A stretch of 64,000 bases of DNA from Sporanaerobium hydrogeniformans (GTDB lineage Bacteria > Bacillota > Clostridia > Lachnospirales > Cellulosilyticaceae), in contig NZ_PEDL01000001.1 of NCBI RefSeq assembly GCF_002735925.1, positions 557,969 through 621,968 on the forward strand, read 5' to 3'. Below the pieces are notes generated by a model. The model saw only the letters and a program-made list of their open reading frames with translations, was not told the DNA's origin and did no database searches. This document shows, piece by piece, positions 1-64,000 of the stretch. The position numbers and the translations under genes were made by a program. The number at the start of each line of letters is the position of its first letter. Position 1 is the stretch's first letter.

Positions 1-429
1 GCTGTAATGAAGGAAGTAAAGAAACTGAAAAGAACAGACAGCAATGATAAGGATATCGTGTTTCGTTTAGAGAGAATTATAGCAACAATCTGGCAGATAC
101 ACCCCTTTAGAGAGGGCAACACTAGAACTTGTATTGTATTTGCTGTACTACTAGCAAAACACCTTGGCTTTGAAGTCAATCATGAGCTCTTTAAAGTCCA
201 TTCGGCTTATGTGAGAAATGCCTTGGTATGGGCATCTCAAGGAATTTACTCGAAACACGAATATCTTGAACGAATTTTTGCCGATGCAATATTAGGCGAT
301 AGCCTTAATGAGGATGATGTTTCTGCTACTGTAACTGGAAACTATGAAAGCATTGGAGAATATAAGGTTAAAGATTATGTGGAGCGTCCACATGAGTACG
401 TGAAAGGTAAGGAAATGCGTAACAATTAA
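1..429 (+). CDS. Fic family protein, C-terminal part (5' end outside window)
   Basis: The reading frame is open from the first base, so the gene starts to the left of the window. The visible 142 codons contain a canonical Fic core, HPFREGNTRT (nt 100-129), which matches HPFx(D/E)GN(G/K)R. In this family the His is the catalytic base, the acidic residue binds Mg2+ and the Arg contacts phosphates; Fic enzymes usually transfer AMP from ATP to a Ser, Thr or Tyr of a target protein. The inhibitory helix that would tell a toxin from a regulated enzyme is not visible, because the N-terminus is missing. The stop codon lies 18 nt before the GTG of the large NTPase gene, so the two are probably one transcript. 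The pairing suggests, but does not prove, a joint role in defence. Confidence 0.85.
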   Translation, partial: AVMKEVKKLKRTDSNDKDIVFRLERIIATIWQIHPFREGNTRTCIVFAVLLAKHLGFEVNHELFKVHSAYVRNALVWASQGIYSKHEYLERIFADAILGDSLNEDDVSATVTGNYESIGEYKVKDYVERPHEYVKGKEMRNN

Positions 430-447
430 AAGAAGGTGGTGTTTATA

Positions 448-3400
448 GTGGAGAAACAGAATAATGCTGGTGCAATAGCTTCCAATGCTGGCGATGACTT
501 TCATCTGATTTGGGCGGGTAAAAAATTATTAGATATATTGAAACCTAATAGTAAGCTAACAGCAATATCAGTTGAAGGTCCTACATGGGCAGACTCAATA
601 GAAATTGAGGACGAACAAAAACTATATTCTATTGACTTGGCCGAGTATTATGGAGGGATAGATTTTGAACAAGCTAATAGTGTTATTTTCTCGCAGTTAA
701 AGTATAGTGCTTATCAAACGGATAAACCGTGGACAGCATCTGGATTGTGTGCGAAGACAAGTAAAACAAAGGATAATTCCATTATCCATCGCTTGGCCGA
801 TACGTATAATGGGTTCAATACTCAGTTTGGAGATGTTTCAGAAAAGCTAACGCTAAAATTGGTTAGTAACCGAAAATTACATCAAGAGTTTTCGGCACAT
901 ATCGGTGAATGCATAACTCTTCTTAAAGAAAAAGGATATAAACGAACTGGGGACTTACTGAAAAATGTATCACCTGAATGTAAAAAGGATATTGAAAAAT
1001 TGCAGAAGGCTTCCGGTCTTACATCGGCTTCCTTTATTAAATTCTTACTAATCTTAGATTTTGACGATTGCGGTACCAACATTCGGAGTATTCATAGGGC
1101 TGAAATTATCCAGCAGTTAGGTAAATGGAGTACAGGTAATTTGCGTAGCAAATATGATTCTTTGATTAAGCATATTAGGGAAATGATGATGCCTGAAAGC
1201 TCTATCGGATTTCCCATGGATAGAAACTATGTATTAGCCGCATTGGATACAAGTAGCAACGAACTGTTTCCTGCTCCATCAAAAATAGAAGATTTAAAAA
1301 ATGGATATATCGAACGTAATTTAAGTAATATGATTCTTGATAGCGTTCAAGATAGCCAGAAAAATATTATTTGCATTCAAGCAACTGCAGGTATTGGCAA
1401 GACAACATTTGTAAGCCATATTAAGGAACTATTGCCAGAGAATTCTGTGTCTATTTTATACGATTGCTATGGAGGCGGTGCTTTTTTACAAGAGAGTGAG
1501 CGTAGGCATTTAACAGGGGTAGCTATCCCACAAATCTGCAATACCTTAGCAACGGAATGTGGAACAGAATGGCTTATTGGTAACCCGACGCATGTTTATG
1601 AATATTGGAGACAGTTAAACCAACGATTAGAATCTGCCTTGTTTTATGCAAAACAACAAAATCCTGATGCCGTAGTAGCAATTATTGTTGATGCAGCTGA
1701 TAATGCTATGATTGCCTCAGATTTATTTAACGAAGAATGCTTTTTAAAAGGACTGTTGCGACAGGTTCTCCCCGAAGGGGTGTTTTTGATTGTTACTACA
1801 AGAACAGAAAGAGCTCATTTAATTCCATTCAATGACAAACCGGTGACTATAGATCTACCGGCATTTAATCTTAATGAAAGTTCACAGCATATTCGTTCTG
1901 TGTTCAATGATGCAACTGATGCAGAATGCAAAGATTTTCATTTGCTTAGCAATGAAAATCCTCGTATGCAGTCATATCTATTATCAGGAGCTTTGTCGAT
2001 AGCTGACATACTGTTGCAGATAAAACCAAATGGCAAAACTATGGAATCATTATTTAAAGGATTTGTTAGCGCAGTCAAAGTGCAATATGATAAGCTGATA
2101 GACGTAGATATGCTGTTTGCGGCATTAATTAATCTACCAAGACCTATTCCAATCGGAGTGTTTTGCGAGTTGCTTTCCTTAAGCCAAGATGCGCTCCTAA
2201 GTATTAGCGTGGAATGCCATCAAGGCTTTTATATGGATAAAACAAACATCTTACTTAAAGATGAAGATTTTGAAACATACTTAAGAACTCACCATAATGA
2301 CAATACAATGGCATTTCAAAGTATTGCGGATTATATGTACGCCAATAGAGCAACAAATCCATACTGCGCTAGATATGTACACATTTTTATTGATAAGGCA
2401 AATGATTTTGAACGACTAGTCCAAATTGCTTTAGATGAAAAAATCGATGATTCCGATATCGGGTTGGTGCAAGTTAATCAAGCAATGAAACATCGCATAC
2501 AATTTGCCCTCAAGAGATCAGAAATGAAAATCGCTCCAAACCAACTGTTGGCATGCAAATTGGTTTATCAATTAATTGATTATAATGCTAAAGAAGATGC
2601 ACTTAATGAATTTTTAAGGAATGCACCTAATGAGGCAGTTTTGTATTGTGATGAGATGTCTGTTTATAATGTTTTTCATACGGAGGCACATGATTTCGAC
2701 AGTTTAGCGAGATCTGCACTTGTATTTTCATATTTACCGTTCTACCATACAGATGTTCGCCAATACATAAAAAGTTATTTGGCAAATGCCGAGTTTTATT
2801 TCAATAAAGATGAAAATGAGCATGGATATCACTCACGACCAAGTACAGATAATATAGTTGATACAGCTGAAGCGATGTTAAGATTAGGTGAAACACAAAA
2901 AGCTGTAAATTTGCTCTGCGGTTGGAATCCCAAAAAAGTTACCACAAAACATATTTTTAGAATTTTTCTTAAACTCTTGAAGAATGAAGATGTTAGCATC
3001 TGTAATTTATTGCTTACACAAAAATGGTCAAGTCCTAACAAACTGGCAATTGTATGTGCGTATATCTCATTGGGTAAAGAGCCGCCCCAAATATTTGTGG
3101 AGTATCTTGTAAAACTATTTGGGAAAATTAATCTCATTCCAGCGACTCGTTTCAGCTATAGGCAGGTACTCTTATTTACAGAATACATTTTCCATACCGA
3201 AAGTGCGGATTTTGCAGGAAAATTATTAGACAAGTTCTCTGTAAACAATAAATTTTCTAGAGTCCCATCTGTATATATGGAAGAAGAAAAACAAGAATTT
3301 TTATATGTGCTACGCTATCATGCCCTAAGGCATATATGCAAAGAAGAACAAATAGCATTAAGTGATTTATGGGAAAGTAAAGAAAAAGCGGCATCAAAAC

Positions 3401-6400
3401 AGGATACAGAAAACAAGAAATCATTTAAGCAAATGGTTGATTTCCTATTTCCGCTTTATTTGTTGCGGCTAAATTGTATTCAAAATAGTAATGGACTATT
3501 AAATGTATGCAACAAAACGCTATCTGAATTGGAACGATCAGCATGGAATTTTCATACATACGAGAAGCAACAATTGTTAGAAGCAGGATTGCTTGTATTT
3601 GTTGAATCAATATCGTATGCTGATTTTACTCAAAAAGAATTTAAAGATTTAATAAGCAAGGTATTAAGTATGTGCAATACTGCACCTCAATTTAAAACAA
3701 AGCTATTAGATAAGCTCGTATGCAATGAAAATGCCTCTATGGCTGCATTGGTAATATTGAGCGATATTAATAGTAATTATGAAAAATATCCCGCTTCAGC
3801 AAGAGAAATGTCTGAGGTTTATTTAACTTGTGCTCAAATAGGAAGACAAATTCAAAGTGATTTAGGAGTTAAATATTTCAAAAAAGCAATAGAATGTACA
3901 AAAGGATTAGATTACGAGGCCTATAGAAAGCTTTATCTTTATAAGTCGTTGGCAGATAAAATAGGAATGGCGGATATAGACAATCCTAAACTTGCATATA
4001 AAATCATAAGGTTGTGCGAGGATTTTTGCCGAAAAATGGGAGATGAAAAGAATTTCCCATATAAAGAGTCTATAGGGTCAGTAGCTATCATATCTCCTAA
4101 AAGTATTTGGGGGTCACTTTGTCGTTTAGATGATAGAGACGATCATAATGGATTTTCGCTACAAGATACTGCTTCTATTGCGCTAACTACACTATTAAGC
4201 GCAGATAAAATTTCTATTGAAGAAACTGTATCTTTAATGGGTATATTACTCCCTGATTTATCATCTCAATACAACGATTTGGTGGATATACTTTTAGAAA
4301 GAATATCTAAGGAAAAACCATCTCGACAAAAACCAATACTGGAAATTTTGACACATGATATTTTATATAATATTCCTATGGATGAAAAGGAATATAGAAG
4401 TAAGAGGATAGTGGAGTATTTAGACTCAAATCTATTGTCTCCCGAATTAGGTACAGATAAAATCAAAGCTATGCATAGCTTTTTGCAGCAAATCCAAGAT
4501 AGAAATCATGTTGAGTTTACTTCAAAAACTGAGCAGACAAATCGTATTGATATAAAGCAATTTTTATCTGAAGTTCATGTTTCATCTCAGGAAATACTTC
4601 GGGACAGACTCCACTTACTATCAACAGCAGATAAAGAATTATTTGTAGCAGAGTGGTTGGAAAATCTCTTGCCTAATCAATATGTAACTTCGCTACAATG
4701 GCTATTAGAAATTGTGGCAAGTGATTTTTATCGATATGGAAGCAATAAAATGCTAATAAACATTGCTGGTTTTGTAGACAGTAGAAAAGAATGGCCCTCA
4801 ATAGAAAAATGGCGTAGCGACACTTCTATGCAAAAATACTATATAGAATTATTTGGAAAAGAATTGCTACATCTATATGGTGGCTATGAGGAGACTTACA
4901 AGTCGTTATTAACAATTTTTCCAGCCAATGCTCAAGTGCAATATGAAGCTTTCTTAAGTTACGTGGCAAATCATACTGGATTGTATGACGAGCAACTGGT
5001 AAAGGTAATTTGTCGAATGTCTGATGTTCTTTCTTTGGAGGGAGCAATAAAGTTATTAAATTGGTCAACAGACAATGAAATGCTATATCTTCATCTTGCG
5101 TCAGGAGACGGGGTGGAGTATGGTAGCGAGATAATAGCCAATGAAAATATTAGTTATCCGGTTGAATGCTTTATTTGGCGATTGTTAGGTCATAAAGATA
5201 CAGGGATTCGCTGTAAAGCAGCACATGCCTTGTTGCATGCTAGTAAGCTTGGGAATTTGGAGTTGGTAACAAATATCTCACAATTGTACCATACACAAAT
5301 ACCAAAATCCTACATGGATGAAGACAACTACTTTTTCTTAGAATCAGCACGAGTTTGGTATCTGGCGACCTGTTTACGTATTGCAAAAGAAAATCCTATA
5401 TCGCTGCTTTCCATATATCCGTTTTTTAAATCTATTGCATGTAGTGGCGAAGTAGTGCATGCCTTGCAAAGAAGATTGGCAAGAGAAATTTGTTTATTGC
5501 TTTCACCACATTGTGACACAGATGGAATGGCACAACTTGATGTATGTGATAAATGTATATCCAGTAAAAATATTGATAACACAAGAAAATATCAACGAGA
5601 AAACGCAGGTGACTCAGAAAAATGGAAATTCAATTTTGATACAATGGACACATTGCGATACTGGTATGATGATGTCGCTAAAATATTTGGATGCGCACAA
5701 AATGAAGTGGCTAATGATTGTGATTATTTTATTGCACAATTCGGGATTACAAACGAAAAATGCAGAAAATGGAATAAAGGATTTTTAATTCAACAGGATT
5801 ATAGTAAGACATATAATAATCATGGTACTATTCCGACGGTTGAAACGCTTGAAAAATATGCAGAATGGCACGCAATGTTTTATGTAGCGGATAAGTACCG
5901 TCAGACTAGAGAAACAGTTGAAAATGATTATAAAACCTATGATTCGTGGCTAAAAGGATATTTACCGGGAAAAGATGGATTGTGGTGTTTTGAATTCCGC
6001 AGTCATGTTCCGCTACTCCCATTTCTTTGGGATTTTACAAAAGCAGTAGAAAGCAAACCAAATCCACACTATGTTATTCCAAAGAATTTGCCAAAGTCAA
6101 TGATCGAGCATTCATTAGGAATTTCATTGGATTTAAGGTATTCAGCTCATTTTCAACAAAGCAACCGATATATTCGAGTACAAAGTGGTTTTGTGGATAA
6201 AGAAAATATTCATAAGCTAGTCAATGAATTTCATAAACCCAACACAGAATTTTTTGACTTTTATCATAATGCTGATGGATATAGATACGGCAAAAACCCT
6301 GCATTTTTTCTTTATCCAACATGTGATACTATTACCACTTTCCCAGACTATGCACTAGATAAAAAGGATTTATTATTAAAGGATTATCTTACTGCATCCA

Positions 6401-6777
6401 ATTATTTGATGGGATTGTCACAGGATTTTGAAAAGTGTTTCAAGTTATCAAGAGATAAGCAAATTTTATATACAAGAGTATGTAATGATAAGAACATTCC
6501 TGTTCAGATGTATCATTGGAGCGAACCTGAAAATGAAAGTGGATATGAAAAACATAGCACTTATGGAAATCTGGTAAGTATAAAAAAGGAATGTTTGGTG
6601 GAAAAATTAAAAGTAAAAAACCAGGCTATTGTATTCGAGGTTTTAATATCATTTGAGGATGACAGCTATAAGTTTTATGGAATTCCAAGTAAAGGCATTA
6701 AGAAAAAGTATTTTTATGTTATAGATCCAGATGGCGACGGAAACTTAACTTTTCTATATAGAACAAGAAATTGCTAA
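448..6777 (+). CDS. Large nuclease-STAND NTPase, Avs-like anti-phage defence protein
   Basis: A 2109-aa protein. I chose the GTG at 448 because AGAAGGTGGT sits 7 nt upstream; the earlier in-frame GTGs overlap that site. The N-terminal ~290 residues look like a Cap4/DUF4297-type nuclease: an acidic VEGP (E43), following Asp residues, then SQLKYS (Q83-x-K85) as a degenerate PD-(D/E)XK core. A P-loop follows (AGIGKTT, ~314-320), preceded by QAT and followed by a YDCYGGG motif. The Walker B-like IIVDAADNA lies near 412-420. The remaining ~1500 residues are helical and repeat-like, as expected for a STAND sensor. Known Avs proteins bind phage terminase or portal, oligomerise and activate a nuclease. 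Size and order fit that group, but the exact subtype cannot be assigned by eye. It may instead be another Cap4-NTPase fusion. Confidence 0.7.
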   Translation: MEKQNNAGAIASNAGDDFHLIWAGKKLLDILKPNSKLTAISVEGPTWADSIEIEDEQKLYSIDLAEYYGGIDFEQANSVIFSQLKYSAYQTDKPWTASGLCAKTSKTKDNSIIHRLADTYNGFNTQFGDVSEKLTLKLVSNRKLHQEFSAHIGECITLLKEKGYKRTGDLLKNVSPECKKDIEKLQKASGLTSASFIKFLLILDFDDCGTNIRSIHRAEIIQQLGKWSTGNLRSKYDSLIKHIREMMMPESSIGFPMDRNYVLAALDTSSNELFPAPSKIEDLKNGYIERNLSNMILDSVQDSQKNIICIQATAGIGKTTFVSHIKELLPENSVSILYDCYGGGAFLQESERRHLTGVAIPQICNTLATECGTEWLIGNPTHVYEYWRQLNQRLESALFYAKQQNPDAVVAIIVDAADNAMIASDLFNEECFLKGLLRQVLPEGVFLIVTTRTERAHLIPFNDKPVTIDLPAFNLNESSQHIRSVFNDATDAECKDFHLLSNENPRMQSYLLSGALSIADILLQIKPNGKTMESLFKGFVSAVKVQYDKLIDVDMLFAALINLPRPIPIGVFCELLSLSQDALLSISVECHQGFYMDKTNILLKDEDFETYLRTHHNDNTMAFQSIADYMYANRATNPYCARYVHIFIDKANDFERLVQIALDEKIDDSDIGLVQVNQAMKHRIQFALKRSEMKIAPNQLLACKLVYQLIDYNAKEDALNEFLRNAPNEAVLYCDEMSVYNVFHTEAHDFDSLARSALVFSYLPFYHTDVRQYIKSYLANAEFYFNKDENEHGYHSRPSTDNIVDTAEAMLRLGETQKAVNLLCGWNPKKVTTKHIFRIFLKLLKNEDVSICNLLLTQKWSSPNKLAIVCAYISLGKEPPQIFVEYLVKLFGKINLIPATRFSYRQVLLFTEYIFHTESADFAGKLLDKFSVNNKFSRVPSVYMEEEKQEFLYVLRYHALRHICKEEQIALSDLWESKEKAASKQDTENKKSFKQMVDFLFPLYLLRLNCIQNSNGLLNVCNKTLSELERSAWNFHTYEKQQLLEAGLLVFVESISYADFTQKEFKDLISKVLSMCNTAPQFKTKLLDKLVCNENASMAALVILSDINSNYEKYPASAREMSEVYLTCAQIGRQIQSDLGVKYFKKAIECTKGLDYEAYRKLYLYKSLADKIGMADIDNPKLAYKIIRLCEDFCRKMGDEKNFPYKESIGSVAIISPKSIWGSLCRLDDRDDHNGFSLQDTASIALTTLLSADKISIEETVSLMGILLPDLSSQYNDLVDILLERISKEKPSRQKPILEILTHDILYNIPMDEKEYRSKRIVEYLDSNLLSPELGTDKIKAMHSFLQQIQDRNHVEFTSKTEQTNRIDIKQFLSEVHVSSQEILRDRLHLLSTADKELFVAEWLENLLPNQYVTSLQWLLEIVASDFYRYGSNKMLINIAGFVDSRKEWPSIEKWRSDTSMQKYYIELFGKELLHLYGGYEETYKSLLTIFPANAQVQYEAFLSYVANHTGLYDEQLVKVICRMSDVLSLEGAIKLLNWSTDNEMLYLHLASGDGVEYGSEIIANENISYPVECFIWRLLGHKDTGIRCKAAHALLHASKLGNLELVTNISQLYHTQIPKSYMDEDNYFFLESARVWYLATCLRIAKENPISLLSIYPFFKSIACSGEVVHALQRRLAREICLLLSPHCDTDGMAQLDVCDKCISSKNIDNTRKYQRENAGDSEKWKFNFDTMDTLRYWYDDVAKIFGCAQNEVANDCDYFIAQFGITNEKCRKWNKGFLIQQDYSKTYNNHGTIPTVETLEKYAEWHAMFYVADKYRQTRETVENDYKTYDSWLKGYLPGKDGLWCFEFRSHVPLLPFLWDFTKAVESKPNPHYVIPKNLPKSMIEHSLGISLDLRYSAHFQQSNRYIRVQSGFVDKENIHKLVNEFHKPNTEFFDFYHNADGYRYGKNPAFFLYPTCDTITTFPDYALDKKDLLLKDYLTASNYLMGLSQDFEKCFKLSRDKQILYTRVCNDKNIPVQMYHWSEPENESGYEKHSTYGNLVSIKKECLVEKLKVKNQAIVFEVLISFEDDSYKFYGIPSKGIKKKYFYVIDPDGDGNLTFLYRTRNC

Positions 6778-6947
6778 TGAATAGTTTTAAGACAATAGGA
6801 AACATATTATGGACTACTATATATGGTGTCTGTGTCTTTCAAAACTTATCGAATAATTACTTTGAAAGTAATGCTTTTGTAGTGTATTATGTAGCAAAAT
6901 TAGAAAATGTTAAGAGCAAACTACTCAAACACCCCTTGAAGCGATAA
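6777..6947 (+). CDS. Possible 56-aa ORF translationally coupled to the Avs-like gene
   Basis: The ATG overlaps the stop codon of the preceding gene (TAATG), the classic arrangement for translational coupling, and the frame stays open for 56 codons. The protein starts MNSFKTIGNILW, has a short hydrophobic stretch and ends in a basic tail (KSKLLKHPLKR). I recognise no family. No separate Shine-Dalgarno site is evident, which is acceptable for a coupled gene but also compatible with a chance ORF. It could be a small accessory protein of the Fic/Avs-like operon. Confidence 0.3.
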   Translation: MNSFKTIGNILWTTIYGVCVFQNLSNNYFESNAFVVYYVAKLENVKSKLLKHPLKR

Positions 6948-6961
6948 AACAGATGACATAA

Positions 6962-7108
6962 AAAGATGGTAAGGTTGCACAAAGTCAGCGCAAAATATGC
7001 ATGATTTATATGGATTTATTGGTAAAAATCACTAAAAAACCAGTTGATTTATTCACTGCTACAAGGCACGTTGAGTGTGTTGTCTTGATGTCAAGGGTGG
7101 AGAAGTAG
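6962..7108 (+). pseudogene. rlmD: RlmD/RumA-like C-terminal tail 1 (probable left att region)
   Basis: An orphan open stretch without a plausible start ends in KPVDLFTATRHVECVVLMSRVEK split over nt 7034-7105, then TAG. The PVDLF-x-x-T-x-HVExVVLMSR pattern is the C-terminus of the 23S rRNA (uracil-C5) methyltransferase family RlmD/RumA. No methyltransferase body precedes it; the Avs-like gene does. Two further copies of the HVE(C/T)(V/L)V(L/M)MS(R/K) tail occur at 58597 and 61019, with different codons. I read this copy as the gene end carried by, or left at, an insertion junction, with the prophage element starting just inside it. The family call rests on motif recognition alone. Confidence 0.65.
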
Positions 7109-7134
7109 AAGGATTGCAAATGCCTATATAAATA

Positions 7135-7202
7135 AAGGGTTTCCAGACATTGAGCTTTTCTATAGGCTACTTTGCCGGAGGTTCTCATATCAGGAAACCC
7201 TT
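7135..7202. terminator. Long-loop hairpin, possible bidirectional terminator
   Basis: AAGGGTTTCC (7135-7144) is perfectly complementary to GGAAACCCTT (7193-7202), with a ~48-nt loop. On the plus strand it is followed by ATTTTTATTG; on the minus strand the arm is followed by TATTTATAT. It lies between the RlmD-like tail and the end of the minus-strand restriction operon, so it could stop transcription from both sides. The long loop makes this a moderate call. Confidence 0.4.
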
Positions 7203-7247
7203 ATTTTTATTGTTTGAGGTAACATAATCAACTGCCCTGAAAGTGAT

Positions 7248-7309
7248 AGGGTTGAGTTGACAGGTTAGATAACGCCTATTTTTGTAGGGGTTGAGTTGAC
7301 AGGATAGAT
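7248..7309. repeat. Two direct repeats of a ~23-bp unit just 3' of the restriction operon
   Basis: GGTTGAGTTGACAGG followed by (T/A)TAGAT occurs twice, at 7248-7270 and 7286-7309, 39 bp apart. Both copies lie in the 50 bp next to the stop codon of the Res gene and about 140-200 bp inside RlmD-like tail 1. The position near the presumed left end fits recombinase accessory or regulator binding sites. I know of no matching described element. Confidence 0.6.
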
Positions 7310-7316
7310 GTAGAAT

Positions 7317-9824
7317 TTAATCTTCTCTCTCCGCATCTGTATCGAAAATTCTGTCAAGCTCCTCATTTGATATAATGCCACGTACTTTGTTTCTAACCGT
7401 TGTTTTTCCCATATCAAGACGATAGAAATGGTCACGACCATCCACACCTTTTTTTAGTCGAATAAGTTGAATCCTACCAAATTTATCCCAGTGTTTCTCA
7501 GCAAATTTTGCTAATCCTACAGCTTTGGGGTAATTGTCTTTACGACTAGGGTCATGAGGTTCAAGAATGTCGAAAACATAACCTTCTGTATCAGCTCTCA
7601 CAACTACCAAATCTGGGAACATGGAAGTGGTAACGCCGTTAACTTCATACGGAATTTCGAGTGACCATTTTTTACGATCAAGATTACGCAACCAGCAAAT
7701 AGCGCCATTTTTTAGTTCTTCATCAATAACTCCGCTTTCCCATTTATTTAGTGATGTTTGGAATGTGCCATCCTCAGCACAGTAGAGATGTTGTTCAAAC
7801 TTTATTCTATCGTCTGGCAGATAAAAATCGATTGAATCCGGCAATACCCATGGCACTGCAATTGGTTGTGCTGAAGCGTTGATTAATCTTTCATAAACAT
7901 TCTTTCGTGCCTCATTTAGCTTTGCAATGGCGCGTTTGTTATTTTCATACAGTGTAATAAATTCTTCCTCTGCGAAATCATTTATTCTTTCCATTGCATT
8001 AGTATCATTTGTAAGAACGATTATTTCAACTTTTACATCAATATGATCCCTGGTACTATTCCGAATCCAATATTCTTTGTGCAAGCCTTCCCCTAACAAT
8101 TTTCCTGATTGTTCAAAATGACGAGAAATATCAAACTCTGATACTGTCATAGTCTGTGAGGACTCATCAAAAGAATAGGCATTGTCTCCATAATCAAATG
8201 TCAACGTGCCAAGCTCAAAGCCAGTGATTGCAGCTACTCGGTTTTCAAAATCACCACTTTCTTTGATCCGCGTGATTTCCTCATGCATTTTTAACAACAC
8301 TGCGTTTTTGATAGTCTTTTGAGCTTCTAAGTCGATACCATCCATGGTAAGAGCACGAGAAATCTGAATTAATAATTTTAATGGTGCTTGCTTACGAACT
8401 GAATCTATCCGGTAAGTGATGAGGTTATCCATTGCATCAAACACGTCTGTATATGCCAAGTTTCGCCCTAATGTTACAAGCTCTTTGTTAGTTCCTGTTT
8501 CTGTTGGCATAATTGCTTCACTGTCACGTAAAGCATTAACAACATTTTTTACCGTTTCTTCATCAAAGTATGGAAGGAATAAGCTGACGCTGTTAAGTTC
8601 AGCATCAGAAGATATCCTTCTGGCCAAAGGTGTACGAATAACTCGCCCTAACAATTGAGCAATATAAGTATAATCCTGCGCACTACGGAATGACATCATT
8701 GTTTCGGCACGTGGACAATCCCATCCTGTAGAGAGATTCATTTTGAAGAATACAACCATCACATTTTCTTCGTCATTTATTCTAGACGCTTCTATTTGTT
8801 GTATTTCAACATCACGTACTTTAAGTGTGCCACGGTCATTGAATGTATGCACGACTTCACCTGGCTGTAATTTGCGTCCTATTGTTTCTTCTAGTAAATC
8901 AATACAAGTTCCTAAATCAGTATGAGTTGCTTCACGCTCATTGCCATCTTCAACCTGTATAACAAGAATAGGGTTCACCATTTTCTCGTCTTCGCGCTCA
9001 CAGTAGGATTTCCAATGAGCACATTTTTTGCGCCAATTATCTACTGCACCTTTAAACATTGTCATATCGGCAGTTAATTGAATATCTGGATAGTGTATGA
9101 TGATTCTGTCTTTCAACAAACCGGACTCACGTACCTGCTCAGGTGGAACGATGACTTTCTGGACGGTTGATGTCGTTCCGGCAATTAAATTATCAAATCT
9201 CTGGGGTGTCGCTGTCACACCGATCACTAAAGGCATGACACAAAGTCCGTCTTCTTTACTGCCTTTAATAAATTTTTGCATTATTGACTGTGCCTTGTTT
9301 TCTGCTTGAACGGAGGTATAGGTACCCCTATGCGCTTCATCAATCACCACATAAAATTGTTTAGGACTGCGCTTAGCAGTATTAGTAAGTGTTTCCCAGA
9401 TGGAATATTGGCGTGTATCTGAAGTCCCTGTTAGCAGTTTATCAGAACCGAGTTTTTGAGTATTTAAAAAGTAAATGCAACCACCCTCGAAATATTCAAT
9501 GTTAAAGGTTGATTCTATTGTTACCAGATCACGAACACGAATTTTGTCAGATTTACTTTCAATCTTCAGCCTTGTTTGTTCGTTAAGCTCCGGTGAATCG
9601 GATAGCCAAATGAAAACAGAATCTGGCTCTCCAATGCTGTCAGCACTGCCATATAATATATCCTCAAAAAGTGTTGTCATAATGATAGTTTTTCCTGAAC
9701 CCGTAGGGGCGGAAAAGGATATTATCTGTGGATCGCGTTCGCTCCACATCAAATGCGCTTTATTAATTTTATCATGTAGTTCGGCAAGGGCCGTTTCCTG
9801 AAAAGGAAATAATATATCTCTCAT
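7317..9824 (-). CDS. res: Type III-like restriction helicase-nuclease (Res)
   Basis: An 835-aa SF2 helicase with motif I APTGSGKT (39-46), DEAH (162-165), GVTATPQRF (~202-210) and a motif VI QLLGRVIRTP in the middle. The C-terminal part has FPDLVVVR followed by FDILEPHD, in the place where Type III Res nucleases carry PD...(D/E)xK; here the expected Lys is not in the usual spot, so the active site is either a variant or a different fold. Its start codon ATG directly abuts the TGA of the upstream mod gene (9825), the usual mod-res order. With Mod it would cleave DNA carrying inverted unmethylated sites, using ATP to travel along DNA. It is the last gene of the six-gene minus-strand operon. Confidence 0.85.
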   Translation of the reverse strand: MRDILFPFQETALAELHDKINKAHLMWSERDPQIISFSAPTGSGKTIIMTTLFEDILYGSADSIGEPDSVFIWLSDSPELNEQTRLKIESKSDKIRVRDLVTIESTFNIEYFEGGCIYFLNTQKLGSDKLLTGTSDTRQYSIWETLTNTAKRSPKQFYVVIDEAHRGTYTSVQAENKAQSIMQKFIKGSKEDGLCVMPLVIGVTATPQRFDNLIAGTTSTVQKVIVPPEQVRESGLLKDRIIIHYPDIQLTADMTMFKGAVDNWRKKCAHWKSYCEREDEKMVNPILVIQVEDGNEREATHTDLGTCIDLLEETIGRKLQPGEVVHTFNDRGTLKVRDVEIQQIEASRINDEENVMVVFFKMNLSTGWDCPRAETMMSFRSAQDYTYIAQLLGRVIRTPLARRISSDAELNSVSLFLPYFDEETVKNVVNALRDSEAIMPTETGTNKELVTLGRNLAYTDVFDAMDNLITYRIDSVRKQAPLKLLIQISRALTMDGIDLEAQKTIKNAVLLKMHEEITRIKESGDFENRVAAITGFELGTLTFDYGDNAYSFDESSQTMTVSEFDISRHFEQSGKLLGEGLHKEYWIRNSTRDHIDVKVEIIVLTNDTNAMERINDFAEEEFITLYENNKRAIAKLNEARKNVYERLINASAQPIAVPWVLPDSIDFYLPDDRIKFEQHLYCAEDGTFQTSLNKWESGVIDEELKNGAICWLRNLDRKKWSLEIPYEVNGVTTSMFPDLVVVRADTEGYVFDILEPHDPSRKDNYPKAVGLAKFAEKHWDKFGRIQLIRLKKGVDGRDHFYRLDMGKTTVRNKVRGIISNEELDRIFDTDAERED

Positions 9825-12134
9825 TTATGAATCCCTCCTGCTTCCCAACACAAAGTTATCGATATAATCGCGATAAAGTTGGTATGTGTTATTTGCTTTT
9901 ACTCCAGCCGTCATTTCACGGAAAGCTTCCTCGGAGTTAGTAACGAAGTAGACTACTTGGATATTATCCTCTTCAGAAAGCTTTTCGGTAAACTCAGCAA
10001 ACTTTGTTTCATCAACCAGGATAGCAAAGCCATTTTGAGGTAAAATTAGCATTTCAGGTTCATCATTGCTGTTTACTTCTGGTCGTTTTCCAATGGCACC
10101 AGATTTAAGCCATAGTAACGGTAATATTTCGCGGAACTGTTGACCTAATGAAACACTGTTTTTATCCAAGAATTCTAGCTTGAAGTATTCAGCGTTTGCA
10201 GGAAAGCCTTCACTCATAGGACGCTTAACTTGTGATGTTACGATGATTGACCCAAGTAAGTGAGAAACACGTGTTTTGATAGACTTGAATATGGCAGCTG
10301 ATTTTGATGCAATATAAAAGTCTGTGATATGATCCTGTTCCTCAAGAGCAGTCAACCACTCATCAGCGGAATCTACATCAAAGAGAATTGAAGCTGTATG
10401 TTTATCCGAAACGATGAATTTACTGTCTTTGCTTACTAGTGATTGCGGTAGTTGTGCCTTTCCTTCCTTGTTTTTGAGTAAAGAGACGATTTGCTTTTTT
10501 GCAGTAGCGGTTAATTCAGAAGGATTATCTACAAAACCCAACTGATAGAATGAGCGCTCAATCTCATTAGATGCAGTCTGAGTCGTGAAGTATTCACCTG
10601 TTAGGGTTGAACCATCATCTCGCTTGCCAAGAATGCTATACTTTGTCCTTGGCCAAGTTACCGCACGACAAATTCCATGTTTTTCCCATTCAATGTCGCC
10701 AGGCTGATAGCCATTTTTTTTCAAGGCCTTTGCTTCATCATCGGATACCTCATTATTTGTTACTAATATACAGCGGCGGTTTCCGTCATCCTCAGAATTA
10801 AGTAAATTTACTGCATGTAATGTGGTGCCGCTACCTGCAAAAAAGTCAACAATTAGAGCATTTTTCTTTCCGGATACAGCGAATGTTAATGCTTCATGGA
10901 CAGCATAAAGCGATTTTGGGTATGAGAAGCCACCACCAAGTATGGATTTAATCATATCTGTACCGTGGGCTTCTGCATTACATAAAGGATCAGTCCAAAC
11001 CGTTTTTGGAGGTTCGCTTTCTCTACGAAGGATAACTTCTATTCGATCTCCTTTTTTTTCAATAAACATTCTATCTTTTACTGATTCTACAGTATCGCGC
11101 CCATATCTCCATTTCTTTTCAATGCCATTCTTATCAATGGGCCAAACATAAATTGTACCATCTTCATTATGCTCTACTTGAGCTGTAGGGTGTAATTCTT
11201 TATCAAGTAAATCACCGAAACCGATGATATTATAATTAGAGTCTAAAATTACTGGATAAAAACATGTCGCACCTTCATATCGGCCTGATGTGCTCCCCCA
11301 ACGTCTTAGATTATATACATCTCCACCAGTATGTTGCTTGCGGTAAATAGTACTTTCTGCTGAATATGAAAATATCGCATATTCGTGAGTCACAGAGAAT
11401 TTTTTGCCCTGAGTTCCACCGGGATTATGCTGAATGGTTACACAAGTATGAGTTAGGTTTGGAAAAAGTTCATGAAGTAGAACCCATAGATGTGCATATT
11501 CATTATCATCTATTGTAGTAATCAAAACGCCATCATCAGCAAGTATTCTTTTTGCAATCTTTAATCGTTTTTGCATCATTGAGAGCCACTTACTGTGGCG
11601 CCAGTTATCACTAGAATCAACATAGTCATTATTGTATTTCCAATCCCGCGCACCTGTGTTGTATGGGGGGTCGATATAAATACAATCAACCTTCTTAGGG
11701 TAGAGATATTCCAGTAACTGAAGGGCATGATAATTGTCTGCTTCAATGACTGCATGCCATAAGTTACTATCAGGCGCATTTTCTACAGAATCAATCGGTT
11801 GAAGAGTGGGAAAAATTGGCTCGCCAAATTGAGCAACTGAAACTAGCTCCGTGATTGGTATGTTCTCGGTATTACCAGTTGCTTTGTTGCGGCAAAGGGC
11901 AACATCTCCATCTAACTTCAGTACCGTATATACATCATTAATGTGGCCTGTTTTTTGTGCAACAGTCGAGCCACGTTTGATAGGAACTTCATAAAGTGGA
12001 GTGCATTCAGGGATGTGCTCCTCAAATACAAGACCAAATTTTTTGTTTTTTGATATGCGGGCAAATTCCTGTTCCAAGCGATTACGCAAAGAAGTGTCAG
12101 GGATTTGACGCAGTAAATCATTGATTGCAGCCAT
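9825..12134 (-). CDS. mod: Type III-like DNA methyltransferase (Mod, beta class)
   Basis: A 769-aa protein. Catalytic motif IV DPPYNTG (155-161) precedes the SAM-binding motif FFAGSG (431-436), the beta-class order seen in Type III Mod subunits, with a large specificity region between and after them. The NTGARDWKYNNDYVD context is typical of this subfamily, which methylates adenine N6. The start follows an AGGAGG site. It would both protect host DNA and give sequence specificity to Res. The recognition sequence cannot be predicted. The 19-nt gap to the DUF2326 ATPase upstream places it in the same transcript as the ABC-3C genes, which is not the minimal Type III layout. Confidence 0.88.
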   Translation of the reverse strand: MAAINDLLRQIPDTSLRNRLEQEFARISKNKKFGLVFEEHIPECTPLYEVPIKRGSTVAQKTGHINDVYTVLKLDGDVALCRNKATGNTENIPITELVSVAQFGEPIFPTLQPIDSVENAPDSNLWHAVIEADNYHALQLLEYLYPKKVDCIYIDPPYNTGARDWKYNNDYVDSSDNWRHSKWLSMMQKRLKIAKRILADDGVLITTIDDNEYAHLWVLLHELFPNLTHTCVTIQHNPGGTQGKKFSVTHEYAIFSYSAESTIYRKQHTGGDVYNLRRWGSTSGRYEGATCFYPVILDSNYNIIGFGDLLDKELHPTAQVEHNEDGTIYVWPIDKNGIEKKWRYGRDTVESVKDRMFIEKKGDRIEVILRRESEPPKTVWTDPLCNAEAHGTDMIKSILGGGFSYPKSLYAVHEALTFAVSGKKNALIVDFFAGSGTTLHAVNLLNSEDDGNRRCILVTNNEVSDDEAKALKKNGYQPGDIEWEKHGICRAVTWPRTKYSILGKRDDGSTLTGEYFTTQTASNEIERSFYQLGFVDNPSELTATAKKQIVSLLKNKEGKAQLPQSLVSKDSKFIVSDKHTASILFDVDSADEWLTALEEQDHITDFYIASKSAAIFKSIKTRVSHLLGSIIVTSQVKRPMSEGFPANAEYFKLEFLDKNSVSLGQQFREILPLLWLKSGAIGKRPEVNSNDEPEMLILPQNGFAILVDETKFAEFTEKLSEEDNIQVVYFVTNSEEAFREMTAGVKANNTYQLYRDYIDNFVLGSRRDS

Positions 12135-12153
12135 TTTTTAAATCCTCCTATAT

Positions 12154-13791
12154 TTAATCATTCGTTTCGTACTTACTCCACGAACGACCAAAAAGTTCAT
12201 TTCCGTCTGATAAGCGCAAGATTGCTGTTTCTTCTAAAATTCTATGTGCTTTCTCGGTTGTAGAATCAGCTTTATCAAATGCAATAAAAACCTGGTGCTT
12301 GGTAGATTGATAACGTTCCAATATATGCTCCAGATGAACATCCTCAATACGTTTAAGAATATTGGAGTCATGGATGATCGCAGGAATTGGGCGTAATTCA
12401 AGTACACTCAAATCGTACACAACAAGGCTCTTGAATGCTGTTCCTTCACTTGTGTTGCCAGGAGTTTCGAAGATGATGTCCTTCTGGGGAGTGATATACA
12501 AAAGAGGAGCAGTTTCCTGTTTATCAGTTACTACGCCGTTAATTGTTTCCATACGAAGATTGATGTCATCTTGTATCTCGCCTAGTTTTTCAGTTTGTTG
12601 CAACAATAGTTTTTCAAGTTTTTGCTCTGCTTCAGCTCGAGCATCCTGCAACTCTTTTTGATGAATCAACTCGGCTGTTTCTTCTTCAAGTCTATCAATG
12701 CTTTTTGATACATTAACACACTGAGAGAGTACTCTCTCAGACATCTCTTTTGCTATACCGGACTCTTCGATTTTTCGATTTAGGCGTCTGATTTCCTTAT
12801 CATATTCTTCGATTAGTGGTTGTAATCGATAGATTTCCTGATCCATTTCTTCGCCTAAAATCTCTCTGATTTTTATATGAAAATGTTCAATTTCTTCAAA
12901 TGCTTTTAAATTTGCATTTGGAAAGAAGCGTAGCAAGGATTCAAATTCACTTGCGGTTTCAGCCTTGCTGTCTGTTATATTGCTTTTTATAGCATTTAGC
13001 TGTGATTGCAGACGATTGCGCTTACGTATTATGCTATTCAATTCTTTTTGAACAGCTGTTATTCGTTCGAATGTTTGTGTATCAAACCCAAACATTGCTA
13101 ATTGAGCCTCTTCGCTGTTTTTCATTAGCTTTTGGAGTCTCTTTCTCAATGACTCGATAGTCTTTTGGTTACTTTCGATTTTATCTATGTCCACCTTTTG
13201 ACGCTGACGAGATTTAAGCTGTGAAGCTTTAATTCCGAGTTCTTCCTCCATAAATTTGATAGAAGCAAGGATTTTGTAATGACCAAATAGCTTCAATAGA
13301 AAATCCACAGCCTTTTCATCTTGCTCACGAGGTTTCACTAACAATGGATACTTTTCTAGTGTATTTTCACGTCCATAGATACGGAAAAAACGTTCGGTTA
13401 TTTCTGAAAACGTAAGGGCTGGTAGCCCAATTTTATATTCCTGAAACAGAAATCTTCGAAATTCGTCAAGCGTCAATTTTGTTATGAAATGGCGCTCTTT
13501 ATCGATTCGATATACACTTTTAGGATCGTCAGTGCTTCTATAGAAATAATATGGCTGTCCCTCAAATTCGAAAGTGAAATAGATGGTATGTGGGCCTATT
13601 TCCTTTTTTATATCATCTGTCAGGGAGTAGTAGCTTTCACCGCCGAATACATAATCTATAATCCATAGGAATGTTGATTTTCCGATTGCATTGCTACCGC
13701 CTGCGCTACCTAGAACTGTATTTAAGCCTGAGTTAAACCGGATAATTTGATGCTCTGGAGCAAATTTATCACATTGAATCTCTATCAACAT
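12154..13791 (-). CDS. DUF2326 SMC-like ATPase of an ABC-three-component system
   Basis: A 545-aa protein if it starts at the ATG at 13791 (MLIEIQCDKF), which has AAGGGAGGG at the proper distance; an upstream ATG at 13815 would waste that site. The ATPase head opens with GGSNAIGKST (31-40), an ABC/SMC-type Walker A. Residues ~170-420 are coiled coil, and the C-terminal part matches my memory of DUF2326 (an IIHDSNILKR and VFIAFDKADS region replacing a classical Walker B). In ABC-3C conflict systems this ATPase is the sensor or loader that works with a small middle component and a third, effector-bearing component. Both are encoded immediately upstream and overlap or nearly abut it, which supports the assignment. 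Confidence 0.75.
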   Translation of the reverse strand: MLIEIQCDKFAPEHQIIRFNSGLNTVLGSAGGSNAIGKSTFLWIIDYVFGGESYYSLTDDIKKEIGPHTIYFTFEFEGQPYYFYRSTDDPKSVYRIDKERHFITKLTLDEFRRFLFQEYKIGLPALTFSEITERFFRIYGRENTLEKYPLLVKPREQDEKAVDFLLKLFGHYKILASIKFMEEELGIKASQLKSRQRQKVDIDKIESNQKTIESLRKRLQKLMKNSEEAQLAMFGFDTQTFERITAVQKELNSIIRKRNRLQSQLNAIKSNITDSKAETASEFESLLRFFPNANLKAFEEIEHFHIKIREILGEEMDQEIYRLQPLIEEYDKEIRRLNRKIEESGIAKEMSERVLSQCVNVSKSIDRLEEETAELIHQKELQDARAEAEQKLEKLLLQQTEKLGEIQDDINLRMETINGVVTDKQETAPLLYITPQKDIIFETPGNTSEGTAFKSLVVYDLSVLELRPIPAIIHDSNILKRIEDVHLEHILERYQSTKHQVFIAFDKADSTTEKAHRILEETAILRLSDGNELFGRSWSKYETND

Positions 13792-14008
13792 ATCGTAGCA
13801 CCCTCCCTTCTTCAATTAGTCCAATTTTACCTAATGCAAACAAGCAGTCTAAAGCACTCAGGAAATCAGCCATGTCCTTTTCACGATATCTAGTTAGTTC
13901 AAATAACTCTTTAGGTGACATATCCTGTTGTGCTAATGCCTCTAAAATATCTGGGAAAAGAGAAATAACGCTGTTTGTATAGGAAGTTACTTTATTTGGT
14001 AATCTCAT
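13769..14008 (-). CDS. ABC-3C middle component-like small protein
   Basis: A 79-aa protein starting MRLPNKVTSYTNSV at the ATG at 14008, which has GAGGTG 6-7 nt upstream; an ATG 12 nt earlier lies before that site. Both ends overlap the neighbours (17 nt with the upstream gene, 23 nt with the ATPase). The short winged-helix-like sequence, with a central SPKELFELTRYREKD and ending LIEEGRVLRYVDRD, fits the small middle components described for ABC-3C systems. These are thought to bridge the ATPase and the effector component. The specific subtype number is not assignable by eye. Confidence 0.6.
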   Translation of the reverse strand: MRLPNKVTSYTNSVISLFPDILEALAQQDMSPKELFELTRYREKDMADFLSALDCLFALGKIGLIEEGRVLRYVDRDSM

Positions 14009-15230
14009 CGAACACCTCACACCTTTGAACGAAGTAGGAGATTATTATCTCGCAAGCTTCTCTATATTTGCGGCCGGTTTTTTCAAACAAAGTTTCAACA
14101 AGTAGGTTGTATATTGCGCTTTGAGATATATGTGATTCACTTGCATCTTCATACATCCGTTTGACGCTTTTTGCAAATTTATCGACGTTCAGCTTGTTTT
14201 CTCCGGCCAACCGATCTAATGCATCATTGACTCCCTGATACAACCGCCGAACATCAAAAAGCACTCTTTCTTTCAAACGTTTTTCAGTGATTTTATTCTC
14301 AACTTTTACAGGTTCAATTTTGAGTTGTGTATCATCAGTAACATCCATTAAGTCAACTTCCCGAAGTACTTGTTCGATTTGCTTTTCTATTGTATATCTC
14401 GAGGTTGCATCTCTTGCAGCCATAAGAACTTCCAAGTCATGCTTTTCTGATAGTAAAGCTAATTTTACTTCCTCAGAAGCATTTTGAATTTCGCGCTCAC
14501 ATTCAACACATAAAACCACTTCATCAGTTTCTGAAAGGTGAACGACTTTAGCATAGTTAACGTCGTTGCCTTCTTTTTTTATACCTAAAACTCTTCCGCA
14601 CTTTTGGCATTTGCCACCTGTTTCTGCAAGCAACACTAAAGAGCGGGCATCAATCGCAATTTCGTAAGCAGTTTCCATAGACAAATTGCTATACGTTGTA
14701 ATGAAACTAATATCCATTTTTTGATCTTCAAAGGACTGTATGTACTCGGCAGTTGTCTCTTTCACGCTATCTTCGCAATTTCGGTTCTCGACATTTAATA
14801 CTGTGTAAAGAAAAACTCCGGCGATAAAGTCTTCAAAAACAAAAGCATCACGTCTTACTATAGATTTCTTGGTCATGCCATTCACTATTTCGACTATTGT
14901 GTCAGGCTCAATTGTATTATCAGACGCAATAATGTCTTTCAGAGCAAGAATGATGAGGCTCCTTTTATTGCTATCCAACATGTTAAGAATGTGCTGTTTA
15001 AAGTAATTAGAAACAGCGCGTGGGTCTACTGTTGGAGCTTTATCAGTTATATTAGGCGATAGATTCTTTTTACCCAGAATTAAATCTGAAACAGTACCGT
15101 CCTCACCACGAATATCATAAGTAGGCGCAATAGAAAGTAGCATGGTACCACATAGAAGTTTTTGTGAAATTCTTTTTGCGCTACAAATCTTTAAAATTGT
15201 TGCAAAAGTACCAAAACATAGCTTTTTCAT
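13992..15230 (-). CDS. ABC-3C third component with zinc treble-clef motif
   Basis: A 412-aa protein beginning MKKLCFGTFATILK, with GGAGG 8-9 nt upstream of its ATG. The N-terminal ~65 residues contain GTMLLSIAPTYDIRGEDGTVSDL, split here as a conserved-looking adaptor or DNA-binding-like module. Two CxxC pairs follow: C208/C211 (CQKC) and C241/C244 (CVEC), with a VVHLS segment between. This makes a zinc-binding treble clef like a degenerate HNH. The C-terminal third is helical. The composition and position fit the ABC-3C component that carries the C-terminal domain coupling it to the ATPase. No classical toxin domain is recognisable, so the effector activity, possibly a nuclease through the HNH-like part, is open. 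Confidence 0.55.
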   Translation of the reverse strand: MKKLCFGTFATILKICSAKRISQKLLCGTMLLSIAPTYDIRGEDGTVSDLILGKKNLSPNITDKAPTVDPRAVSNYFKQHILNMLDSNKRSLIILALKDIIASDNTIEPDTIVEIVNGMTKKSIVRRDAFVFEDFIAGVFLYTVLNVENRNCEDSVKETTAEYIQSFEDQKMDISFITTYSNLSMETAYEIAIDARSLVLLAETGGKCQKCGRVLGIKKEGNDVNYAKVVHLSETDEVVLCVECEREIQNASEEVKLALLSEKHDLEVLMAARDATSRYTIEKQIEQVLREVDLMDVTDDTQLKIEPVKVENKITEKRLKERVLFDVRRLYQGVNDALDRLAGENKLNVDKFAKSVKRMYEDASESHISQSAIYNLLVETLFEKTGRKYREACEIIISYFVQRCEVFDEITK

Positions 15231-15254
15231 ATATTGCGCCTCCTTTCATTGAAT

Positions 15255-15473
15255 TTAATCTGTTGAAGTATCGTCATCGACGTAGTCAACAATATCTCCA
15301 ATGTTGACATCAAGGGCTTTACAGATTCTTCCTAACACATCCATGCTTACCGGCAGATCTTTACTCATTTTTGCTATCGTTGTCGACGTTAAGTTCGTTA
15401 TTGCCATTAAATCCTTTTTCATCATTTTTTTATCTATTAAAAGTTTCCACAATTTGTTATAACTAAAAGCCAT
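15255..15473 (-). CDS. Small XRE/Cro-family HTH regulator
   Basis: A 72-aa protein from the ATG at 15473 (MAFSYNKLWKLLIDKKMMK), preceded by GGAGGCGATTATA. Almost the whole protein is one helix-turn-helix: KKDLMAITNLTSTTIAKM is the turn region, and ICKALDVNIGDIVDY is the typical end of the domain. It is the first gene of the ABC-3C/Mod/Res operon and lies 271 bp from the divergent phage early genes. It could be the operon autoregulator, the prophage repressor, or both. No other CI-like repressor is visible in the element. Confidence 0.85.
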   Translation of the reverse strand: MAFSYNKLWKLLIDKKMMKKDLMAITNLTSTTIAKMSKDLPVSMDVLGRICKALDVNIGDIVDYVDDDTSTD

Positions 15474-15524
15474 TATAATCGCCTCCAAGCACAATTGGAT
15501 GGTATCCAAAGACGTGTCTTTATT

Positions 15525-15553
15525 ATTATAGCAATTTACTAAGCGAAATACAA
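15525..15553 (-). promoter_or_regulatory. Sigma-A-like promoter of the defence operon
   Basis: Read on the minus strand: TTGTAT, 17 nt, TATAAT. The -10 is at 15530-15525 and the -35 at 15553-15548. It lies ~50 nt upstream of the HTH gene start and fits the whole six-gene operon; no other convincing promoter is seen before the Res gene. Confidence 0.7.
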
Positions 15554-15584
15554 TCAATTATTTAAATATGCTTATTCAATCTTT

Positions 15585-15601
15585 ACGAACGCTTAGTTCG
15601 T
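15585..15601. promoter_or_regulatory. Operator-like palindrome between the two divergent promoters
   Basis: ACGAAC-GCTTA-GTTCGT, a 6-bp inverted repeat. It abuts the -35 of the rightward promoter and lies ~30 bp upstream of the leftward -35. A half-site-like ACGAA recurs inside the rightward promoter spacer (15616-15620). The site is well placed for binding by the HTH protein to control both directions, as in a lysogeny switch. Inference from position only. Confidence 0.55.
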
Positions 15602-15630
15602 TTGACATCATAAAAACGAATTGTTATTTG
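15602..15630 (+). promoter_or_regulatory. Rightward early promoter candidate
   Basis: TTGACA (15602-15607), 17 nt, TATTTG (15625-15630). The -35 is consensus and the -10 weak, as is common for promoters that are regulated. It would start the phage early transcript leading into the gene at 15745. Confidence 0.5.
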
Positions 15631-15672
15631 TGGAGTCCTAGCGGAGTGTCAGCGGAGTTGTAGCTGAGGATT
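15629..15672 (+). repeat. Four imperfect 11-nt repeats in the early leader
   Basis: TGTGGAGTCCT, AGCGGAGTGTC, AGCGGAGTTGT and AGCTGAGGATT follow each other with an exact 11-nt period (15629, 15640, 15651, 15662). One unit is about one helical turn, so a protein binding each unit would sit on one face of the DNA. They lie directly downstream of the early -10. Confidence 0.5.
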
Positions 15673-15744
15673 TAAAGTGTATGACTTTATAAAATTTAGT
15701 TAGACGGTAAGACAAGCTGAACTTTTTGAAAAGGGGGTAAAGTC

Positions 15745-15954
15745 ATGGAAGAAATTCGTGATTGTAATGGTCGCATAGCTTGCAAGGGCAATGCAACAAC
15801 AGGTCTCATAGAAGTGTTATATAAACGCTGTAAAACCAGTACACAAATACCTATTGGAGGAACTTTAAGAATTGAACGTGATGGTGTTGTGACGATAGTC
15901 ACTCGATTAAGCGATTCTGCTTTTCATGTAGAAAGTCATGCTAATGTAGCATAG
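15745..15954 (+). CDS. Small conserved phage early protein, unknown function
   Basis: A 69-aa protein (MEEIRDCNGRIACKGN...) with AAAGGGGGT 10 nt upstream. It looks like a small all-beta protein: alternating short strands with IPIGGTLRIERDG near the middle. I recall similar proteins at the start of early operons in Bacillota prophages and conjugative elements, but know of no function. It is the first gene of the rightward early transcript and is followed by a strong hairpin. Confidence 0.65.
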   Translation: MEEIRDCNGRIACKGNATTGLIEVLYKRCKTSTQIPIGGTLRIERDGVVTIVTRLSDSAFHVESHANVA

Positions 15955-15973
15955 AAAGATAGCTAACTAAATA

Positions 15974-16078
15974 AAAAATCCGCAGAGCTGCACGACGGCC
16001 AGGATAAGTTCTCACACTAGAGAACTATCTTGGCGTCCTTTTTTGTTCTACGGATCTTTTCGGCTTCTGCGGATTTTT
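15974..16078 (+). ncRNA. Nested hairpin RNA element with internal terminator
   Basis: Outer stem: AAAAATCCGCAGA (15974-15986) is exactly complementary to TCTGCGGATTTTT (16066-16078). Inside it, GACGGCCAGGATAAGTTCTC (15994-16013) pairs with the strand at 16020-16038, with small bulges, and is followed by six Ts (16039-16044). The inner structure resembles an intrinsic terminator. The outer stem could hold or compete with it, so this may be an attenuator between the first early gene and the sigma-like gene, or a small structured RNA. No known riboswitch class was recognised. Confidence 0.6.
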
Positions 16079-16113
16079 CAAAGCCAAATTTTGAAAACCA
16101 AAGGAGTCAAATT

Positions 16114-16608
16114 ATGAAAAGAGCGTACAAAACAAGTAAAAAGAAGAGAACTAACTACATCTATTACACTGCTGAAGGAACAAAGATTGTTATAACTCTA
16201 GGCGAAGATGGAGTCACCGAAGCGGACATCGAGCTTTTACATACTATGGATGATGACGAAGTGGACGAGCAGCGCCGGTACGATTATCGAGTGACAACAC
16301 ATCTGGATGCTTATCATGATGGTGAAGAGGAAGCGGCAAATGACCGCAATAAGTATCTTGCAGATGATACTACGAATCCTGAACATCTAATTACCCAAGC
16401 AGAAGATGAAGCTCAGCATCAAAATATGTTGGACAAGTTAACCAAGGCAATGGAGTGTCTTTTACCTCAGCAAAAAGAACTCTTCAAAAAAGTGTACCTT
16501 GAGAAAAGATCCAACACTGATATAGCAGCAGAAGAAGGTGTCACAGAAGCGGCTATTCGCGGTCGCCTTAAGAAGCTTCAAGAACGACTTAGAAAAATTC
16601 TATCCTAA
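16114..16608 (+). CDS. Phage sigma-70 region 4-like transcription factor
   Basis: A 164-aa protein. The ATG at 16114 has AAAGGAG 8 nt upstream, so I do not use an in-frame ATG 84 nt earlier, which lies inside the RNA structure. The N-terminus is basic (MKRAYKTSKKKRTNYIYYT). Residues ~100-164 form a sigma region 4-like HTH (LPQQKELFKKVYLEKRSNTD followed by IAAEEGVTEAAIRGRLKKL). There is no region 2, so it probably acts as a sigma-like activator with host RNA polymerase rather than a full sigma factor. Its position early in the operon suggests control of later phage genes. Confidence 0.8.
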   Translation: MKRAYKTSKKKRTNYIYYTAEGTKIVITLGEDGVTEADIELLHTMDDDEVDEQRRYDYRVTTHLDAYHDGEEEAANDRNKYLADDTTNPEHLITQAEDEAQHQNMLDKLTKAMECLLPQQKELFKKVYLEKRSNTDIAAEEGVTEAAIRGRLKKLQERLRKILS

Positions 16609-16650
16609 TAGGGTTCGCAAGGACCCGTTATAAAAAATCTTTTCTCAAAA

Positions 16651-16701
16651 GGGGGTTCGAAAGAACTCTCTTTTTCGCTTATCGGTGAGGGGCAGATGAA
16701 T
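16651..16701 (+). promoter_or_regulatory. Recurrent intergenic element, copy 1 (terminator-like)
   Basis: GGGGGTTCGAA...CTTTTTCGCTTATCGGTGAGGGG. The first part folds as GGGTTC-GAAA-GAACTC, a GNRA-loop hairpin followed by a T tract. A short GGGGC/GCCCC stem follows before the ribosome binding site of the next gene. The same order of motifs recurs at 20870 and 51730. A second GNRA hairpin (GGGTTC-GCAA-GGACCC) lies at 16611-16626. Confidence 0.6.
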
Positions 16702-16724
16702 CGCCCCCGGAAAGGAGATGGAAT

Positions 16725-16934
16725 ATGAGCCTTAAACACAAAGTTACTATCAATGTGGCAAGGCCCGGTGGCGAAAGAAGTTCAGTAATTCAAAGCAGTC
16801 GGAAGACAATCCGAACGAGAATGCTTGATTTCCTATTTGGAAAGAAAGTTAGTCTGCTAGTAATTACTCCCGGCGACTCAGTTGAGACGGTAGAAATTAA
16901 GGAAATCAAGGAAGGAGGTGTAGGCCATGAGTAA
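16725..16934 (+). CDS. Small phage protein, unknown function
   Basis: A 69-aa protein (MSLKHKVTINVARPGG...) with AAAGGAGATGG before the ATG. It is basic in the middle (SSRKTIRTRMLDFLFGKK) and ends acidic. Its end overlaps the next gene by 8 nt. Small proteins of this kind sit at the head of replication operons in related prophages. I recognise no domain; nucleic-acid or partner binding would be a guess. Confidence 0.65.
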   Translation: MSLKHKVTINVARPGGERSSVIQSSRKTIRTRMLDFLFGKKVSLLVITPGDSVETVEIKEIKEGGVGHE

Positions 16935-17244
16935 GGTTAAGCTTCTTCTCGATGTGGTGTCAGATCTTAGATCGTTGGCAGATAGTGTTCAGGCTGTAGC
17001 TGATGCAATAGCAAGTAATGGTCCTAATGAGGGTACAAAGCCAGAGCAACCAAAGCCTGAAAAACAGCCTGAAGAAAAGCAGATCACTTTAGAAGAAGTA
17101 AGGGCAGTACTTGCGGAAAAAAGCCATGACGGATTTACAGCTGAAGTAAGAGCACTTCTAGAAAAGTATGGTGCATCAAAACTCAGCCAGATTGATCCAA
17201 GCAAGTATGCTGCACTGCTTGCAGATGCGGAGGGATTGAAATGA
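16927..17244 (+). CDS. Conserved phage protein of the early operon
   Basis: A 105-aa protein. It has an N-terminal helix (MSKVKLLLDVVSDLRSLADS), a Pro/Glu/Lys linker (~38-52, KPEQPKPEKQPEEKQ) and a C-terminal helical domain (ITLEEVRAVLAEKS...LLEKYGASKLSQIDPSKY). Homologues are often labelled rrp5 in databases, which I regard as misleading. The C-terminal part resembles the small helical domain found in phage replication and recombination accessory proteins. It has AAGGAGG upstream, and its TGA overlaps the ATG of the next gene. Confidence 0.7.
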   Translation: MSKVKLLLDVVSDLRSLADSVQAVADAIASNGPNEGTKPEQPKPEKQPEEKQITLEEVRAVLAEKSHDGFTAEVRALLEKYGASKLSQIDPSKYAALLADAEGLK

Positions 17245-18368
17245 GTAAACATGCAATTCTCTCTGCATCTGGAGCTCATCGCTGGATGAACTGTACACCA
17301 TCGGCAAGGTTGGAGCTGGAGTTTGATGACAACAGCGGTGAAGCTGCAGCTGAAGGCACAGCTGCCCATGCGTTAAGTGAACATAAACTCCGCAAGGCGC
17401 TTAAGATGAGATCAAAAAAGCCGGTTTCTCCATATGACTCAGATGAGATGGATAATTACACCGATGGATATGTAGAGTATGTGCTTGAAGTGATTGAGCA
17501 AGCCAAGCAGACATGTAGTGACCCCTTAATCTTGATAGAACAGCGGCTTGATTTTTCAAAGTATGTTCCTGATGGCTTTGGGACCGGGGATTGTGTAATT
17601 ATCGCTGACGGAACTCTTCACATTATTGATTTTAAGTATGGTCAGGGTGTCTTAGTCAGCGCAGAGGACAATCCTCAAATGAAACTATATGCCCTTGGTG
17701 CACTAGGTCTCTTTGATGGTATTTATGACATCGAGATGGTTTTAATGACAATTTATCAACCTCGTCGTGAAAATATCAGCACGTCCACAGTCTCAAAAGA
17801 AAGCTTGTATCGATGGGCTGAAGAAGTTTTGAAACCTAAAGCTGAACTGGCCTTCGCTGGTGACGGAAACTATTGCCCCGGAGAGTGGTGTCAATTTTGT
17901 CGGGCTGCAGTGAAATGTCGAGCAAGAGCAGAAGCGAAAATGAAACTGGCTACATTTGAGTTTGCGCTACCGCCACTTTTATCAGATGAAGAAATTGCTG
18001 AGATTCTATCTTCTATCGGTGATCTCACCAGATGGACAAATGAGATTATAGCCTATGCGACAGATGCAGCAGTTAATCATGGAAAGAAGTGGCCCGGCTT
18101 TAAAGTAGTCGAAGGCCGTTCCAACCGTAAATACAAAGATGAAGAAGCGGTCGCAGAAGCGGCAAAGAATGCAGGTTATCGCGACATATACAAGCAAAGT
18201 CTCATCACTATTACTGAAATGGAGAAATTGATGGGCAAGACAAAATTTAATGAAGTCATTGGTGGACTAATTATGAAGCCACCAGGCAAACCGACGCTAG
18301 TACCAGTTTCAGACAAGCGTCCTGAAATGAACACATCATCAGCAAAAAATGATTTTATGGAGGTATAA
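17241..18368 (+). CDS. DUF2800 phage nuclease (PD-(D/E)XK, AddB-like cysteines)
   Basis: A 375-aa protein. A GTGDC...LHIIDFKYGQG segment (~114-135) supplies the D...DxK nuclease core. CPGEWCQFC...C (~212-225) is a cysteine cluster of the kind that binds an iron-sulfur cluster in AddB/RecB-like nucleases. This family stands next to DUF2815 and phage DNA polymerase in many Bacillota prophages and is thought to process DNA ends during phage recombination or replication. Start ATG overlaps the TGA of the preceding gene. The cluster and active-site motifs are intact. Confidence 0.85.
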   Translation: MSKHAILSASGAHRWMNCTPSARLELEFDDNSGEAAAEGTAAHALSEHKLRKALKMRSKKPVSPYDSDEMDNYTDGYVEYVLEVIEQAKQTCSDPLILIEQRLDFSKYVPDGFGTGDCVIIADGTLHIIDFKYGQGVLVSAEDNPQMKLYALGALGLFDGIYDIEMVLMTIYQPRRENISTSTVSKESLYRWAEEVLKPKAELAFAGDGNYCPGEWCQFCRAAVKCRARAEAKMKLATFEFALPPLLSDEEIAEILSSIGDLTRWTNEIIAYATDAAVNHGKKWPGFKVVEGRSNRKYKDEEAVAEAAKNAGYRDIYKQSLITITEMEKLMGKTKFNEVIGGLIMKPPGKPTLVPVSDKRPEMNTSSAKNDFMEV

Positions 18369-18372
18369 TACT

Positions 18373-18933
18373 ATGTCAAAAACAGTAAAAAGAACGAACC
18401 CAACGAAAGTAATCACAGGAGTTGTACGACTCTCTTATGCCAATGTCTGGGAACCTAAATCTATCAATGGCGGTACTGAAAAATACAGTGTGAGCCTGAT
18501 TATCCCTAAGAGTGATACTAAAACCTTAAGCGCTATCAACGAAGCAGTGAATGCCGCCATAGAGGAAGGTAAAGGTAAATTCGGTGGGAAGATTCCCAAT
18601 AAAGCAGTTCTCAAGCTCCCTCTGCGTGATGGCGACATTGATCGTCCGGATGATGAGGCTTATGCCAACAGCTATTTTATCAATGCCAACAGCAATACTG
18701 CTCCACAAATTGTAGACAGAAACGTCAATCCAATCCTTGATCGTTCAGAAGTGTACTCCGGTGTCTATGCAAGAGTGAGTATCAACTTCTACGCCTTTAA
18801 CTCCAATGGAAATAAGGGTATAGCGTGTGGCCTTGGAAACATTCAAAAAATCCGCGATGGTGAGCCTTTAGGCGGTAGAACCAATGCAGCTGATGACTTT
18901 GCCACTGACGTGGATGACGACTTTTTATCATGA
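18373..18933 (+). CDS. DUF2815 protein, probable phage ssDNA-binding protein
   Basis: A 186-aa protein starting MSKTVKRTNPTKVITG, with TGGAGG 9 nt upstream; an in-frame ATG 24 nt earlier precedes that site. It is beta-rich and ends in an acidic, disordered tail (DDFATDVDDDFLS), which is the mark of single-strand DNA-binding proteins that recruit partners through an acidic C-terminus. The last codons overlap the polymerase ATG (ATGA). Placement between a recombination nuclease and the polymerase fits coating of ssDNA at the replication fork. Confidence 0.8.
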   Translation: MSKTVKRTNPTKVITGVVRLSYANVWEPKSINGGTEKYSVSLIIPKSDTKTLSAINEAVNAAIEEGKGKFGGKIPNKAVLKLPLRDGDIDRPDDEAYANSYFINANSNTAPQIVDRNVNPILDRSEVYSGVYARVSINFYAFNSNGNKGIACGLGNIQKIRDGEPLGGRTNAADDFATDVDDDFLS

Positions 18934-20864
18934 GAACCCTCAGCATAGATATAGAAACATATAGTAGCGTAGACATCGCCAAAAGCGGGGTCTATCGTTA
19001 CGCTGAAGCACCGGATTTTCAAATCCTACTTTTGGGCTACAGTGTGGATGGTGGTCCTGTACAGGTAGTTGATTTGGCATGTGGCGAAAAGATCCCACAA
19101 GAAATCCAGAATGCAGTTCTAGATAGCCAGATTATAAAGTGGGCATTTAATGCTCAATTTGAACGAATCTGCTTGTCTCGTCATTTTGGTGTCTGGCTTG
19201 AGCCTGCTTCATGGCGTTGTACGATGGTGTGGTCTGCCTACCTAGGACTTCCTCTATCGCTAGAAGGAGCGGCTCTTGTAACAGGAGCTGATAAGAAAAA
19301 GCTGACTGAGGGTAAGGAACTCATAAGATATTTCTCAGTTCCCTGCAAAGCGACTCAGTCTAATGGAGGCCGAACTCGCAATCTACCGGAGCATGCTTTA
19401 GAAAAGTGGGAGAGTTTCAAAGCATATAACCTTCGAGATGTTGAAGCTGAACTTTCCATACAGGCAAAGCTTCATAAGTTCCCTATGCCAGAAGAGGAGT
19501 GGCAGAACTATATTCTAGACCAGCAGATTAATGATCGAGGTATTCAATTGGATTTAGAATTGGTAAGGCAGGCTATCCAGTGTGATGAACAAACCCGAGA
19601 GGAATTCACAAGCCGACTAAAAGAGCTTACTAAACTTGAAAATCCAAACTCAGTGACCCAGATGAAAACCTGGCTATCGGAAAGTGGTCTGGAAACGGAT
19701 AGTCTTGATAAGGCGTCAGTTAAGGCACTATTAAAGGAAGCTCCAGATCACCTGAGTGAAGTGCTGGAATTGAGGCAACTACTAGCCAAGTCCAGTGTAA
19801 AGAAATACACCGCTATGGAAAATGCAGTATGTGCAGATGAAAGAGCACGTGGTCTATTGCAGTTTTATGGTGCCAATCGAACCGGCAGATTTGCAGGGAG
19901 GCTTATACAAGTTCAAAATCTTCCGCAGAACCATTTGCCGGATTTGGAGCAGGCGCGAAGGTTAGTTAGAGGTGGTCATTTTGAGGCCTTGGAATTATTG
20001 TACGATTCTGTTCCAGGAGTTTTGTCCGAGTTAATCCGTACTGCCTTTGTTCCAAAGAAAGGATATAAGTTTATTGTTGCTGATTTTAGTGCAATTGAAG
20101 CTAGAGTGATTGCCTGGCTCGCAGGCGAGACATGGAGAAATGAGGTATTCGCTACCCATGGCAAGATTTACGAAGCATCCGCTTCCCAGATGTTTAGGGT
20201 CCCCTTGGAAGAAGTCACAAAAGGTAGTCCACTCAGACAAAAAGGAAAAATTGCGGAGTTGGCCTTGGGTTATGGTGGATCGGTTGGTGCGTTAAAAGCA
20301 ATGGGAGCACTTGATATGGGTCTTACCGAAGAAGAGTTAAAGCCACTGGTATATGCGTGGAGAAATGCGAATCCAAACATTGTTAGGCTTTGGTGGGATG
20401 TCGATAGAGCAGTTAAAAAAGCTGTAAAAGAAAGATCCAGAACAGAAACTCATCGTATCCGATTTGAATATCGTAGTGGAATGCTGTTGATATGGCTGCC
20501 ATCCGGGAGACAGCTTACCTATGTCAAACCAAGGATGGGGATTAACAGATTCGGCAGTGAAGCAGTGACGTATGAAGGCGTTGGTGCCACAAAGAAGTGG
20601 GAGCGTATTGAAAGCTATGGTCCGAAGTTTGTTGAGAACATCGTGCAGGCCATTTCAAGAGATCTTCTTTGCCATTCCATGCGAAATCTGGATGAAGCAG
20701 GACTAAATATTGTCATGCATGTCCATGATGAGGCAGTTTTAGAGGTTCCTTTAGAAATATGCGTACAAGACGTCTGTGTTCTTATGGGTCAGGTACCGCC
20801 TTGGGCGCATGGGCTTCTACTTCGTGCTGATGGATTTGAATGTGATTTTTATAAAAAAGATTAA
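18930..20864 (+). CDS. Phage family A DNA polymerase with 3'-5' exonuclease domain
   Basis: A 644-aa protein. The exonuclease motif lies at the very N-terminus (SIDIETYSS, D7/E9), with the ExoIII-like YNLRDVEAE near 170. The polymerase domain shows motif A VADFSAIEARV (~382-392), motif B RQKGKIAELALGYGG (~437-451) and motif C MHVHDEAVLE (~596-605). All catalytic carboxylates are present. It lacks the long 5'-nuclease domain of cellular Pol I, as usual for phage versions. It would replicate phage DNA together with the VapE-type primase-helicase downstream. A GC-rich hairpin with a T tract follows the stop. Confidence 0.93.
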   Translation: MRTLSIDIETYSSVDIAKSGVYRYAEAPDFQILLLGYSVDGGPVQVVDLACGEKIPQEIQNAVLDSQIIKWAFNAQFERICLSRHFGVWLEPASWRCTMVWSAYLGLPLSLEGAALVTGADKKKLTEGKELIRYFSVPCKATQSNGGRTRNLPEHALEKWESFKAYNLRDVEAELSIQAKLHKFPMPEEEWQNYILDQQINDRGIQLDLELVRQAIQCDEQTREEFTSRLKELTKLENPNSVTQMKTWLSESGLETDSLDKASVKALLKEAPDHLSEVLELRQLLAKSSVKKYTAMENAVCADERARGLLQFYGANRTGRFAGRLIQVQNLPQNHLPDLEQARRLVRGGHFEALELLYDSVPGVLSELIRTAFVPKKGYKFIVADFSAIEARVIAWLAGETWRNEVFATHGKIYEASASQMFRVPLEEVTKGSPLRQKGKIAELALGYGGSVGALKAMGALDMGLTEEELKPLVYAWRNANPNIVRLWWDVDRAVKKAVKERSRTETHRIRFEYRSGMLLIWLPSGRQLTYVKPRMGINRFGSEAVTYEGVGATKKWERIESYGPKFVENIVQAISRDLLCHSMRNLDEAGLNIVMHVHDEAVLEVPLEICVQDVCVLMGQVPPWAHGLLLRADGFECDFYKKD

Positions 20865-20867
20865 TTT

Positions 20868-20920
20868 GAGGGGGTTCGAAGCCTCCTCTTTTTTTGCTTA
20901 TAGCTGAGGGCATGTTTTAT
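20868..20920 (+). terminator. Intrinsic terminator and recurrent intergenic element, copy 2
   Basis: GAGGGGG (20868-20874) pairs with CCTCCTC (20882-20888), seven pairs with one G-U, loop TTCGAAG, then seven Ts. The continuation GCTTATAGCTGAGGGC matches the recurrent element at 16651 and 51730. It separates the polymerase from the antirepressor gene. Confidence 0.75.
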
Positions 20921-20950
20921 CGCTCTACAACTATATGCTGGAGGTTCGAT

Positions 20951-21742
20951 ATGAACAAATTAACGATTTTCAACTACGAGGGCAACAATGTCAGAACAAT
21001 TTTAAAGGATGGTAATCCTTGGTGGGTACTTAAGGATGTCTGTTCTGTGCTAGAAATTGGAAACAGTCGTGATGTTACATCTCGATTGGACAGTGATGAA
21101 AAGGGAGTCGATATTATCGACACCCCTGGAGGAAAACAGGAAGTATCTATTATCAATGAAAGTGGCCTTTATAGCGTGATATTGGTTTCTCGAAAGCCAG
21201 AAGCTAAAAAGTTCAAGCGCTGGGTAACTCATGAGGTTCTTCCTTCAATCAGAAGGCATGGACTTTATGCTACAGATGAGTTGCTTGCTAATCCAGACTT
21301 TTTAATTAAAGCATTGCAGGAACTTAAAGCTGCAAGAGCCAAAAATGCCGAGCTAACAACTACGATTAGTATTCAGGAACAGCAGATTGCAGAAATGAAA
21401 CCAAAAGCCAGTTATTACGATGTGGTGCTTAATTGCAAGGATGCGGTGTCTATCACAACAATCGCCAAGGATTATGGAAAGTCTGGTCGCTGGTTCAATG
21501 AATATCTACATGATCTTGGCGTTCAGTTCCGTCAAGGGAAAATCTGGCTCTTATATCAAAAGTATGCCCAACATGGATATACAACAACAAAAACCCATAC
21601 GTACCCTGGAAAGGATGGAACGATACATTCAAAGGTTCATACCTATTGGACTCAGAAAGGACGCTTGTTTATTTATGAGCTTCTAAAGGATCATGGCATT
21701 TTACCACTGATTGAACAAGAGTCTGAATTCGAGGGGATGTAG
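20951..21742 (+). CDS. Phage antirepressor (Bro-N plus KilA-C/ANT)
   Basis: A 263-aa protein starting MNKLTIFNYEGNNVRT, with TGGAGG 8 nt upstream. Residues ~1-105 form a Bro-N domain (NPWWVLKDVCSVL, then ESGLYSVILVSRKPEAKKFKRW split across the domain). A coiled linker follows (~115-145), then a KilA-C/ANT domain (IAKDYGKSGRWFNEYLHDLG ... YWTQKGRLFIYELLKDHG). Proteins of this type counter a CI-like repressor or bind DNA during induction. The target here could be the small HTH protein of the divergent operon, although that is inference. Confidence 0.88.
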   Translation: MNKLTIFNYEGNNVRTILKDGNPWWVLKDVCSVLEIGNSRDVTSRLDSDEKGVDIIDTPGGKQEVSIINESGLYSVILVSRKPEAKKFKRWVTHEVLPSIRRHGLYATDELLANPDFLIKALQELKAARAKNAELTTTISIQEQQIAEMKPKASYYDVVLNCKDAVSITTIAKDYGKSGRWFNEYLHDLGVQFRQGKIWLLYQKYAQHGYTTTKTHTYPGKDGTIHSKVHTYWTQKGRLFIYELLKDHGILPLIEQESEFEGM

Positions 21743-21744
21743 TT

Positions 21745-22164
21745 ATGGATAGATATAACGCCGATAGCTATCCAGATCCAACTGCAGCAGAAGCCTTGGA
21801 AAATGTCATGCGTGAAGAAAAAGTAAAATGCTACAAACCTTGTGTCTTTATTTGTTCACCTTTTGCTGGGGATACAGAAAAAAATCTGAAGAAGGCCAGA
21901 AAATATCTGAAGTTTGCAGTTGAGCAAGGAACTATTCCTTTTGCTCCTCATCTGCTATACCCTCAAGTTCTAGATGATAGCGATCCAGAACAAAGAAAAC
22001 TAGGACTATTCTTTGGAATGGTTTGGCTTAGAAAGTGCGAGGAACTGTGGGTATTTGGTCGCAACATCTCAAAAGGAATGCAAGCAGAAATAGATAAAGC
22101 ATCGAAGCATCGTATTCCTATTCGGTATTTTACCGAAAACTGCAGGGAGGTGCAGAAGATATGA
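21745..22164 (+). CDS. DUF4406 protein (nucleoside deoxyribosyltransferase-like fold)
   Basis: A 139-aa protein. VFICSPFAGDTEKNLKKARK (~30-49) and the later GMVWLRKCEELWVFG plus SKGMQAEIDKA are the nucleotide-binding and catalytic-loop patterns of the DUF4406 / nucleoside 2-deoxyribosyltransferase superfamily, including the Glu in GMQAEI. Such proteins cut or exchange the base of (deoxy)nucleotides. In a phage replication operon this points to nucleotide-pool editing or modification. Two-base spacing to the antirepressor and a 4-nt overlap with the next gene mark one operon. Confidence 0.75.
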   Translation: MDRYNADSYPDPTAAEALENVMREEKVKCYKPCVFICSPFAGDTEKNLKKARKYLKFAVEQGTIPFAPHLLYPQVLDDSDPEQRKLGLFFGMVWLRKCEELWVFGRNISKGMQAEIDKASKHRIPIRYFTENCREVQKI

Positions 22165-24506
22165 AGATAGCGGTTGGTAACAGCCGAATGGATAAAAAGT
22201 GGAAGAACAAAGACATCACATGGGAGGACTTCATCTCCCGAGTTAAATCTACTATACGAACAACAGAAACAGTATCTGAATTCCGAAAAATGAGTCGCGC
22301 TCAGCAGGACTCAATAAAAGACGTCGGTGGATTTGTGGGAGGAGCTCTTCGTGAAGGAAAGCGCAGAAATGGTTATGTCCTCTCCCGCTCCCTTCTGACA
22401 TTAGATATGGATTATGCCAAACCGAGGATTTGGGATCAAATTGAAGCATTACATGATTTCAAATGCTGCATCTATTCAACCCATAAACATACACCAGATG
22501 CACCGCGATTAAGACTTATCATTCCAATTAAAAGAGAAGTAACAGAGGATGAATACCCAGCTCTTGGCCGGATGGTTGCAAAGGAGATTGGGATTGATTT
22601 ATTCGATGATACCACTTATGAGCCATCTAGGTTAATGTATTGGCCATCCACACCGTCTGATGGAGAATTTGTCTTTAAAGAAAAGGATGGAGAGCTTTTA
22701 GATCCTGATGTTTATCTTTCCAAATATGCAGATTGGCGGGATACATCCATGTGGCCTGTATCCACAAGACAATCAGAGGTTGTACAAAGGAAAATCACAA
22801 AGCAAGCAGATCCTTTAAGTAAAGAGGGTGCTGTCGGGGCATTTTGTAGAGCTTATACCATTGAAGAAGCTATCAATACATTTTTGGCGGATGTATATGA
22901 GCCAAGTGCTATGAATGGCAGGTTTGATTATATTCCAGCAGATTCTTCAGCGGGCTTGGTAATCTATGATGGTAAATTTGCTTATAGCCATCATGCTACT
23001 GATCCAGCATGTGGAATGTTGCTAAACGCATTTGATTTGGTCCGAGTGCATAAGTTTCGGGAACTAGATGAAAAGGTGACAGAAAATACACCGCCAAGTA
23101 AACTACCTTCATTTAGAGCCATGACAGATTTGGCATTAGAGGATGAACGGGTAAAAGAGCAGTTTGCTGAAGAAAGAAAGGCTCAGGCAGAAAAAGAGTT
23201 TGTTGATGAAGATTGGGAAAAGCAACTGGAGCTTGACAAGACAGGATCAGTTAAAAATACCCTTAGAAACTTGATTTTAATACTCGAAAATGATCCAAAC
23301 CTGAAAAGCATTGTGTTTAATCAGCTATCAGATAGTCTCGAAATAAAAGGTGATGTTCCTTGGCCGCATCCATCAAAGTTCTGGAGAGATGCAGACGATG
23401 CTCAGTTGATTAGTTACATCGACACCCATTACGGAACCTTTTCTGCAAGAAACTATGATGTGGCGGTAGCAAAGGTAGCTGACGACCGATCTTATCATCC
23501 TATTCGTGAGTTTATTGATGCACTCCCTGAATGGGATAAGGTACCGCGAGTAGATACCCTGCTCATCGATTATCTAGGTGCATCAGATAACTCTTATGTT
23601 CGGGCTGTAACAAGAAAAACTTTATGTGCAGCTATCTCTCGTGTGCTAACTCCTGGTATCAAATTCGATTCCATGTTGGTTCTTAATGGCCCGCAGGGAG
23701 TTGGAAAAAGCACTCTCATAGCCAAGTTGGGTGGAGACTGGTTTTCAGATAGTTTGAGCTTGTCAGATACCAAGGATAAGACCGCCGCAGAAAAGTTACA
23801 AGGTTACTGGATTTTAGAAATTGGAGAGCTGGCTGGACTAAAAAAAGCAGAAGTAGAAACACTTAGAAGCTTCTTATCTCGCCAGAATGATATTTATCGA
23901 GCTAGCTTTGGCAAGAGAGCTACTCCTCACTTAAGACAATGTGTCTTTTTTGGCACCACTAATGCTGAAAAAGGCTATTTACGGGATACCACAGGAAACC
24001 GTCGTTTTTGGCCGGTAAAGACCCCGGGAAATGGTACAAAAAAGTCATGGCAGTTAGAGCAGGATGAAATTCTGCAGATATGGGCTGAGGCTCTTACCTA
24101 TGTAAAGGCTGGAGAGAAATTGTACCTTGATGCTAGCCTTGAAAAGCTTGCAAAAGAAGAACAGCGAGAAGCTATGGAGTCCGATGAGCGAGAAGGTTTG
24201 GTTAGAGAGTACCTTGATATGCTTTTACCTGAGGATTGGGACACCATGGATCTATATGAACGTCGAGCCTATATCAACGGGACTGAGTTTGGTGAAAGCC
24301 AAAGGGTTGGTGTTTGGAAACGAAAATCGGTTTCTAATATGGAAATCTGGTGTGAGTGCTTTGGCAAAGATCGAGCCAATCTCCGAAGAATGGATGGCAA
24401 TGAGATATCTGCAATTATGGCAAGTATCGGAGGCTGGACTGGACTCGTGAAAAAAGAACGTATCCCGCTTTATGGACCACAATGGGTTTATGTTCCCAAA
24501 ACATAA
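22161..24506 (+). CDS. VapE/VirE-type phage primase-helicase
   Basis: A 781-aa protein with GGGAGGTG before the ATG. The N-terminal ~290 residues carry an archaeo-eukaryotic-primase-like region (SLLTLDMDYAKP, SHHATDPACG). The C-terminal half is the virulence-associated E helicase: P-loop NGPQGVGKST (~509-518), Walker B-like YWILEIGELAGL, and sensor region FFGTTNAEKGYLRD-x-GNRRFWP. These proteins prime and unwind DNA at the phage origin. The intergenic region just downstream is dense in one hexamer and may be that origin. Confidence 0.9.
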   Translation: MKIAVGNSRMDKKWKNKDITWEDFISRVKSTIRTTETVSEFRKMSRAQQDSIKDVGGFVGGALREGKRRNGYVLSRSLLTLDMDYAKPRIWDQIEALHDFKCCIYSTHKHTPDAPRLRLIIPIKREVTEDEYPALGRMVAKEIGIDLFDDTTYEPSRLMYWPSTPSDGEFVFKEKDGELLDPDVYLSKYADWRDTSMWPVSTRQSEVVQRKITKQADPLSKEGAVGAFCRAYTIEEAINTFLADVYEPSAMNGRFDYIPADSSAGLVIYDGKFAYSHHATDPACGMLLNAFDLVRVHKFRELDEKVTENTPPSKLPSFRAMTDLALEDERVKEQFAEERKAQAEKEFVDEDWEKQLELDKTGSVKNTLRNLILILENDPNLKSIVFNQLSDSLEIKGDVPWPHPSKFWRDADDAQLISYIDTHYGTFSARNYDVAVAKVADDRSYHPIREFIDALPEWDKVPRVDTLLIDYLGASDNSYVRAVTRKTLCAAISRVLTPGIKFDSMLVLNGPQGVGKSTLIAKLGGDWFSDSLSLSDTKDKTAAEKLQGYWILEIGELAGLKKAEVETLRSFLSRQNDIYRASFGKRATPHLRQCVFFGTTNAEKGYLRDTTGNRRFWPVKTPGNGTKKSWQLEQDEILQIWAEALTYVKAGEKLYLDASLEKLAKEEQREAMESDEREGLVREYLDMLLPEDWDTMDLYERRAYINGTEFGESQRVGVWKRKSVSNMEIWCECFGKDRANLRRMDGNEISAIMASIGGWTGLVKKERIPLYGPQWVYVPKT

Positions 24507-24753
24507 TTTAGTTTGGAACACATGGAACAATTTTTTCTCGGGAACAGATTTCACCTGTTCCGGTGAAACAAAAACGGTCTTTTGGTACACCTCATCGGAA
24601 CAGGCGGCAGCCCCTTGTAAAGTAGGCTACTTTATAACTTATGTTCCATTGTTCCAAAAATAATTATTAAAAATAATCCTAAAGACAAAAAGAAGAAATT
24701 ACCTGCAGACGCGTATATACGCGCGTATAGAGACTTTTTGGATTTAGGGAACA
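24491..24753. repeat. Nine GGAACA/TGTTCC hexamers, candidate replication origin
   Basis: GGAACA begins at 24515, 24524, 24541, 24597 and 24748; TGTTCC begins at 24491, 24556, 24642 and 24650. Two form a 7-bp inverted repeat (GGAACAG/CTGTTCC, 24541-24561) and others are close tandem pairs 8-9 nt apart. Less than one copy is expected by chance in 263 bp. The cluster starts at the end of the primase-helicase gene and fills the 257-bp gap before the nuclease gene, where phage origins are often found. Confidence 0.65.
24710..24723. repeat. Perfect 14-bp palindrome CGCGTATATACGCG
   Basis: A self-complementary site followed by another CGCGTATA, within the hexamer-rich gap after the primase-helicase gene. 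The alternating purine-pyrimidine CG/TA steps could melt or adopt unusual structure, or bind a dimeric protein. Supports the idea of an origin in this gap. Confidence 0.55.
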
Positions 24754-24763
24754 TGGAGGCTAT

Positions 24764-25045
24764 ATGAGAGAAAAATGGATTGAACAACAACTGGTAAAAG
24801 CAGTAAAAGATATAGGCGGCATTGCACTGAAGATTGCATCACCAGGTTTTGATGGAATGCCAGACAGATTGATTCTTTTGCCGGATAAAAAAATAGCTTT
24901 TGTGGAGGTAAAAGCTCCAGGTAAAACCTTAAGGCCTCTACAGGAAAAGCGAAAAAGACAGTTAGAATCACTTGGATTTTTGGTATTCTGCCTGGATCAC
25001 ATAGAACAGATTGGAGGGATACTTCATGAAATACAAGCCTCATGA
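24764..25045 (+). CDS. VRR-NUC domain nuclease
   Basis: A 93-aa single-domain protein. GFDGMPDRLILLP followed by IAFVEVKAPGKTLRPLQEKR (~49-68) gives the PD...ExK active site and the conserved Gln of the VRR-NUC family. Stand-alone phage VRR-NUC proteins are structure-specific nucleases acting on DNA junctions. ATG follows GGAGGC. The gene overlaps the next one by 20 nt; the SNF2-type helicase downstream is its usual partner in these prophages. Confidence 0.9.
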   Translation: MREKWIEQQLVKAVKDIGGIALKIASPGFDGMPDRLILLPDKKIAFVEVKAPGKTLRPLQEKRKRQLESLGFLVFCLDHIEQIGGILHEIQAS

Positions 25046-26375
25046 ATATCAGGTTTATGCCACTGAGTATATCCTCACCCATCCCATAGCAGCAGTGCTT
25101 TTAGATATGGGATTAGGTAAGAGTGTCATTACCTTAACTGCCATCTTTGATTTAACACTGGATAGTTTTCTTGTTCGTAAGGTTCTGGTCATTGCACCTC
25201 TTCGAGTAGCCAGAGATACATGGCCTGCAGAGCTTGAAAAGTGGGATCACCTAAAAGGTCTTAAATACACCGTAGCAGTTGGCTCTGAGGTACAGAGGAA
25301 AACAGCCCTTATGAAAAGAGCTCAGGTATACATCATCAATCGAGAAAATGTCGAATGGCTAATTTCTAGAAGTGCCATACCCTTTGATTTTGACATGGTA
25401 GTAATCGATGAGCTGTCATCCTTCAAATCCCATCAAGCCAAGAGATTTAAAAGTTTAATGAAAGTTAGGCCAAAGATTAAAAGGATCGTAGGGCTTACCG
25501 GAACGCCATCATCCAATGGACTGATGGATTTATGGGCTGAGTATCGCCTGCTGGATATGGGACAGCGATTGGGCAGGTTTATTGGCAGATATCGAGAGGA
25601 CTTTTTCGTACCAGATAAACGCAATCAGCAAGTGATCTTCTCCTACAAACCAAAACCGGGAGCAGAAGAAGCTATTTATAGGCTCATATCTGACATCACT
25701 ATTAGCATGAAAGGGACAGACTACCTGAAGTTGCCGGAGTTGGTTATAAACGAAGTAGATGTAAAGCTTTCTGAAAAAGAAATGGAAATCCTTGACATTA
25801 TGAAGCGTGATTTAATTACAACTGTTAAAGGTGAGGAAATTACTGCAGCCAATGCAGCAGCTCTTTCAGGAAAGCTCCTGCAGATGGCAAACGGAGCAGT
25901 CTATGATGATCAAGGTGTAGTTATTCATATACATGACCGTAAGCTGGATGCACTGGAAGACTTAATCGAAGCTGCTAATGGCAAGCCAGTTCTAATTGCT
26001 TATTGGTTTAAACATGATTTATCACGAATACAAAAGCGCTTTGAAGTTGAGGTATTATCCACTAGCGATTCTATTAAAAGGTGGAATGATGGAGAAATCC
26101 CCATTGCAGTCATCCATCCAGCATCAGCAGGCCATGGACTGAACTTGCAAGCTGGAGGTTCAACTCTTGTATGGTTTGGCCTGACTTGGAGCTTGGAGCT
26201 TTACCAGCAAACCAATGCCCGTCTTTGGCGTCAAGGACAAAATGAAACGGTAGTGATCCATCACCTGATTGCCAAAGGCACCATTGATGAGCGTGTAATG
26301 AAAGCCCTAAATGATAAAAACAATACTCAATCCGCACTGATAGATGCGGTAAAAGCAACACTAAAGGAGGTCTGA
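25026..26375 (+). CDS. SNF2/DEAD-like phage helicase
   Basis: A 449-aa protein from the ATG at 25026 (MKYKPHEYQ), which has GGAGGG 7 nt upstream. Helicase motifs: LLDMGLGKS (25-33, motif I), VVIDELSSFKS (motif II with DELS in place of DEAH), GLTGTPSSNGLMDLW (motif III), and HPASAGHGLNLQ ... QQTNARLWRQGQ (motifs V and VI). SNF2-like ATPases of this size are found in phage replication modules, where they are thought to remodel or translocate on dsDNA. The overlap with VRR-NUC suggests a nuclease-helicase pair. Confidence 0.9.
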   Translation: MKYKPHEYQVYATEYILTHPIAAVLLDMGLGKSVITLTAIFDLTLDSFLVRKVLVIAPLRVARDTWPAELEKWDHLKGLKYTVAVGSEVQRKTALMKRAQVYIINRENVEWLISRSAIPFDFDMVVIDELSSFKSHQAKRFKSLMKVRPKIKRIVGLTGTPSSNGLMDLWAEYRLLDMGQRLGRFIGRYREDFFVPDKRNQQVIFSYKPKPGAEEAIYRLISDITISMKGTDYLKLPELVINEVDVKLSEKEMEILDIMKRDLITTVKGEEITAANAAALSGKLLQMANGAVYDDQGVVIHIHDRKLDALEDLIEAANGKPVLIAYWFKHDLSRIQKRFEVEVLSTSDSIKRWNDGEIPIAVIHPASAGHGLNLQAGGSTLVWFGLTWSLELYQQTNARLWRQGQNETVVIHHLIAKGTIDERVMKALNDKNNTQSALIDAVKATLKEV

Positions 26376-26379
26376 TACG

Positions 26380-26838
26380 ATGAACATTGTCTGGCAGTAT
26401 TTAGATAAAAGAGCAGCGGCAATTAATGCCTTAAAAGATTACAGCAGCATGAAGTACATCATAGAACATACCGATGAGGACATTGCAACCCTCAACGAAG
26501 AAATGAGCTCCCCAGCTTCTCCAGTTATCAATGGCATGCCATCGACCCATGATCCAAAAGCAGGAGAGAAAAGGCTCATTGCCTGCATCAATGAAATTGA
26601 TGTATTGAAAGAACGTTATCGTCAAGCACTGGAATACATGGATTGGTTTCAACCCGCATGGGATGCTTTAACAGAAGACGAGCAGTATGTGTTAAAGGAG
26701 TTTTATTTGGATGATGAACAAAAGCAGATTGATGCTGTGTATAACATCTGTGATCATTTCAATATAGAACGTTCTTCAGCATACAACAAAAAGAATCGAG
26801 CGCTTCAACATTTAGCACTACTACTCTATGGAAAGTAA
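26380..26838 (+). CDS. DUF1492/ArpU-like late transcription regulator
   Basis: A 152-aa protein with AAAGGAGG before the ATG. The N-terminal half is helical. The C-terminal part (LTEDEQYVLKEFYLDDEQKQ ... FNIERSSAYNKKNRALQHL) is a sigma region 4-like HTH, as in the DUF1492/ArpU group. In related phages the last early gene codes for such a protein, and it switches on the late promoter just upstream of the packaging genes. The position, directly before a promoter-like region and the HNH/terminase genes, fits. Confidence 0.75.
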   Translation: MNIVWQYLDKRAAAINALKDYSSMKYIIEHTDEDIATLNEEMSSPASPVINGMPSTHDPKAGEKRLIACINEIDVLKERYRQALEYMDWFQPAWDALTEDEQYVLKEFYLDDEQKQIDAVYNICDHFNIERSSAYNKKNRALQHLALLLYGK

Positions 26839-26849
26839 TGAGTAATATC

Positions 26850-26879
26850 TTGGACGATTTTATTAGAAATCCATAATAC
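26850..26879 (+). promoter_or_regulatory. Candidate late promoter
   Basis: TTGGAC (26850-26855) with an ATAATA/TAATAC -10 at 17-18 nt. It lies right after the ArpU-like regulator and before a hairpin terminator and the HNH gene. This would be the natural target of the regulator; binding sites cannot be identified. Confidence 0.35.
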
Positions 26880-26904
26880 AATGGTATTGTGAAAAATTGT
26901 AGAG

Positions 26905-26936
26905 AGCCTTCGTGGAAATACCACGAGGGCTTTTTG
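26905..26936 (+). terminator. Intrinsic terminator before the packaging genes
   Basis: AGCCTTCGTGG-AAATA-CCACGAGGGCT followed by five Ts: an 11-bp stem with one wobble. It closes the early operon. If the late promoter candidate just upstream is real, late transcription must read through it, which would call for antitermination. Confidence 0.8.
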
Positions 26937-26957
26937 TATGTCCAAAGGAGGTGCGAA

Positions 26958-27317
26958 ATGCCAAAGAAACCAAAAAGACCATGTTCTTATCCTGGTTGTC
27001 CGGAACTGACAGATGGACGCTTTTGTCCGGAGCATACAAAAAAAGAAGCTTCTCGTTATGAAAAATATCAGAGAGATCCTGAAACGAGGAAGCGTTACGG
27101 TCGTGCATGGAAAAGAATACGTGACCGTTACATTACAGCCCATCCACTATGTGAAGAGTGTAAAAGACAAGGAAAGCTGACACCAGCAACTGAAGTGCAC
27201 CATATCCTTCCCTTGGCACGAGGTGGGACACACGATGAAAGCAACCTAATGGCTCTTTGTACTCCTTGTCACTCAGCTATCACAGCAAGAGATGGAGACC
27301 GTTGGCCATCCCGGTAG
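26958..27317 (+). CDS. Phage HNH endonuclease
   Basis: A 119-aa protein starting MPKKPKRPCS, with AAAGGAGGTG upstream. The N-terminal CSYPGCPELT...CPEH looks like a zinc knuckle. The HNH core is CEECKRQG ... EVHHILPLARGG ... NLMALCTPCHSA (~68-108), with all metal ligands. HNH proteins next to small terminase in HK97-like phages are needed for cos cleavage together with terminase. The 111-nt gap to the small terminase gene is the likely cleavage region. Confidence 0.92.
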   Translation: MPKKPKRPCSYPGCPELTDGRFCPEHTKKEASRYEKYQRDPETRKRYGRAWKRIRDRYITAHPLCEECKRQGKLTPATEVHHILPLARGGTHDESNLMALCTPCHSAITARDGDRWPSR

Positions 27318-27428
27318 GGGGAGTCAAATCTCTACAGCTTTTAAACGGTCAACGGGCGTGGGGCTTCGTGCAAAAAGTCGCAGTTTCAAACGGGGTAATA
27401 CCCCCTTAATAAGAAAAGAGGTGAGTTA
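27318..27428. other. Candidate cos region
   Basis: Non-coding gap between the HNH and small terminase genes. It is GC-richer than its surroundings (AACGGGCGTGGGGC) and has an odd palindrome GGGGTA-A-TACCCC at 27392-27404. The placement matches cos sites of HNH-containing HK97-like phages. The exact cut positions cannot be read from the sequence. Confidence 0.5.
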
Positions 27429-27980
27429 ATGGCCAAAGATGGTACAAATCGAGGTGGTGCCCGTATTGGATCTGGCCAGAAAAAGAAAGCACTTATAGAT
27501 AAAATTGCTGAGGGAAATCCCGGAAAAAGAAAATTGGAAGTTATTGAATTTAAAAATACCGCAGAACTTCAAGGGCAGGAGATGCCACAGCCAAGGGCTA
27601 TGCTTTCAGCAGTACAAAAGGATGGTAAAACCTTAGTAGCCAGCGAAATTTATGAGCTTACGTGGAAATGGCTTGAGGAGCGAGGGTGTGCACATCTAGT
27701 TCTACCACAGCTATTAGAAAGATATGCCATGAGTGCTGCTAGGTGGATACAGTGTGAGGAAGCAATAAGTGAGTTTGGTTTTCTTGCTAAGCATCCAACT
27801 ACTGGCAACGCTATCCAAAGTCCATACGTTTCCATGAGCCATAATTTTATGAGTCAAACCAACAGACTCTGGATGGAAATATATCAGATTGTTCGTGAAA
27901 ACTGTGCGACAGAGTATTCCGGTACAAATCCACAGGATGATGTGATGGAACGACTGTTGACTGCCCGTAGAGGTAAATAA
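27429..27980 (+). CDS. terS: Small terminase subunit, P27 family
   Basis: A 183-aa protein. The basic Gly-rich N-terminus (GGARIGSGQKKKALIDK, then GNPGKRK) is the hallmark of P27-type small terminases. A helical DNA-binding and oligomerisation domain follows (ERYAMSAARWIQCEEAIS). It binds the packaging site and presents DNA to TerL. Unlike most HK97-like phages the large subunit does not follow directly: seven accessory genes lie in between. Confidence 0.88.
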   Translation: MAKDGTNRGGARIGSGQKKKALIDKIAEGNPGKRKLEVIEFKNTAELQGQEMPQPRAMLSAVQKDGKTLVASEIYELTWKWLEERGCAHLVLPQLLERYAMSAARWIQCEEAISEFGFLAKHPTTGNAIQSPYVSMSHNFMSQTNRLWMEIYQIVRENCATEYSGTNPQDDVMERLLTARRGK

Positions 27981-27994
27981 TAAGGAGATGTGAG

Positions 27995-29170
27995 ATGAGT
28001 AAGAGATATTTAACAGCAGAAAGTGTATGTGCAGGACATCCTGATAAACTGTGCGATATTATTGCTGATAATATTTTGGATGAATGCCTTAGAAGAGATA
28101 AAGCGACACGCGTAGCGTGTGAGGTTATGGCTACTAAAGGGAAAATTATCGTGGCGGGTGAGATCTCCTGCAGCGAGAAAATTGATATCAGAAGCATTGT
28201 TAAGAATGTGCTAAAAGAACTAGGTTATAACCCTTTGAAATTTTTAATTTATGTATATGTACACAATCAGAGTTCTGATATTGCAGCTGGTGTGAATACT
28301 GCACTAGAAGCACGAAATGGTATAAACGAACAATATGGTTCCATCGGCGCTGGTGATCAAGGTACTATGTATGGTTATGCCACAAAAGAAACCAGAGAAA
28401 TGCTTCCCCTTCCCCTTGTCTTATCTCATCGAATTGTAAAGAGACTAGATGAGGCAAGGAAAGGTAAAATTATTAAAGGTATCCTTCCCGATGGAAAAGC
28501 ACAGGTGACCGTTGAGTATCATGATGATGTTCCAGTGAGAGTTAAGACCATTGTAGTGTCAGTTCAGCATGAAAAGAATAAAACTCAGGAAGAGTTAAAA
28601 TCAGATATTCTAAATAATGTGTTATGGCAGTGTTTTGAGGATTTCCCTTTTGATGATGAAACAGAAATTCTTATTAATCCATCTGGACAGTTTGTATTAG
28701 GAGGACCTGCTGCAGATACAGGTTTAACTGGAAGAAAGATCATGGTGGATACTTATGGTGGACTTGCATCACATGGTGGCGGAGCACTTTGTGGGAAAGA
28801 TCCGACCAAAGTTGACCGAAGCGGAGCTTACATGGCTAGGTATATTGCTAAACATATTGTGTGGTGTGATTTGGCAGAGAAATGTGAAGTGGCTATTTCC
28901 TATGCCATTGGCAAGGCAAATCCTGTAGCTTTTTCTATAAATACTTTTGGAACCGGAACAGTTCCTGATGAGATTTTAGCCCTTGCAGCTCAGGAGGTTT
29001 TTAACCTTAGACCAGCAGCAATTATTGAAAAGCTGCATCTAAGAAATATCCTCTACTCGGATACAGCGGTTTACGGGCATTTTAACAGCTACCTGTTTCC
29101 TTGGGAGGATGTTAATAGATACAGCAAGTTAAGGGAGGTGGTGGAAAAGTATGCTAATAGAGAAGATTAA
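27995..29170 (+). CDS. metK: S-adenosylmethionine synthetase
   Basis: A 391-aa protein, close to the ~385 residues of bacterial MetK. Signature segments are intact: AGHPDKLCDIIADNILDE (~11-28), GAGDQGTMYGYATKET (~114-129) and GGGALCGKDPTKVDRSGAY (~260-278), which hold the ATP, methionine and metal ligands. It makes SAM from methionine and ATP. Its 3' end overlaps a DNA methyltransferase gene by 20 nt, so the phage appears to supply cofactor for its own methylation. Host DNA usually has metK elsewhere; its place between terS and terL shows that it belongs to the prophage. Confidence 0.95.
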   Translation: MSKRYLTAESVCAGHPDKLCDIIADNILDECLRRDKATRVACEVMATKGKIIVAGEISCSEKIDIRSIVKNVLKELGYNPLKFLIYVYVHNQSSDIAAGVNTALEARNGINEQYGSIGAGDQGTMYGYATKETREMLPLPLVLSHRIVKRLDEARKGKIIKGILPDGKAQVTVEYHDDVPVRVKTIVVSVQHEKNKTQEELKSDILNNVLWQCFEDFPFDDETEILINPSGQFVLGGPAADTGLTGRKIMVDTYGGLASHGGGALCGKDPTKVDRSGAYMARYIAKHIVWCDLAEKCEVAISYAIGKANPVAFSINTFGTGTVPDEILALAAQEVFNLRPAAIIEKLHLRNILYSDTAVYGHFNSYLFPWEDVNRYSKLREVVEKYANRED

Positions 29171-30395
29171 AACGGAGCTACTAATCCCTGCTGATTATAA
29201 TCCTAGAAAGGACTTAAAGCCAGGAGATCCAGAATATGAGAAACTTAAACGCTCTCTTGAGGAGTTTGGATATGTCGAACCGGTTATTTGGAATAAGACC
29301 ACAGGCAGAGTAGTTGGTGGCCATCAGCGGTTGAAAATCCTACTGAACATGGGTATGGAAGAAGTGGATTGCGTAGTTGTTGAGATGAATGAGGAAAAGG
29401 AAAAAGCCCTCAATATTGCATTGAACAAAATAAATGGAGATTGGGATAGGGAGAAACTAGCACTTCTCATTACAGACTTAAATGCTGCAGACTTTGATGT
29501 ATCGCTGACAGGCTTTGACCCCGGAGAACTAGATGATCTTTTCAAGGATACGTTGAAAGACAAAATAAGAGAAGATGATTTCGATGTGGACAGCGAGCTG
29601 AGTAAGCCCGCTGTTTCGCGTTTAGGAGATGTATGGATACTTGGTAAGCACAGACTGGTATGTGGAGACAGCACAAAAAAAGAAACATATAACATTTTAA
29701 TGGAAGGAAAGGTCGCCAATCTGGTGGTAACTGATCCCCCATACAATGTCAACTATGAAGGAACCGCTGGGAAAATCAAAAATGATAATATGGCCAATGA
29801 CGCATTTTATCAATTTTTATTAGATGCCTTTAAGAATATCGAATCGGTATTGGCATCAGATGGAAGTATATATGTTTTCCATGCTGATACAGAAGGACTT
29901 AATTTTAGAAAAGCCTTTGTTGACGCAGGCTTTTATCTTTCCGGTACTTGTATTTGGAAGAAACAGTCATTGGTTCTTGGAAGATCCCCTTATCAGTGGC
30001 AGCATGAACCGGTGCTATTCGGTTGGAAAAAGAAGGGGAAGCATCTCTGGTATTCAGACCGTAAGCAATCAACCATTTGGGAATTTGATAAGCCGAAAAA
30101 GAATGCAGATCATCCGACTATGAAGCCCATTGCTTTAATTGCCTACCCCATTATGAATTCTAGCCTTACTAATAGTATCGTACTTGATCCTTTTGGAGGT
30201 TCTGGCTCGACGCTGATTGCCTGTGAACAGACCGATAGAATTTGCTATACCATCGAGCTGGATGAAAAGTACTGCGATGTTATTGTGAAGCGTTACATCG
30301 AGCAGGTTGGAACAGATAAAGAGGTATATGTCATTCGAGAAAAAGAGAAGATTCCATTTAATGTGGCAGCCACATCTTCTGATGAATTAGATTGA
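29151..30395 (+). CDS. ParB-domain-DNA methyltransferase fusion
   Basis: A 414-aa protein. Residues ~1-95 are a ParB/Srx-like domain (LIPADYNPRKDLKPGD ... VVGGHQRLKIL). The methyltransferase has motif IV DPPYNVNY (~194-201) and motif I DPFGGSGSTLIACE (~345-358), the beta-class N4-cytosine/N6-adenine order. It would modify phage DNA to escape host restriction or to time packaging. No cognate nuclease is adjacent. It is translationally linked to the SAM synthetase upstream. The target sequence is unknown. Confidence 0.92.
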   Translation: MLIEKIKTELLIPADYNPRKDLKPGDPEYEKLKRSLEEFGYVEPVIWNKTTGRVVGGHQRLKILLNMGMEEVDCVVVEMNEEKEKALNIALNKINGDWDREKLALLITDLNAADFDVSLTGFDPGELDDLFKDTLKDKIREDDFDVDSELSKPAVSRLGDVWILGKHRLVCGDSTKKETYNILMEGKVANLVVTDPPYNVNYEGTAGKIKNDNMANDAFYQFLLDAFKNIESVLASDGSIYVFHADTEGLNFRKAFVDAGFYLSGTCIWKKQSLVLGRSPYQWQHEPVLFGWKKKGKHLWYSDRKQSTIWEFDKPKKNADHPTMKPIALIAYPIMNSSLTNSIVLDPFGGSGSTLIACEQTDRICYTIELDEKYCDVIVKRYIEQVGTDKEVYVIREKEKIPFNVAATSSDELD

Positions 30396-30433
30396 TAGAG
30401 CAAGTTTTAAATTCATTTTTGCACAGAAATAAC

Positions 30434-30462
30434 TTGCTATTGTGTAGCGTTAGAGTGATATA
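30434..30462 (+). promoter_or_regulatory. Internal promoter, copy 1 of a conserved pair
   Basis: TTGCTA (30434-30439), 17 nt, GATATA, inside the longer string TTAGAGTGATATATG. The same CTTGCTAT...TTAGAGTGATATATG arrangement with the same spacing occurs at 31483. Both copies lie upstream of an accessory gene, so the block between terS and terL probably has its own transcription. Confidence 0.6.
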
Positions 30463-30495
30463 TGGTACTACCAAATAAGAAAGGTGGTATGTAGG

Positions 30496-31188
30496 ATGAA
30501 AATTGAATTTAATCGTACTGGTGGTGAGAGAAAGGCCCTCGTTACTGCGATTGGAGAAGTACTAGGTGAAAAGCCTGAATACAAAGGCGCACCAACATTT
30601 ATTTATCAAATAGGCAGATTTGAAGTGGATAAGGAAGGTGCTCTTATTTTTGATGAGGGTGTTGTGGGCGAAAAAGCGGTCAAACTGCTTGATGAACTCA
30701 ATAGTCGAGGATTTACTTATGTGAAACCAGAAGGCCTGGAACAGGGGCTTACAGATAATACAGATTTGTTGGTAATTGAAATACCTAAGGAAAACTTCAC
30801 CGACATTGCCTTAAGTAACTTGGAAAAGATTCTGGAAAGTAAAGGAGATCTCATTAAAAAAGCACTTGGAGTAGAGGAATTACCTATTGAGCAAACAGAG
30901 GAAACTCTACGATTCCCTTGGTTTTCCTTTGATGAAGATGCTGAGAAAGTTAAAGCTTACACGCATTTCATTACAGCCCTTTGTGATATGGCAAAAAAAC
31001 AGAAGAGAATCACTGCCACAGCTAAGGAAGTGGATAATGAAAAGTATGCCTTTCGTTGTTTTCTGTTAAGGTTAGGATTTATCGGTGAAGAATACAAGGC
31101 CGCAAGAAAGATACTCCTTTCCAAACTGAACGGAAGTTCTGCATTTAAAAGTGTAGTTGCTAAGCAGGAGGAGGTAGATGGAATTTGA
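30496..31188 (+). CDS. Conserved accessory phage protein sharing a C-terminal domain with the amidoligase
   Basis: A 230-aa protein starting MKIEFNRTGGERKALV, with AAAGGTGG 9 nt upstream. The N-terminal half resembles proteins labelled 'virulence-related' in Bacillota mobile elements; the name carries no functional evidence. The last ~40 residues (VDNEKYAFRCFLLRLGFIG-E-E ... LNGSSAFKS) closely match the end of the amidoligase at 31558 (VENEKFAMRTYLNRIGFIG-D-E ... LSGSAAWR). I infer a shared recruitment domain. The gene follows a conserved promoter and overlaps the DUF4314 gene. Confidence 0.7.
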   Translation: MKIEFNRTGGERKALVTAIGEVLGEKPEYKGAPTFIYQIGRFEVDKEGALIFDEGVVGEKAVKLLDELNSRGFTYVKPEGLEQGLTDNTDLLVIEIPKENFTDIALSNLEKILESKGDLIKKALGVEELPIEQTEETLRFPWFSFDEDAEKVKAYTHFITALCDMAKKQKRITATAKEVDNEKYAFRCFLLRLGFIGEEYKAARKILLSKLNGSSAFKSVVAKQEEVDGI

Positions 31189-31412
31189 AAACCATTAACC
31201 CTAATGTCTTAGAACAACTCAGAAGTATCTATAGGCCTGGAACACGAGTGGTTTTAGTAAAGATGAATGATCCCTATACCAAACTGGAACCTGGGACGAG
31301 AGGAACTGTCATTAGTGTAGATGATATTGGAACCATCCATGTGAATTGGGACTCTGGAAGCTCATTAGGTATTGTATATGGCGAGGATTCCTGCAGAAGG
31401 ATTGAAGAATAA
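31185..31412 (+). CDS. DUF4314 protein
   Basis: A 75-aa protein with a TTG start overlapping the preceding TGA and GGAGGAGG just upstream. The sequence (YRPGTRVVLVKMNDPYTKLEPG, split here by TRGTVISVDDIGTIHVNWDSGS) is a small SH3-like beta barrel typical of DUF4314. Such proteins accompany amidoligase genes in many phages and conjugative elements. The function is unknown; a role as an adaptor to the amidoligase is a guess. Confidence 0.8.
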   Translation: MKTINPNVLEQLRSIYRPGTRVVLVKMNDPYTKLEPGTRGTVISVDDIGTIHVNWDSGSSLGIVYGEDSCRRIEE

Positions 31413-31482
31413 AGCACACGTTTTATCCTGAAAAAGTAAAGAAAAACTGTGTAAATTATGCTCCTTATATCGAATAATTGTC

Positions 31483-31511
31483 TTGCTATTTAACCCTTTT
31501 AGAGTGATATA
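31483..31511 (+). promoter_or_regulatory. Internal promoter, copy 2 of a conserved pair
   Basis: TTGCTA (31483-31488), 17 nt, GATATA, again within TTAGAGTGATATATG. It is ~50 nt upstream of the amidoligase gene, in a 145-nt gap. The identity outside the -35 and -10 boxes suggests a specific regulator or polymerase preference. Confidence 0.6.
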
Positions 31512-31557
31512 TGTACATGCCAAAAGGATAAACACACTTTAAAAGGAGTGAGGTACG

Positions 31558-32457
31558 ATGTTAAGTGCAAAATTCGGAATCGAGATTGAATTTACAGGGA
31601 TTACAAGGGAAAGGGCAGCCAGAGTTGCTGCAGAGTTTTTGCAAGGCACTTATAGTGAAGGCGGGACTTACTACGACACTAAGAAGGTAAAAACTCCAGA
31701 TGGTAGAGTTTGGAGATTTATGTATGATGGGAGCATTCACTGTCAAAGAAAAGAAGGTAGAAGAAAAGTAGCTGCAGGTAGAGATTATAGCGTTGAGCTA
31801 GTTAGCCCAATCCTAACTTACCGGGAGGACATTGAAACTTTGCAGGAGATAGTAAGAAAGCTTCGCAAAGCTGGAGCCTTTACAAATACATCTTGCGGCA
31901 TTCACATTCATCTAGACGGTGCTGAACATACCCCAAGAAGTATTCGAAACTTTATAAATATCATTGCAAGTAAAAATGACTTATTTTATAAAGCACTACA
32001 GATTGCACCGGAGCGAATGCGCTACTGCAAAAAGATGGACAGCATTTTGGTTGAGAAGATGAACCACAAAAAGCCTAAAACCATGAGACAAATTGAGGAC
32101 ATTTGGTACGAGGGTTACAGCGAGAGTAGAAGCACTCATTACCACAACAGCCGCTACCATTTCCTCAACCTTCACAGCTTTTTTACCGGAAACCATACAG
32201 TTGAACTTAGAGGTTTTAACAGCGAGCTTCATGCTGGAAAGATGAGAAGCTACATTGTTCTAGCGCTTGCCATCAACCATCAAGCCTTAACACAAAAGTG
32301 TGCATCAGCAAAGAAGCCACAGGTGGAGAACGAGAAATTTGCCATGAGAACCTACCTAAACCGGATTGGTTTCATTGGTGATGAATTTGCAAACTGCAGA
32401 GAGCATTTGACCGCAGCACTTTCGGGTTCAGCTGCATGGCGGTTTCGGGCGGCCTGA
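31558..32457 (+). CDS. Amidoligase family enzyme
   Basis: A 299-aa protein with AAGGAGTGAGG before the ATG. KFGIEIEFTGI (~5-15), YSVELVSPIL (~78-87) and TSCGIHIHLDG (~119-129) carry the acidic and His residues of the COOH-NH2 ligase (glutamine-synthetase-like) fold. Members join an amine to a carboxylate using ATP. In phages they are predicted to modify peptides or the cell wall. The final ~40 residues form a domain shared with the protein at 30496. A gamma-glutamylcyclotransferase follows, the recurring partner that could undo or edit gamma-glutamyl bonds. Confidence 0.9.
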   Translation: MLSAKFGIEIEFTGITRERAARVAAEFLQGTYSEGGTYYDTKKVKTPDGRVWRFMYDGSIHCQRKEGRRKVAAGRDYSVELVSPILTYREDIETLQEIVRKLRKAGAFTNTSCGIHIHLDGAEHTPRSIRNFINIIASKNDLFYKALQIAPERMRYCKKMDSILVEKMNHKKPKTMRQIEDIWYEGYSESRSTHYHNSRYHFLNLHSFFTGNHTVELRGFNSELHAGKMRSYIVLALAINHQALTQKCASAKKPQVENEKFAMRTYLNRIGFIGDEFANCREHLTAALSGSAAWRFRAA

Positions 32458-32495
32458 GCTGCCCCTAACCCACAAAGCTAAGAAGGAGGATTACA

Positions 32496-32954
32496 ATGAA
32501 TAAAAAATTATATCTTGCCTATGGCTCCAACCTTAACCTGAAACAAATGGCCAACAGATGCCCCACAGCGAAGGTGGTAGGAGCAAGTCAAATCAATGAC
32601 CACCGTTTATTATTTAGAGGGGCACACGCAGGCGCTGTGGCGACTATCGAGCCTTTTAAGGGTGGCAACGTACCCGTTTTAGTGTGGGAAATCACACCTG
32701 TCGATGAAGCGGCACTTGACCGTTACGAGGGATGGCCGTTCCTTTATCGCAAGGAAACAATAAAAGTGAAGTTGGGGGGTAAAACCGTTAAGGCGATGGT
32801 ATACATCATGAATGATGGGAGGCCGCTTGGACAGCCGAGCTGTTATTATTACAGTACAATTTTAGAAGGCTATAAGAGTGCAGGCTTCGATGTGGAAATC
32901 CTGCGCAAAGCGACAACCGATTCAGTAGAATCGGAGGAGGTAGCCAATGAATGA
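32496..32954 (+). CDS. Gamma-glutamylcyclotransferase (AIG2-like)
   Basis: A 152-aa protein. YLAYGSNLN (~5-13) is the substrate-binding loop of the family, and DEAALDRYEGWPFLYRKE (~71-88) holds the catalytic Glu. These enzymes release 5-oxoproline from gamma-glutamyl amines. Directly downstream of an amidoligase, it fits a make-and-remove cycle for gamma-glutamyl-type links. AAGAAGGAGG precedes the ATG; the next gene overlaps its end. Confidence 0.92.
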   Translation: MNKKLYLAYGSNLNLKQMANRCPTAKVVGASQINDHRLLFRGAHAGAVATIEPFKGGNVPVLVWEITPVDEAALDRYEGWPFLYRKETIKVKLGGKTVKAMVYIMNDGRPLGQPSCYYYSTILEGYKSAGFDVEILRKATTDSVESEEVANE

Positions 32955-33132
32955 GATAATTATGCAACAAATACTTGCCATTCGAGAAACAGGTGAAACG
33001 AATATGTTTGATCTTCCGGTTGTGACAAGTATTGCTTTAAGAGCAGGTTATACGGAGCTAGTAGATTACCTTGAAAAGAACAAAGGAGAATATGTCCATT
33101 TCATTTTGACAGGGGAAGCGAAAACAGAATAA
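32947..33132 (+). CDS. DUF5049-like small protein
   Basis: A 61-aa protein (MNEIIMQQILAIRETGETNMF...) with a GGAGG site inside the end of the preceding gene. Helical, acidic, with VTSIALRAGYTELVDYL. It matches the small DUF5049 proteins that close amidoligase blocks in related elements. The function is unknown. A terminator follows 15 nt later. Confidence 0.75.
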   Translation: MNEIIMQQILAIRETGETNMFDLPVVTSIALRAGYTELVDYLEKNKGEYVHFILTGEAKTE

Positions 33133-33147
33133 CCTAAACAAATTTTG

Positions 33148-33173
33148 AAGGAACTCTGCGGGGTTCCTTTTTT
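33148..33173 (+). terminator. Intrinsic terminator ending the accessory block
   Basis: AAGGAAC (33148-33154) pairs with GTTCCTT (33163-33169), followed by a T tract to 33173. It separates the terS-terL accessory block from terL. Confidence 0.75.
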
Positions 33174-33188
33174 CGTAGCCATAAGGAG

Positions 33189-34796
33189 GTGGCGGCCATA
33201 CGTAAACTAAAAAAATATAAGCCGACCATCTTTAAGGCAGATGGTTCGGTATATGATAAGGACGCTGCAGACATTGCGGTGTCTTTTATTAATTGCTTAA
33301 AACATACGAAGGGAGAATGGTATGGGCAACCATTTGAACTTATAGACTGGCAGGAACAGATTATCCGCGATGTGTTTGGGATTATAAAGCCTAATGGTTA
33401 CCGTCAATTTAATACGGCATATATCGAAATCGCTAAAAAGCAAGGGAAATCTGAACTTGCAGCAGCGGTTGCGTTACTGCTTACCTGTGGTGATTTTGAG
33501 CATGGCGGTGAAGTATACGGATGTGCATCTGACAGACAGCAAGCTTCCATTGTTTTTGATGTAGCAGTGGATATGGTAGAACAATGTCCAGCTCTGAAAG
33601 CGAGGATTAAACCGGTACTATCGCAAAGACGACTTGTTTATAAACCCCTTGGTAGCTTTTATCAGGTTTTGTCTGCAGAAGCTTATACTAAGCATGGCCT
33701 AAATGTTCATGGCGTAGTTTTCGATGAACTTCATGCTCAGCCTAACCGCCAACTATTCGATGTCATGACTCATGGTTCCGGTGATGCCAGAAAACAACCA
33801 CTGTATTTCTTAATCACAACTGCTGGGAATGATACCCATTCCATTTGCTACGAGGTGCATCAAAAGGCCAAAGATATCCTGGAAGGGCGAAAGGTTGACC
33901 CTACATTCTATCCTGTCATTTACGGTGCTGACGAAGATGATGACTGGACAGATCCAAAGGTATGGGCGAAAGCCAACCCCTCTCTGTGTATTACAGTGGA
34001 CATTGAAAAGATACAGATTGCTTGTGAAAGCGCAAAGCAAAACCCTGCCGAAGAGAACCTATTCAGGCAGCTTCGTTTGAATCAATGGGTAAAACAGTCG
34101 GTGCGCTGGATGCCTATGGAGAAGTGGGATAAATGTTCATTTGCTGTAAATCCAGAAAACCTTGTAGGAAGAGAATGCTTCGGTGGTTTGGACTTATCAT
34201 CTACTACAGATATTACAGCGTTCGTACTTATCTTCCCGCCTGAGTATGAAGGAGATAAATACATCGTTCTTCCCTACTTCTGGATACCGGAAGATAATCT
34301 GGACCAAAGGGTAAAGCGTGATCATGTTCCTTATGATGTTTGGGAGAAGCAGGGGTTCTTACACACCACTGAAGGAAACGTGGTGCATTATGGATACATC
34401 GAAAACTTTATCGAAGAGCTGGGCTTAAAGTACAACATTCGAGAAATTGCCTTTGACCGGTGGGGAGCTGTGCAGATGACACAAAACTTAGAGAACCTTG
34501 GGTTTACAGTAGTTCCTTTCGGTCAAGGTTTTAAAGATATGAGTCCGCCAACGAAGGAGCTTATGAAGCTTACCTTGGAAGAGAAACTGGCGCATGGTGG
34601 TCATCCGGTGCTCCGATGGATGATGGATAACATCTTTATCCGAACAGATCCTGCCGGTAATATTAAACCAGATAAAGAAAAGTCAACTGAGAGAATAGAT
34701 GGAGCTGTCGCTACCATTATGGCTCTTGACCGAGCGATCCGCAAAGGTGGAACAGGTAACTCTGTTTATGATGGAAGAGGTTTATTGATTCTTTAA
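33189..34796 (+). CDS. terL: Large terminase subunit
   Basis: A 535-aa protein if translated from the GTG at 33189. The ATPase has IEIAKKQGKSELAAA (Walker A region, ~77-91) and VVFDELHAQP (Walker B, ~176-185), with the coupling ITTAGND. The C-terminal nuclease has GGLDLSSTTDITAF (first Asp) and later Asp residues (RIDGAVA). It cuts phage DNA and pumps it into the prohead. The start is odd: AAGGAGG (33183-33189) overlaps the GTG, so it cannot serve it. The only codon at normal distance is ATA at 33198, three codons later. The true start is therefore uncertain. Confidence 0.92.
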   Translation: MAAIRKLKKYKPTIFKADGSVYDKDAADIAVSFINCLKHTKGEWYGQPFELIDWQEQIIRDVFGIIKPNGYRQFNTAYIEIAKKQGKSELAAAVALLLTCGDFEHGGEVYGCASDRQQASIVFDVAVDMVEQCPALKARIKPVLSQRRLVYKPLGSFYQVLSAEAYTKHGLNVHGVVFDELHAQPNRQLFDVMTHGSGDARKQPLYFLITTAGNDTHSICYEVHQKAKDILEGRKVDPTFYPVIYGADEDDDWTDPKVWAKANPSLCITVDIEKIQIACESAKQNPAEENLFRQLRLNQWVKQSVRWMPMEKWDKCSFAVNPENLVGRECFGGLDLSSTTDITAFVLIFPPEYEGDKYIVLPYFWIPEDNLDQRVKRDHVPYDVWEKQGFLHTTEGNVVHYGYIENFIEELGLKYNIREIAFDRWGAVQMTQNLENLGFTVVPFGQGFKDMSPPTKELMKLTLEEKLAHGGHPVLRWMMDNIFIRTDPAGNIKPDKEKSTERIDGAVATIMALDRAIRKGGTGNSVYDGRGLLIL

Positions 34797-34826
34797 TCTG
34801 CAAATTTATTATTATAACGTTTTTAC

Positions 34827-34855
34827 TTGTAAAACAAAACAATCTCCGATATTAT
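34827..34855 (+). promoter_or_regulatory. Promoter of the DUF1413 insertion
   Basis: TTGTAA (34827-34832), 17 nt, TATTAT (34850-34855), ~50 nt before the gene. A promoter inside a late operon is unexpected unless the next gene is expressed in the lysogen. Confidence 0.55.
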
Positions 34856-34904
34856 AGATTTATGAACAGAAGTCTGAACACAAGTCCGTAAAAGGAGGTT
34901 GAAA

Positions 34905-35234
34905 ATGAGTTACAGGGTACAATTTACGATAAGTGATACTGAAAAAGAACAATTAATTGCTGAGGCAGCATCTGAAGGTTATCCCAATATCGCTGAGTTA
35001 TGTAAAGTTAGAGCATTGCGGGGAAAAAGTACTTACGCAGATCTTTATAAAAGAATGGTAAAGAAAATAGATTCTTTACCTTCTGGACAGAAGTTCTTTC
35101 TAAGAGATTTAATAGATACTCCTCCAACACTACTTGGAAGATGGTTATATGACAATGTTGCAAATGGAACCATTAAAGGTGTTAAGCATCTCGGAAACAA
35201 TGGATCAGATGCAGAAGAATATCTAAAGTTATAA
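34905..35234 (+). CDS. DUF1413-containing protein, likely moron
   Basis: A 109-aa protein starting MSYRVQFTISDTEKE, with AAAGGAGG 7 nt upstream. The N-terminal ~45 residues resemble a ribbon-helix-helix-like protein (SDTEKEQLIAEAASEGYPNI). The C-terminal part (LPSGQKFFLRDLI ... LLGRWLYDNVANGTIKGV) matches DUF1413, small proteins often found in mobile elements. The gene sits between terL and portal, which are normally adjacent, and has its own promoter and terminator. That is the definition of a moron gene expressed from the prophage. The function is unknown; DNA binding is plausible. Confidence 0.65.
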   Translation: MSYRVQFTISDTEKEQLIAEAASEGYPNIAELCKVRALRGKSTYADLYKRMVKKIDSLPSGQKFFLRDLIDTPPTLLGRWLYDNVANGTIKGVKHLGNNGSDAEEYLKL

Positions 35235-35251
35235 TAATGATTTTAGGAAAG

Positions 35252-35277
35252 GCATCTCAAACGCGAGGTGCTTTTTT
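35252..35277 (+). terminator. Intrinsic terminator of the DUF1413 insertion
   Basis: GCATCTC (35252-35258) pairs with GAGGTGC (35265-35271) with one G-U, followed by six Ts. It would keep lysogenic transcription of the DUF1413 gene out of the head genes. Confidence 0.75.
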
Positions 35278-35306
35278 CATGCCCAATTTTAAGGAGAGTG
35301 ATGTAT

Positions 35307-36563
35307 ATGGGCCTCTTTTCAAAGCTATTTAAGGCGCGTGATAAACCGAAGGATCGAACCACAGGAAGCAATTATAGCTTCTTTTTTGGTGGAACAACCA
35401 GCGGTAAGCCTGTAAACGAACATACAGCAATGCAAATGACAGCGGTCTATTCATGCGTAAGAATACTTGCAGAGGCTGTGGCAGGGTTACCCCTCCACCT
35501 ATATAAATACAATGCAAGCGGCGGTAAGGAAAAGGCTCTTTCTCATCCGCTGTATTTTGTATTACATGATGAACCTAACCCAGAGATGAGTTCCTTCGTT
35601 TTTCGGGAGACGTTGATGACTCATCTTTTATTATGGGGCAATGCCTATGCACAGATTATTCGAAATGGAAAAGGTGAAGTCATAGCACTGTATCCGTTAA
35701 TGCCAAATCGAATGTCGGTGGACCGCGATTCCAGTGGTGCTCTTTATTATACCTATACCAGATATTCCGATGAAGCACCTACGATGAATGGAATGACGGT
35801 CACACTAAGGCCAAGCGATGTGCTTCATATTCCTGGCTTAGGATTTGATGGACTAGTAGGGTATTCTCCGATTGCAATGGCCAAGAATGCCATTGGTATG
35901 GCCATAGCCTGTGAGGAATATGGAGCTAAGTTTTTTGCAAATGGAGCAGCTCCGGGAGGTGTACTTGAGCATCCTGGAACGATTAAAGACCCACAAAAAG
36001 TGCGAGATAGCTGGAATGCGGCCTATCAAGGAAGCAGCAACTCCCATCGTGTGGCAGTGCTTGAGGAAGGGATGAAGTATCAGCCTATTGGTATCTCACC
36101 AGAACAAGCTCAGTTTTTAGAGACAAGAAAGTTTCAGATTAATGAAATCGCTCGGATTTTCCGCGTACCTCCACATATGGTTGGGGACTTGGAAAAATCG
36201 AGCTTTTCTAATATTGAGCAACAGTCACTGGAGTTTGTGAAATACACTTTGGACCCTTGGGTGATACGTTGGGAGCAGGCCATCAGCCGAGCACTTTTAA
36301 GACCAGATGAAAAGAAGCTTTATTTTGCCAAGTTTAATGTGGATGGACTGCTTCGAGGTGATTATGTCTCTCGGATGAACGGTTATGCAACCGCGAGACA
36401 AAATGGTTGGATGAGTGCCAATGATATCCGAGAGCTAGAAAACCTTGACCGAATCCCACCTGAGCTTGGCGGGGACTTATATCTGATCAATGGCAATATG
36501 ACCAAGCTTGCGGATGCGGGCATATTCGCAAATAGAGAAGGATTGGAGGGAAAAAATGAATGA
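35307..36563 (+). CDS. Portal protein, HK97 family
   Basis: A 418-aa protein from the ATG at 35307 (MGLFSKLFKARDK); AAGGAG lies 10 nt upstream, while an ATG at 35301 is too close to it. Recognisable HK97 portal segments: AVYSCVRILAEAVAGLPLHL, HPLYFVLHDEPNPEMSSF, LLLWGNAYAQI and FRVPPHMVGDLEKSSFSNIE, in that order. It forms the dodecameric ring through which DNA enters the head. Its end overlaps the protease gene (ATGA). Confidence 0.95.
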   Translation: MGLFSKLFKARDKPKDRTTGSNYSFFFGGTTSGKPVNEHTAMQMTAVYSCVRILAEAVAGLPLHLYKYNASGGKEKALSHPLYFVLHDEPNPEMSSFVFRETLMTHLLLWGNAYAQIIRNGKGEVIALYPLMPNRMSVDRDSSGALYYTYTRYSDEAPTMNGMTVTLRPSDVLHIPGLGFDGLVGYSPIAMAKNAIGMAIACEEYGAKFFANGAAPGGVLEHPGTIKDPQKVRDSWNAAYQGSSNSHRVAVLEEGMKYQPIGISPEQAQFLETRKFQINEIARIFRVPPHMVGDLEKSSFSNIEQQSLEFVKYTLDPWVIRWEQAISRALLRPDEKKLYFAKFNVDGLLRGDYVSRMNGYATARQNGWMSANDIRELENLDRIPPELGGDLYLINGNMTKLADAGIFANREGLEGKNE

Positions 36564-37240
36564 AGAAATTTTGGAATTGGGTGCGTGATGAAGATATACA
36601 GACACGGACCCTCTATCTAAACGGTGCAATTGCTGAGGAGAGTTGGTTTGATGATGATATTACCCCTGCTGCTTTTAAAGCAGAGCTAATGAGTGGCGAG
36701 GGTGACATAGTAGTTTGGATTAATTCACCTGGTGGTGATTGTATCGCGGCATCACAGATTTACAACATGCTGATGGATTATAAAGGCAATGTCACCATAA
36801 AGATTGATGGCATTGCAGCATCAGCCGCCTCAGTCATTGCCATGGCAGGTACGGAAGTTTTAATGTCTCCAACATCACTGATGATGATCCATAATCCTTT
36901 CACCATAGCCATTGGCGATAGCGAGGAGATGCAAAAGGCAATGCAGATGCTGGATGAAGTTAAGGAAAGTATCATCAACGCTTATGAACTTAAAACCGAT
37001 TTGTCTAGAACAAGGTTATCTCAACTGATGGATGCTGAAACTTGGCTAAATGCCAATAAGGCAGTCGAGCTTGGCTTTGCAGATGACATTATGTTCAAAC
37101 CAGGAGAGAGTGCACTACAAGATAGCTTTGTCTTCAGCAGAAGAGCAGTGACTAATTCACTAATGAATAAGCTTCAAAAACCAGTTGTAAAACAGTCAGC
37201 CGAGTCGCTTTATGAGCGGCTTAATTTATTGAAATATTAG
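36560..37240 (+). CDS. Head maturation protease, ClpP-like
   Basis: A 226-aa protein. WINSPGGDCIAASQIYNML (~52-70) and GIAASAASVIAMAG (~85-98, catalytic Ser in SAAS), then MMIHNPF (catalytic His, ~111-117) give the ClpP-type serine protease. It trims the capsid protein and scaffold region during prohead maturation. It stands in the usual portal-protease-capsid order; the capsid ATG follows 12 nt after its stop. Confidence 0.93.
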   Translation: MKKFWNWVRDEDIQTRTLYLNGAIAEESWFDDDITPAAFKAELMSGEGDIVVWINSPGGDCIAASQIYNMLMDYKGNVTIKIDGIAASAASVIAMAGTEVLMSPTSLMMIHNPFTIAIGDSEEMQKAMQMLDEVKESIINAYELKTDLSRTRLSQLMDAETWLNANKAVELGFADDIMFKPGESALQDSFVFSRRAVTNSLMNKLQKPVVKQSAESLYERLNLLKY

Positions 37241-37252
37241 GAGGAAATGAAA

Positions 37253-38452
37253 ATGAGTAAAATTCTTGAACTGCGTGAAAAGCGCGCAAAAGCATGGGAA
37301 GCAGCAAAGGCATTTCTTGATTCAAAGCGTGGTAGTGATGGACTTGTGTCCGCAGAGGATGCCGCAACCTACGACAAAATGGAAGCAGACATTATTAATC
37401 TGGGTAAGGAAATTGCAAGACTGGAGCGCCAAGAAGCTCTTGAAGCAGAGCTTAATAAGCCTGTAAACACACCTCTTACCGAAAAACCAGCTATTCCGGG
37501 GATGGATACAAAGACCGGAAGAGCCAGTGATGAGTACAGAAAGGCATTCTGGAACGTAATGCGTAGCAAAACTCCTCGTCATGATGTGCTAAATGCTTTG
37601 TCTGTAGGCACTGATTCAGAGGGAGGATATCTTGTTCCTGATGAATTTGAGCGTACTTTAGTTCAAACCCTTGAGGAAGAGAATGTATTCCGTAAACTGG
37701 CAAAAATTATTCAGACTTCAAGCGGTGACCGCAAAATCCCTGTTGTTGTGACTAAGGGTACAGCGGCTTGGCTTGATGAAGGTGAGGAGTTTGATGAGAG
37801 CGATTCTGTATTTGGCCAGACATCTATCGGTGCCTATAAGCTGGGTACAATGATTAAAGTTTCTGATGAACTTCTCAATGACAGTGTATTTGATCTGGAG
37901 AATTATATCTCCACTGAATTTGCCCGTAGAATCGGTGCTAAGGAAGAAGAAGCTTTTTTAGTTGGAGATGCAGATGGGAAACCTACAGGAATTTTCAACG
38001 CTACTGGTGGTGCACAGCTTGGAGTGACAGCCGGGTCTGCAACTGCCATTACGGCAGATGAGATTATCGATCTTGTTTATTCCCTAAAGGCTCCTTACAG
38101 AAAGAACGCAGTATTCTTGATGAATGATGCAACAGTAAAAGCAATCCGTAAACTGAAAGACGGTCAAGGTCAATATCTGTGGCAGCCTTCTTTAACAGCA
38201 GGTACTCCAGATACGTTGCTGAATCGTCCGGTTTACACTTCTGCTTATGCTCCTATTATTGAAGCCGGAGCAAAGACGATTGCCTTCGGTGATTTCGGAT
38301 ACTATTGGATTGCTGACAGACAGGGGCGTTCTTTCAAACGTTTAAACGAGCTTTTTGCAACTACTGGGCAGGTTGGTTTCCTTGCGAGCCAGCGTGTAGA
38401 TGGAAAGCTCATTTTACCTGAAGCCATCAAAGTTCTTCAGCAGAAAGCTTAA
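37253..38452 (+). CDS. Major capsid protein, HK97 fold
   Basis: A 399-aa protein. The ATG at 37253 is the better start: TAGGAGG ends 8 nt before it, and only 2 nt before an ATG at 37247. Residues ~1-70 are a charged coiled coil (LREKRAKAWEAAKAF ... EIARLERQEAL), the delta domain removed by the protease. The mature part begins near 100 and shows SVGTDSEGGYLVPDEFE and IGAKEEEAFLVGDADGKPTG, typical of the family. It builds the icosahedral shell. Confidence 0.95.
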   Translation: MSKILELREKRAKAWEAAKAFLDSKRGSDGLVSAEDAATYDKMEADIINLGKEIARLERQEALEAELNKPVNTPLTEKPAIPGMDTKTGRASDEYRKAFWNVMRSKTPRHDVLNALSVGTDSEGGYLVPDEFERTLVQTLEEENVFRKLAKIIQTSSGDRKIPVVVTKGTAAWLDEGEEFDESDSVFGQTSIGAYKLGTMIKVSDELLNDSVFDLENYISTEFARRIGAKEEEAFLVGDADGKPTGIFNATGGAQLGVTAGSATAITADEIIDLVYSLKAPYRKNAVFLMNDATVKAIRKLKDGQGQYLWQPSLTAGTPDTLLNRPVYTSAYAPIIEAGAKTIAFGDFGYYWIADRQGRSFKRLNELFATTGQVGFLASQRVDGKLILPEAIKVLQQKA

Positions 38453-38467
38453 TGGGAGGTGCAAATT

Positions 38468-38686
38468 ATGAGCTATAACGCAAAGAACTACACCGAACAA
38501 GGTGGAGAAAAAACCGTTATTGGTGGAGAACTTGTCATTGAAGAGGGAGCCAAAGTAACTGGGCTCCCTGTTCTTGAAAATCAACCGGCAAGCACTGCGG
38601 ATACTGTAGAAGCTCTAGTGACGGACTTTAATGCCTTGCTCAGTAAGCTGAAAACTGCAGGAATCATGAATGGAGATACACCTTAG
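38468..38686 (+). CDS. Head fiber-like small protein
   Basis: A 72-aa protein starting MSYNAKNYTEQGGEKTVIGG, with GGAGG 8 nt before the ATG. The Gly/Val-rich first half looks like a short beta-helix repeat (GGELVIEEGAKVTGL), and the second half is a single helix (ADTVEALVTDFNALLSKLK). The same gene follows the capsid gene in related phages, where it is labelled head fiber or decoration protein. A role on the capsid surface is inferred from position. Confidence 0.7.
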   Translation: MSYNAKNYTEQGGEKTVIGGELVIEEGAKVTGLPVLENQPASTADTVEALVTDFNALLSKLKTAGIMNGDTP

Positions 38687-38697
38687 AAAGGATAGTG

Positions 38698-39012
38698 ATG
38701 GTGATGACACTTTTAGAAAAAGTTAAAGCAAATCTAATTCTTGAGCACGATCGCGATGATGAACTTCTTCAAATGTACATCACCACCGCTATCGCATATG
38801 CCGAGAGTTACCAGCATGTACCGGAAGGTCATTATAATGAGAACACAATGCCGCCAACTACCGAGCAGGCCGTCATTATGCTGTCATCTCACTTCTATGA
38901 AAGTAGGGATGGTAGCACTGGCGGCTTTTTTGCTGATAACGTGCAGGCAGGCCAGCAGGTTTGGAACACTGTAAATTTACTGCTCAGGCTTGACCGGGAT
39001 TGGAAGGTGTAG
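38698..39012 (+). CDS. Head-tail connector protein (gp6-like)
   Basis: A 104-aa protein. Several start codons lie in a row (GTG 38695, ATG 38698, GTG 38701, ATG 38704); AAAGGA at ~38687 makes 38698 or 38704 likely. All-helical: LLEKVKANLILEHDRDDELLQMY (shown in part), then AIAYAESYQ and EQAVIMLSSHFYESR, the pattern of gp6/gp15-type adaptors that extend the portal after packaging. Confidence 0.82.
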   Translation: MVMTLLEKVKANLILEHDRDDELLQMYITTAIAYAESYQHVPEGHYNENTMPPTTEQAVIMLSSHFYESRDGSTGGFFADNVQAGQQVWNTVNLLLRLDRDWKV

Positions 39013-39015
39013 AGT

Positions 39016-39351
39016 ATGAGTTTTGGAAAAATGAATACCTTTATCGATCTCATTTCTGTTGAAAGAACGAAAGACAGTGAAGGCTTCGGTAAATCTAAGG
39101 ACACCATCCTCGCTTCCGTTCGTGCTTATAAGGAAGATCGTCATGGAAATGAAAAGTGGGCTAACCGAGCGACATTTTCTGAAGCAACTGCGCTGTTTCG
39201 TTTTCGTAAGATACCTGATGTTGAGGTATCTACCAATATGGTGATTGTGTGTAATGATGGCCGCTATGAGATTACAAATGTTGAAGATGTAAAAGGTCGA
39301 GGCATGTATATTGAAGCCTTGGCAAAAAAGGTGGTGGGGTCAAGTGGCTAA
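39016..39351 (+). CDS. Head-tail joining (stopper) protein
   Basis: A 111-aa beta-barrel-like protein: MNTFIDLISVERTKDSEGFG, then TILASVRAYKEDRHG and YEITNVEDVKGRGMYIEALA. These are the characteristic segments of the SPP1 gp16 / phage head-tail joining family that closes the connector. It overlaps the next gene by 8 nt. Confidence 0.82.
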   Translation: MSFGKMNTFIDLISVERTKDSEGFGKSKDTILASVRAYKEDRHGNEKWANRATFSEATALFRFRKIPDVEVSTNMVIVCNDGRYEITNVEDVKGRGMYIEALAKKVVGSSG

Positions 39352-39775
39352 GGTACAAGTGAAAATGCCTGAGGATTTTCTTTTAAAGCTTTCAAAGCTT
39401 GGCGATAAGACGGATGAAATCATTCCAAAGGTACTTGAGTCAGGCGGGGAAATCGTTTTGGAAAAGGTTAGATCTAATTTGCAAGCTGTAGTTGGTAGTG
39501 GAACAAAAGAAAAAAGTCGGTCTACAGGTGAGCTTATTAGTTCGTTGGGTCTCTCTCCTGCTAAAGTGGACCGAAATGGCAATTTCAACGTGAAGATAGG
39601 TTTTAAGGAGCCACGAAGAAGCGGCGAAAGTAACGCTAAGATTGCCAATATCATCGAATACGGAAAATCGGGTCAGCCACCAAAACCATTTTTAAAGCCT
39701 GCAAGAAGGGCTTCAAGAAAAGCATGTATTGACGCTATGAAGAAGAGGTTTGAGCAGGAGGTCGAAAACTTATGA
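39344..39775 (+). CDS. HK97 gp10-like tail completion protein
   Basis: A 143-aa protein from the GTG at 39344 (VAKVQVKMPEDF); AAAGGTGG lies upstream within the end of the preceding gene. ESGGEIVLEKVRSNL (~35-50) and NIIEYGKSGQPPKPFLKPAR (~103-122) are hallmarks of the HK97 gp10 family, which joins tail to head. The next gene overlaps by 4 nt. Confidence 0.85.
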   Translation: MAKVQVKMPEDFLLKLSKLGDKTDEIIPKVLESGGEIVLEKVRSNLQAVVGSGTKEKSRSTGELISSLGLSPAKVDRNGNFNVKIGFKEPRRSGESNAKIANIIEYGKSGQPPKPFLKPARRASRKACIDAMKKRFEQEVENL

Positions 39776-40125
39776 GTATATTAAATGAGCTTAATCTCAT
39801 AGCAGATTTGTGCGGTATCCCAGTAGAAACAGGAAGATTTTCTGGTGTTCCTCCTGATACTTATCTTGTGATTACACCTCTTATTGATTTGTTTGAGGTT
39901 CATGCGGATAACACACCGGGATATGAAGTACAGGAAGCCAGACTTTCCTTATTTGTTAAAGGTAGTTATACAGCTATAAAAAATGCAATTGTCCGCACTC
40001 TTCTAGGTGCGGATTTTACGATAACGGATCGTCGATACATCGGACATGAGGATGATACCGATTATCATCATTATGCCATAGATGTGGCTAAACCATATGA
40101 ATTTCAATTGGAAAAGGAGGAATAA
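39772..40125 (+). CDS. Tail terminator-like protein
   Basis: A 117-aa protein with AGGAGG before the ATG. The order of strands (DTYLVITPLIDLFEVHADN, VQEARLSLFVKGSY, ADFTITDRRY, HHYAIDVAKPYEF) fits the small alpha/beta tail-terminator proteins (gpU/DUF3168-like) that cap the tail tube. Assignment rests on that pattern and on its place between gp10-like and major tail genes. Confidence 0.75.
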   Translation: MSILNELNLIADLCGIPVETGRFSGVPPDTYLVITPLIDLFEVHADNTPGYEVQEARLSLFVKGSYTAIKNAIVRTLLGADFTITDRRYIGHEDDTDYHHYAIDVAKPYEFQLEKEE

Positions 40126-40128
40126 AAC

Positions 40129-40731
40129 ATGGCTACAATCGGTCTTGATAGACTTTATTATGCAAAAATCACCGAAGATGACAACGGTGATGAAACCTAT
40201 GATACACCGATGCCGCTGGCAAAAGCAATCAGTGCAGAACTTTCCGTTGAGCTTGCTGAGGCCACTCTTTATGCCGATGATGGTGCCGCTGAAATTGTCA
40301 AAGAATTTAAAAGTGGTACCCTAACTCTCGGTATTGATGATATAGGGGTAGCAGCTGCAGGAGATTTAACAGGAGCAACCATTGATGACAACCATGTACT
40401 CATTTCAACCAGTGAGGATGGAGGGGCTCCTGTTGCAATTGGCTTTAGAGCACAAAAAGCAAACGGTAAATACCGATACTTTTGGCTGTATCGTGTGAAG
40501 TTTGGAATTCCTGCAACAAACTTGGCGACCAAAGGTGATAGTATTACTTTCTCAACTCCGACCATTGAAGGAACAGTACTTCGTAGAAATAAGCTGGATG
40601 GTCAGGGTAAGCATCCATGGAAAGCAGAAGTAAACGAGGGTGATGAGGGCGTAACCCAGGCAATTATTAATGGTTGGTATAGCGAAGTGTATGAGCCTAC
40701 ATTTGCTGCTTCTGGCGGAAGTGGAGAATAA
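40129..40731 (+). CDS. Major tail protein (phi13-type)
   Basis: A 200-aa protein. IGLDRLYYAKIT at the N-terminus and the repeating beta pattern ending in TFSTPTIEGTVLRR are characteristic of phi13-family major tail proteins, which form the tail tube. AAAAGGAGG precedes the ATG. It is followed by the tail assembly chaperone, as expected. Confidence 0.9.
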   Translation: MATIGLDRLYYAKITEDDNGDETYDTPMPLAKAISAELSVELAEATLYADDGAAEIVKEFKSGTLTLGIDDIGVAAAGDLTGATIDDNHVLISTSEDGGAPVAIGFRAQKANGKYRYFWLYRVKFGIPATNLATKGDSITFSTPTIEGTVLRRNKLDGQGKHPWKAEVNEGDEGVTQAIINGWYSEVYEPTFAASGGSGE

Positions 40732-40742
40732 GGGGGATTGGA

Positions 40743-41126
40743 ATGGATAACGAAAGAAGTGCAAAGATCAATATTGGCGGGCAGGAGTATGAGCTTATTC
40801 TTACCACTAAAGCTACAAAAGAAATTGCTGGGAGATATGGCGGTCTTGAAAATTTGGGTGAGAAATTAATGAAGTCTGAGAACTTCGAAATGGCACTGGA
40901 TGAAATAGTCTGGTTGATAACTTTAATGGCCAATCAGAGCCTACTCATTCACAACCTTCGAAATCCAGATAATAAAAAGCCGCTGCTTACTCAAGAAGAA
41001 GTTGAACTTCTAACCTCTCCTTTGGAACTAGCTACTTATAAGAACGCTTTGACAGAAGCAATGTTTAAGGGAACCAAGAGAAATGTAGAATCTGAAGATG
41101 ACTCAAAAAACGTGCAAACCGGGTAA
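40743..41126 (+). CDS. Tail assembly chaperone, short form (G-like)
   Basis: A 127-aa protein (MDNERSAKINIGGQEYELIL...). TTKATKEIAGRYGGLENLGE and the later LTSPLELATYKNALTEAM are typical of gpG-like chaperones that coat the tape measure during tail assembly. It ends at TAA 41126. Just before the end lies a slippery AAAAAAC, allowing a longer product (next entry). Confidence 0.85.
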   Translation: MDNERSAKINIGGQEYELILTTKATKEIAGRYGGLENLGEKLMKSENFEMALDEIVWLITLMANQSLLIHNLRNPDNKKPLLTQEEVELLTSPLELATYKNALTEAMFKGTKRNVESEDDSKNVQTG

Positions 41127-41314
41127 ACGAGAATGAACTCTTTACCCGGCTTTTATATTACGGGACAGTTCATTTAAATCGTACCGAAGAGGAAACATGG
41201 CTTACACCTATTGGCTTGCTTATGGATTTATGGGAGTGCCATAAGCAGTTTCTTGGAATGTCCAAACCAAAACGGAAGATTTACATCGATGACATTATTC
41301 CTTATGGTATTTGA
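40743..41314 (+). CDS. Tail assembly chaperone, -1 frameshift product (GT-like)
   Basis: A classic A-AAA-AAC heptamer is in the correct phase at 41105-41111 (codons TCA AAA AAC). A -1 slip there continues into a frame that is open to TGA at 41312-41314 and adds 67 residues (RANRVNENELFTRLLYYG ... PKRKIYIDDIIPYGI), giving 190 aa. That extension has no start or ribosome binding site of its own, so it is only made by frameshifting. The extension is the T domain known from gpG/gpGT-type chaperones, which recruits the tail tube protein. The tape measure gene follows. Confidence 0.85.
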
Positions 41315-41340
41315 TCTTTCAAAGAAAGGAGGCGGTAATC

Positions 41341-43899
41341 TTGGCAGATAATTTTGGTTTAAAAATCGGAGTGGAAGGCGAAAAGGAATTCAAAAATGCA
41401 CTTCGTGACATTAACCAAGCATTTAAAGTATTAGGTAGTGAGATGGCTCTAGTCAGTTCCCAGTTTGATAAAAATGATAAATCCATCCAAGCCTTAACTG
41501 CGCGAAATGAAGTATTAGAAAAATCCATTGATGCACAAAAAGAAAAAATAGAGACACTACGAGCTGCCCTAGATAACGCCTCTACTTCTTTTGGAGAAAA
41601 CGATCGTAGAACTCAAAACTGGCAGATTCAACTAAATAAAGCTTTGGCTGAACTTAATGGCATGGAGCGGGAACTTGAAAATAACCATAAAGCGCTACGA
41701 GACCATGCCGACGCCACAGATGACAGTGCTGATAACATGGAAGATGCCGCTGATGCAGCCAATGAACTTGCAGATAATGTTGATGATGTTGGCGATGAAA
41801 TGGATGATGCTAGCAAAAAAACCTCTATTTTTGGAGATGTACTTAAAGCAAATTTACTATCAGAAGCCATAATTGGTGGGGTAAAAGCTTTAGGATCAGC
41901 CATTGCGGGAATTGGAAAGGCCTTTATAGGCGCTATGAAAGATGGCGTTGAGTACAACGCTCAAATGGAAAACTACACAGCTTCCTTTACCACCATGCTT
42001 GGTGATGAGGCTAAAGCTCAAAAGCTGGTTAATGATCTGAAAAAAGAAGCAGCAGCTACACCATTTGGAATGCAGGATCTTGCCCAATCAGCTCAAACCC
42101 TTATGAGCTTTGGTATGTCTGCAGAAGAAGCTCAAAAACGCATGAAGCAGCTGGGTGATATATCTCAGGGAGATGCCGAGAAGTTCAAAAGCCTGACACT
42201 GGCATTTGCACAAATGTCCTCTACTGGTAAGTTAACCGGACAGGACTTGATGCAAATGATTAATGCAGGATTTAACCCACTAGAGGAAATCTCGCGTAAG
42301 ACAGGAAAATCCATTGGTGAACTTAAGGATGAAATGTCCAAAGGGGCAATATCTGCAGATATGGTCGCAGAAGCGTTTGCCTCAGCTACATCGGAAGGTG
42401 GGCGTTTCTATGGGTCAATGGAAGCTCAGTCAAAAACCTTTTCTGGGCAGATGGCAACTCTCGAAGATGGTGTTGCTTCATTGAAGGGCCAACTTGCTGA
42501 AGGCTTAACAACTATGCTTTCCGGTACCGTTCTTCCCATGGTTAATGGTTGGGTCGATGAATTGTCTGGAGCATTTGAAAAAGACGGTGTTCAAGGCTTA
42601 ATTGATGCTTTTGGAGGAATCTTAGAGGAAGCAGTTCAGTTTATATCTGAGCAGTTGCCAATTGTAGTAGATATTGCTTCGCAGATTATTATTTCTCTGG
42701 TTCAAGGGCTTACCTCTGCATTACCGCAAATAACAGAAGCTGCAGTCATGCTACTGATGACATTAGTCAATGGAATCATTGAAACACTTCCAGCGCTTAT
42801 TACAGCAGGTATTCAAATGATTGGCACCATAATAAGTGGAATTGCAGAAGCACTGCCACAACTAATTCCTGCTGCAGTATCAGCGGTGGTACAAATCGTA
42901 CAAGGGATTTTGGATAATCTTCCTATGGTTTTAGAAGCAGCTCTGCAACTTGTACTTGGATTAACTCAAGGTATTTTAGATGCCCTTCCAGTGCTGATTG
43001 CGGCTTTGCCAGCCATTATTACTGGAATAGTAGATTTTGTTATAGGCGCAATACCTCAAATAATCGAGGCTGGTATTCAGCTTCTGACATCTTTAATTGG
43101 TGCTTTGCCAGAAATCATTACCGCCATTGTAGAAGCAATTCCTCAGATTGTTGACGGGTTAATCACAGCGATTTTGGGCTCAATCCCACAGCTCATTGAT
43201 GCTGGGGTTCAACTGCTAGTGGCACTGATTCAAAATCTACCACTAATTATTACAACAGTTATTACTGCTATACCAAAGATTGTATCCTCCCTTGTGAATG
43301 CTATTATTGGCAGCATACCACAGATCATTCAAGCAGGAATCATGCTGTTGGTTTCGCTGATTAAGAACCTTCCAACAATTATAGTAGAGGTTGTTAAAGC
43401 AGTGCCACAAATTATTACAGCACTGGTTAAAGGTTTTACAGGATCTATTTGGCAAATTGCCCAGGTTGGGACCAATTTAATCAAAGGTTTGTGGCAGGGT
43501 ATTTCAGATGCCGGAGCCTGGCTTTGGGATAAAATCTCAGGCTTTTTTGGTGGTGTTGTAGATAAAATAAAAAATTTCTTTGGAATTCGATCGCCATCTA
43601 CATTGTTTGCTGGAATTGGCGAAAACATGGGAGAGGGTATTGGTGTCGGTTTTGAAAAAGCCATGAATAGTGTTAGCCAGGATATGAAAAACGCTATCCC
43701 TACTGATTTTGACATTAACCCTAATCTGAATATGAATGGAGCCGGTATTAGTAGCGGATATGGAACATTTGGAGGGTCATTAATTACGATACAACAGATG
43801 ATTGTTCGAAGTGAAGACGATATTAGAAAGATTTCACAGGAGTTATACAATTTGATGCAGACAGGATCTCGAGCTCAGGGAAGATTTATAACTGCGTAA
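41341..43899 (+). CDS. Tail tape measure protein
   Basis: An 852-aa protein starting at TTG 41341 (ADNFGLKIGVEGEKEFK); AAAGGAGGC lies upstream. Residues ~25-150 are coiled coil and acidic helices. The TMP core follows (MENYTASFTTMLGDEAKA, then TPFGMQDLAQSAQTLMSFGM). A long hydrophobic stretch of 22/44-residue repeats covers ~435-700, probably forming the segment that crosses the membrane at DNA injection. Its length sets tail length, here a modest tail. The C-terminus ends in a typical SPSTLFAGIGENMGEGIGVG segment. Confidence 0.93.
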   Translation: MADNFGLKIGVEGEKEFKNALRDINQAFKVLGSEMALVSSQFDKNDKSIQALTARNEVLEKSIDAQKEKIETLRAALDNASTSFGENDRRTQNWQIQLNKALAELNGMERELENNHKALRDHADATDDSADNMEDAADAANELADNVDDVGDEMDDASKKTSIFGDVLKANLLSEAIIGGVKALGSAIAGIGKAFIGAMKDGVEYNAQMENYTASFTTMLGDEAKAQKLVNDLKKEAAATPFGMQDLAQSAQTLMSFGMSAEEAQKRMKQLGDISQGDAEKFKSLTLAFAQMSSTGKLTGQDLMQMINAGFNPLEEISRKTGKSIGELKDEMSKGAISADMVAEAFASATSEGGRFYGSMEAQSKTFSGQMATLEDGVASLKGQLAEGLTTMLSGTVLPMVNGWVDELSGAFEKDGVQGLIDAFGGILEEAVQFISEQLPIVVDIASQIIISLVQGLTSALPQITEAAVMLLMTLVNGIIETLPALITAGIQMIGTIISGIAEALPQLIPAAVSAVVQIVQGILDNLPMVLEAALQLVLGLTQGILDALPVLIAALPAIITGIVDFVIGAIPQIIEAGIQLLTSLIGALPEIITAIVEAIPQIVDGLITAILGSIPQLIDAGVQLLVALIQNLPLIITTVITAIPKIVSSLVNAIIGSIPQIIQAGIMLLVSLIKNLPTIIVEVVKAVPQIITALVKGFTGSIWQIAQVGTNLIKGLWQGISDAGAWLWDKISGFFGGVVDKIKNFFGIRSPSTLFAGIGENMGEGIGVGFEKAMNSVSQDMKNAIPTDFDINPNLNMNGAGISSGYGTFGGSLITIQQMIVRSEDDIRKISQELYNLMQTGSRAQGRFITA
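43051..43446 (+). repeat. Three tandem 132-bp repeats in the tape measure gene
   Basis: Three units begin with codons for IPQ(I/L)I(E/D/Q)AG and end with GS, at 43051, 43183 and 43315, each 44 codons. Each unit splits further into two 22-residue halves. Shorter, more diverged relatives precede them. Repeats of this kind change in number by recombination and would change tail length. Confidence 0.75.
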
Positions 43900-43912
43900 A
43901 GGAGGGCGATGT

Positions 43913-44686
43913 ATGGGCTTTATTTATAACGGTATTAACTCAAAGAATATGAAAATAAAAGCAAGGCTCACAAGTTGGCAAGCATCGCCCGCTTTAAGAA
44001 ACACGTATGAGGTTGTTCCGGGAAAGGCAGGGGTTGCTGATTTTGGTTGTGATATCTCAGAGCGGATCATTACGATTAGCTGCAGCATATATCCTCAAAA
44101 GAGCTTTGAGGATTTAGTAGGCGTGTTAGATGATCTTGCAGAGTGGCTCAACCCTATGAACGGTCTTAAACAGCTTGTATTAGAGGATATTCCGAATCGA
44201 TACTTTTATGCTCGCCTCACTGAACAAGTGGACTGCGAGAGATTACTTAGAACTGCAGGTGCCTTTGAGTTGAAGTTTATCTGTCCTGATCCTCACGCCT
44301 ATGCGTTGACAGATGAACAATTCACGATTTCAAGTGTTGGAACTCATGAGATCCAAAGAATAACCGGGAATGCAGATTCAGAACCGATATATCAACTTAA
44401 GGGCACAATAAGTGGATCTACATCCACATATATTTCCATTACCACGAATGGAGAGGAGCTTCGAGTGGTTGGAGCTTTGACGGCAGATGAAGCGCTTGTA
44501 ATTGATAGCGGATTAGTGACAGCAAAAATAACCGATGCCAACGGAAATACACTTCGAAATGGGCTTCCAGTCCTGGATGAGCTAAACTTCCCTATACTTC
44601 ACAAAGGTGAAAATGAAATAACAGTATCAGCGGTGGGAGCAACATTTTCGGAGCTGAAGATTCTGGCCAAAAGCAGATGGAGGTGA
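43913..44686 (+). CDS. Distal tail protein (Dit-like)
   Basis: A 257-aa protein with AAAGGAGGGCG before the ATG. The N-terminal half (MGFIYNGINSKNMKIKARL; VPGKAGVADFG; LNPMNGLKQLVLEDIPNRYF) is the Dit ring domain of siphophage baseplates. The C-terminal part (EPIYQLKGTISGS ... ITTNGEELRVVG) is the galectin-like domain. It links the tail tube to the tail tip protein encoded next. Confidence 0.88.
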   Translation: MGFIYNGINSKNMKIKARLTSWQASPALRNTYEVVPGKAGVADFGCDISERIITISCSIYPQKSFEDLVGVLDDLAEWLNPMNGLKQLVLEDIPNRYFYARLTEQVDCERLLRTAGAFELKFICPDPHAYALTDEQFTISSVGTHEIQRITGNADSEPIYQLKGTISGSTSTYISITTNGEELRVVGALTADEALVIDSGLVTAKITDANGNTLRNGLPVLDELNFPILHKGENEITVSAVGATFSELKILAKSRWR

Positions 44687-44690
44687 TCTG

Positions 44691-47213
44691 GTGGCAATTA
44701 AATCAATCTTAACATCACAGACAGATTTTACGGGTGAGTTTCCTGTAAGCGAGAAGACAGTTGCTCTATGGCGATTTAATGAAGCTTCACCAGATAGCAA
44801 CAACATGCTTACAGATGATTCCGGCCATAACAGAAACTTCTTTGTATCCGGATGGTCAGGTACATCCGCCAACTTGTTATCCGGTAGATTAGGAAGATTT
44901 TTCAGGCAGAATATCATTAATCCAACAAGTGAAAAGACTCATTTAGTGACTACCAATGACGGTAGCTTTTTTAGTGATTTAGGTGAAAAGATTGTTGTTG
45001 GCGGATGGATAAATCCAACTACTTATTCTGTAGGGCAGACGTATATCCCGATTTTTAATACTAGACAAGGACCTGGTCAGCCAATTTTTTATCTTTCTTT
45101 ATTTCAGGGAAGGTTGCGATTAATGCTGTATAATGCCTCAGGCTCCTTGATATATGATCAGACCGAAACGCCTACTATTACCCTAAAGAATAACGGGTGG
45201 TACTTTATCGCTTCTATTATCGAGGTAAACAACAAAAGGGTGCAGAACTTACTTTGTGACCGAAGTGATGGCGCTGTTTGGCAATCTCCAGTTCGAACAT
45301 TCACTGGAGACTTAAATCAATCTTGTGTTGCGGATATTGTGATGGGGATGCATGCAAATACCTATTATTACGCAGGAGGATTTGATGACTGGTTTTATGA
45401 AAAAGATTCTTTACTTACCATGGAGGATCTTATTTCCTATTTCAAATCTTCAATTTTGGCAAACGGTGGTGACAGTGCTGCTGATGTAGATGCTCTTGCG
45501 GACCCTGGCTCTGTCATGTTGAAAGCAACAAGCGGAGTCTATGCACAAAGTGGTCAGCTTTTTACGATAGCAGCTGCCTGTAGTCTTGCAGGAACGGGCA
45601 GGGTATCAGTTACAAGTGAATACACCGCAGGTATAACAGCCATAAGAATAGTGGAAACTTCTACATCAGACGATCTGTCTAGCTGGACTGAATGGCAGGC
45701 CGTTGGAGCAAGCGGGGAACTGCAGTCGCCTAACAGAGAATATATCCGTTATCGAATTACACTATCTACTCAAGATACTAGCAAAACTCCTAAGCTTCTC
45801 GAAATACAGCTTCATGATATACCAAAACCACCTTATGAGAGACTTGGATTTGCCAGACCAGTTGTGTTGGATACTAACGGTGCTTGGGAAGCAGTGCTAG
45901 AGAATGCCTTTGATATCATAGTGACAAGTGAGGTGAATGGCGCCGATATTTTGGAGTTTAAACTGCCATTTCATGATTCCAAGCGAGAGGCTTTAGACAA
46001 TGAAAAGCAGGTACAGATTGTCAATGATGTTTATCGTATTCGAACCATAACAGATGAGAAAAGTTCAGATGGTAGAGTTGTAACTCAGGTGTATGCGGAA
46101 GCTGCCTTTTATGATCTTTCCTTTAGCGCTGAGAAAGAGCCCATGGAGTTTGTCGCAGAGACACCGGAAGTTCCAATGCGCTATGCCTTACTTGGTACTG
46201 GCTGGTCATTAGGAAATGTCACTGTCAGTACAAAACGAACATGGCAATCAACAGAGAAGAATGCTTTATCTATCCTTCGAGCCATACAGAATATTCATGG
46301 CGGTGACTTGATTTTCGATAGTGCCAATCGGCTGGTACACCTTTTGACATTTAGCGGTACGGATAGTGGGGCCTTATTCTGCTATAGAAAAAACATGAAA
46401 AGCATACAGCGCGTGGTGGATACAAGAAGTCTAATTACCAGGCTTTATGCTTATGGTAAAGGTGGCATGACGTTTGCCTCCATCAATGGTAATAAGGAGT
46501 ATGTCGAGGATTATAGCTATTCATCAGAAGTTAGAGTAGGAACGCTGGATGCTTCCTCGTTTAGTAATCCCTATCAGTTGCTTGAGTTTGCCAATATGCG
46601 CCTGGCTCAGTATGCAAAGCCACGAGTCTCGTATGTTCTTTCAGCTATGGATTTATCGGTGTTGACAGGCTATGAGCATGAAGCATGGAAGCTTGGTGAT
46701 ATAGTAACCGTAGATGATAAAGATTTGAATTTATCTGTCAAAACTCGTGTGGTTCGCAGACAATACAATCTACAAGAGCCGTGGAAAACAGTACTGGAGC
46801 TATCAACAACTTTAAGAGAACTAGGAGATTCCTCTGCTGGATGGGATAAAGCAGCCGATATTTTATCTTCCACTGATGTTCTTGACCGTCAGGAATTAAA
46901 AGACTTGGTGCCTTTTAATCATCTACGAAATTCACGAGCTGATGATGGTCTAACCTATTGGTTAAGTTCAGGTTTTACAGTTGACCCTAATAATGGTGTA
47001 TCAGGAACAGCTTCTTTTAAAGCTGAGGGCGTTTTAGGGATGACGAAAAGTCTATCCCAGACCGTTTATCCTGCCAGTAGGAAGAGTTACACTTTCTCAG
47101 CGCAGATTGCATCGGAAAATCTTCAGAAAGGGCCAAACGGGCAAGTTGGGATTGAAGTTGTCATTGAATATGAGGATGGGTCGACAGAAACCAGGTTTAT
47201 TGATCTCTTTTAG
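44691..47213 (+). CDS. Tail tip protein (Tal/prophage endopeptidase) with lectin-like domain
   Basis: An 840-aa protein starting at GTG 44691 with TGGAGGTG upstream. The N-terminal ~240 residues are a concanavalin A/LamG-like domain (VALWRFNEASPD, WYFIASIIEVNNKRVQ, DDWFYEKDSLL), probably binding a cell-surface sugar. Residues ~385-720 form the Prophage_tail/Tal domain (LENAFDIIVTSEVNGADILEF shown in part, then YAEAAFYDLSFSAEKE and LSAMDLSVLTGYEHEAWKLGD). A C-terminal carbohydrate-binding-like module follows. Order of domains is unusual: the lectin precedes the tail domain. Confidence 0.85.
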   Translation: MAIKSILTSQTDFTGEFPVSEKTVALWRFNEASPDSNNMLTDDSGHNRNFFVSGWSGTSANLLSGRLGRFFRQNIINPTSEKTHLVTTNDGSFFSDLGEKIVVGGWINPTTYSVGQTYIPIFNTRQGPGQPIFYLSLFQGRLRLMLYNASGSLIYDQTETPTITLKNNGWYFIASIIEVNNKRVQNLLCDRSDGAVWQSPVRTFTGDLNQSCVADIVMGMHANTYYYAGGFDDWFYEKDSLLTMEDLISYFKSSILANGGDSAADVDALADPGSVMLKATSGVYAQSGQLFTIAAACSLAGTGRVSVTSEYTAGITAIRIVETSTSDDLSSWTEWQAVGASGELQSPNREYIRYRITLSTQDTSKTPKLLEIQLHDIPKPPYERLGFARPVVLDTNGAWEAVLENAFDIIVTSEVNGADILEFKLPFHDSKREALDNEKQVQIVNDVYRIRTITDEKSSDGRVVTQVYAEAAFYDLSFSAEKEPMEFVAETPEVPMRYALLGTGWSLGNVTVSTKRTWQSTEKNALSILRAIQNIHGGDLIFDSANRLVHLLTFSGTDSGALFCYRKNMKSIQRVVDTRSLITRLYAYGKGGMTFASINGNKEYVEDYSYSSEVRVGTLDASSFSNPYQLLEFANMRLAQYAKPRVSYVLSAMDLSVLTGYEHEAWKLGDIVTVDDKDLNLSVKTRVVRRQYNLQEPWKTVLELSTTLRELGDSSAGWDKAADILSSTDVLDRQELKDLVPFNHLRNSRADDGLTYWLSSGFTVDPNNGVSGTASFKAEGVLGMTKSLSQTVYPASRKSYTFSAQIASENLQKGPNGQVGIEVVIEYEDGSTETRFIDLF

Positions 47214-47228
47214 GAAGGAGGCAGTGCT

Positions 47229-47423
47229 ATGGCTTATTTTTCACAGACAGCACATGCTATTACACCGAGAGGTATTGGAAAGATAAAGTCGCTTACCATC
47301 CGTCTTTTCATTACTGATTGTTCTGGTGAGGTGTTCTTTACAGATATGCTTTTGCAAGGTGGCTCCATTGCTACGGGCTGGATTGGTCATGTGTCAGAAA
47401 TTAAGTGGACGTTGGATGGGTAG
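47229..47423 (+). CDS. Short tail protein, duplicate of a domain in the next gene
   Basis: A 64-aa protein with AAGGAGGC before the ATG. KSLTIRLFITDCSGEVFFTD-x-L-x-QGG (split) matches the start of the next protein (SVTVKLLLEDCTGTVYFTD-x-QA-x-EG). It looks like a small beta-sandwich that repeats once in the tail fibre region. I know of no named function. Confidence 0.7.
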   Translation: MAYFSQTAHAITPRGIGKIKSLTIRLFITDCSGEVFFTDMLLQGGSIATGWIGHVSEIKWTLDG

Positions 47424-47432
47424 GTGGTGCAG

Positions 47433-48014
47433 ATGTCAGTTACATTTACCAGGTTTGCTGAGACGATTCATTGTAAAGAGGATAAACGAGTAGTAAGCGT
47501 AACAGTGAAACTACTTCTTGAAGATTGCACAGGTACTGTTTATTTCACTGATATTCAGGCTCAGGAAGGTGATCGTCTAACTGGTTATACAATTAATACA
47601 GAAACGATGCTTCAAAAATACCGAGAGGGCGGTGTTATTGTTCCTGCTCGTTTTTATAACGGAGTGGTTCGTAGCGGAGAGACGGTTATCCTCTTCAATC
47701 TGGGTTCAACTTCCGCTGGTCTTGACTGTCATATCTATCCTATACAGAATATGGAAGCAGGCAGTATCCAATTGTCTCAAGGGGCAGGGGCGCATAGGGT
47801 AAAATTGAAAGAGGCTGCTAGCCCAGACGATACCTTTTCACTACTAGCATCAACCAGACAGTGTTTAAAGAATGGAAACCCAACTGATAAGGAAGGATTT
47901 TTTCAATATACAGCATCGGGTGATAGCAAACATGTGGTGAAGCTAGAGGACAGAAAATCAGCTCGGCTATTGTTCGAATTTCAAGAAATGCAGGAAGGAA
48001 GTGAGCGCCCTTGA
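47433..48014 (+). CDS. Tail fibre-associated protein
   Basis: A 193-aa protein from the ATG at 47433 (MSVTFTRFAETIH), 9 nt after the previous stop, with TAGGTGG as ribosome binding site. Residues ~8-45 resemble the whole of the preceding small protein. The rest is beta-rich (SGETVILFNLGSTSAGLDCH ... QLSQGAGAHRVKL). It lies between Tal and the GH18-like protein and is probably part of the tail tip. Confidence 0.7.
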   Translation: MSVTFTRFAETIHCKEDKRVVSVTVKLLLEDCTGTVYFTDIQAQEGDRLTGYTINTETMLQKYREGGVIVPARFYNGVVRSGETVILFNLGSTSAGLDCHIYPIQNMEAGSIQLSQGAGAHRVKLKEAASPDDTFSLLASTRQCLKNGNPTDKEGFFQYTASGDSKHVVKLEDRKSARLLFEFQEMQEGSERP

Positions 48015-50482
48015 TTGATTACCTAAAAGGTAAGCGGTGCATGGTTTGGAGCTTCATGGGAAATGCCCGCATGTATCAGGCACTACGAGACTATGGTGAT
48101 CGAATTGATACGGTGGGTATTTTCACTTTTGAAGTGGATATCACCGGGACCATAACAGAAACAGGAACAAGCATATCCAGTATGCTTACTTACATTAACC
48201 GCTGGCCTCATATCAAATGGCTGCTTACAATCATGAATCATGGTACGGCTTCTATTTTTACAGCCCTTAGAAATAATACCAATGGTGCAAAGGATAAATT
48301 TCTTACTGAGATTATTCGCATCATGAATAAGTATCCTTGGTGTGCTGGAGTGGATATAGACTTGGAACGTGGAGGTGGCTATGAAAACAAGGATGCTGCT
48401 AATGCTCTATTTCGAGACATATATAACACTGTCAAAGCCTATGATTCTTCGAAACTCGTAAATATTTGTCTACCAGGCATGACTGGAGTACAAGGATCGG
48501 TTGGTGGCGAAAACTGGTGTGTTTATGAAGACTTGAATCCCTATTGTGATACAGTAGCGATTATGAGTTATGGCATGGCATGGGCAGGCTCTGCACCGGG
48601 CCCGGTATCTCCCAGGGATTGGTTGGAAGGCATTTATGATTATGCAGTCCGGGTTATGACTCCTGAAAAAATATTTTTAGGACTGCCTGCATATGGTTGG
48701 AACTGGAGAATCCACGATACACCAGAAAATCTGGGCATCACTTATCGTGGGATTTCAAACACATATTATGCCGCACAGCTTTGGATGACAGGGGGATATA
48801 ACTTTACAGATGATGGACCACCACAGCCCATGATTCCTATCATAGCGTATTGGGATGATTATGATAAGGTGCCTTGGGCCTTGCCACATGTGTATGACTA
48901 CATGGAAGGCTGGGATGCAGTTTCAAGAACCTATCCTTTACTGGTTGAAACTTATAACCGACGCAGGTATTTGACTGCCTATAGCAAGCAGCAAAAAACT
49001 GAATTTGGCACGATATATGTAGATCGTAGTGGCGGAACTCCTGATAGCTATACTGGTAATGTATCGGTTTCTTCTCAAATGATAACACTTGGTGAAGAAG
49101 GTGAAGCCGAATACGAATTTGAAATTGCATCTGCTGGTATTTATGATGTAGCCATTCGCATCTCATTTCCCTTCTGGGATAAGAATAGTATTCATGTTTC
49201 ACTTGACGGGACAAGTAAGGTATTTAGCGAGAATAGGCTGTGGTGGCCATACTGGCGAACAACTTGTTGGCTTTCTTTGGTTTCTGGTGTATTTCTTTCA
49301 GCTGGTACCCATACTGTCAGCGTTAGTGCCTCAGTACCAGGTGTGCAGTTCTATGGATTTCGAGTATGTTCGAGTTTTTCTGAAGAACTTTCTGCTGGAG
49401 AGGCAGAGTTTATGCTATCTCCTCGCAAATTTAAAGATGTGAACGGTTTAATGGCTGAACCCGATAAAGGTTTTAAATTGACCACTGAGGTGCTACGCAG
49501 AAAGCCTGATTCAGCACTAATTTGGTATGAAGACTTCAGAGATGACAATCCACTTCCCTCCAGCTACTGGATAGCACTAAGCGGCGAGTGGCAGATATGG
49601 CAAAATCAAAATGATCTCGCCAATCGTCCCTATTCGCAGCTTGACGGGTATGGCCAATTGGCGTGGAAGTATAGCGGGTTTTCAGATGTTCATTTGCGGG
49701 CAAGGTTGGCTTTTACTCCAGAGGGAAGTGGTCGTGCAGGCATTTTTTGTGGTAATGTCTTTTGCTGTTTAAACTTTAATACACAGCGTATTGAACTATA
49801 TAATGGTTCTTCTCTAATCGGCAGTTATGCAACTGAAATCGTTAAAACGGCATCAGCAGATCTTCGCTCAAATCCAAGAATGTACACCATTGAAATGAGG
49901 ATACGAGGAAACTCTGTGAGGGTTTATTCCGGAGCAAGCAATGTTTTGCGCTTTACAGCGACGCTTAGTGGTTTTTCAGGAGGGTATGCCGGGGTTCGGT
50001 CTGATGGACGTATTCTATGCGAATTACTTAGACTGGGAGATGCCTGGACTTATGAACCTTATGAAAGGTTTGATGTAACCTTCCCGGATGGAACCACAAC
50101 TGAGTATGGGCGGCTGGCAAGAACCGGTGTAACATGGGATAGTGAGTTTCAGGTTTTCACAGTTAACAATGATGTGGAGGAAGCTTCTACACGAAACCAG
50201 GACATCTCTATGGATTATGATTTCTTCCATTCAGGCCTTTTGCCATTGGTCTGTGGAAATGATTATTCAGTAAAAATCGTGTCCAAGGACATCAATGTCT
50301 GGATTTCACGTTTGTTTCTTGGAGATGCTGACGGTTTTTCTATTCTTTATTATCAGGATGTAGACAGCCTTGTCTATTGGGCAAACGAAGCGGCATATCG
50401 GTGGAAACTTAGAGGAATTGCCATATGGTCTTTAGGACAGGAGGATATGAGGCTATGGGAGGCACTGCCTAAACAAATATAA
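48011..50482 (+). CDS. Tail protein with GH18-like domain
   Basis: An 823-aa protein with a TTG start overlapping the previous TGA. Residues ~5-310 are a glycoside hydrolase 18 TIM barrel: WCAGVDIDLERGG (~109-121) matches the DxxDxDxE signature with the catalytic Glu, and DTVAIMSYGMAWAG and FLGLPAYGWNW are further GH18 strands. A carbohydrate-binding-like module (~340-460) and a LamG-like module (~500-680) follow. It could cut chitin-like or peptidoglycan GlcNAc bonds during entry. The gene order Tal-small tail proteins-GH18 is found in related prophages. Confidence 0.82.
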   Translation: MIDYLKGKRCMVWSFMGNARMYQALRDYGDRIDTVGIFTFEVDITGTITETGTSISSMLTYINRWPHIKWLLTIMNHGTASIFTALRNNTNGAKDKFLTEIIRIMNKYPWCAGVDIDLERGGGYENKDAANALFRDIYNTVKAYDSSKLVNICLPGMTGVQGSVGGENWCVYEDLNPYCDTVAIMSYGMAWAGSAPGPVSPRDWLEGIYDYAVRVMTPEKIFLGLPAYGWNWRIHDTPENLGITYRGISNTYYAAQLWMTGGYNFTDDGPPQPMIPIIAYWDDYDKVPWALPHVYDYMEGWDAVSRTYPLLVETYNRRRYLTAYSKQQKTEFGTIYVDRSGGTPDSYTGNVSVSSQMITLGEEGEAEYEFEIASAGIYDVAIRISFPFWDKNSIHVSLDGTSKVFSENRLWWPYWRTTCWLSLVSGVFLSAGTHTVSVSASVPGVQFYGFRVCSSFSEELSAGEAEFMLSPRKFKDVNGLMAEPDKGFKLTTEVLRRKPDSALIWYEDFRDDNPLPSSYWIALSGEWQIWQNQNDLANRPYSQLDGYGQLAWKYSGFSDVHLRARLAFTPEGSGRAGIFCGNVFCCLNFNTQRIELYNGSSLIGSYATEIVKTASADLRSNPRMYTIEMRIRGNSVRVYSGASNVLRFTATLSGFSGGYAGVRSDGRILCELLRLGDAWTYEPYERFDVTFPDGTTTEYGRLARTGVTWDSEFQVFTVNNDVEEASTRNQDISMDYDFFHSGLLPLVCGNDYSVKIVSKDINVWISRLFLGDADGFSILYYQDVDSLVYWANEAAYRWKLRGIAIWSLGQEDMRLWEALPKQI

Positions 50483-50494
50483 TTAACGATTCAG

Positions 50495-50527
50495 GAGTGT
50501 TTGCGAAAAATTGCAGGCACTCTTTTT
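50495..50527 (+). terminator. Intrinsic terminator after the tail genes
   Basis: GAGTG...TGC-GAAAAATT-GCA...CACTC followed by five Ts. It ends the structural operon just before the lysis genes; no promoter for the latter is obvious, so some read-through is likely. Confidence 0.65.
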
Positions 50528-50560
50528 GTATCTTCACCAATCACGAAGGAGGTAAAAATC

Positions 50561-50971
50561 ATGAAGGAAATATGGAATTGGGTACAAGCTGCCCTTACAG
50601 CACTTGGTGGATTCTTGGGCTGGTTTTTAGGTGGTTTTGATGGTTTTTTATATGCATTAGTAGCATTGATGATAGCTGATTATATCACTGGTGTTATGTG
50701 TGCCATTGTTGATAAGAAGCTATCTAGTGAGATCGGATTTAGGGGCATCTTTAAGAAGGTGCTTATTTTTGTTTTGGTCGGAATTGGACATATGATTGAC
50801 ATAAACCTTATTGGAGATGGAAGCGTGCTCCGGACAGCCATTATCTTTTTCTACTGCTCCAATGAGGGAGTATCCATGCTAGAAAATGTTGGTCGACTAG
50901 GACTGCCAATACCAGAAAAGCTAAAAGATATTCTTGCACAGTTGCATAACAAAGGAGGTAAGGAACAATGA
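50561..50971 (+). CDS. Phage holin (Cph1/phi LC3-like family)
   Basis: A 136-aa protein starting MKEIWNWVQAALTALGG, with GAAGGAGG 8 nt before the ATG. Hydrophobic segments lie at ~8-45 and ~70-105. The motif YALVALMIADYITGVMCAIV is the signature of the toxin-secretion/phage-lysis holin family, and FFYCSNEGVSMLENVGRLG is conserved after it. It forms the lesion that frees the amidase. It overlaps the amidase gene by 4 nt. Confidence 0.93.
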   Translation: MKEIWNWVQAALTALGGFLGWFLGGFDGFLYALVALMIADYITGVMCAIVDKKLSSEIGFRGIFKKVLIFVLVGIGHMIDINLIGDGSVLRTAIIFFYCSNEGVSMLENVGRLGLPIPEKLKDILAQLHNKGGKEQ

Positions 50972-51669
50972 ATTTGAGAAAACTTATTCTAACTGAAAAT
51001 GCGTGTTATAAGGCAGGCAGAAAGATTACACCGAAGGGCATAATGGTTCATAGTACTGGTGCAAATAATCCGTATCTTCGTAGATACGTTGGACCGGACG
51101 ATGGCCAGTTGGGTGTAAACGAGTACAACAATCACTGGAATCAGGATAGACCAGGTGGAAGGCAAGTTTGTGTCCATGCATTCATTGGAAAGCTTAAGGA
51201 TGGTTCAATTGCCACTTATCAAACCCTGCCATGGAACCATCGTGGATGGCATGCAGGTGGAAAGGCAAATGATACTCATATTGGTTTTGAAATCTGCGAG
51301 GACGGTTTGACCGATGCCTCGTATTTTAATGCAGTTTATAAGGAAGCGGTAGAACTGTGTGTGTATCTTTGCAAGCTCTATAACTTGACCGAAAAAGATG
51401 TTATTGGCCACTATGAAGGATATCAAAAAGGAATCGCAAGTAATCATGGAGATCCGAGAAACTGGTTTCCAAAGCATGGAAAAAGCATGGATACCTTCAG
51501 AGCGGATGTGAAAAAGCTATTAAGTGAAGGAGAGAAGCCTGCAGAACAGGAGAGAAAGAAATATTATCGTGTTCAAATCGGTGCCTATTCTGTAAAAGCC
51601 AATGCGGAAGCGCAACTTGCCAAAGCTAAGAAAGCTGGCTTTACCGATGCTTTTATTAAGTATGATTAA
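50968..51669 (+). CDS. Endolysin: N-acetylmuramoyl-L-alanine amidase with SPOR-like end
   Basis: A 233-aa protein. The amidase_2/PGRP domain shows zinc ligands in GIMVHSTGANNP (His), WNHRGWHAGG and the late HGDPRNWFPKHG, and the catalytic EICEDG context. The C-terminal ~36 residues (YYRVQIGAYSVKANAEAQLA) are a half-SPOR-like repeat that could bind denuded glycan strands. It cleaves the bond between muramic acid and the stem peptide at lysis. A strong terminator follows. Confidence 0.93.
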   Translation: MNLRKLILTENACYKAGRKITPKGIMVHSTGANNPYLRRYVGPDDGQLGVNEYNNHWNQDRPGGRQVCVHAFIGKLKDGSIATYQTLPWNHRGWHAGGKANDTHIGFEICEDGLTDASYFNAVYKEAVELCVYLCKLYNLTEKDVIGHYEGYQKGIASNHGDPRNWFPKHGKSMDTFRADVKKLLSEGEKPAEQERKKYYRVQIGAYSVKANAEAQLAKAKKAGFTDAFIKYD

Positions 51670-51688
51670 CGAACAGCTAATTTTAATG

Positions 51689-51721
51689 ACCCGAGGAGTG
51701 TAACAGCTCTTCGGGTCTTTT
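51689..51721 (+). terminator. Intrinsic terminator after the lysis genes
   Basis: ACCCGAGGAG-TGTAACA-GCTCTTCGGGT followed by a T-rich tract; a stem of about 9-10 pairs. It ends the late transcript before the recombinase cluster. Confidence 0.85.
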
Positions 51722-51729
51722 GCTTTTTT

Positions 51730-51781
51730 AGGGGTTCGAATCACCGAATTTTTTTGCATATAGGTGCAGGGTTCTCCCTGT
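51730..51781 (+). promoter_or_regulatory. Recurrent intergenic element, copy 3
   Basis: AGGGGTTCGAATCACC...TTTTTTTGCATATAGGTGCAGGG, matching the elements at 16651 and 20870, then a CAGGG-TTCT-CCCTG hairpin and the ribosome binding site of the next gene. Here the first part is a poor hairpin, so conservation is not explained by termination alone. Confidence 0.6.
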
Positions 51782-51800
51782 AGAAATGGAGGTTGCCTAT

Positions 51801-52031
51801 ATGCAGATAACTAAAATTACAGATAAACAAGATCCACTAGCTATTCCTAAAAAGACACCTTTAAGTACTAAGAAGCTTCAAAGAGAGTTTGATTATTATA
51901 GAGCGGAAAAACTGCTGCGTCAAATGCTTGAAAAGGGTCTTGTTACAGAGGTAGAGTTTAACAAAATTATGCGTTTGAATCGCGAAACTTTCTCACCGTT
52001 ATTAGCACAGATAATGCCCGATATTCCTTGA
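51801..52031 (+). CDS. SHOCT-like small protein of the recombinase cluster
   Basis: A 76-aa protein starting MQITKITDKQDPLAIPKKTP, with TGGAGG 8 nt before the ATG. The C-terminal half (YYRAEKLLRQMLEKGLVTEVEFNKI, split) resembles the SHOCT helical hairpin. The same small gene precedes serine recombinases in many Bacillota elements. It may help recombination direction or regulate the cluster; there is no direct evidence. Confidence 0.7.
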   Translation: MQITKITDKQDPLAIPKKTPLSTKKLQREFDYYRAEKLLRQMLEKGLVTEVEFNKIMRLNRETFSPLLAQIMPDIP

Positions 52032-52083
52032 TATACTGGGCACTCAGAGGTAATATGTCACATACCTTGAGGAGGTGAATGTG

Positions 52084-53649
52084 GTGAAAAAGGTAACAAA
52101 AATAAAAGAAACGAACAATCGGCTTCAAAAAAAGCTAAAACTGCGGGTGGCTGCTTATGCTAGGGTATCAACAGATAATACGGAACAGCTAATCAGCCTG
52201 GAAGCACAGAAGGTCCATTATGAAGCTTATATTAAAGCGAACCCAGACTGGGAATTTGTTGGCATTTATTTTGATGAGGGTATTTCAGGCACGAAGAAAG
52301 AGAATAGAACAGAACTACTTAGGCTTATTTCTGACTGTGAGAACAAGAAGATAGATTTTGTAATTACAAAATCTATCAGTCGATTTGCCAGAAATACAAT
52401 AGACTGTTTAGAGATTGTAAGGAAGCTAACTGATCTTGGAGTGTTCATTTATTTTGAAAAAGAGAACATCAACACACAGTCTATGGAAAGTGAGCTTATG
52501 CTGACCATTCTAAGTAGCCTAGCAGAGAATGAATCTATCTCAATTTCTGAGAATAATAAATGGTCCATTCAAAAACGGTTTAGAAATGGAACCTACAAGC
52601 TTTCTTATCCTCCCTACGGTTATGATTATATAGATGGGCAGATTGTAGTGAATAAAAAACAGGCCGAGGTTGTTAAACGGATTTTTACAGATGCCTTAGC
52701 AGGTAAAGGAACGCAGAAAATTGCACAAGAATTAAACGATGAGGGTGTACGTACTAAAAAAGGCGGTCAATGGAGAGGAAGTACTATCCGAGGTATTTTA
52801 CGGAATGAAAAATATACTGGAGATGTAATCCTTCAAAAAACATACACTGACGATAATTTCACTAGACGAACCAATAAGGGAGAGAAGGATCAGTTTCTTA
52901 TCGAAAATAATCATGAGGCAATTATTAGTCATGAAGAGTTTAAGGCAGTGAATCTTGCAATCGAACAGCGAGGAAAAGAAAAAGGCATCAAGAGTGGCAA
53001 TAGCAAGTATTTAAATCGCTATCCCCTTTCTGGAAAGATTCAATGTTCTGAATGCGGGAGTACTTTCAAGCGAAGAATCCATGGAACTAAGAACAATAAA
53101 TATATTGCCTGGTGTTGCTCCAAACATATCACTAATATAGAGGAATGCTCCATGATTTACATTCGGGAGGATAGCATCCATCAAGGCTTTGTGACGATGA
53201 TAAATAAGCTCATCTTTAGTCACAAAGTTGTTTTGAGGCCTTTGCTTCAGAAACTGAAACTCATGAATTATTCAGATAATCTGATTCGGGTTCAGGAAAT
53301 TGAATCGAAGATGGAGAAAAATACAGAGCAACTTCAGGTATTGATTAACCTCATGACAAAGGGATACTTGGAGCCTGCTCTTTTTAATAAGCAAAACAAT
53401 GAGCTTCGCTCTGAAGCAGAGAAGCTGAAAGATCAAAAAGAAGCACTCTACCGTTTCATCAATGGTGGAATGGCTAAAATAACAGAATTAGAAAGACTTA
53501 TCAAATATGTTTCAAAGTCAAAGAATATTGAAAGTTTTAACAAGGAAGTATTCGAGCAGTTTGTTGAAAAGATAGTTGCTTTTTCGCCAACAGAAATAGG
53601 CTTTAGCCTAAAGTGCGGCTTATTACTTAAGGAAAGGATGGAGAGATAG
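52084..53649 (+). CDS. Large serine recombinase 1
   Basis: A 521-aa protein; GGAGGTG favours the GTG at 52084, with the GTG at 52081 as alternative. The N-terminal catalytic domain has AAYARVSTDNTEQ (catalytic Ser) and [16 protein letters not shown] (conserved Arg residues). A Recombinase domain (~170-270: PPYGYDYIDGQIVV ... GILRNEKYTGDV), a zinc ribbon (IQCSECGSTFKRR ... CCSKH) and a C-terminal coiled coil follow. All are needed for attP x attB insertion. It is one of three recombinase-family genes in a row, so which of them integrates the element is open. Confidence 0.93.
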   Translation: MKKVTKIKETNNRLQKKLKLRVAAYARVSTDNTEQLISLEAQKVHYEAYIKANPDWEFVGIYFDEGISGTKKENRTELLRLISDCENKKIDFVITKSISRFARNTIDCLEIVRKLTDLGVFIYFEKENINTQSMESELMLTILSSLAENESISISENNKWSIQKRFRNGTYKLSYPPYGYDYIDGQIVVNKKQAEVVKRIFTDALAGKGTQKIAQELNDEGVRTKKGGQWRGSTIRGILRNEKYTGDVILQKTYTDDNFTRRTNKGEKDQFLIENNHEAIISHEEFKAVNLAIEQRGKEKGIKSGNSKYLNRYPLSGKIQCSECGSTFKRRIHGTKNNKYIAWCCSKHITNIEECSMIYIREDSIHQGFVTMINKLIFSHKVVLRPLLQKLKLMNYSDNLIRVQEIESKMEKNTEQLQVLINLMTKGYLEPALFNKQNNELRSEAEKLKDQKEALYRFINGGMAKITELERLIKYVSKSKNIESFNKEVFEQFVEKIVAFSPTEIGFSLKCGLLLKERMER

Positions 53650-54081
53650 ATGCCTCATGTACCATATGGATATACGATTCAAGATGGAAAAGCGGTGATT
53701 GACCAGCTACAAGCAGAGCAGCTAAAGAAGCTATTCAAAGCATATCTTTCAGGTCTTTCCTTGAAGGATGCGGCTAAGAAAGCTGGGATTGTTAGATATC
53801 ATGCCACTATTGCGAATATGCTCACAAATAAGCGATACCTTGGGGATGACTATTATCCCAAGATTATTGATGAGGATACTTTTGAAAAGGTAGAGGCTGA
53901 AAAGTTAAGACGGGCACAAATGCTCGGCAGAATTTGGGAGCATAAACCAAAGGAAAATAGTATTAAGAAATACCAGTTCGCCATGCCAACACCGGATGAG
54001 CTTTATGATGACCCATTTAAACAAGCAGAATATGTTTATAGCCTTATAGAAAGCGAGGCGATTGATAATGACGATGAGTAG
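53650..54081 (+). CDS. Recombinase-domain protein without catalytic domain
   Basis: A 143-aa protein starting one base after the previous stop, with GGAGAG upstream. It contains only a Recombinase-type DNA-binding domain ([14 protein letters not shown] ... [22 protein letters not shown]) and no Ser active site. The same short gene lies between two full recombinases in related elements. It may be a DNA-binding helper or directionality partner. The acidic C-terminus overlaps the next gene. Confidence 0.85.
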
Positions 54082-55639
54082 GAATGTAACAGTTATACCA
54101 GCACGAGCTCGTGTGGGTAATAACCAAGAAACTGAAAGTAAAACCAAACTTCGAGTGGCGGCTTACTGTAGAGTTTCAACTGATAGTGAAGAACAAGCCT
54201 CCAGTTATGAGGTTCAGATTGAACATTACACTTCCTACATTAAAGGGAACCCTGAATGGGAGCTGGCAGGAATTTATGCGGACGACGGGATTTCAGGAAC
54301 CAATACTAAAAAGCGCGAAGAGTTTAACCGGATGATTGAAGCATGCATGGAAGGTAAAATTGACATGATCATTACCAAGTCCATTAGCCGTTTTGCCAGA
54401 AACACGCTGGATTGTTTGAAATACATCCGGCAGCTAAAGGATAAAAATATCCCTGTTTTCTTTGAGAAAGAGAACATCAATACTATGGATTCCAAGGGTG
54501 AAATCATGCTGACAATCATGGCTTCACTGGCCCAACAAGAAAGCCAGTCCTTAAGCCAAAACGTAAAGCTAGGCATTCAGTACCGCTTCCAACAAGGTGA
54601 AATTCAAGTCAACCACAACCGGTTTTTAGGATACACCAAAGACGAAAATAAAAGGCTTGTTATTGTTCCTGAAGAAGCCGAAGTGGTAAAGCGAATCTAT
54701 CGAGAATACCTTGAAGGAGCAAGTCTCCTACAAATAGCAAGAGGCCTAGAAGCGGATGGTATTCTCACTGCAGCTAAAAAGCCTAAGTGGAGACCCGAGA
54801 CGCTTAAGAAAATACTGCAGAATGAAAAGTATATAGGAGATGCCTTGCTTCAAAAGACTTACACCGTTGATTTTCTTTCCAAAAAGCGAGTAGTCAATAA
54901 TGGAATCGTACCTCAGTACTATGTTGAGAACAGTCATGAACCTATCATCCCGCGTGGAATTTTCATGCAGGTGCAGGAAGAACTGGTAAGGCGGGCTAAC
55001 CTTTATACTGGAAAGAATGGTAAGAAGCGAGTTTATAGCAGCAAGTACGCTCTGTCCAGTATTGTCTACTGCTCAGAATGTGGTGAAATATATAGAAGAG
55101 TCCACTGGAACAATCGAGGCTGCAGGTCTATTGTCTGGCGATGCGTCAGCCGCCTAGAGGAAAAAGGGTCTGATTGCACATCCCCTACAGTTAATGAGGA
55201 AGTGCTACAGGCAGCAGTTGTAAAAGCCATCAATGAGTTGCTGGCCAGTAAGGATACCTTTCTCTCCACTTTACAGGCCAATATCGAGACAGTTTTAAAT
55301 GAAGAACACGACAAAATTACCAATGATATTGACGTCAAGCTGGAAGAACTGCAAAACGAACTTTTGCGGCTTGCCAATTCCAAAACAGATTATGAGGAAG
55401 TGGCGGAAGAGATATACCGTTTGCGGGAGCAGAAGCAAAATGCACTGGTTGAGAATGCAGATCGAGAAGGGAAAAGGCAACGAATCGCTGAAATGAGTGA
55501 TTTCTTGAATGAGCAATCCTGCGAGTTAGAGGAGTATGATGAGCAATTAGTAAGGCGGCTTATAGAAAAAGTTACGGTATTTCATGATAAGTTCGCCGTT
55601 GAATTCAAATCAGGAGTCGAGATTGATGTAGAAGGGTAA
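54068..55639 (+). CDS. Large serine recombinase 2
   Basis: A 523-aa protein; the ATG at 54068 has GCGAGG 9 nt upstream. Catalytic domain: [13 protein letters not shown] with the nucleophilic Ser and [16 protein letters not shown]; then Recombinase domain ([13 protein letters not shown] ... [18 protein letters not shown]), zinc ribbon ([11 protein letters not shown] ... WRCVSR) and a long coiled coil. All key residues are present. With recombinase 1 and the short middle protein it forms a three-gene integrase set like those reported in phi-m46.1-like prophages. Confidence 0.93.
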
Positions 55640-55667
55640 TCTTTAGAAAGAGAACAGAAGAATTATA

Positions 55668-55696
55668 TTGGATTTTTAAAGATAATATGATATAAT
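55668..55696 (+). promoter_or_regulatory. Strong promoter of lsa(E)
   Basis: TTGGAT (55668-55673), 17 nt, TATAAT (55691-55696), with TG one base before the -10 (extended -10). It drives a ~385-nt leader holding a small ORF and attenuator structures ahead of lsa(E). Confidence 0.85.
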
Positions 55697-55718
55697 AAAA
55701 CGACTTGGAGGTGGAAGA

Positions 55719-55739
55719 ATGTATAACTTTTCTTGCTAA
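55719..55739 (+). CDS. Leader peptide MYNFSC upstream of lsa(E)
   Basis: GGAGGTGGAAGA places a good ribosome binding site before this 6-codon ORF (ATG-TAT-AAC-TTT-TCT-TGC-TAA). Its codons 4-6 form one arm of the leader hairpin that competes with the antiterminator (next entry). Short leader peptides that sense drug-stalled ribosomes control several ABC-F resistance genes. Confidence 0.7.
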   Translation: MYNFSC

Positions 55740-55925
55740 TTATATGATGCATAATAAGATATTTAAAGAAACGGCTATAGAACCGTTTGTTTTGTTATGC
55801 AAATTGCAAGAAAGTTAAGTATTCTACACTCAATAATACATTACAGTAACCTTATGTTATGTATAACAAAAGGTAATAATAGTATTTGTTTTTGAGCCGT
55901 AAGAATTTACTTTCTTGTGGCTTTT
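55729..55925 (+). promoter_or_regulatory. lsa(E): Transcription attenuator of lsa(E)
   Basis: Region 1 TTTCTTGC (55729-55736, inside the leader ORF) pairs exactly with region 2 GCAAGAAA (55806-55813). A terminator, AGCCGTAAGAA (55895-55905) with TTCTTGTGGCT (55912-55922), has 11 continuous pairs (two G-U) and is followed by Ts. CAAGAAA of region 2 can instead pair with TTTCTTG (55911-55917) in the 3' arm of the terminator. A ribosome stalled on the leader ORF would free region 2, block the terminator and let RNA polymerase reach lsa(E). A further hairpin AAACGG/CCGTTT lies at 55769-55788. Confidence 0.75.
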
Positions 55926-56081
55926 AATATTTGTAAAAGAAAGGAAGATAAACGTGATAGACAATGATACTATGTCATTCATGACAAAATCCTTGCAGAG
56001 TTGGATAACATTATAGAGTAATTAATGCCGAAAACCGACTTTGCTTATAAAATTTTTATAATGTAAAGGAGGAAGAAATAT

Positions 56082-57566
56082 ATGTCCTTAATAAATGTTT
56101 CAAATCTAACTTTTTCATATGAAGGAAGTTATGACAATATTTTTGAAAATGTAAGTTTTCAGATAGATACAGATTGGAAACTCGGTTTTATTGGAAGAAA
56201 CGGACGCGGTAAAACTACTTTCTTAAATTTACTGCTTGGCAAATATGCGTATTCCGGCAATATAAGTTCTACAGTTAAGTTTGAGTATTTTCCTTATGAT
56301 GTGGAAGATAAGAGTCTATATACAATTGAAGTAATGAAGAGTATTTGTACGGAATGTATGGATTGGGAGATTTTTCGTGAAATATCATTGCTTGATGTTC
56401 AAGAAGATGCTTTATATCGTCCGTTTAATACATTGTCAAATGGTGAGCAAACAAAGGTCCTTCTTGCAGCTTTATTCCTTACAGCGAGTTGTTTCCTGCT
56501 TATTGATGAACCTACAAACCATCTTGACATCGATGCACGTAATGTAGTGCAAAACTATTTGAAACGCAAGAAGGGGTTTATTTTGGTATCTCATGATAGA
56601 AGCTTACTTGATCAATGTGTTGACCATATACTATCTATCAATAAAACGAATATCGAAATCCAAAAGGGAAATTTTACTTCTTGGTGGGAGAACAAAACGT
56701 TACAAGATAATTTTGAACTGGCAGAAAACAAGAAACTCCTTAAAGAAATAGGAAGGTTGTCTTATGCAGCAAAACGTAGTTCAAACTGGTCAAATAAAGT
56801 AGAAAAAAGTAAATATGGAACAACAAATTCTGGTTCAAAACTGGATAAGGGTTATGTTGGACATAAGGCTGCAAAAGCGATGAAACGTGCCAAAAATATT
56901 GAGTCAAGACATCAGGAAGCCGTTTTACAAAAATCAGAACTGCTCCACAACATTGAACAATATGATGACTTAAAAATTTCACCACTTGAATTTCACAAAG
57001 AGTGCTTAATAGAAGCGAATGATTTATCATTGTCTTATGGAGATAAAGAAGTATGCAGTAATCTTAATTTCAGAGTCAATATTGGTGATAGAGTTGCCAT
57101 TATCGGAAAAAATGGGAGTGGTAAGTCTAGTATCCTAAAATTGATTAATGGAGATGATATTAAATTTACCGGAAATTTTATGCTAGCAAGTGGACTAAAA
57201 ATTTCTTATATTTCGCAAGATACTTCATATTTAAAAGGTAATCTATCTGAATTTGTCTATAATAATAAGATCGATGAAACTCTATTTAAAACGATTCTTC
57301 GTAAACTGGATTTTAATAGAGAGCAGTTTGATAAGAACATGGTGGATTTTAGTGCTGGTCAGAAAAAGAAAGTACTAATTGCTAAAAGCCTTTGTGAAAG
57401 TGCACATTTGTATATATGGGATGAGCCATTGAACTATATTGATATTTTTTCACGTATCCAAATTGAAAAAATGATTTTGGAATATTGTCCTACACTATTG
57501 TTTGTGGAGCATGATGATGCTTTTTGCAATAATATTTGTACGAAAAATATTAATTTAGGTTTGTAG
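56082..57566 (+). CDS. lsa(E): ABC-F ribosomal protection protein Lsa(E)
   Basis: A 494-aa protein with AAAGGAGGAAG before the ATG; length and sequence match my memory of Lsa(E). Two ATPase domains without membrane parts: first Walker A GRNGRGKTT (~38-46) with LSNGEQTKV and LLIDEPTNHLD; linker ~190-300 rich in Lys; second Walker A GKNGSGKSS with FSAGQKKKV and IWDEPLNYID. ABC-F proteins bind the ribosomal E site and displace drugs from the peptidyl transferase centre. Lsa(E) gives resistance to pleuromutilins, lincosamides and streptogramin A. It is followed after 53 nt by lnu(B), its usual partner. The DNA is visibly more A+T-rich than the phage genes. Confidence 0.88.
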   Translation: MSLINVSNLTFSYEGSYDNIFENVSFQIDTDWKLGFIGRNGRGKTTFLNLLLGKYAYSGNISSTVKFEYFPYDVEDKSLYTIEVMKSICTECMDWEIFREISLLDVQEDALYRPFNTLSNGEQTKVLLAALFLTASCFLLIDEPTNHLDIDARNVVQNYLKRKKGFILVSHDRSLLDQCVDHILSINKTNIEIQKGNFTSWWENKTLQDNFELAENKKLLKEIGRLSYAAKRSSNWSNKVEKSKYGTTNSGSKLDKGYVGHKAAKAMKRAKNIESRHQEAVLQKSELLHNIEQYDDLKISPLEFHKECLIEANDLSLSYGDKEVCSNLNFRVNIGDRVAIIGKNGSGKSSILKLINGDDIKFTGNFMLASGLKISYISQDTSYLKGNLSEFVYNNKIDETLFKTILRKLDFNREQFDKNMVDFSAGQKKKVLIAKSLCESAHLYIWDEPLNYIDIFSRIQIEKMILEYCPTLLFVEHDDAFCNNICTKNINLGL

Positions 57567-57619
57567 AGATTTTGAGTTGCCACAATAACTAAAAGATATT
57601 TACATGAAAGGGTGAAGAA

Positions 57620-58423
57620 ATGTTAAAACAAAAAGAATTAATTGCAAACGTTAAGAATCTTACTGAGTCAGATGAACGAATTACAGCTTGTATGATGTAT
57701 GGATCGTTTACCAAAGGAGAAGGTGACCAATACTCTGATATAGAGTTCTATATATTTTTGAAAGATAGTATAACCTCGAACTTTGATTCATCCAACTGGT
57801 TGTTTGACGTAGCTCCGTACTTGATGCTTTATAAAAATGAGTACGGAACAGAGGTAGTTATTTTTGATAATCTTATACGTGGGGAATTTCATTTCCTTTC
57901 TGAAAAAGATATGAACATAATCCCCTCGTTTAAAGATTCAGGTTATATTCCTGATACGAAGGCTATGCTTATTTACGATGAAACAGGGCAATTAGAAAAT
58001 TATTTATCAGAGATAAGTGGTGCAAGACCAAATAGACTTACTGAAGAAAATGCTAATTTTTTGTTGTGTAATTTCTCTAATCTATGGTTGATGGGAATCA
58101 ACGTTCTAAAAAGAGGAGAATATGCTCGTTCATTAGAACTCTTATCACAACTTCAAAAAAATACACTACAACTTATACGTATGGCAGAAAAAAATGCTGA
58201 TAATTGGCTAAACATGAGTAAAAACCTTGAAAAAGAAATTAGCCTTGAAAATTATAAAAAATTTGCAAAGACCACTGCTCGATTAGATAAGGTAGAATTA
58301 TTTGAAGCCTATAAAAATTCTTTGCTATTAGTTATGGATTTGCAAAGTCACCTTATTGAACAATACAACTTAAAAGTTACACATGACATTTTAGAAAGAT
58401 TGTTGAATTACATTAGTGAATAG
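57620..58423 (+). CDS. lnu(B): Lincosamide nucleotidyltransferase Lnu(B)
   Basis: A 267-aa protein, the length of Lnu(B), with AAAGGGTGAAG before the ATG. The nucleotidyltransferase core is CMMYGSFTKGEGDQYSDIEF (~25-44), holding GS and the metal-binding D-x-E, and VVIFDNLIRGEFHF carries the third acidic residue region. It transfers AMP to lincosamides such as lincomycin and clindamycin. With lsa(E) it forms the cluster found in staphylococci, enterococci, streptococci and Erysipelothrix. The aadE/spw genes often found upstream are absent here. Confidence 0.88.
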   Translation: MLKQKELIANVKNLTESDERITACMMYGSFTKGEGDQYSDIEFYIFLKDSITSNFDSSNWLFDVAPYLMLYKNEYGTEVVIFDNLIRGEFHFLSEKDMNIIPSFKDSGYIPDTKAMLIYDETGQLENYLSEISGARPNRLTEENANFLLCNFSNLWLMGINVLKRGEYARSLELLSQLQKNTLQLIRMAEKNADNWLNMSKNLEKEISLENYKKFAKTTARLDKVELFEAYKNSLLLVMDLQSHLIEQYNLKVTHDILERLLNYISE

Positions 58424-58493
58424 GAGAGTAACGTTATTTACAGTATTGGGTACTGAAAATTAACAGCATACCTCAGTTTTTCAAAAAACAGCG

Positions 58494-58638
58494 AAGCCTA
58501 TGGATATGTTTCCGTCTACCGATAGTGTAAAAAACGCAGTAGATATGTTTCCGAGAACGGACATAATCAAATGACATTCATTCTATCCTCTCAAGCCACG
58601 TTGAGACAGTAGTAATGATGTCAAGGGCGGAAAAGTAA
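58494..58638 (+). pseudogene. rlmD: RlmD/RumA-like C-terminal tail 2 (probable right att region)
   Basis: In one frame KPMDMFPSTDSVKNAVDMFP-RTD (58494-58562) shows the DMFPxT motif of RlmD twice, 39 nt apart, and ends at a TGA. About 35 nt later, in the next frame, the terminal HVETVVMMSRAEK follows (58597-58635, TAA). In a normal gene DMFPRT would directly precede HVETVV, so an insertion or junction lies between them. This marks the right side of the element that holds the recombinases and lsa(E)-lnu(B). The same HVE... end is present at 7067 and 61019. Confidence 0.65.
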
Positions 58639-58791
58639 AGGGCTTGAAAGTGTAGAAAACAAGGGCATTTGCCATTTTAGGGTAGTTTCAGAATTGCGTC
58701 TAATGGCTTGTTTACGGGAATAAATCCACTTCTCAAAAAGCATAAGGTTGTGTAGATAGGATTGCTTTTCGGTAGGTTGTGGAGATAGACA

Positions 58792-58800
58792 TGTTATAAT
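58792..58800 (+). promoter_or_regulatory. Extended -10 promoter upstream of the 115-aa gene
   Basis: TGTTATAAT: consensus TATAAT with TG one base upstream. No good -35 is seen, which extended -10 promoters can do without. The gene starts 135 nt downstream, after the inverted repeat. Confidence 0.5.
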
Positions 58801-58934
58801 AAAACACTTTAATAGCCTAAATATCATATAACTTAATTAATAAAATGTTAGTTAGGCTACTAGTATAGAAAAGTAGATGAAGTTGAATTTACAAGTGAAA
58901 ATTATTTATATTAGTTAAGTAAGGCGGTGATTAA

Positions 58935-59282
58935 ATGTTTAATGAAATCTGTATTTATGAAGCAAAGATCGAGAAGCAAGATGAAATCGAAGCACTCATG
59001 AAAGAAGTTGCAGAATTCTATATGACACAGGAGGGTGTCGTTGATGTGAAATATATCAAGCGTACACATCGTCAAGCCGATTTCAATGCAGTAAAGCAAG
59101 GGGAGCTACCAATTGCTTTGACAAGGTTTATGGGTAAAGTAACATATGTTTTACATTGGACTGTTAGAGATGAAGAAACTCATGCAAGAGTGTCAAAACT
59201 AGGATTGGAACATTTTTATAAAAGATGGAACAGATGCTTGACAACAATGCCTAAAATTATTTTAGGTGAAAACATTGTGTAG
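58935..59282 (+). CDS. Small ABM-like (dimeric alpha-beta barrel) protein, unknown function
   Basis: A 115-aa protein with AAGGCGGTG before the ATG. The pattern NEICIYEAKIEKQDEIEALM, FYMTQEGVVDVKYIKR and VTYVLHWTVRDEETHAR looks like the ferredoxin-like antibiotic-biosynthesis-monooxygenase/dimeric barrel fold, whose members bind small molecules. No catalytic residue can be named. It is followed by a DUF3795 gene; the two may be a small cargo operon. Confidence 0.6.
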   Translation: MFNEICIYEAKIEKQDEIEALMKEVAEFYMTQEGVVDVKYIKRTHRQADFNAVKQGELPIALTRFMGKVTYVLHWTVRDEETHARVSKLGLEHFYKRWNRCLTTMPKIILGENIV

Positions 59283-59344
59283 AAAAATGAGCAAGACAGA
59301 AAGTTGCAACATTTCAGCAGTATTTTTGTGGGGGAGTGATATCG

Positions 59345-59902
59345 ATGAAAGGTTTTCAGCGAGAAGATTTGATGTTTTCACTTTGTGGATTAAACTGTGC
59401 TCTTTGTACAATGAAGATAGATAATTATTGTCCCGGTTGCGGTGGAGGAGCAGGAAATCAAGGCTGTTCCATTGCTCGTTGTAGTTTAGAATATGGCGGG
59501 TTAGATTATTGTTTTAAGTGTAGTGAATACCCGTGTGACAAGTATAACGGAATTGAAGAGTTTGATTCTTTTATAACTCACCGTCATCAACTCAAAGATA
59601 TGGAAAAAGTAAAGAATATTGGTATTGGTTCATATCATACTGAATTATCTGAGAAAGCTAAAATTCTACTGTACTTACTCGAAAATTATAATGATGGTAG
59701 ACGCAAAACCTTATTTGGTCTAGCTATTAATCTTTTAGAGCTTACCGACATCAAAGTAGTCATTCAAGAAATTGATAGTAAAGTTTCACCGAACATGACA
59801 ATCAAAGATAAAGCAATAATTGCTGCGAAGCAATTTGAAGATGTAGCATTAAAGAAAGGTATTATCCTAAAGTTAAATAAAAAGCCTTCAAAAGGCAAAT
59901 AA
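59345..59902 (+). CDS. DUF3795 cysteine-rich protein
   Basis: A 185-aa protein starting MKGFQREDLMFSLCGLNCAL, with GGGGGAG 9 nt before the ATG. The N-terminal ~75 residues hold a Cys cluster (CGLNCALC, CPGCGGG, CSIARC, CFKCSEYPCDKY) that matches DUF3795 and surely binds zinc or an iron-sulfur cluster. The C-terminal part is helical. DUF3795 proteins are common in clostridia and may sense or transfer metal or redox signals; the function is unproven. Confidence 0.8.
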   Translation: MKGFQREDLMFSLCGLNCALCTMKIDNYCPGCGGGAGNQGCSIARCSLEYGGLDYCFKCSEYPCDKYNGIEEFDSFITHRHQLKDMEKVKNIGIGSYHTELSEKAKILLYLLENYNDGRRKTLFGLAINLLELTDIKVVIQEIDSKVSPNMTIKDKAIIAAKQFEDVALKKGIILKLNKKPSKGK

Positions 59903-59986
59903 TCAAAAAGAGCATAATTTCAAGCACGAATAATCCGTTTTTTCAAACAGAAGCATGAAGATTATTTTATACCAAAGAGGTGCAGT

Positions 59987-60907
59987 ATGTTGAGAAGTCC
60001 TAAAATACATTTCATATCTGCTGTACCGAAGCGAGAAAAAAGGATCGCTATTTATGCTAGGGTATGTACAAACGATGCTGAGCAATTAAAAAGCCTTGCT
60101 GTACAAGTATCTGCATTTACACGATTGGTAGCCTCTATTCCATAATGGCTTTTGGTAGATGTTTATATGGATGTTGCATCCGGAAAAGCTGGCACAGCAA
60201 GAAAAGAATTTGCTCGTATGCTTGAAGACTGCAAGGCACATAAAATAGAAATTATTTTGACCAAGAATATCAGCCGTTTTGGTAGAGACACTGTTGAGAT
60301 ATTGGAGGCTTTGAATCAGCTAAAGGTTCTTGGTGTTCGTGTAATATTTGATGGAGAGCATTTGGATACTGCCAATACAAATACTGACGTAATAATATCT
60401 GTCACAGAAGCAATAGCACAAGCAGAGAATGAATCAAGAAGTGAAAACATCAAATTGGGTATCAAACAGCAAGTGGCTGATGGCAGTTCAAAGCTGTATG
60501 ATAGAAAGTGTTACGGTTACTCACATGATGCTGGTGGTTGTCTAATTATTGATGATACAGAAGCTAAAAATGTAAGGCTGATTTTCGATCTTTACCTTCA
60601 TGGTAAAAGTATTATAGGTGTTGTTAAAGAATTGGAGCAACGAGGAATTAAGTCCCCATCAGGAAAAGATAAATGGTGTAAGCGTTCCATTGATGTAATG
60701 CTGAGTCTTGAGAAATATACTGGAACCGTTCGACTCTTAGATTCTGGAAATCATGAAATATAGTATGTTTCGGAAAATAATAATCCTGCAATTATATCAA
60801 AGGAAACCTATCAAGCAGTGCAGATCGAAAAGGCTCGCCGAAGTAATGTGACGCAAGCTCAGGATGGAAAGCAAAGGAAAAACAAAAAATTCAGTTCTAA
60901 AAAGTAA
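59987..60907 (+). pseudogene. Inactivated serine recombinase
   Basis: A serine recombinase frame from ATG 59987 (MLRSPKIHFISAVPKREKR) with in-frame stops at 60143 (TAA) and 60761 (TAG), then running to TAA at 60905. The usual ARVST active-site Ser is replaced by Cys (IYARVCTNDAEQ). TKNISRFGRDTVEIL, the Recombinase domain (CYGYSHDAGG ... LSLEKYTGTV) and a basic tail remain, but the zinc ribbon and coiled coil are gone. It is clearly non-functional as an integrase. The part between the stops (203 codons) has an internal TTG but no good ribosome binding site. Confidence 0.85.
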
Positions 60908-61174
60908 AATAGCCTAATCGAGATTGATTGTTTCGATAAGACAAAAAGAATGTTAAACCTGCATAGATACTGCATTTTCACAGTAAAAATCAAAGCGTGG
61001 GAAATAGCCTAAAAATTACATGTCGAAACCTTGGTATTGATGTCGAAAAAATGAGACTCTGAAACCTTGAGAATACTGGGGTCCAAGGCTTGTAAAGAAT
61101 AAAAAGCAACACTGGGCTTGAAATATTATGTATATGAAAGTTTGAGATTATTATTTCTGTAGTAGATGTACATA
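60908..61174. other. Non-coding stretch between the dead recombinase and the beta-helix gene
   Basis: Holds RlmD-like tail 3 at 61016-61054 and otherwise no gene. ATTGA/TCGAAA-type A+T-rich sequence predominates. No hairpin followed by a T tract was found. Confidence 0.5.
61016..61054 (+). pseudogene. rlmD: RlmD/RumA-like C-terminal tail 3
   Basis: LHVETLVLMSKK then TGA (61052-61054), preceded immediately in frame by a TAA and AAA. The HVETLVLMS(K/R) pattern is the same RlmD end as at 7067 and 58597, with different codons. As the outermost copy on the right it may be the original chromosomal gene end, with foreign DNA now directly before HVE. The match is short, so confidence depends on the coincidence of three such tails next to integrase genes. 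Confidence 0.5.
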
Positions 61175-61203
61175 TTGACACTATTGGTAAGAAATGTTAA
61201 AAT
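61175..61203 (+). promoter_or_regulatory. Sigma-A promoter of the beta-helix gene
   Basis: TTGACA (61175-61180), 17 nt, TAAAAT (61198-61203). Near-consensus, about 37 nt before the TTG start. Confidence 0.85.
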
Positions 61204-61239
61204 TTTTCAAAATATACTACACAATAGGAGGTTGTCTAT

Positions 61240-63501
61240 TTGAAAAAGTGTAATCATACCTTGGTAAAAAATATGTCCTTCCGTAAACGCATAGTTTCAT
61301 TAGTTCTCGTTATAGTACTCATTCTATCCCCCTCTCAGGTGTATGCAGCAAAATCTTACTCTGATCCGGAACTTGCTCGAGCTGTGACGCTCGGACTCGG
61401 AACATACCGTTCGGACAACCCAGCTGTAACCTATGAACAATTTATGGGTATGATTGACAGGACAGTTAAATTGGCTAACAAGAGTAAACTTGCTGGGTGG
61501 AAAGCGAAGTTCACGAACGCACGTAAGTCAAAAAAGGTTATGACTCGGTTTGAGGGAATGATGATTGTCCTTAACGCAGCCAATACACTTGGTGGAGATT
61601 ATGCTGAATTTTATACTAATTGGAGTAATATTAATGATAAGATTGGCGAAAAAGTATGGGACGAGATAGATAAAATAGACAATCCTTATAAATATATTCC
61701 TAACCACTATCCTTATGGTGGAGTTGGATTTGAGAATGACAAGTATATCTATGAATGGGACGATTGTGGCGTTGCATATCGCTATGCATTTGGTAGAGTG
61801 TCACTTTATAGTGGCAAAACTCTTTTTGACTATGACACTGCAAAGAACTCAATGCGTCCCGATAATAAACTTTTATATACGGAAGCATTGCTCGCGGCGT
61901 TGAGATTGTATGATTCCTCTGAAAGTGTGTTCCCTGTTACCGAGCGGGTTCAAAATGCAGACGACATTATCATACTCAACAAAGCCGAGGAACGAAAACA
62001 AGCGATACTAGGTAGTCCAACAACTGTAACTGTAACTGGCACTAAATATTATGTTTCCAATAGCGGCAACGATAATAATGACGGACTATCACCTAATAAA
62101 CCGTGGGCAACACTTGAAAAAATCCGTTGGGCGCTGGACAACCAGATCATCAAAAAAGGTGACGGAGTTTTTCTTGAACGCGGTGGTCTATGGCGTGGAA
62201 GTATCATGTGCTGGGGTGTTGACGGAGTGACTTATTCGGCTTACGGAGAAGGTAAAAAGCCTAGAATCTACGGCTCCCCTGAAAATGGTGCCGGCGAAGA
62301 GAAATGGTTTTTGTGGTACGATAAAAAAGGAGTTAAAATATGGAAATTTTATAAAGATATTTCAGATTGTGGTGGTATTGTATTTAATGATGGTCAAAGT
62401 TATGCTACACGCGTATTTTCCTATTGGAACGGTAAAGAGGCATTATCCTGTAAAGATTATAAAACAAAATTTAATATTGCCAGCGAGCTAGCGAATGACT
62501 TACAGTTTTATTCAACATTCGATATGAGCAGGTATCAAATTCCCTTCGGAGTACACAATGTAGACTCAAATGGTTCAATCTATTTACGATGTGACAAAGG
62601 AAATCCTGGAGTGCTCTATAAATCGATTGAGTTTCAGTCCTCCGTTCAGCCTGCGGCTGGTTATACAGGTATTATCTTTGGAGGAAATAACATCGTAATT
62701 GATAATATCTGCGTTATGTACCGCAGTACAATGGGGCTTGATCGTTCAGGCGGAAATAACATAACATACCAAAATTGTGAAGTGGCCTGGATCGGTGGTG
62801 GCTCTCATATAATCGGAGCGGGTGCTGCATCTGACGAACCCTGGCTGTCGGCATACAGTGAGCCTTTTGTCCCGACTTCAGGTGAAGGAATAAGACTGGA
62901 AGGAAACAATAATAAAGCGATAAATAACTATGTACACGATTGTTTCGATGGAGGCATTACCGTTGAATTCGACTATTTTGACACGGCATGGAACTGTAAT
63001 GGTATGACAATTGACGGCAACCTGATTGAACGTTGTGTGTCAGGTGTACTTGTAGGTGAACATTATGAGGATACAGAAGCGGGTAACGCAGGTAAAATTA
63101 AGTTTAGTGGGATAAACATTACGGACAACTACATTATGTACAGTGGTTATGGCTGGAGTAGCAGCAAGCATTACAACACCTGGATAGATAAAATGTATGA
63201 TGGAAATGCAATTACCTGGTGGGAGGGACCTTTGTGGAATAATGGTGGAACAGTCAGTAATAATGTGCTATACAAAGCCAAATATTCACTAGTGCAATTT
63301 GGCGCAATCGGCAAAAATAGACCGGTATTTAGTGGTAATGTTTATGCGCAAAACAATAACGGCGTAATTGCATATATATCACCAACAAACGATAGAATAG
63401 GAAAAACTGCATTCAAAAATATCGACAACTATAAAGCTAAAGTGATCATACAAGATTATTTGGGTGACAAAACCGCCAAAGTACTACCGCCATCGTGGTA
63501 G
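61240..63501 (+). CDS. Secreted right-handed beta-helix (pectate-lyase-like) protein
   Basis: A 753-aa protein with a TTG start 8 nt after AGGAGG. A signal peptide is clear: basic N-terminus, SLVLVIVLILSPSQVYA, cleavage near residue 36. Residues ~40-255 are helical and of unknown fold. From ~270 (YYVSNSGNDNNDGLSPNKPW) a DUF1565-like start of a parallel beta-helix follows, with repeating N-x-x-I patterns (GNNIVIDNICVMYRS, GNNNKAINNYVHDCFDGGI, MTIDGNLIERCVSGVLVGEH) up to ~700. Such proteins bind or cleave polysaccharides. No lyase triad can be assigned by eye. It is monocistronic, from its own near-consensus promoter. Confidence 0.85.
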   Translation: MKKCNHTLVKNMSFRKRIVSLVLVIVLILSPSQVYAAKSYSDPELARAVTLGLGTYRSDNPAVTYEQFMGMIDRTVKLANKSKLAGWKAKFTNARKSKKVMTRFEGMMIVLNAANTLGGDYAEFYTNWSNINDKIGEKVWDEIDKIDNPYKYIPNHYPYGGVGFENDKYIYEWDDCGVAYRYAFGRVSLYSGKTLFDYDTAKNSMRPDNKLLYTEALLAALRLYDSSESVFPVTERVQNADDIIILNKAEERKQAILGSPTTVTVTGTKYYVSNSGNDNNDGLSPNKPWATLEKIRWALDNQIIKKGDGVFLERGGLWRGSIMCWGVDGVTYSAYGEGKKPRIYGSPENGAGEEKWFLWYDKKGVKIWKFYKDISDCGGIVFNDGQSYATRVFSYWNGKEALSCKDYKTKFNIASELANDLQFYSTFDMSRYQIPFGVHNVDSNGSIYLRCDKGNPGVLYKSIEFQSSVQPAAGYTGIIFGGNNIVIDNICVMYRSTMGLDRSGGNNITYQNCEVAWIGGGSHIIGAGAASDEPWLSAYSEPFVPTSGEGIRLEGNNNKAINNYVHDCFDGGITVEFDYFDTAWNCNGMTIDGNLIERCVSGVLVGEHYEDTEAGNAGKIKFSGINITDNYIMYSGYGWSSSKHYNTWIDKMYDGNAITWWEGPLWNNGGTVSNNVLYKAKYSLVQFGAIGKNRPVFSGNVYAQNNNGVIAYISPTNDRIGKTAFKNIDNYKAKVIIQDYLGDKTAKVLPPSW

Positions 63502-63504
63502 TGT

Positions 63505-63521
63505 ATGGTACCTGGTACCAT
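63505..63521. repeat. 17-bp palindrome ATGGTACC-T-GGTACCAT
   Basis: Perfect 8-bp arms around one T, directly after the beta-helix stop. It could be part of a terminator or a protein site. Not followed by a T run. Confidence 0.6.
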
Positions 63522-63536
63522 ATGATAAATAAAAAA

Positions 63537-63558
63537 ATATCCAAATAACGTTGGATAT
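63537..63558 (+). terminator. Hairpin downstream of the beta-helix gene
   Basis: ATATCCAA (63537-63544) pairs with TTGGATAT (63551-63558), 6-nt loop, followed by ATTTC. A weak, A+T-rich terminator candidate. Confidence 0.4.
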
Positions 63559-63641
63559 ATTTCGGCAAACATAAGGATTTCTCTTCTTAATAGAGCTGAT
63601 ATTGAGTTTGCAGTAGCTGTTATTCATGAACTGCAAAAAAC

Positions 63642-63806
63642 ATGTTAAACAGCTTTATTCAAAATATACAGCACATTTATATTGCCTGTCAGGCAACTGA
63701 CTTTCGTAAGCAAATCGATAGTTTAGTAGCTCTTGTAACCATGCAATTTAAATTAGATCCATTTTCTGAAAGCTGTGCCTTTATTTTTTATAATCATAGG
63801 CGTTAA
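63642..63806 (+). pseudogene. tnpB: IS66 family TnpB remnant
   Basis: A 54-aa frame (MLNSFIQNIQHIYIACQATD ... ) with FRKQIDSLVALV and FKLDPFSESCAFIFYNHRR, the N-terminal half of IS66 TnpB (about 115 aa when complete). It stops right after HRR. The ATG overlaps a TGTTAA that closes an upstream frame ending IEFAVAVIHELQKTC, the usual TnpA/TnpB junction, so a scrap of tnpA may precede it. The transposase gene itself is missing. Confidence 0.8.
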
Positions 63807-63813
63807 TTTAAGC

Positions 63814-64000
63814 CTAAGTTTTTCCAAATTGAATAAGTTCCTCTAAATAGCTTTCTATACGAGAATAAGCAGTTTGTTTCATACGTTTCTCATGCAAAGC
63901 TAAATTACCTATTCTTAAAAGTATGTCACTGAGTTTGCTATAGCTATGTAATGTCCCTTTCTTTACTGCATAAAATTGATATAAATCAACATTAAGTAAA
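63814..64000 (-). CDS. C-terminal end of a minus-strand gene (continues past the window)
   Basis: An open frame of 61 codons on the minus strand ends at TAG (63816-63814). The visible end reads ...GTLHSYSKLSDILLRI then GNLALHEKRMKQTAYSRIES and YLEELIQFGKT. Helical and basic; I do not recognise the family. Its start lies to the right of the window. Confidence 0.5.
   Translation of the reverse strand, partial: LLNVDLYQFYAVKKGTLHSYSKLSDILLRIGNLALHEKRMKQTAYSRIESYLEELIQFGKT

What the first reader, a model, noticed from the sequence alone, without database searches (positions are those of the whole stretch)
7067..61054. Three RlmD/RumA C-terminal tails mark tandem insertions at one gene end
HVECVVLMSRVEK (7067), HVETVVMMSRAEK (58597) and HVETLVLMSKK (61019), each followed by a stop, are all plus strand, use different codons, and lack a methyltransferase body. 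Each of the last two lies to the right of a serine recombinase gene (one functional set, one dead). rum/rlmD is a known target of phi-m46.1-like prophages. The simplest reading is accretion: successive elements inserted at the same site, each bringing its own substitute gene end. It also assigns the defence operon and lsa(E)-lnu(B) to the same ~51.5-kb element.
Basis: partly seen in the sequence, partly recalled or inferred. Interest (0 to 1): 0.85.

Follow-up and report, generated by a model that had tools for sequence, protein, structure and literature searches.

The report
Four mobile elements stacked at rlmD
In this bacterium four stretches that look like mobile elements lie end to end behind one RNA-methylase gene, each having likely supplied a replacement end for that gene and pushed the older end aside; the largest is a prophage with predicted anti-phage and antibiotic-resistance genes, and DNA matching its resistance-bearing end, the junction included, also sits in plasmids of enterococci.

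Summary
The three RlmD-type tails are real, and the reading of serial insertion at the 3' end of rlmD holds. An intact rlmD lies 7.2 kb left of the window and a fourth orphan tail 1.7 kb left of it, giving four elements (5.6, 8.7, 51.5 and 2.4 kb; 68.3 kb in all). Homologues fix several boundaries to the base: in genome G087 a relative of the 58597-61018 element is joined directly to the rlmD body, and in L019 a relative of the 7067 tail plus part of the defence operon is. The defence operon and lsa(E)-lnu(B) belong to one prophage (7067-58596). A right-end motif learned here occurs in 21 of 398 genomes and lies downstream of rlmD on the same strand in 13 of the 16 that can be judged. Enterococcal plasmids carry two such junctions around spw and lsa(E)-lnu(B), so that cluster looks like a fossil rlmD stack. 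Stacking at rum/rlmD and lsa(E)-lnu(B) prophages there are known; the four-deep stack and the plasmid fossil did not appear in my paper searches. Excision, order of arrival and the native status of the last tail are inferred.

The parts
1..7066 (+). Right part of element II (whole: C11:556296-565034, 8.7 kb, starts 1,673 bases left of the window): end of a Fic gene (7-429) and a 2113-aa Avs3a-like NACHT protein (436-6777). No recombinase gene recognised.
   Evidence: left boundary from the tail at C11:556296
7034..7066 (+). Right end of element II; no homologue found, so this boundary rests on the tail alone
   Evidence: (0 hits)
7067..58596 (+). Element III: 51,530-bp prophage
   Evidence: left end: L019, L138, L290; right end: a tail starts at the base aligned with 58597 in 15 of 17 inspected loci; phage genes
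7067..7108 (+). Left end of element III: substitute rlmD 3' end HVECVVLMSRVEK-stop
   Evidence: same type of left end fused to an rlmD body in L019
7317..15557 (-). Left-arm defence operon of element III: type III restriction (7317-9824) and methylase (9825-12134), LmuB/DUF2326-like (12154-13815), HamA/ABC-3C CTD11-like (13992-15230), HTH (15255-15557)
   Evidence: contiguous with the phage in L279 (whole operon) and L277, L285 (part of it)
16030..51669 (+). Phage core: replication, terminase, portal, head, tail tape measure, holin, endolysin
   Evidence: 10 proteins scanned
52075..55639 (+). Serine recombinases: full (52075-53649), Recombinase-domain only (53650-54081), full (54062-55639)
56082..58423 (+). 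lsa(E)-type ABC-F gene (56082-57566) and lnu(B) (57620-58423) in the cargo slot between recombinase and right end
   Evidence: above curated cut-offs
58500..58596 (+). Right end of element III: GACAT-N12-CTCRAGS motif, with two upstream DMFP look-alikes at 58503 and 58542
58597..61018 (+). Element IV: 2,422 bp, small genes 58935-59282 and 59336-59902 (DUF3795) and a broken serine recombinase
   Evidence: both ends matched by the rlmD-adjacent element of G087
58597..58638 (+). Left end of element IV: former rlmD 3' end HVETVVMMSRAEK-stop
   Evidence: 88% over 206 bp to G087 where it is fused to rlmD
60152..60763 (+). Longest open piece of the broken serine recombinase of element IV
61019..61054 (+). 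HVETLVLMSKK-stop: likely the native rlmD 3' end, displaced 68.3 kb
   Evidence: no homologue of the sequence behind it found; native status inferred

Best explanation
Behind an intact rlmD lie four segments that look like mobile elements, head to tail, and each likely entered at the same codon of rlmD by serine-recombinase insertion, giving the gene a new 3' end and displacing the former one to the right. Shown: four orphan tails, the intact rlmD at the left end, homologous insertions that fix both ends of element IV and the left end of element III, and a right end of element III that recurs in other loci before different tails. Inferred: that serine recombinases did it, that the newest element is next to rlmD and the oldest farthest right, that 61019 is the native gene end, and that all four entered at rlmD itself. 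Element III is a prophage with two exchangeable cargo slots: a left arm (here type III restriction plus HamA/ABC-3C-like and LmuB-like genes) and a slot between recombinases and right end (here lsa(E)-lnu(B)). Element I carries an nSTAND protein, element II Fic plus an Avs3-like protein.
For: Intact rlmD (508.6 bits) at C11:549415-550695, full reading frame. Four tails above chance. G087: rlmD body joined at the H codon to an 88% homologue of 58597-58802; a 79.5% homologue of 60780-61018 ends at the same base before HVETVCLLTRK-stop. L019: rlmD body joined at the same codon to a homologue of window 7067-10091 (80%). L040 has the same right-end-to-tail junction as the fourth tail. L023 has the left end of the present rlmD end as an orphan tail 1.2 kb behind its rlmD. 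Motif GACAT-N12-CTCRAGS|CAYGTNGA: 26 matches in 21 of 398 genomes, 0 for the pattern read backwards; 13 of 16 genomes with an rlmD-type gene on the contig have it 1 to 66 kb downstream on the same strand. After the motif, codons 4-9 (not in the pattern) look like an RlmD end in 53 of 56 junctions against 69 of 2800 random places. Five of 21 genomes have two matches on one contig and strand.
Against: The right end of element II (7034-7066) has no homologue and only weakly fits the motif; the right end of IV does not fit it. Element II has no recognisable recombinase (a 135-aa ORF gave BLASTP E 0.61), and those of I and IV are broken. By position element I should be newest, yet its recombinase is already broken. 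No empty-site relative with the same right flank was found: the gene at 61240 has only weak partial matches in 3 of 23 other family genomes and the contig ends with the window. In G087 a further right-end motif lies 5.4 kb beyond the tail that follows the IV-type element, so that genome also seems stacked, and the last tail in the window could likewise be the left end of a fifth element. In G424 and G345 the motif is not downstream of rlmD, and in G422 the only rlmD-type gene on the contig is a weaker-scoring copy lying downstream of the motif.
Confidence: 0.88

Rival explanations
1. The stack was built in another host and arrived as one block, by homologous recombination over rlmD or as a composite element, so the tails do not record insertions in this lineage.
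For: Junctions of the same make-up exist in distant hosts: L040 shares the fourth-tail junction (88% over 50 bp of right end, 81% over 84 bp of tail side); the motif is spread over 21 genera.
Against: No direct test was made here. The pieces match different loci, but I did not search for a genome with two or more of these four elements in this order.
Confidence: 0.15
2. Elements entered at inner right-end|tail junctions as well as at rlmD, so order along the stack is not order of arrival.
For: Each junction keeps the tail half of the target; element I, leftmost, has a broken recombinase; insertion at attL or attR of a resident is described for other sites (PMC5357655, passage).
Against: The left half of the usual target (VDMFPxT directly before the H codon) is absent from three of the four inner junctions, and 7034 has only a loose likeness.
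Confidence: 0.35
3. The tails are chance or leftovers of duplicated rlmD genes.
For: A second RlmD-type gene exists on C63.
Against: Scores above shuffles; for the tails at C11:556296, 7067 and 58597 the DNA behind the tail matches element left ends in other loci. For 61019 no such match exists.
Confidence: 0.02

Closest known systems
phiEr670-like prophages (Erysipelothrix phiEr670, Javan630)
   Same: About 53 kb, lsaE-lnuB carried in the prophage, rlmD as flanking gene in Erysipelothrix and other Gram-positives (PMC12785378, section 6 read and passages).
   Different: Backbone: window 15600-40000 has no megablast match to Javan630 and 40000-61500 only a 208-bp recombinase match, though Javan630 is in the collection. 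The left-arm defence operon had no match in that collection.
rum-locus prophages, ICEs and ICE-prophage tandems of Streptococcus suis (phi-m46.1 group)
   Same: Multiple elements at the 3' end of rum, tandems included, resistance genes (PMC5053989 and PMC7168690, passages).
   Different: Here four deep in a non-streptococcal host, with defence-type genes in three elements and an order that may be read from the tails.
Element at rlmD of Streptococcus dysgalactiae with 18-nt repeats
   Same: Same gene; the repeat CAGACGCATCACGTGGAG, read in frame, ends in the same H-V-E codons as these junctions (PMC13214566, passages).
   Different: One 82.6-kb composite element containing a Tn5252-type element; no displaced tails reported in the passages seen.
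Prophage of S. pyogenes emm93 with lsa(E)-lnu(B), presumably at rlmD
   Same: Site and cargo (PMC8714194, passages).
   Different: A single island with a defective prophage, not described as a stack in the passages seen.

Membership tests
Site-specific accretion array | two or more elements head to tail at one target, with attachment-type junctions between them | tested here: met
   four tails; homologous insertions fused to rlmD
Site-specific accretion array | each element has its own intact-looking recombinase | tested here: not met
   only element III; I and IV broken, none recognised in II
Site-specific accretion array | elements excise singly or together | not testable with these tools
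   no reads or strain
phiEr670-like prophage | rlmD target, site-specific recombinase, lsaE-lnuB cargo | tested here: met
   L019 left end fused to rlmD
phiEr670-like prophage | backbone nucleotide identity about 90% over 60% or more | tested here: not met
   (megablast against a collection that holds Javan630)
Tailed prophage | terminase, portal, major head, tape measure, lysis genes | tested here: met
Avs3-like defence protein (element II) | near full-length match to the Avs3a model | tested here: met
   residues 15-1930 on 9-1918 of 2090, E 5.9e-154; function not tested
Hachiman (left-arm operon of element III) | HamA plus HamB | tested here: inconclusive
   HamA-like over residues 1-178 only, ABC-3C C-terminal domain 11; neighbour is LmuB/DUF2326-like; helicase 7317-9824 matches type III REase models

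The most novel reading that the evidence does not exclude
The plasmid-borne ant(6)-spw-lsa(E)-lnu(B) multiresistance cluster of enterococci is a collapsed rlmD stack: spw cargo of a Javan630-type prophage ending in its attachment right end, then the long RlmD-type left end of a second element reduced to a recombinase fragment, lsa(E), lnu(B) and the same type of right end as in this window, then the left end of a third element. rlmD 3' ends are thus assembly lines where resistance and defence cargo of unrelated phages and ICEs is lined up before leaving on plasmids.
Probability: 0.7. Interest if true: 0.75.

Novelty: new variant of a known kind. Interest (0 to 1): 0.6.

Why it matters
Displaced gene ends make the make-up of a multi-element island readable from one sequence, and turn its age order into a testable prediction. 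It ties anti-phage defence genes and a resistance cluster that is common on enterococcal plasmids to one attachment site, gives borders for the cargo slot that carries lsa(E)-lnu(B), and gives a motif that finds such islands in other genomes.

Tried and rejected
Empty-site search by the right flank: the 753-aa gene at 61240 had only partial weak matches in 3 of the 23 other family genomes, and by eye no gene is common to all 13 loci listed behind rlmD (two congeners, L086 and L087, share neighbours), so the empty junction could not be shown by synteny. Exact plasmid junction in viral contigs: 0. A terminator behind every tail: found only behind the present rlmD end; none by the scan at 7067 or 58597; the tails at C11:556296 and 61019 were not scanned. 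A recombinase origin for the 135-aa ORF in element II: not significant. A separate defence element ending near 15.5 kb: rejected, no tail or motif there and contiguous homologues; but in six loci (L272, L274, L275, L276, L278, L292) homology starts only at 15.96-16.06 kb with other genes to the left, so the left arm is exchangeable.

Full report
Observation. The three tails are at the stated coordinates, plus strand, each followed by a stop and without a methyltransferase body. A BLOSUM scan of both strands over the window plus 18 kb to its left gave 47, 44 and 40 for them and 38 for a fourth, HVEAIILMTYCGDKAKDEG-stop at C11:556296; the next was 27, and the tops of 20 Markov shuffles were 24 to 33. 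The reference peptides included the 7067 and 58597 tails themselves. The present rlmD end scored only 24 in that scan, so the scan is not exhaustive.

The gene. The window is C11:557969-621968 of a 3.74-Mb genome and ends with the contig. A full rlmD lies at C11:549361-550728, 7.2 kb left of the window, ending VDMFPQTVHCEVVTLLQHSEK. A broken serine recombinase follows at once (Pfam Resolvase and Recombinase in two pieces), then a 1317-aa protein with nSTAND matches (a weak partial PADLOC match), then the fourth tail. A second, weaker RlmD-type gene is on C63; a motif scan of the 14 kb fetched around it found only that gene's own end.

Four elements. Counting from the H codon: I, C11:550687-556295 (5,609 bp); II, C11:556296-565034 (8,739 bp, Fic and Avs3a-like); III, window 7067-58596 (51,530 bp); IV, 58597-61018 (2,422 bp). 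In all 68,300 bp between the rlmD body and the last tail.

Junction tests. Halves left and right of each tail were compared with the loci then held. (a) IV: G087 has rlmD ...VDMFPHTA|HVETVALMSKVEK-stop with 88% identity to 58597-58802 from the first base, and a 79.5% match to 60780-61018 that ends at the same base, then HVETVCLLTRK-stop; there the element is 4.07 kb with a 306-aa recombinase frame. G087 has a further right-end motif at C3:111130, 5.4 kb beyond that tail, so it seems stacked too and its HVETVCLLTRK need not be native. (b) Left end of III: L019 has rlmD ...VDMFPHTA|HVECVVLMSRVDK-stop, 82% over 244 bp, contiguous to window 10091 at 80%; L019 continues with what looks like a deleted remnant of the same kind (restriction gene, polymerase-like fragment, recombinase pieces, by eye). 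(c) Right end of III: of 17 loci looked at, 15 have a tail-like sequence starting at the base that is 58597 here (L126 and L127 are identical there); L202 and L203 do not. One search listed 24 loci with this right end. (d) The fourth-tail junction is whole in L040. (e) The left end that now closes rlmD is an orphan tail in L023. Not confirmed by any homologue: the right end of II, and the sequence right of 61019 (0 hits each).

One element or two at 15.5 kb. L279 aligns with window 7317-28353, L277 with 12154-28358 and L285 with 12154-26385 as single alignments; L295 and L297 carry 7311/7333-10868 and 11545-15734 before a related phage, and L299 the same operon parts. So the defence operon belongs to III. 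Six other loci (L272, L274, L275, L276, L278, L292) match only from 15.96-16.06 kb, with other genes to the left; tested examples are type I methylases and LmuB-like proteins (L272, L275), and in L281 a type II methylase. The left arm is a slot.

Cargo slot at the right. Between recombinase and right end, relatives carry other genes: GajA and GajB in L172, DUF262-type proteins (PADLOC Orf5/HEC-06 models) in L111 and L163, ANT(6) and APH(3')-IIIa in L101, a VanR-type regulator in L103. Here the Lsa-family and Lnu(B) proteins pass NCBIfam cut-offs. Not all relatives listed were tested, and L101's contig ends before a right end.

Is it general? The pattern GACAT-N12-CTCRAGS|CAYGTNGA matched 26 times in 21 of 398 phylum genomes, and 0 times read backwards. 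An rlmD-type gene over the cut-off was on the contig of a match in 16 genomes; in 13, own genome included, the match was 1.0 to 65.8 kb downstream on the same strand. The exceptions are G424 and G345, where it is elsewhere, and G422, where the only such gene on the contig is a weaker-scoring copy downstream of the motif; five more genomes could not be judged because rlmD is on another contig. With 30 viral matches, 53 of 56 distinct junctions continue as an RlmD-like end over codons 4-9, against 69 of 2800 random places; one of the three failures is cut by the contig end. Five genomes have two matches on one contig and strand.

Enterococcal plasmids. Window 55079-58638 is 95.8% identical to an E. 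hirae plasmid and 55079-58611 is 95.9% identical to an E. faecium plasmid (129 plasmid records matched, and these two were fetched): the 3' part of the recombinase, lsa(E), lnu(B), the right end, and then a tail (HVETVVLLSRVEK in one, HVEAVCLLTRK in the other). Upstream, behind spw, both hold a second right end followed by HVETCVLLSHKSADDF..., a long RlmD-type end like that of G039. The stretch with ant(6) and spw is 99.9% identical to Streptococcus prophage Javan630, and the likeness stops within two bases of the crossover, where Javan630 continues HLEAIAILEKQEV-stop. A viral contig has the spw stretch at 99.8% before yet another tail. In the E. faecium plasmid a recombinase fragment and L101-type cargo follow. 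Of 134 plasmid records that match, 92 cover at least 80% of the 4.75-kb two-junction stretch. The simplest reading is a collapsed stack; that it formed at an rlmD is inferred, and the exact first junction was not found in viral contigs.

Literature. rum/rlmD as a hot spot with tandems: PMC5053989, PMC7168690, PMC5357655 (passages). lsaE-lnuB prophages at rlmD: PMC12785378 (section 6 and passages), PMC8714194 (passages). PMC11595068 notes the recombinase stretch beside resistance genes on plasmids and ICEs (passages). Searches for lsaE with rlmD (4 papers, passages read in all 4) and spw-lsaE-lnuB-recombinase (7 papers, passages read in 3) showed, in what I read, no mention of rlmD ends in the plasmid cluster; most subscription journals are not covered.

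Mechanism, shown and inferred. Shown: positions, junctions, homologous states. Inferred from the known action of large serine recombinases (recalled): insertion between VDMFPxT and HVE leaves the body joined to the element's left end and the former end beyond its right end. Order of arrival, excision, and mobilisation of I, II and IV by the recombinases of III are untested.

Noticed in passing
58500-58563: Type-A right ends carry an attB-half look-alike (DNA for DMFPxT) at a fixed distance: 18 of 56 junctions have AYGTTYCC in the last 57 bases, with 17 occurrences at -52 or -51, against 36 of 2240 random stretches. The window has two copies, and in some relatives it is in frame with the tail. 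Shared descent may explain it.
   Followed up: partly
L006:16630-17034: 135-aa frame at the start of element II with a phrase like a serine-recombinase catalytic domain but no Pfam match and BLASTP E 0.61.
   Followed up: partly
63500-64000: By eye only: an IS66 TnpB-like fragment and a reverse-strand frame like an Avd-type four-helix protein at the contig end.
   Followed up: no
61240-63501: 753-aa secreted-looking protein with no Pfam match and only weak partial relatives in the family.
   Followed up: partly
G096:C1:2559588-2560852: An rlmD-type gene in two pieces about 260 bases behind a right-end motif: possibly an rlmD carried by an element.
   Followed up: no
L380 (S. suis phage YS162): spw-type right end before HVEVVSLLEKRN-stop, then lsaE-lnuB with only about 75 bases of the recombinase fragment: perhaps another collapsed stack.
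   Followed up: partly
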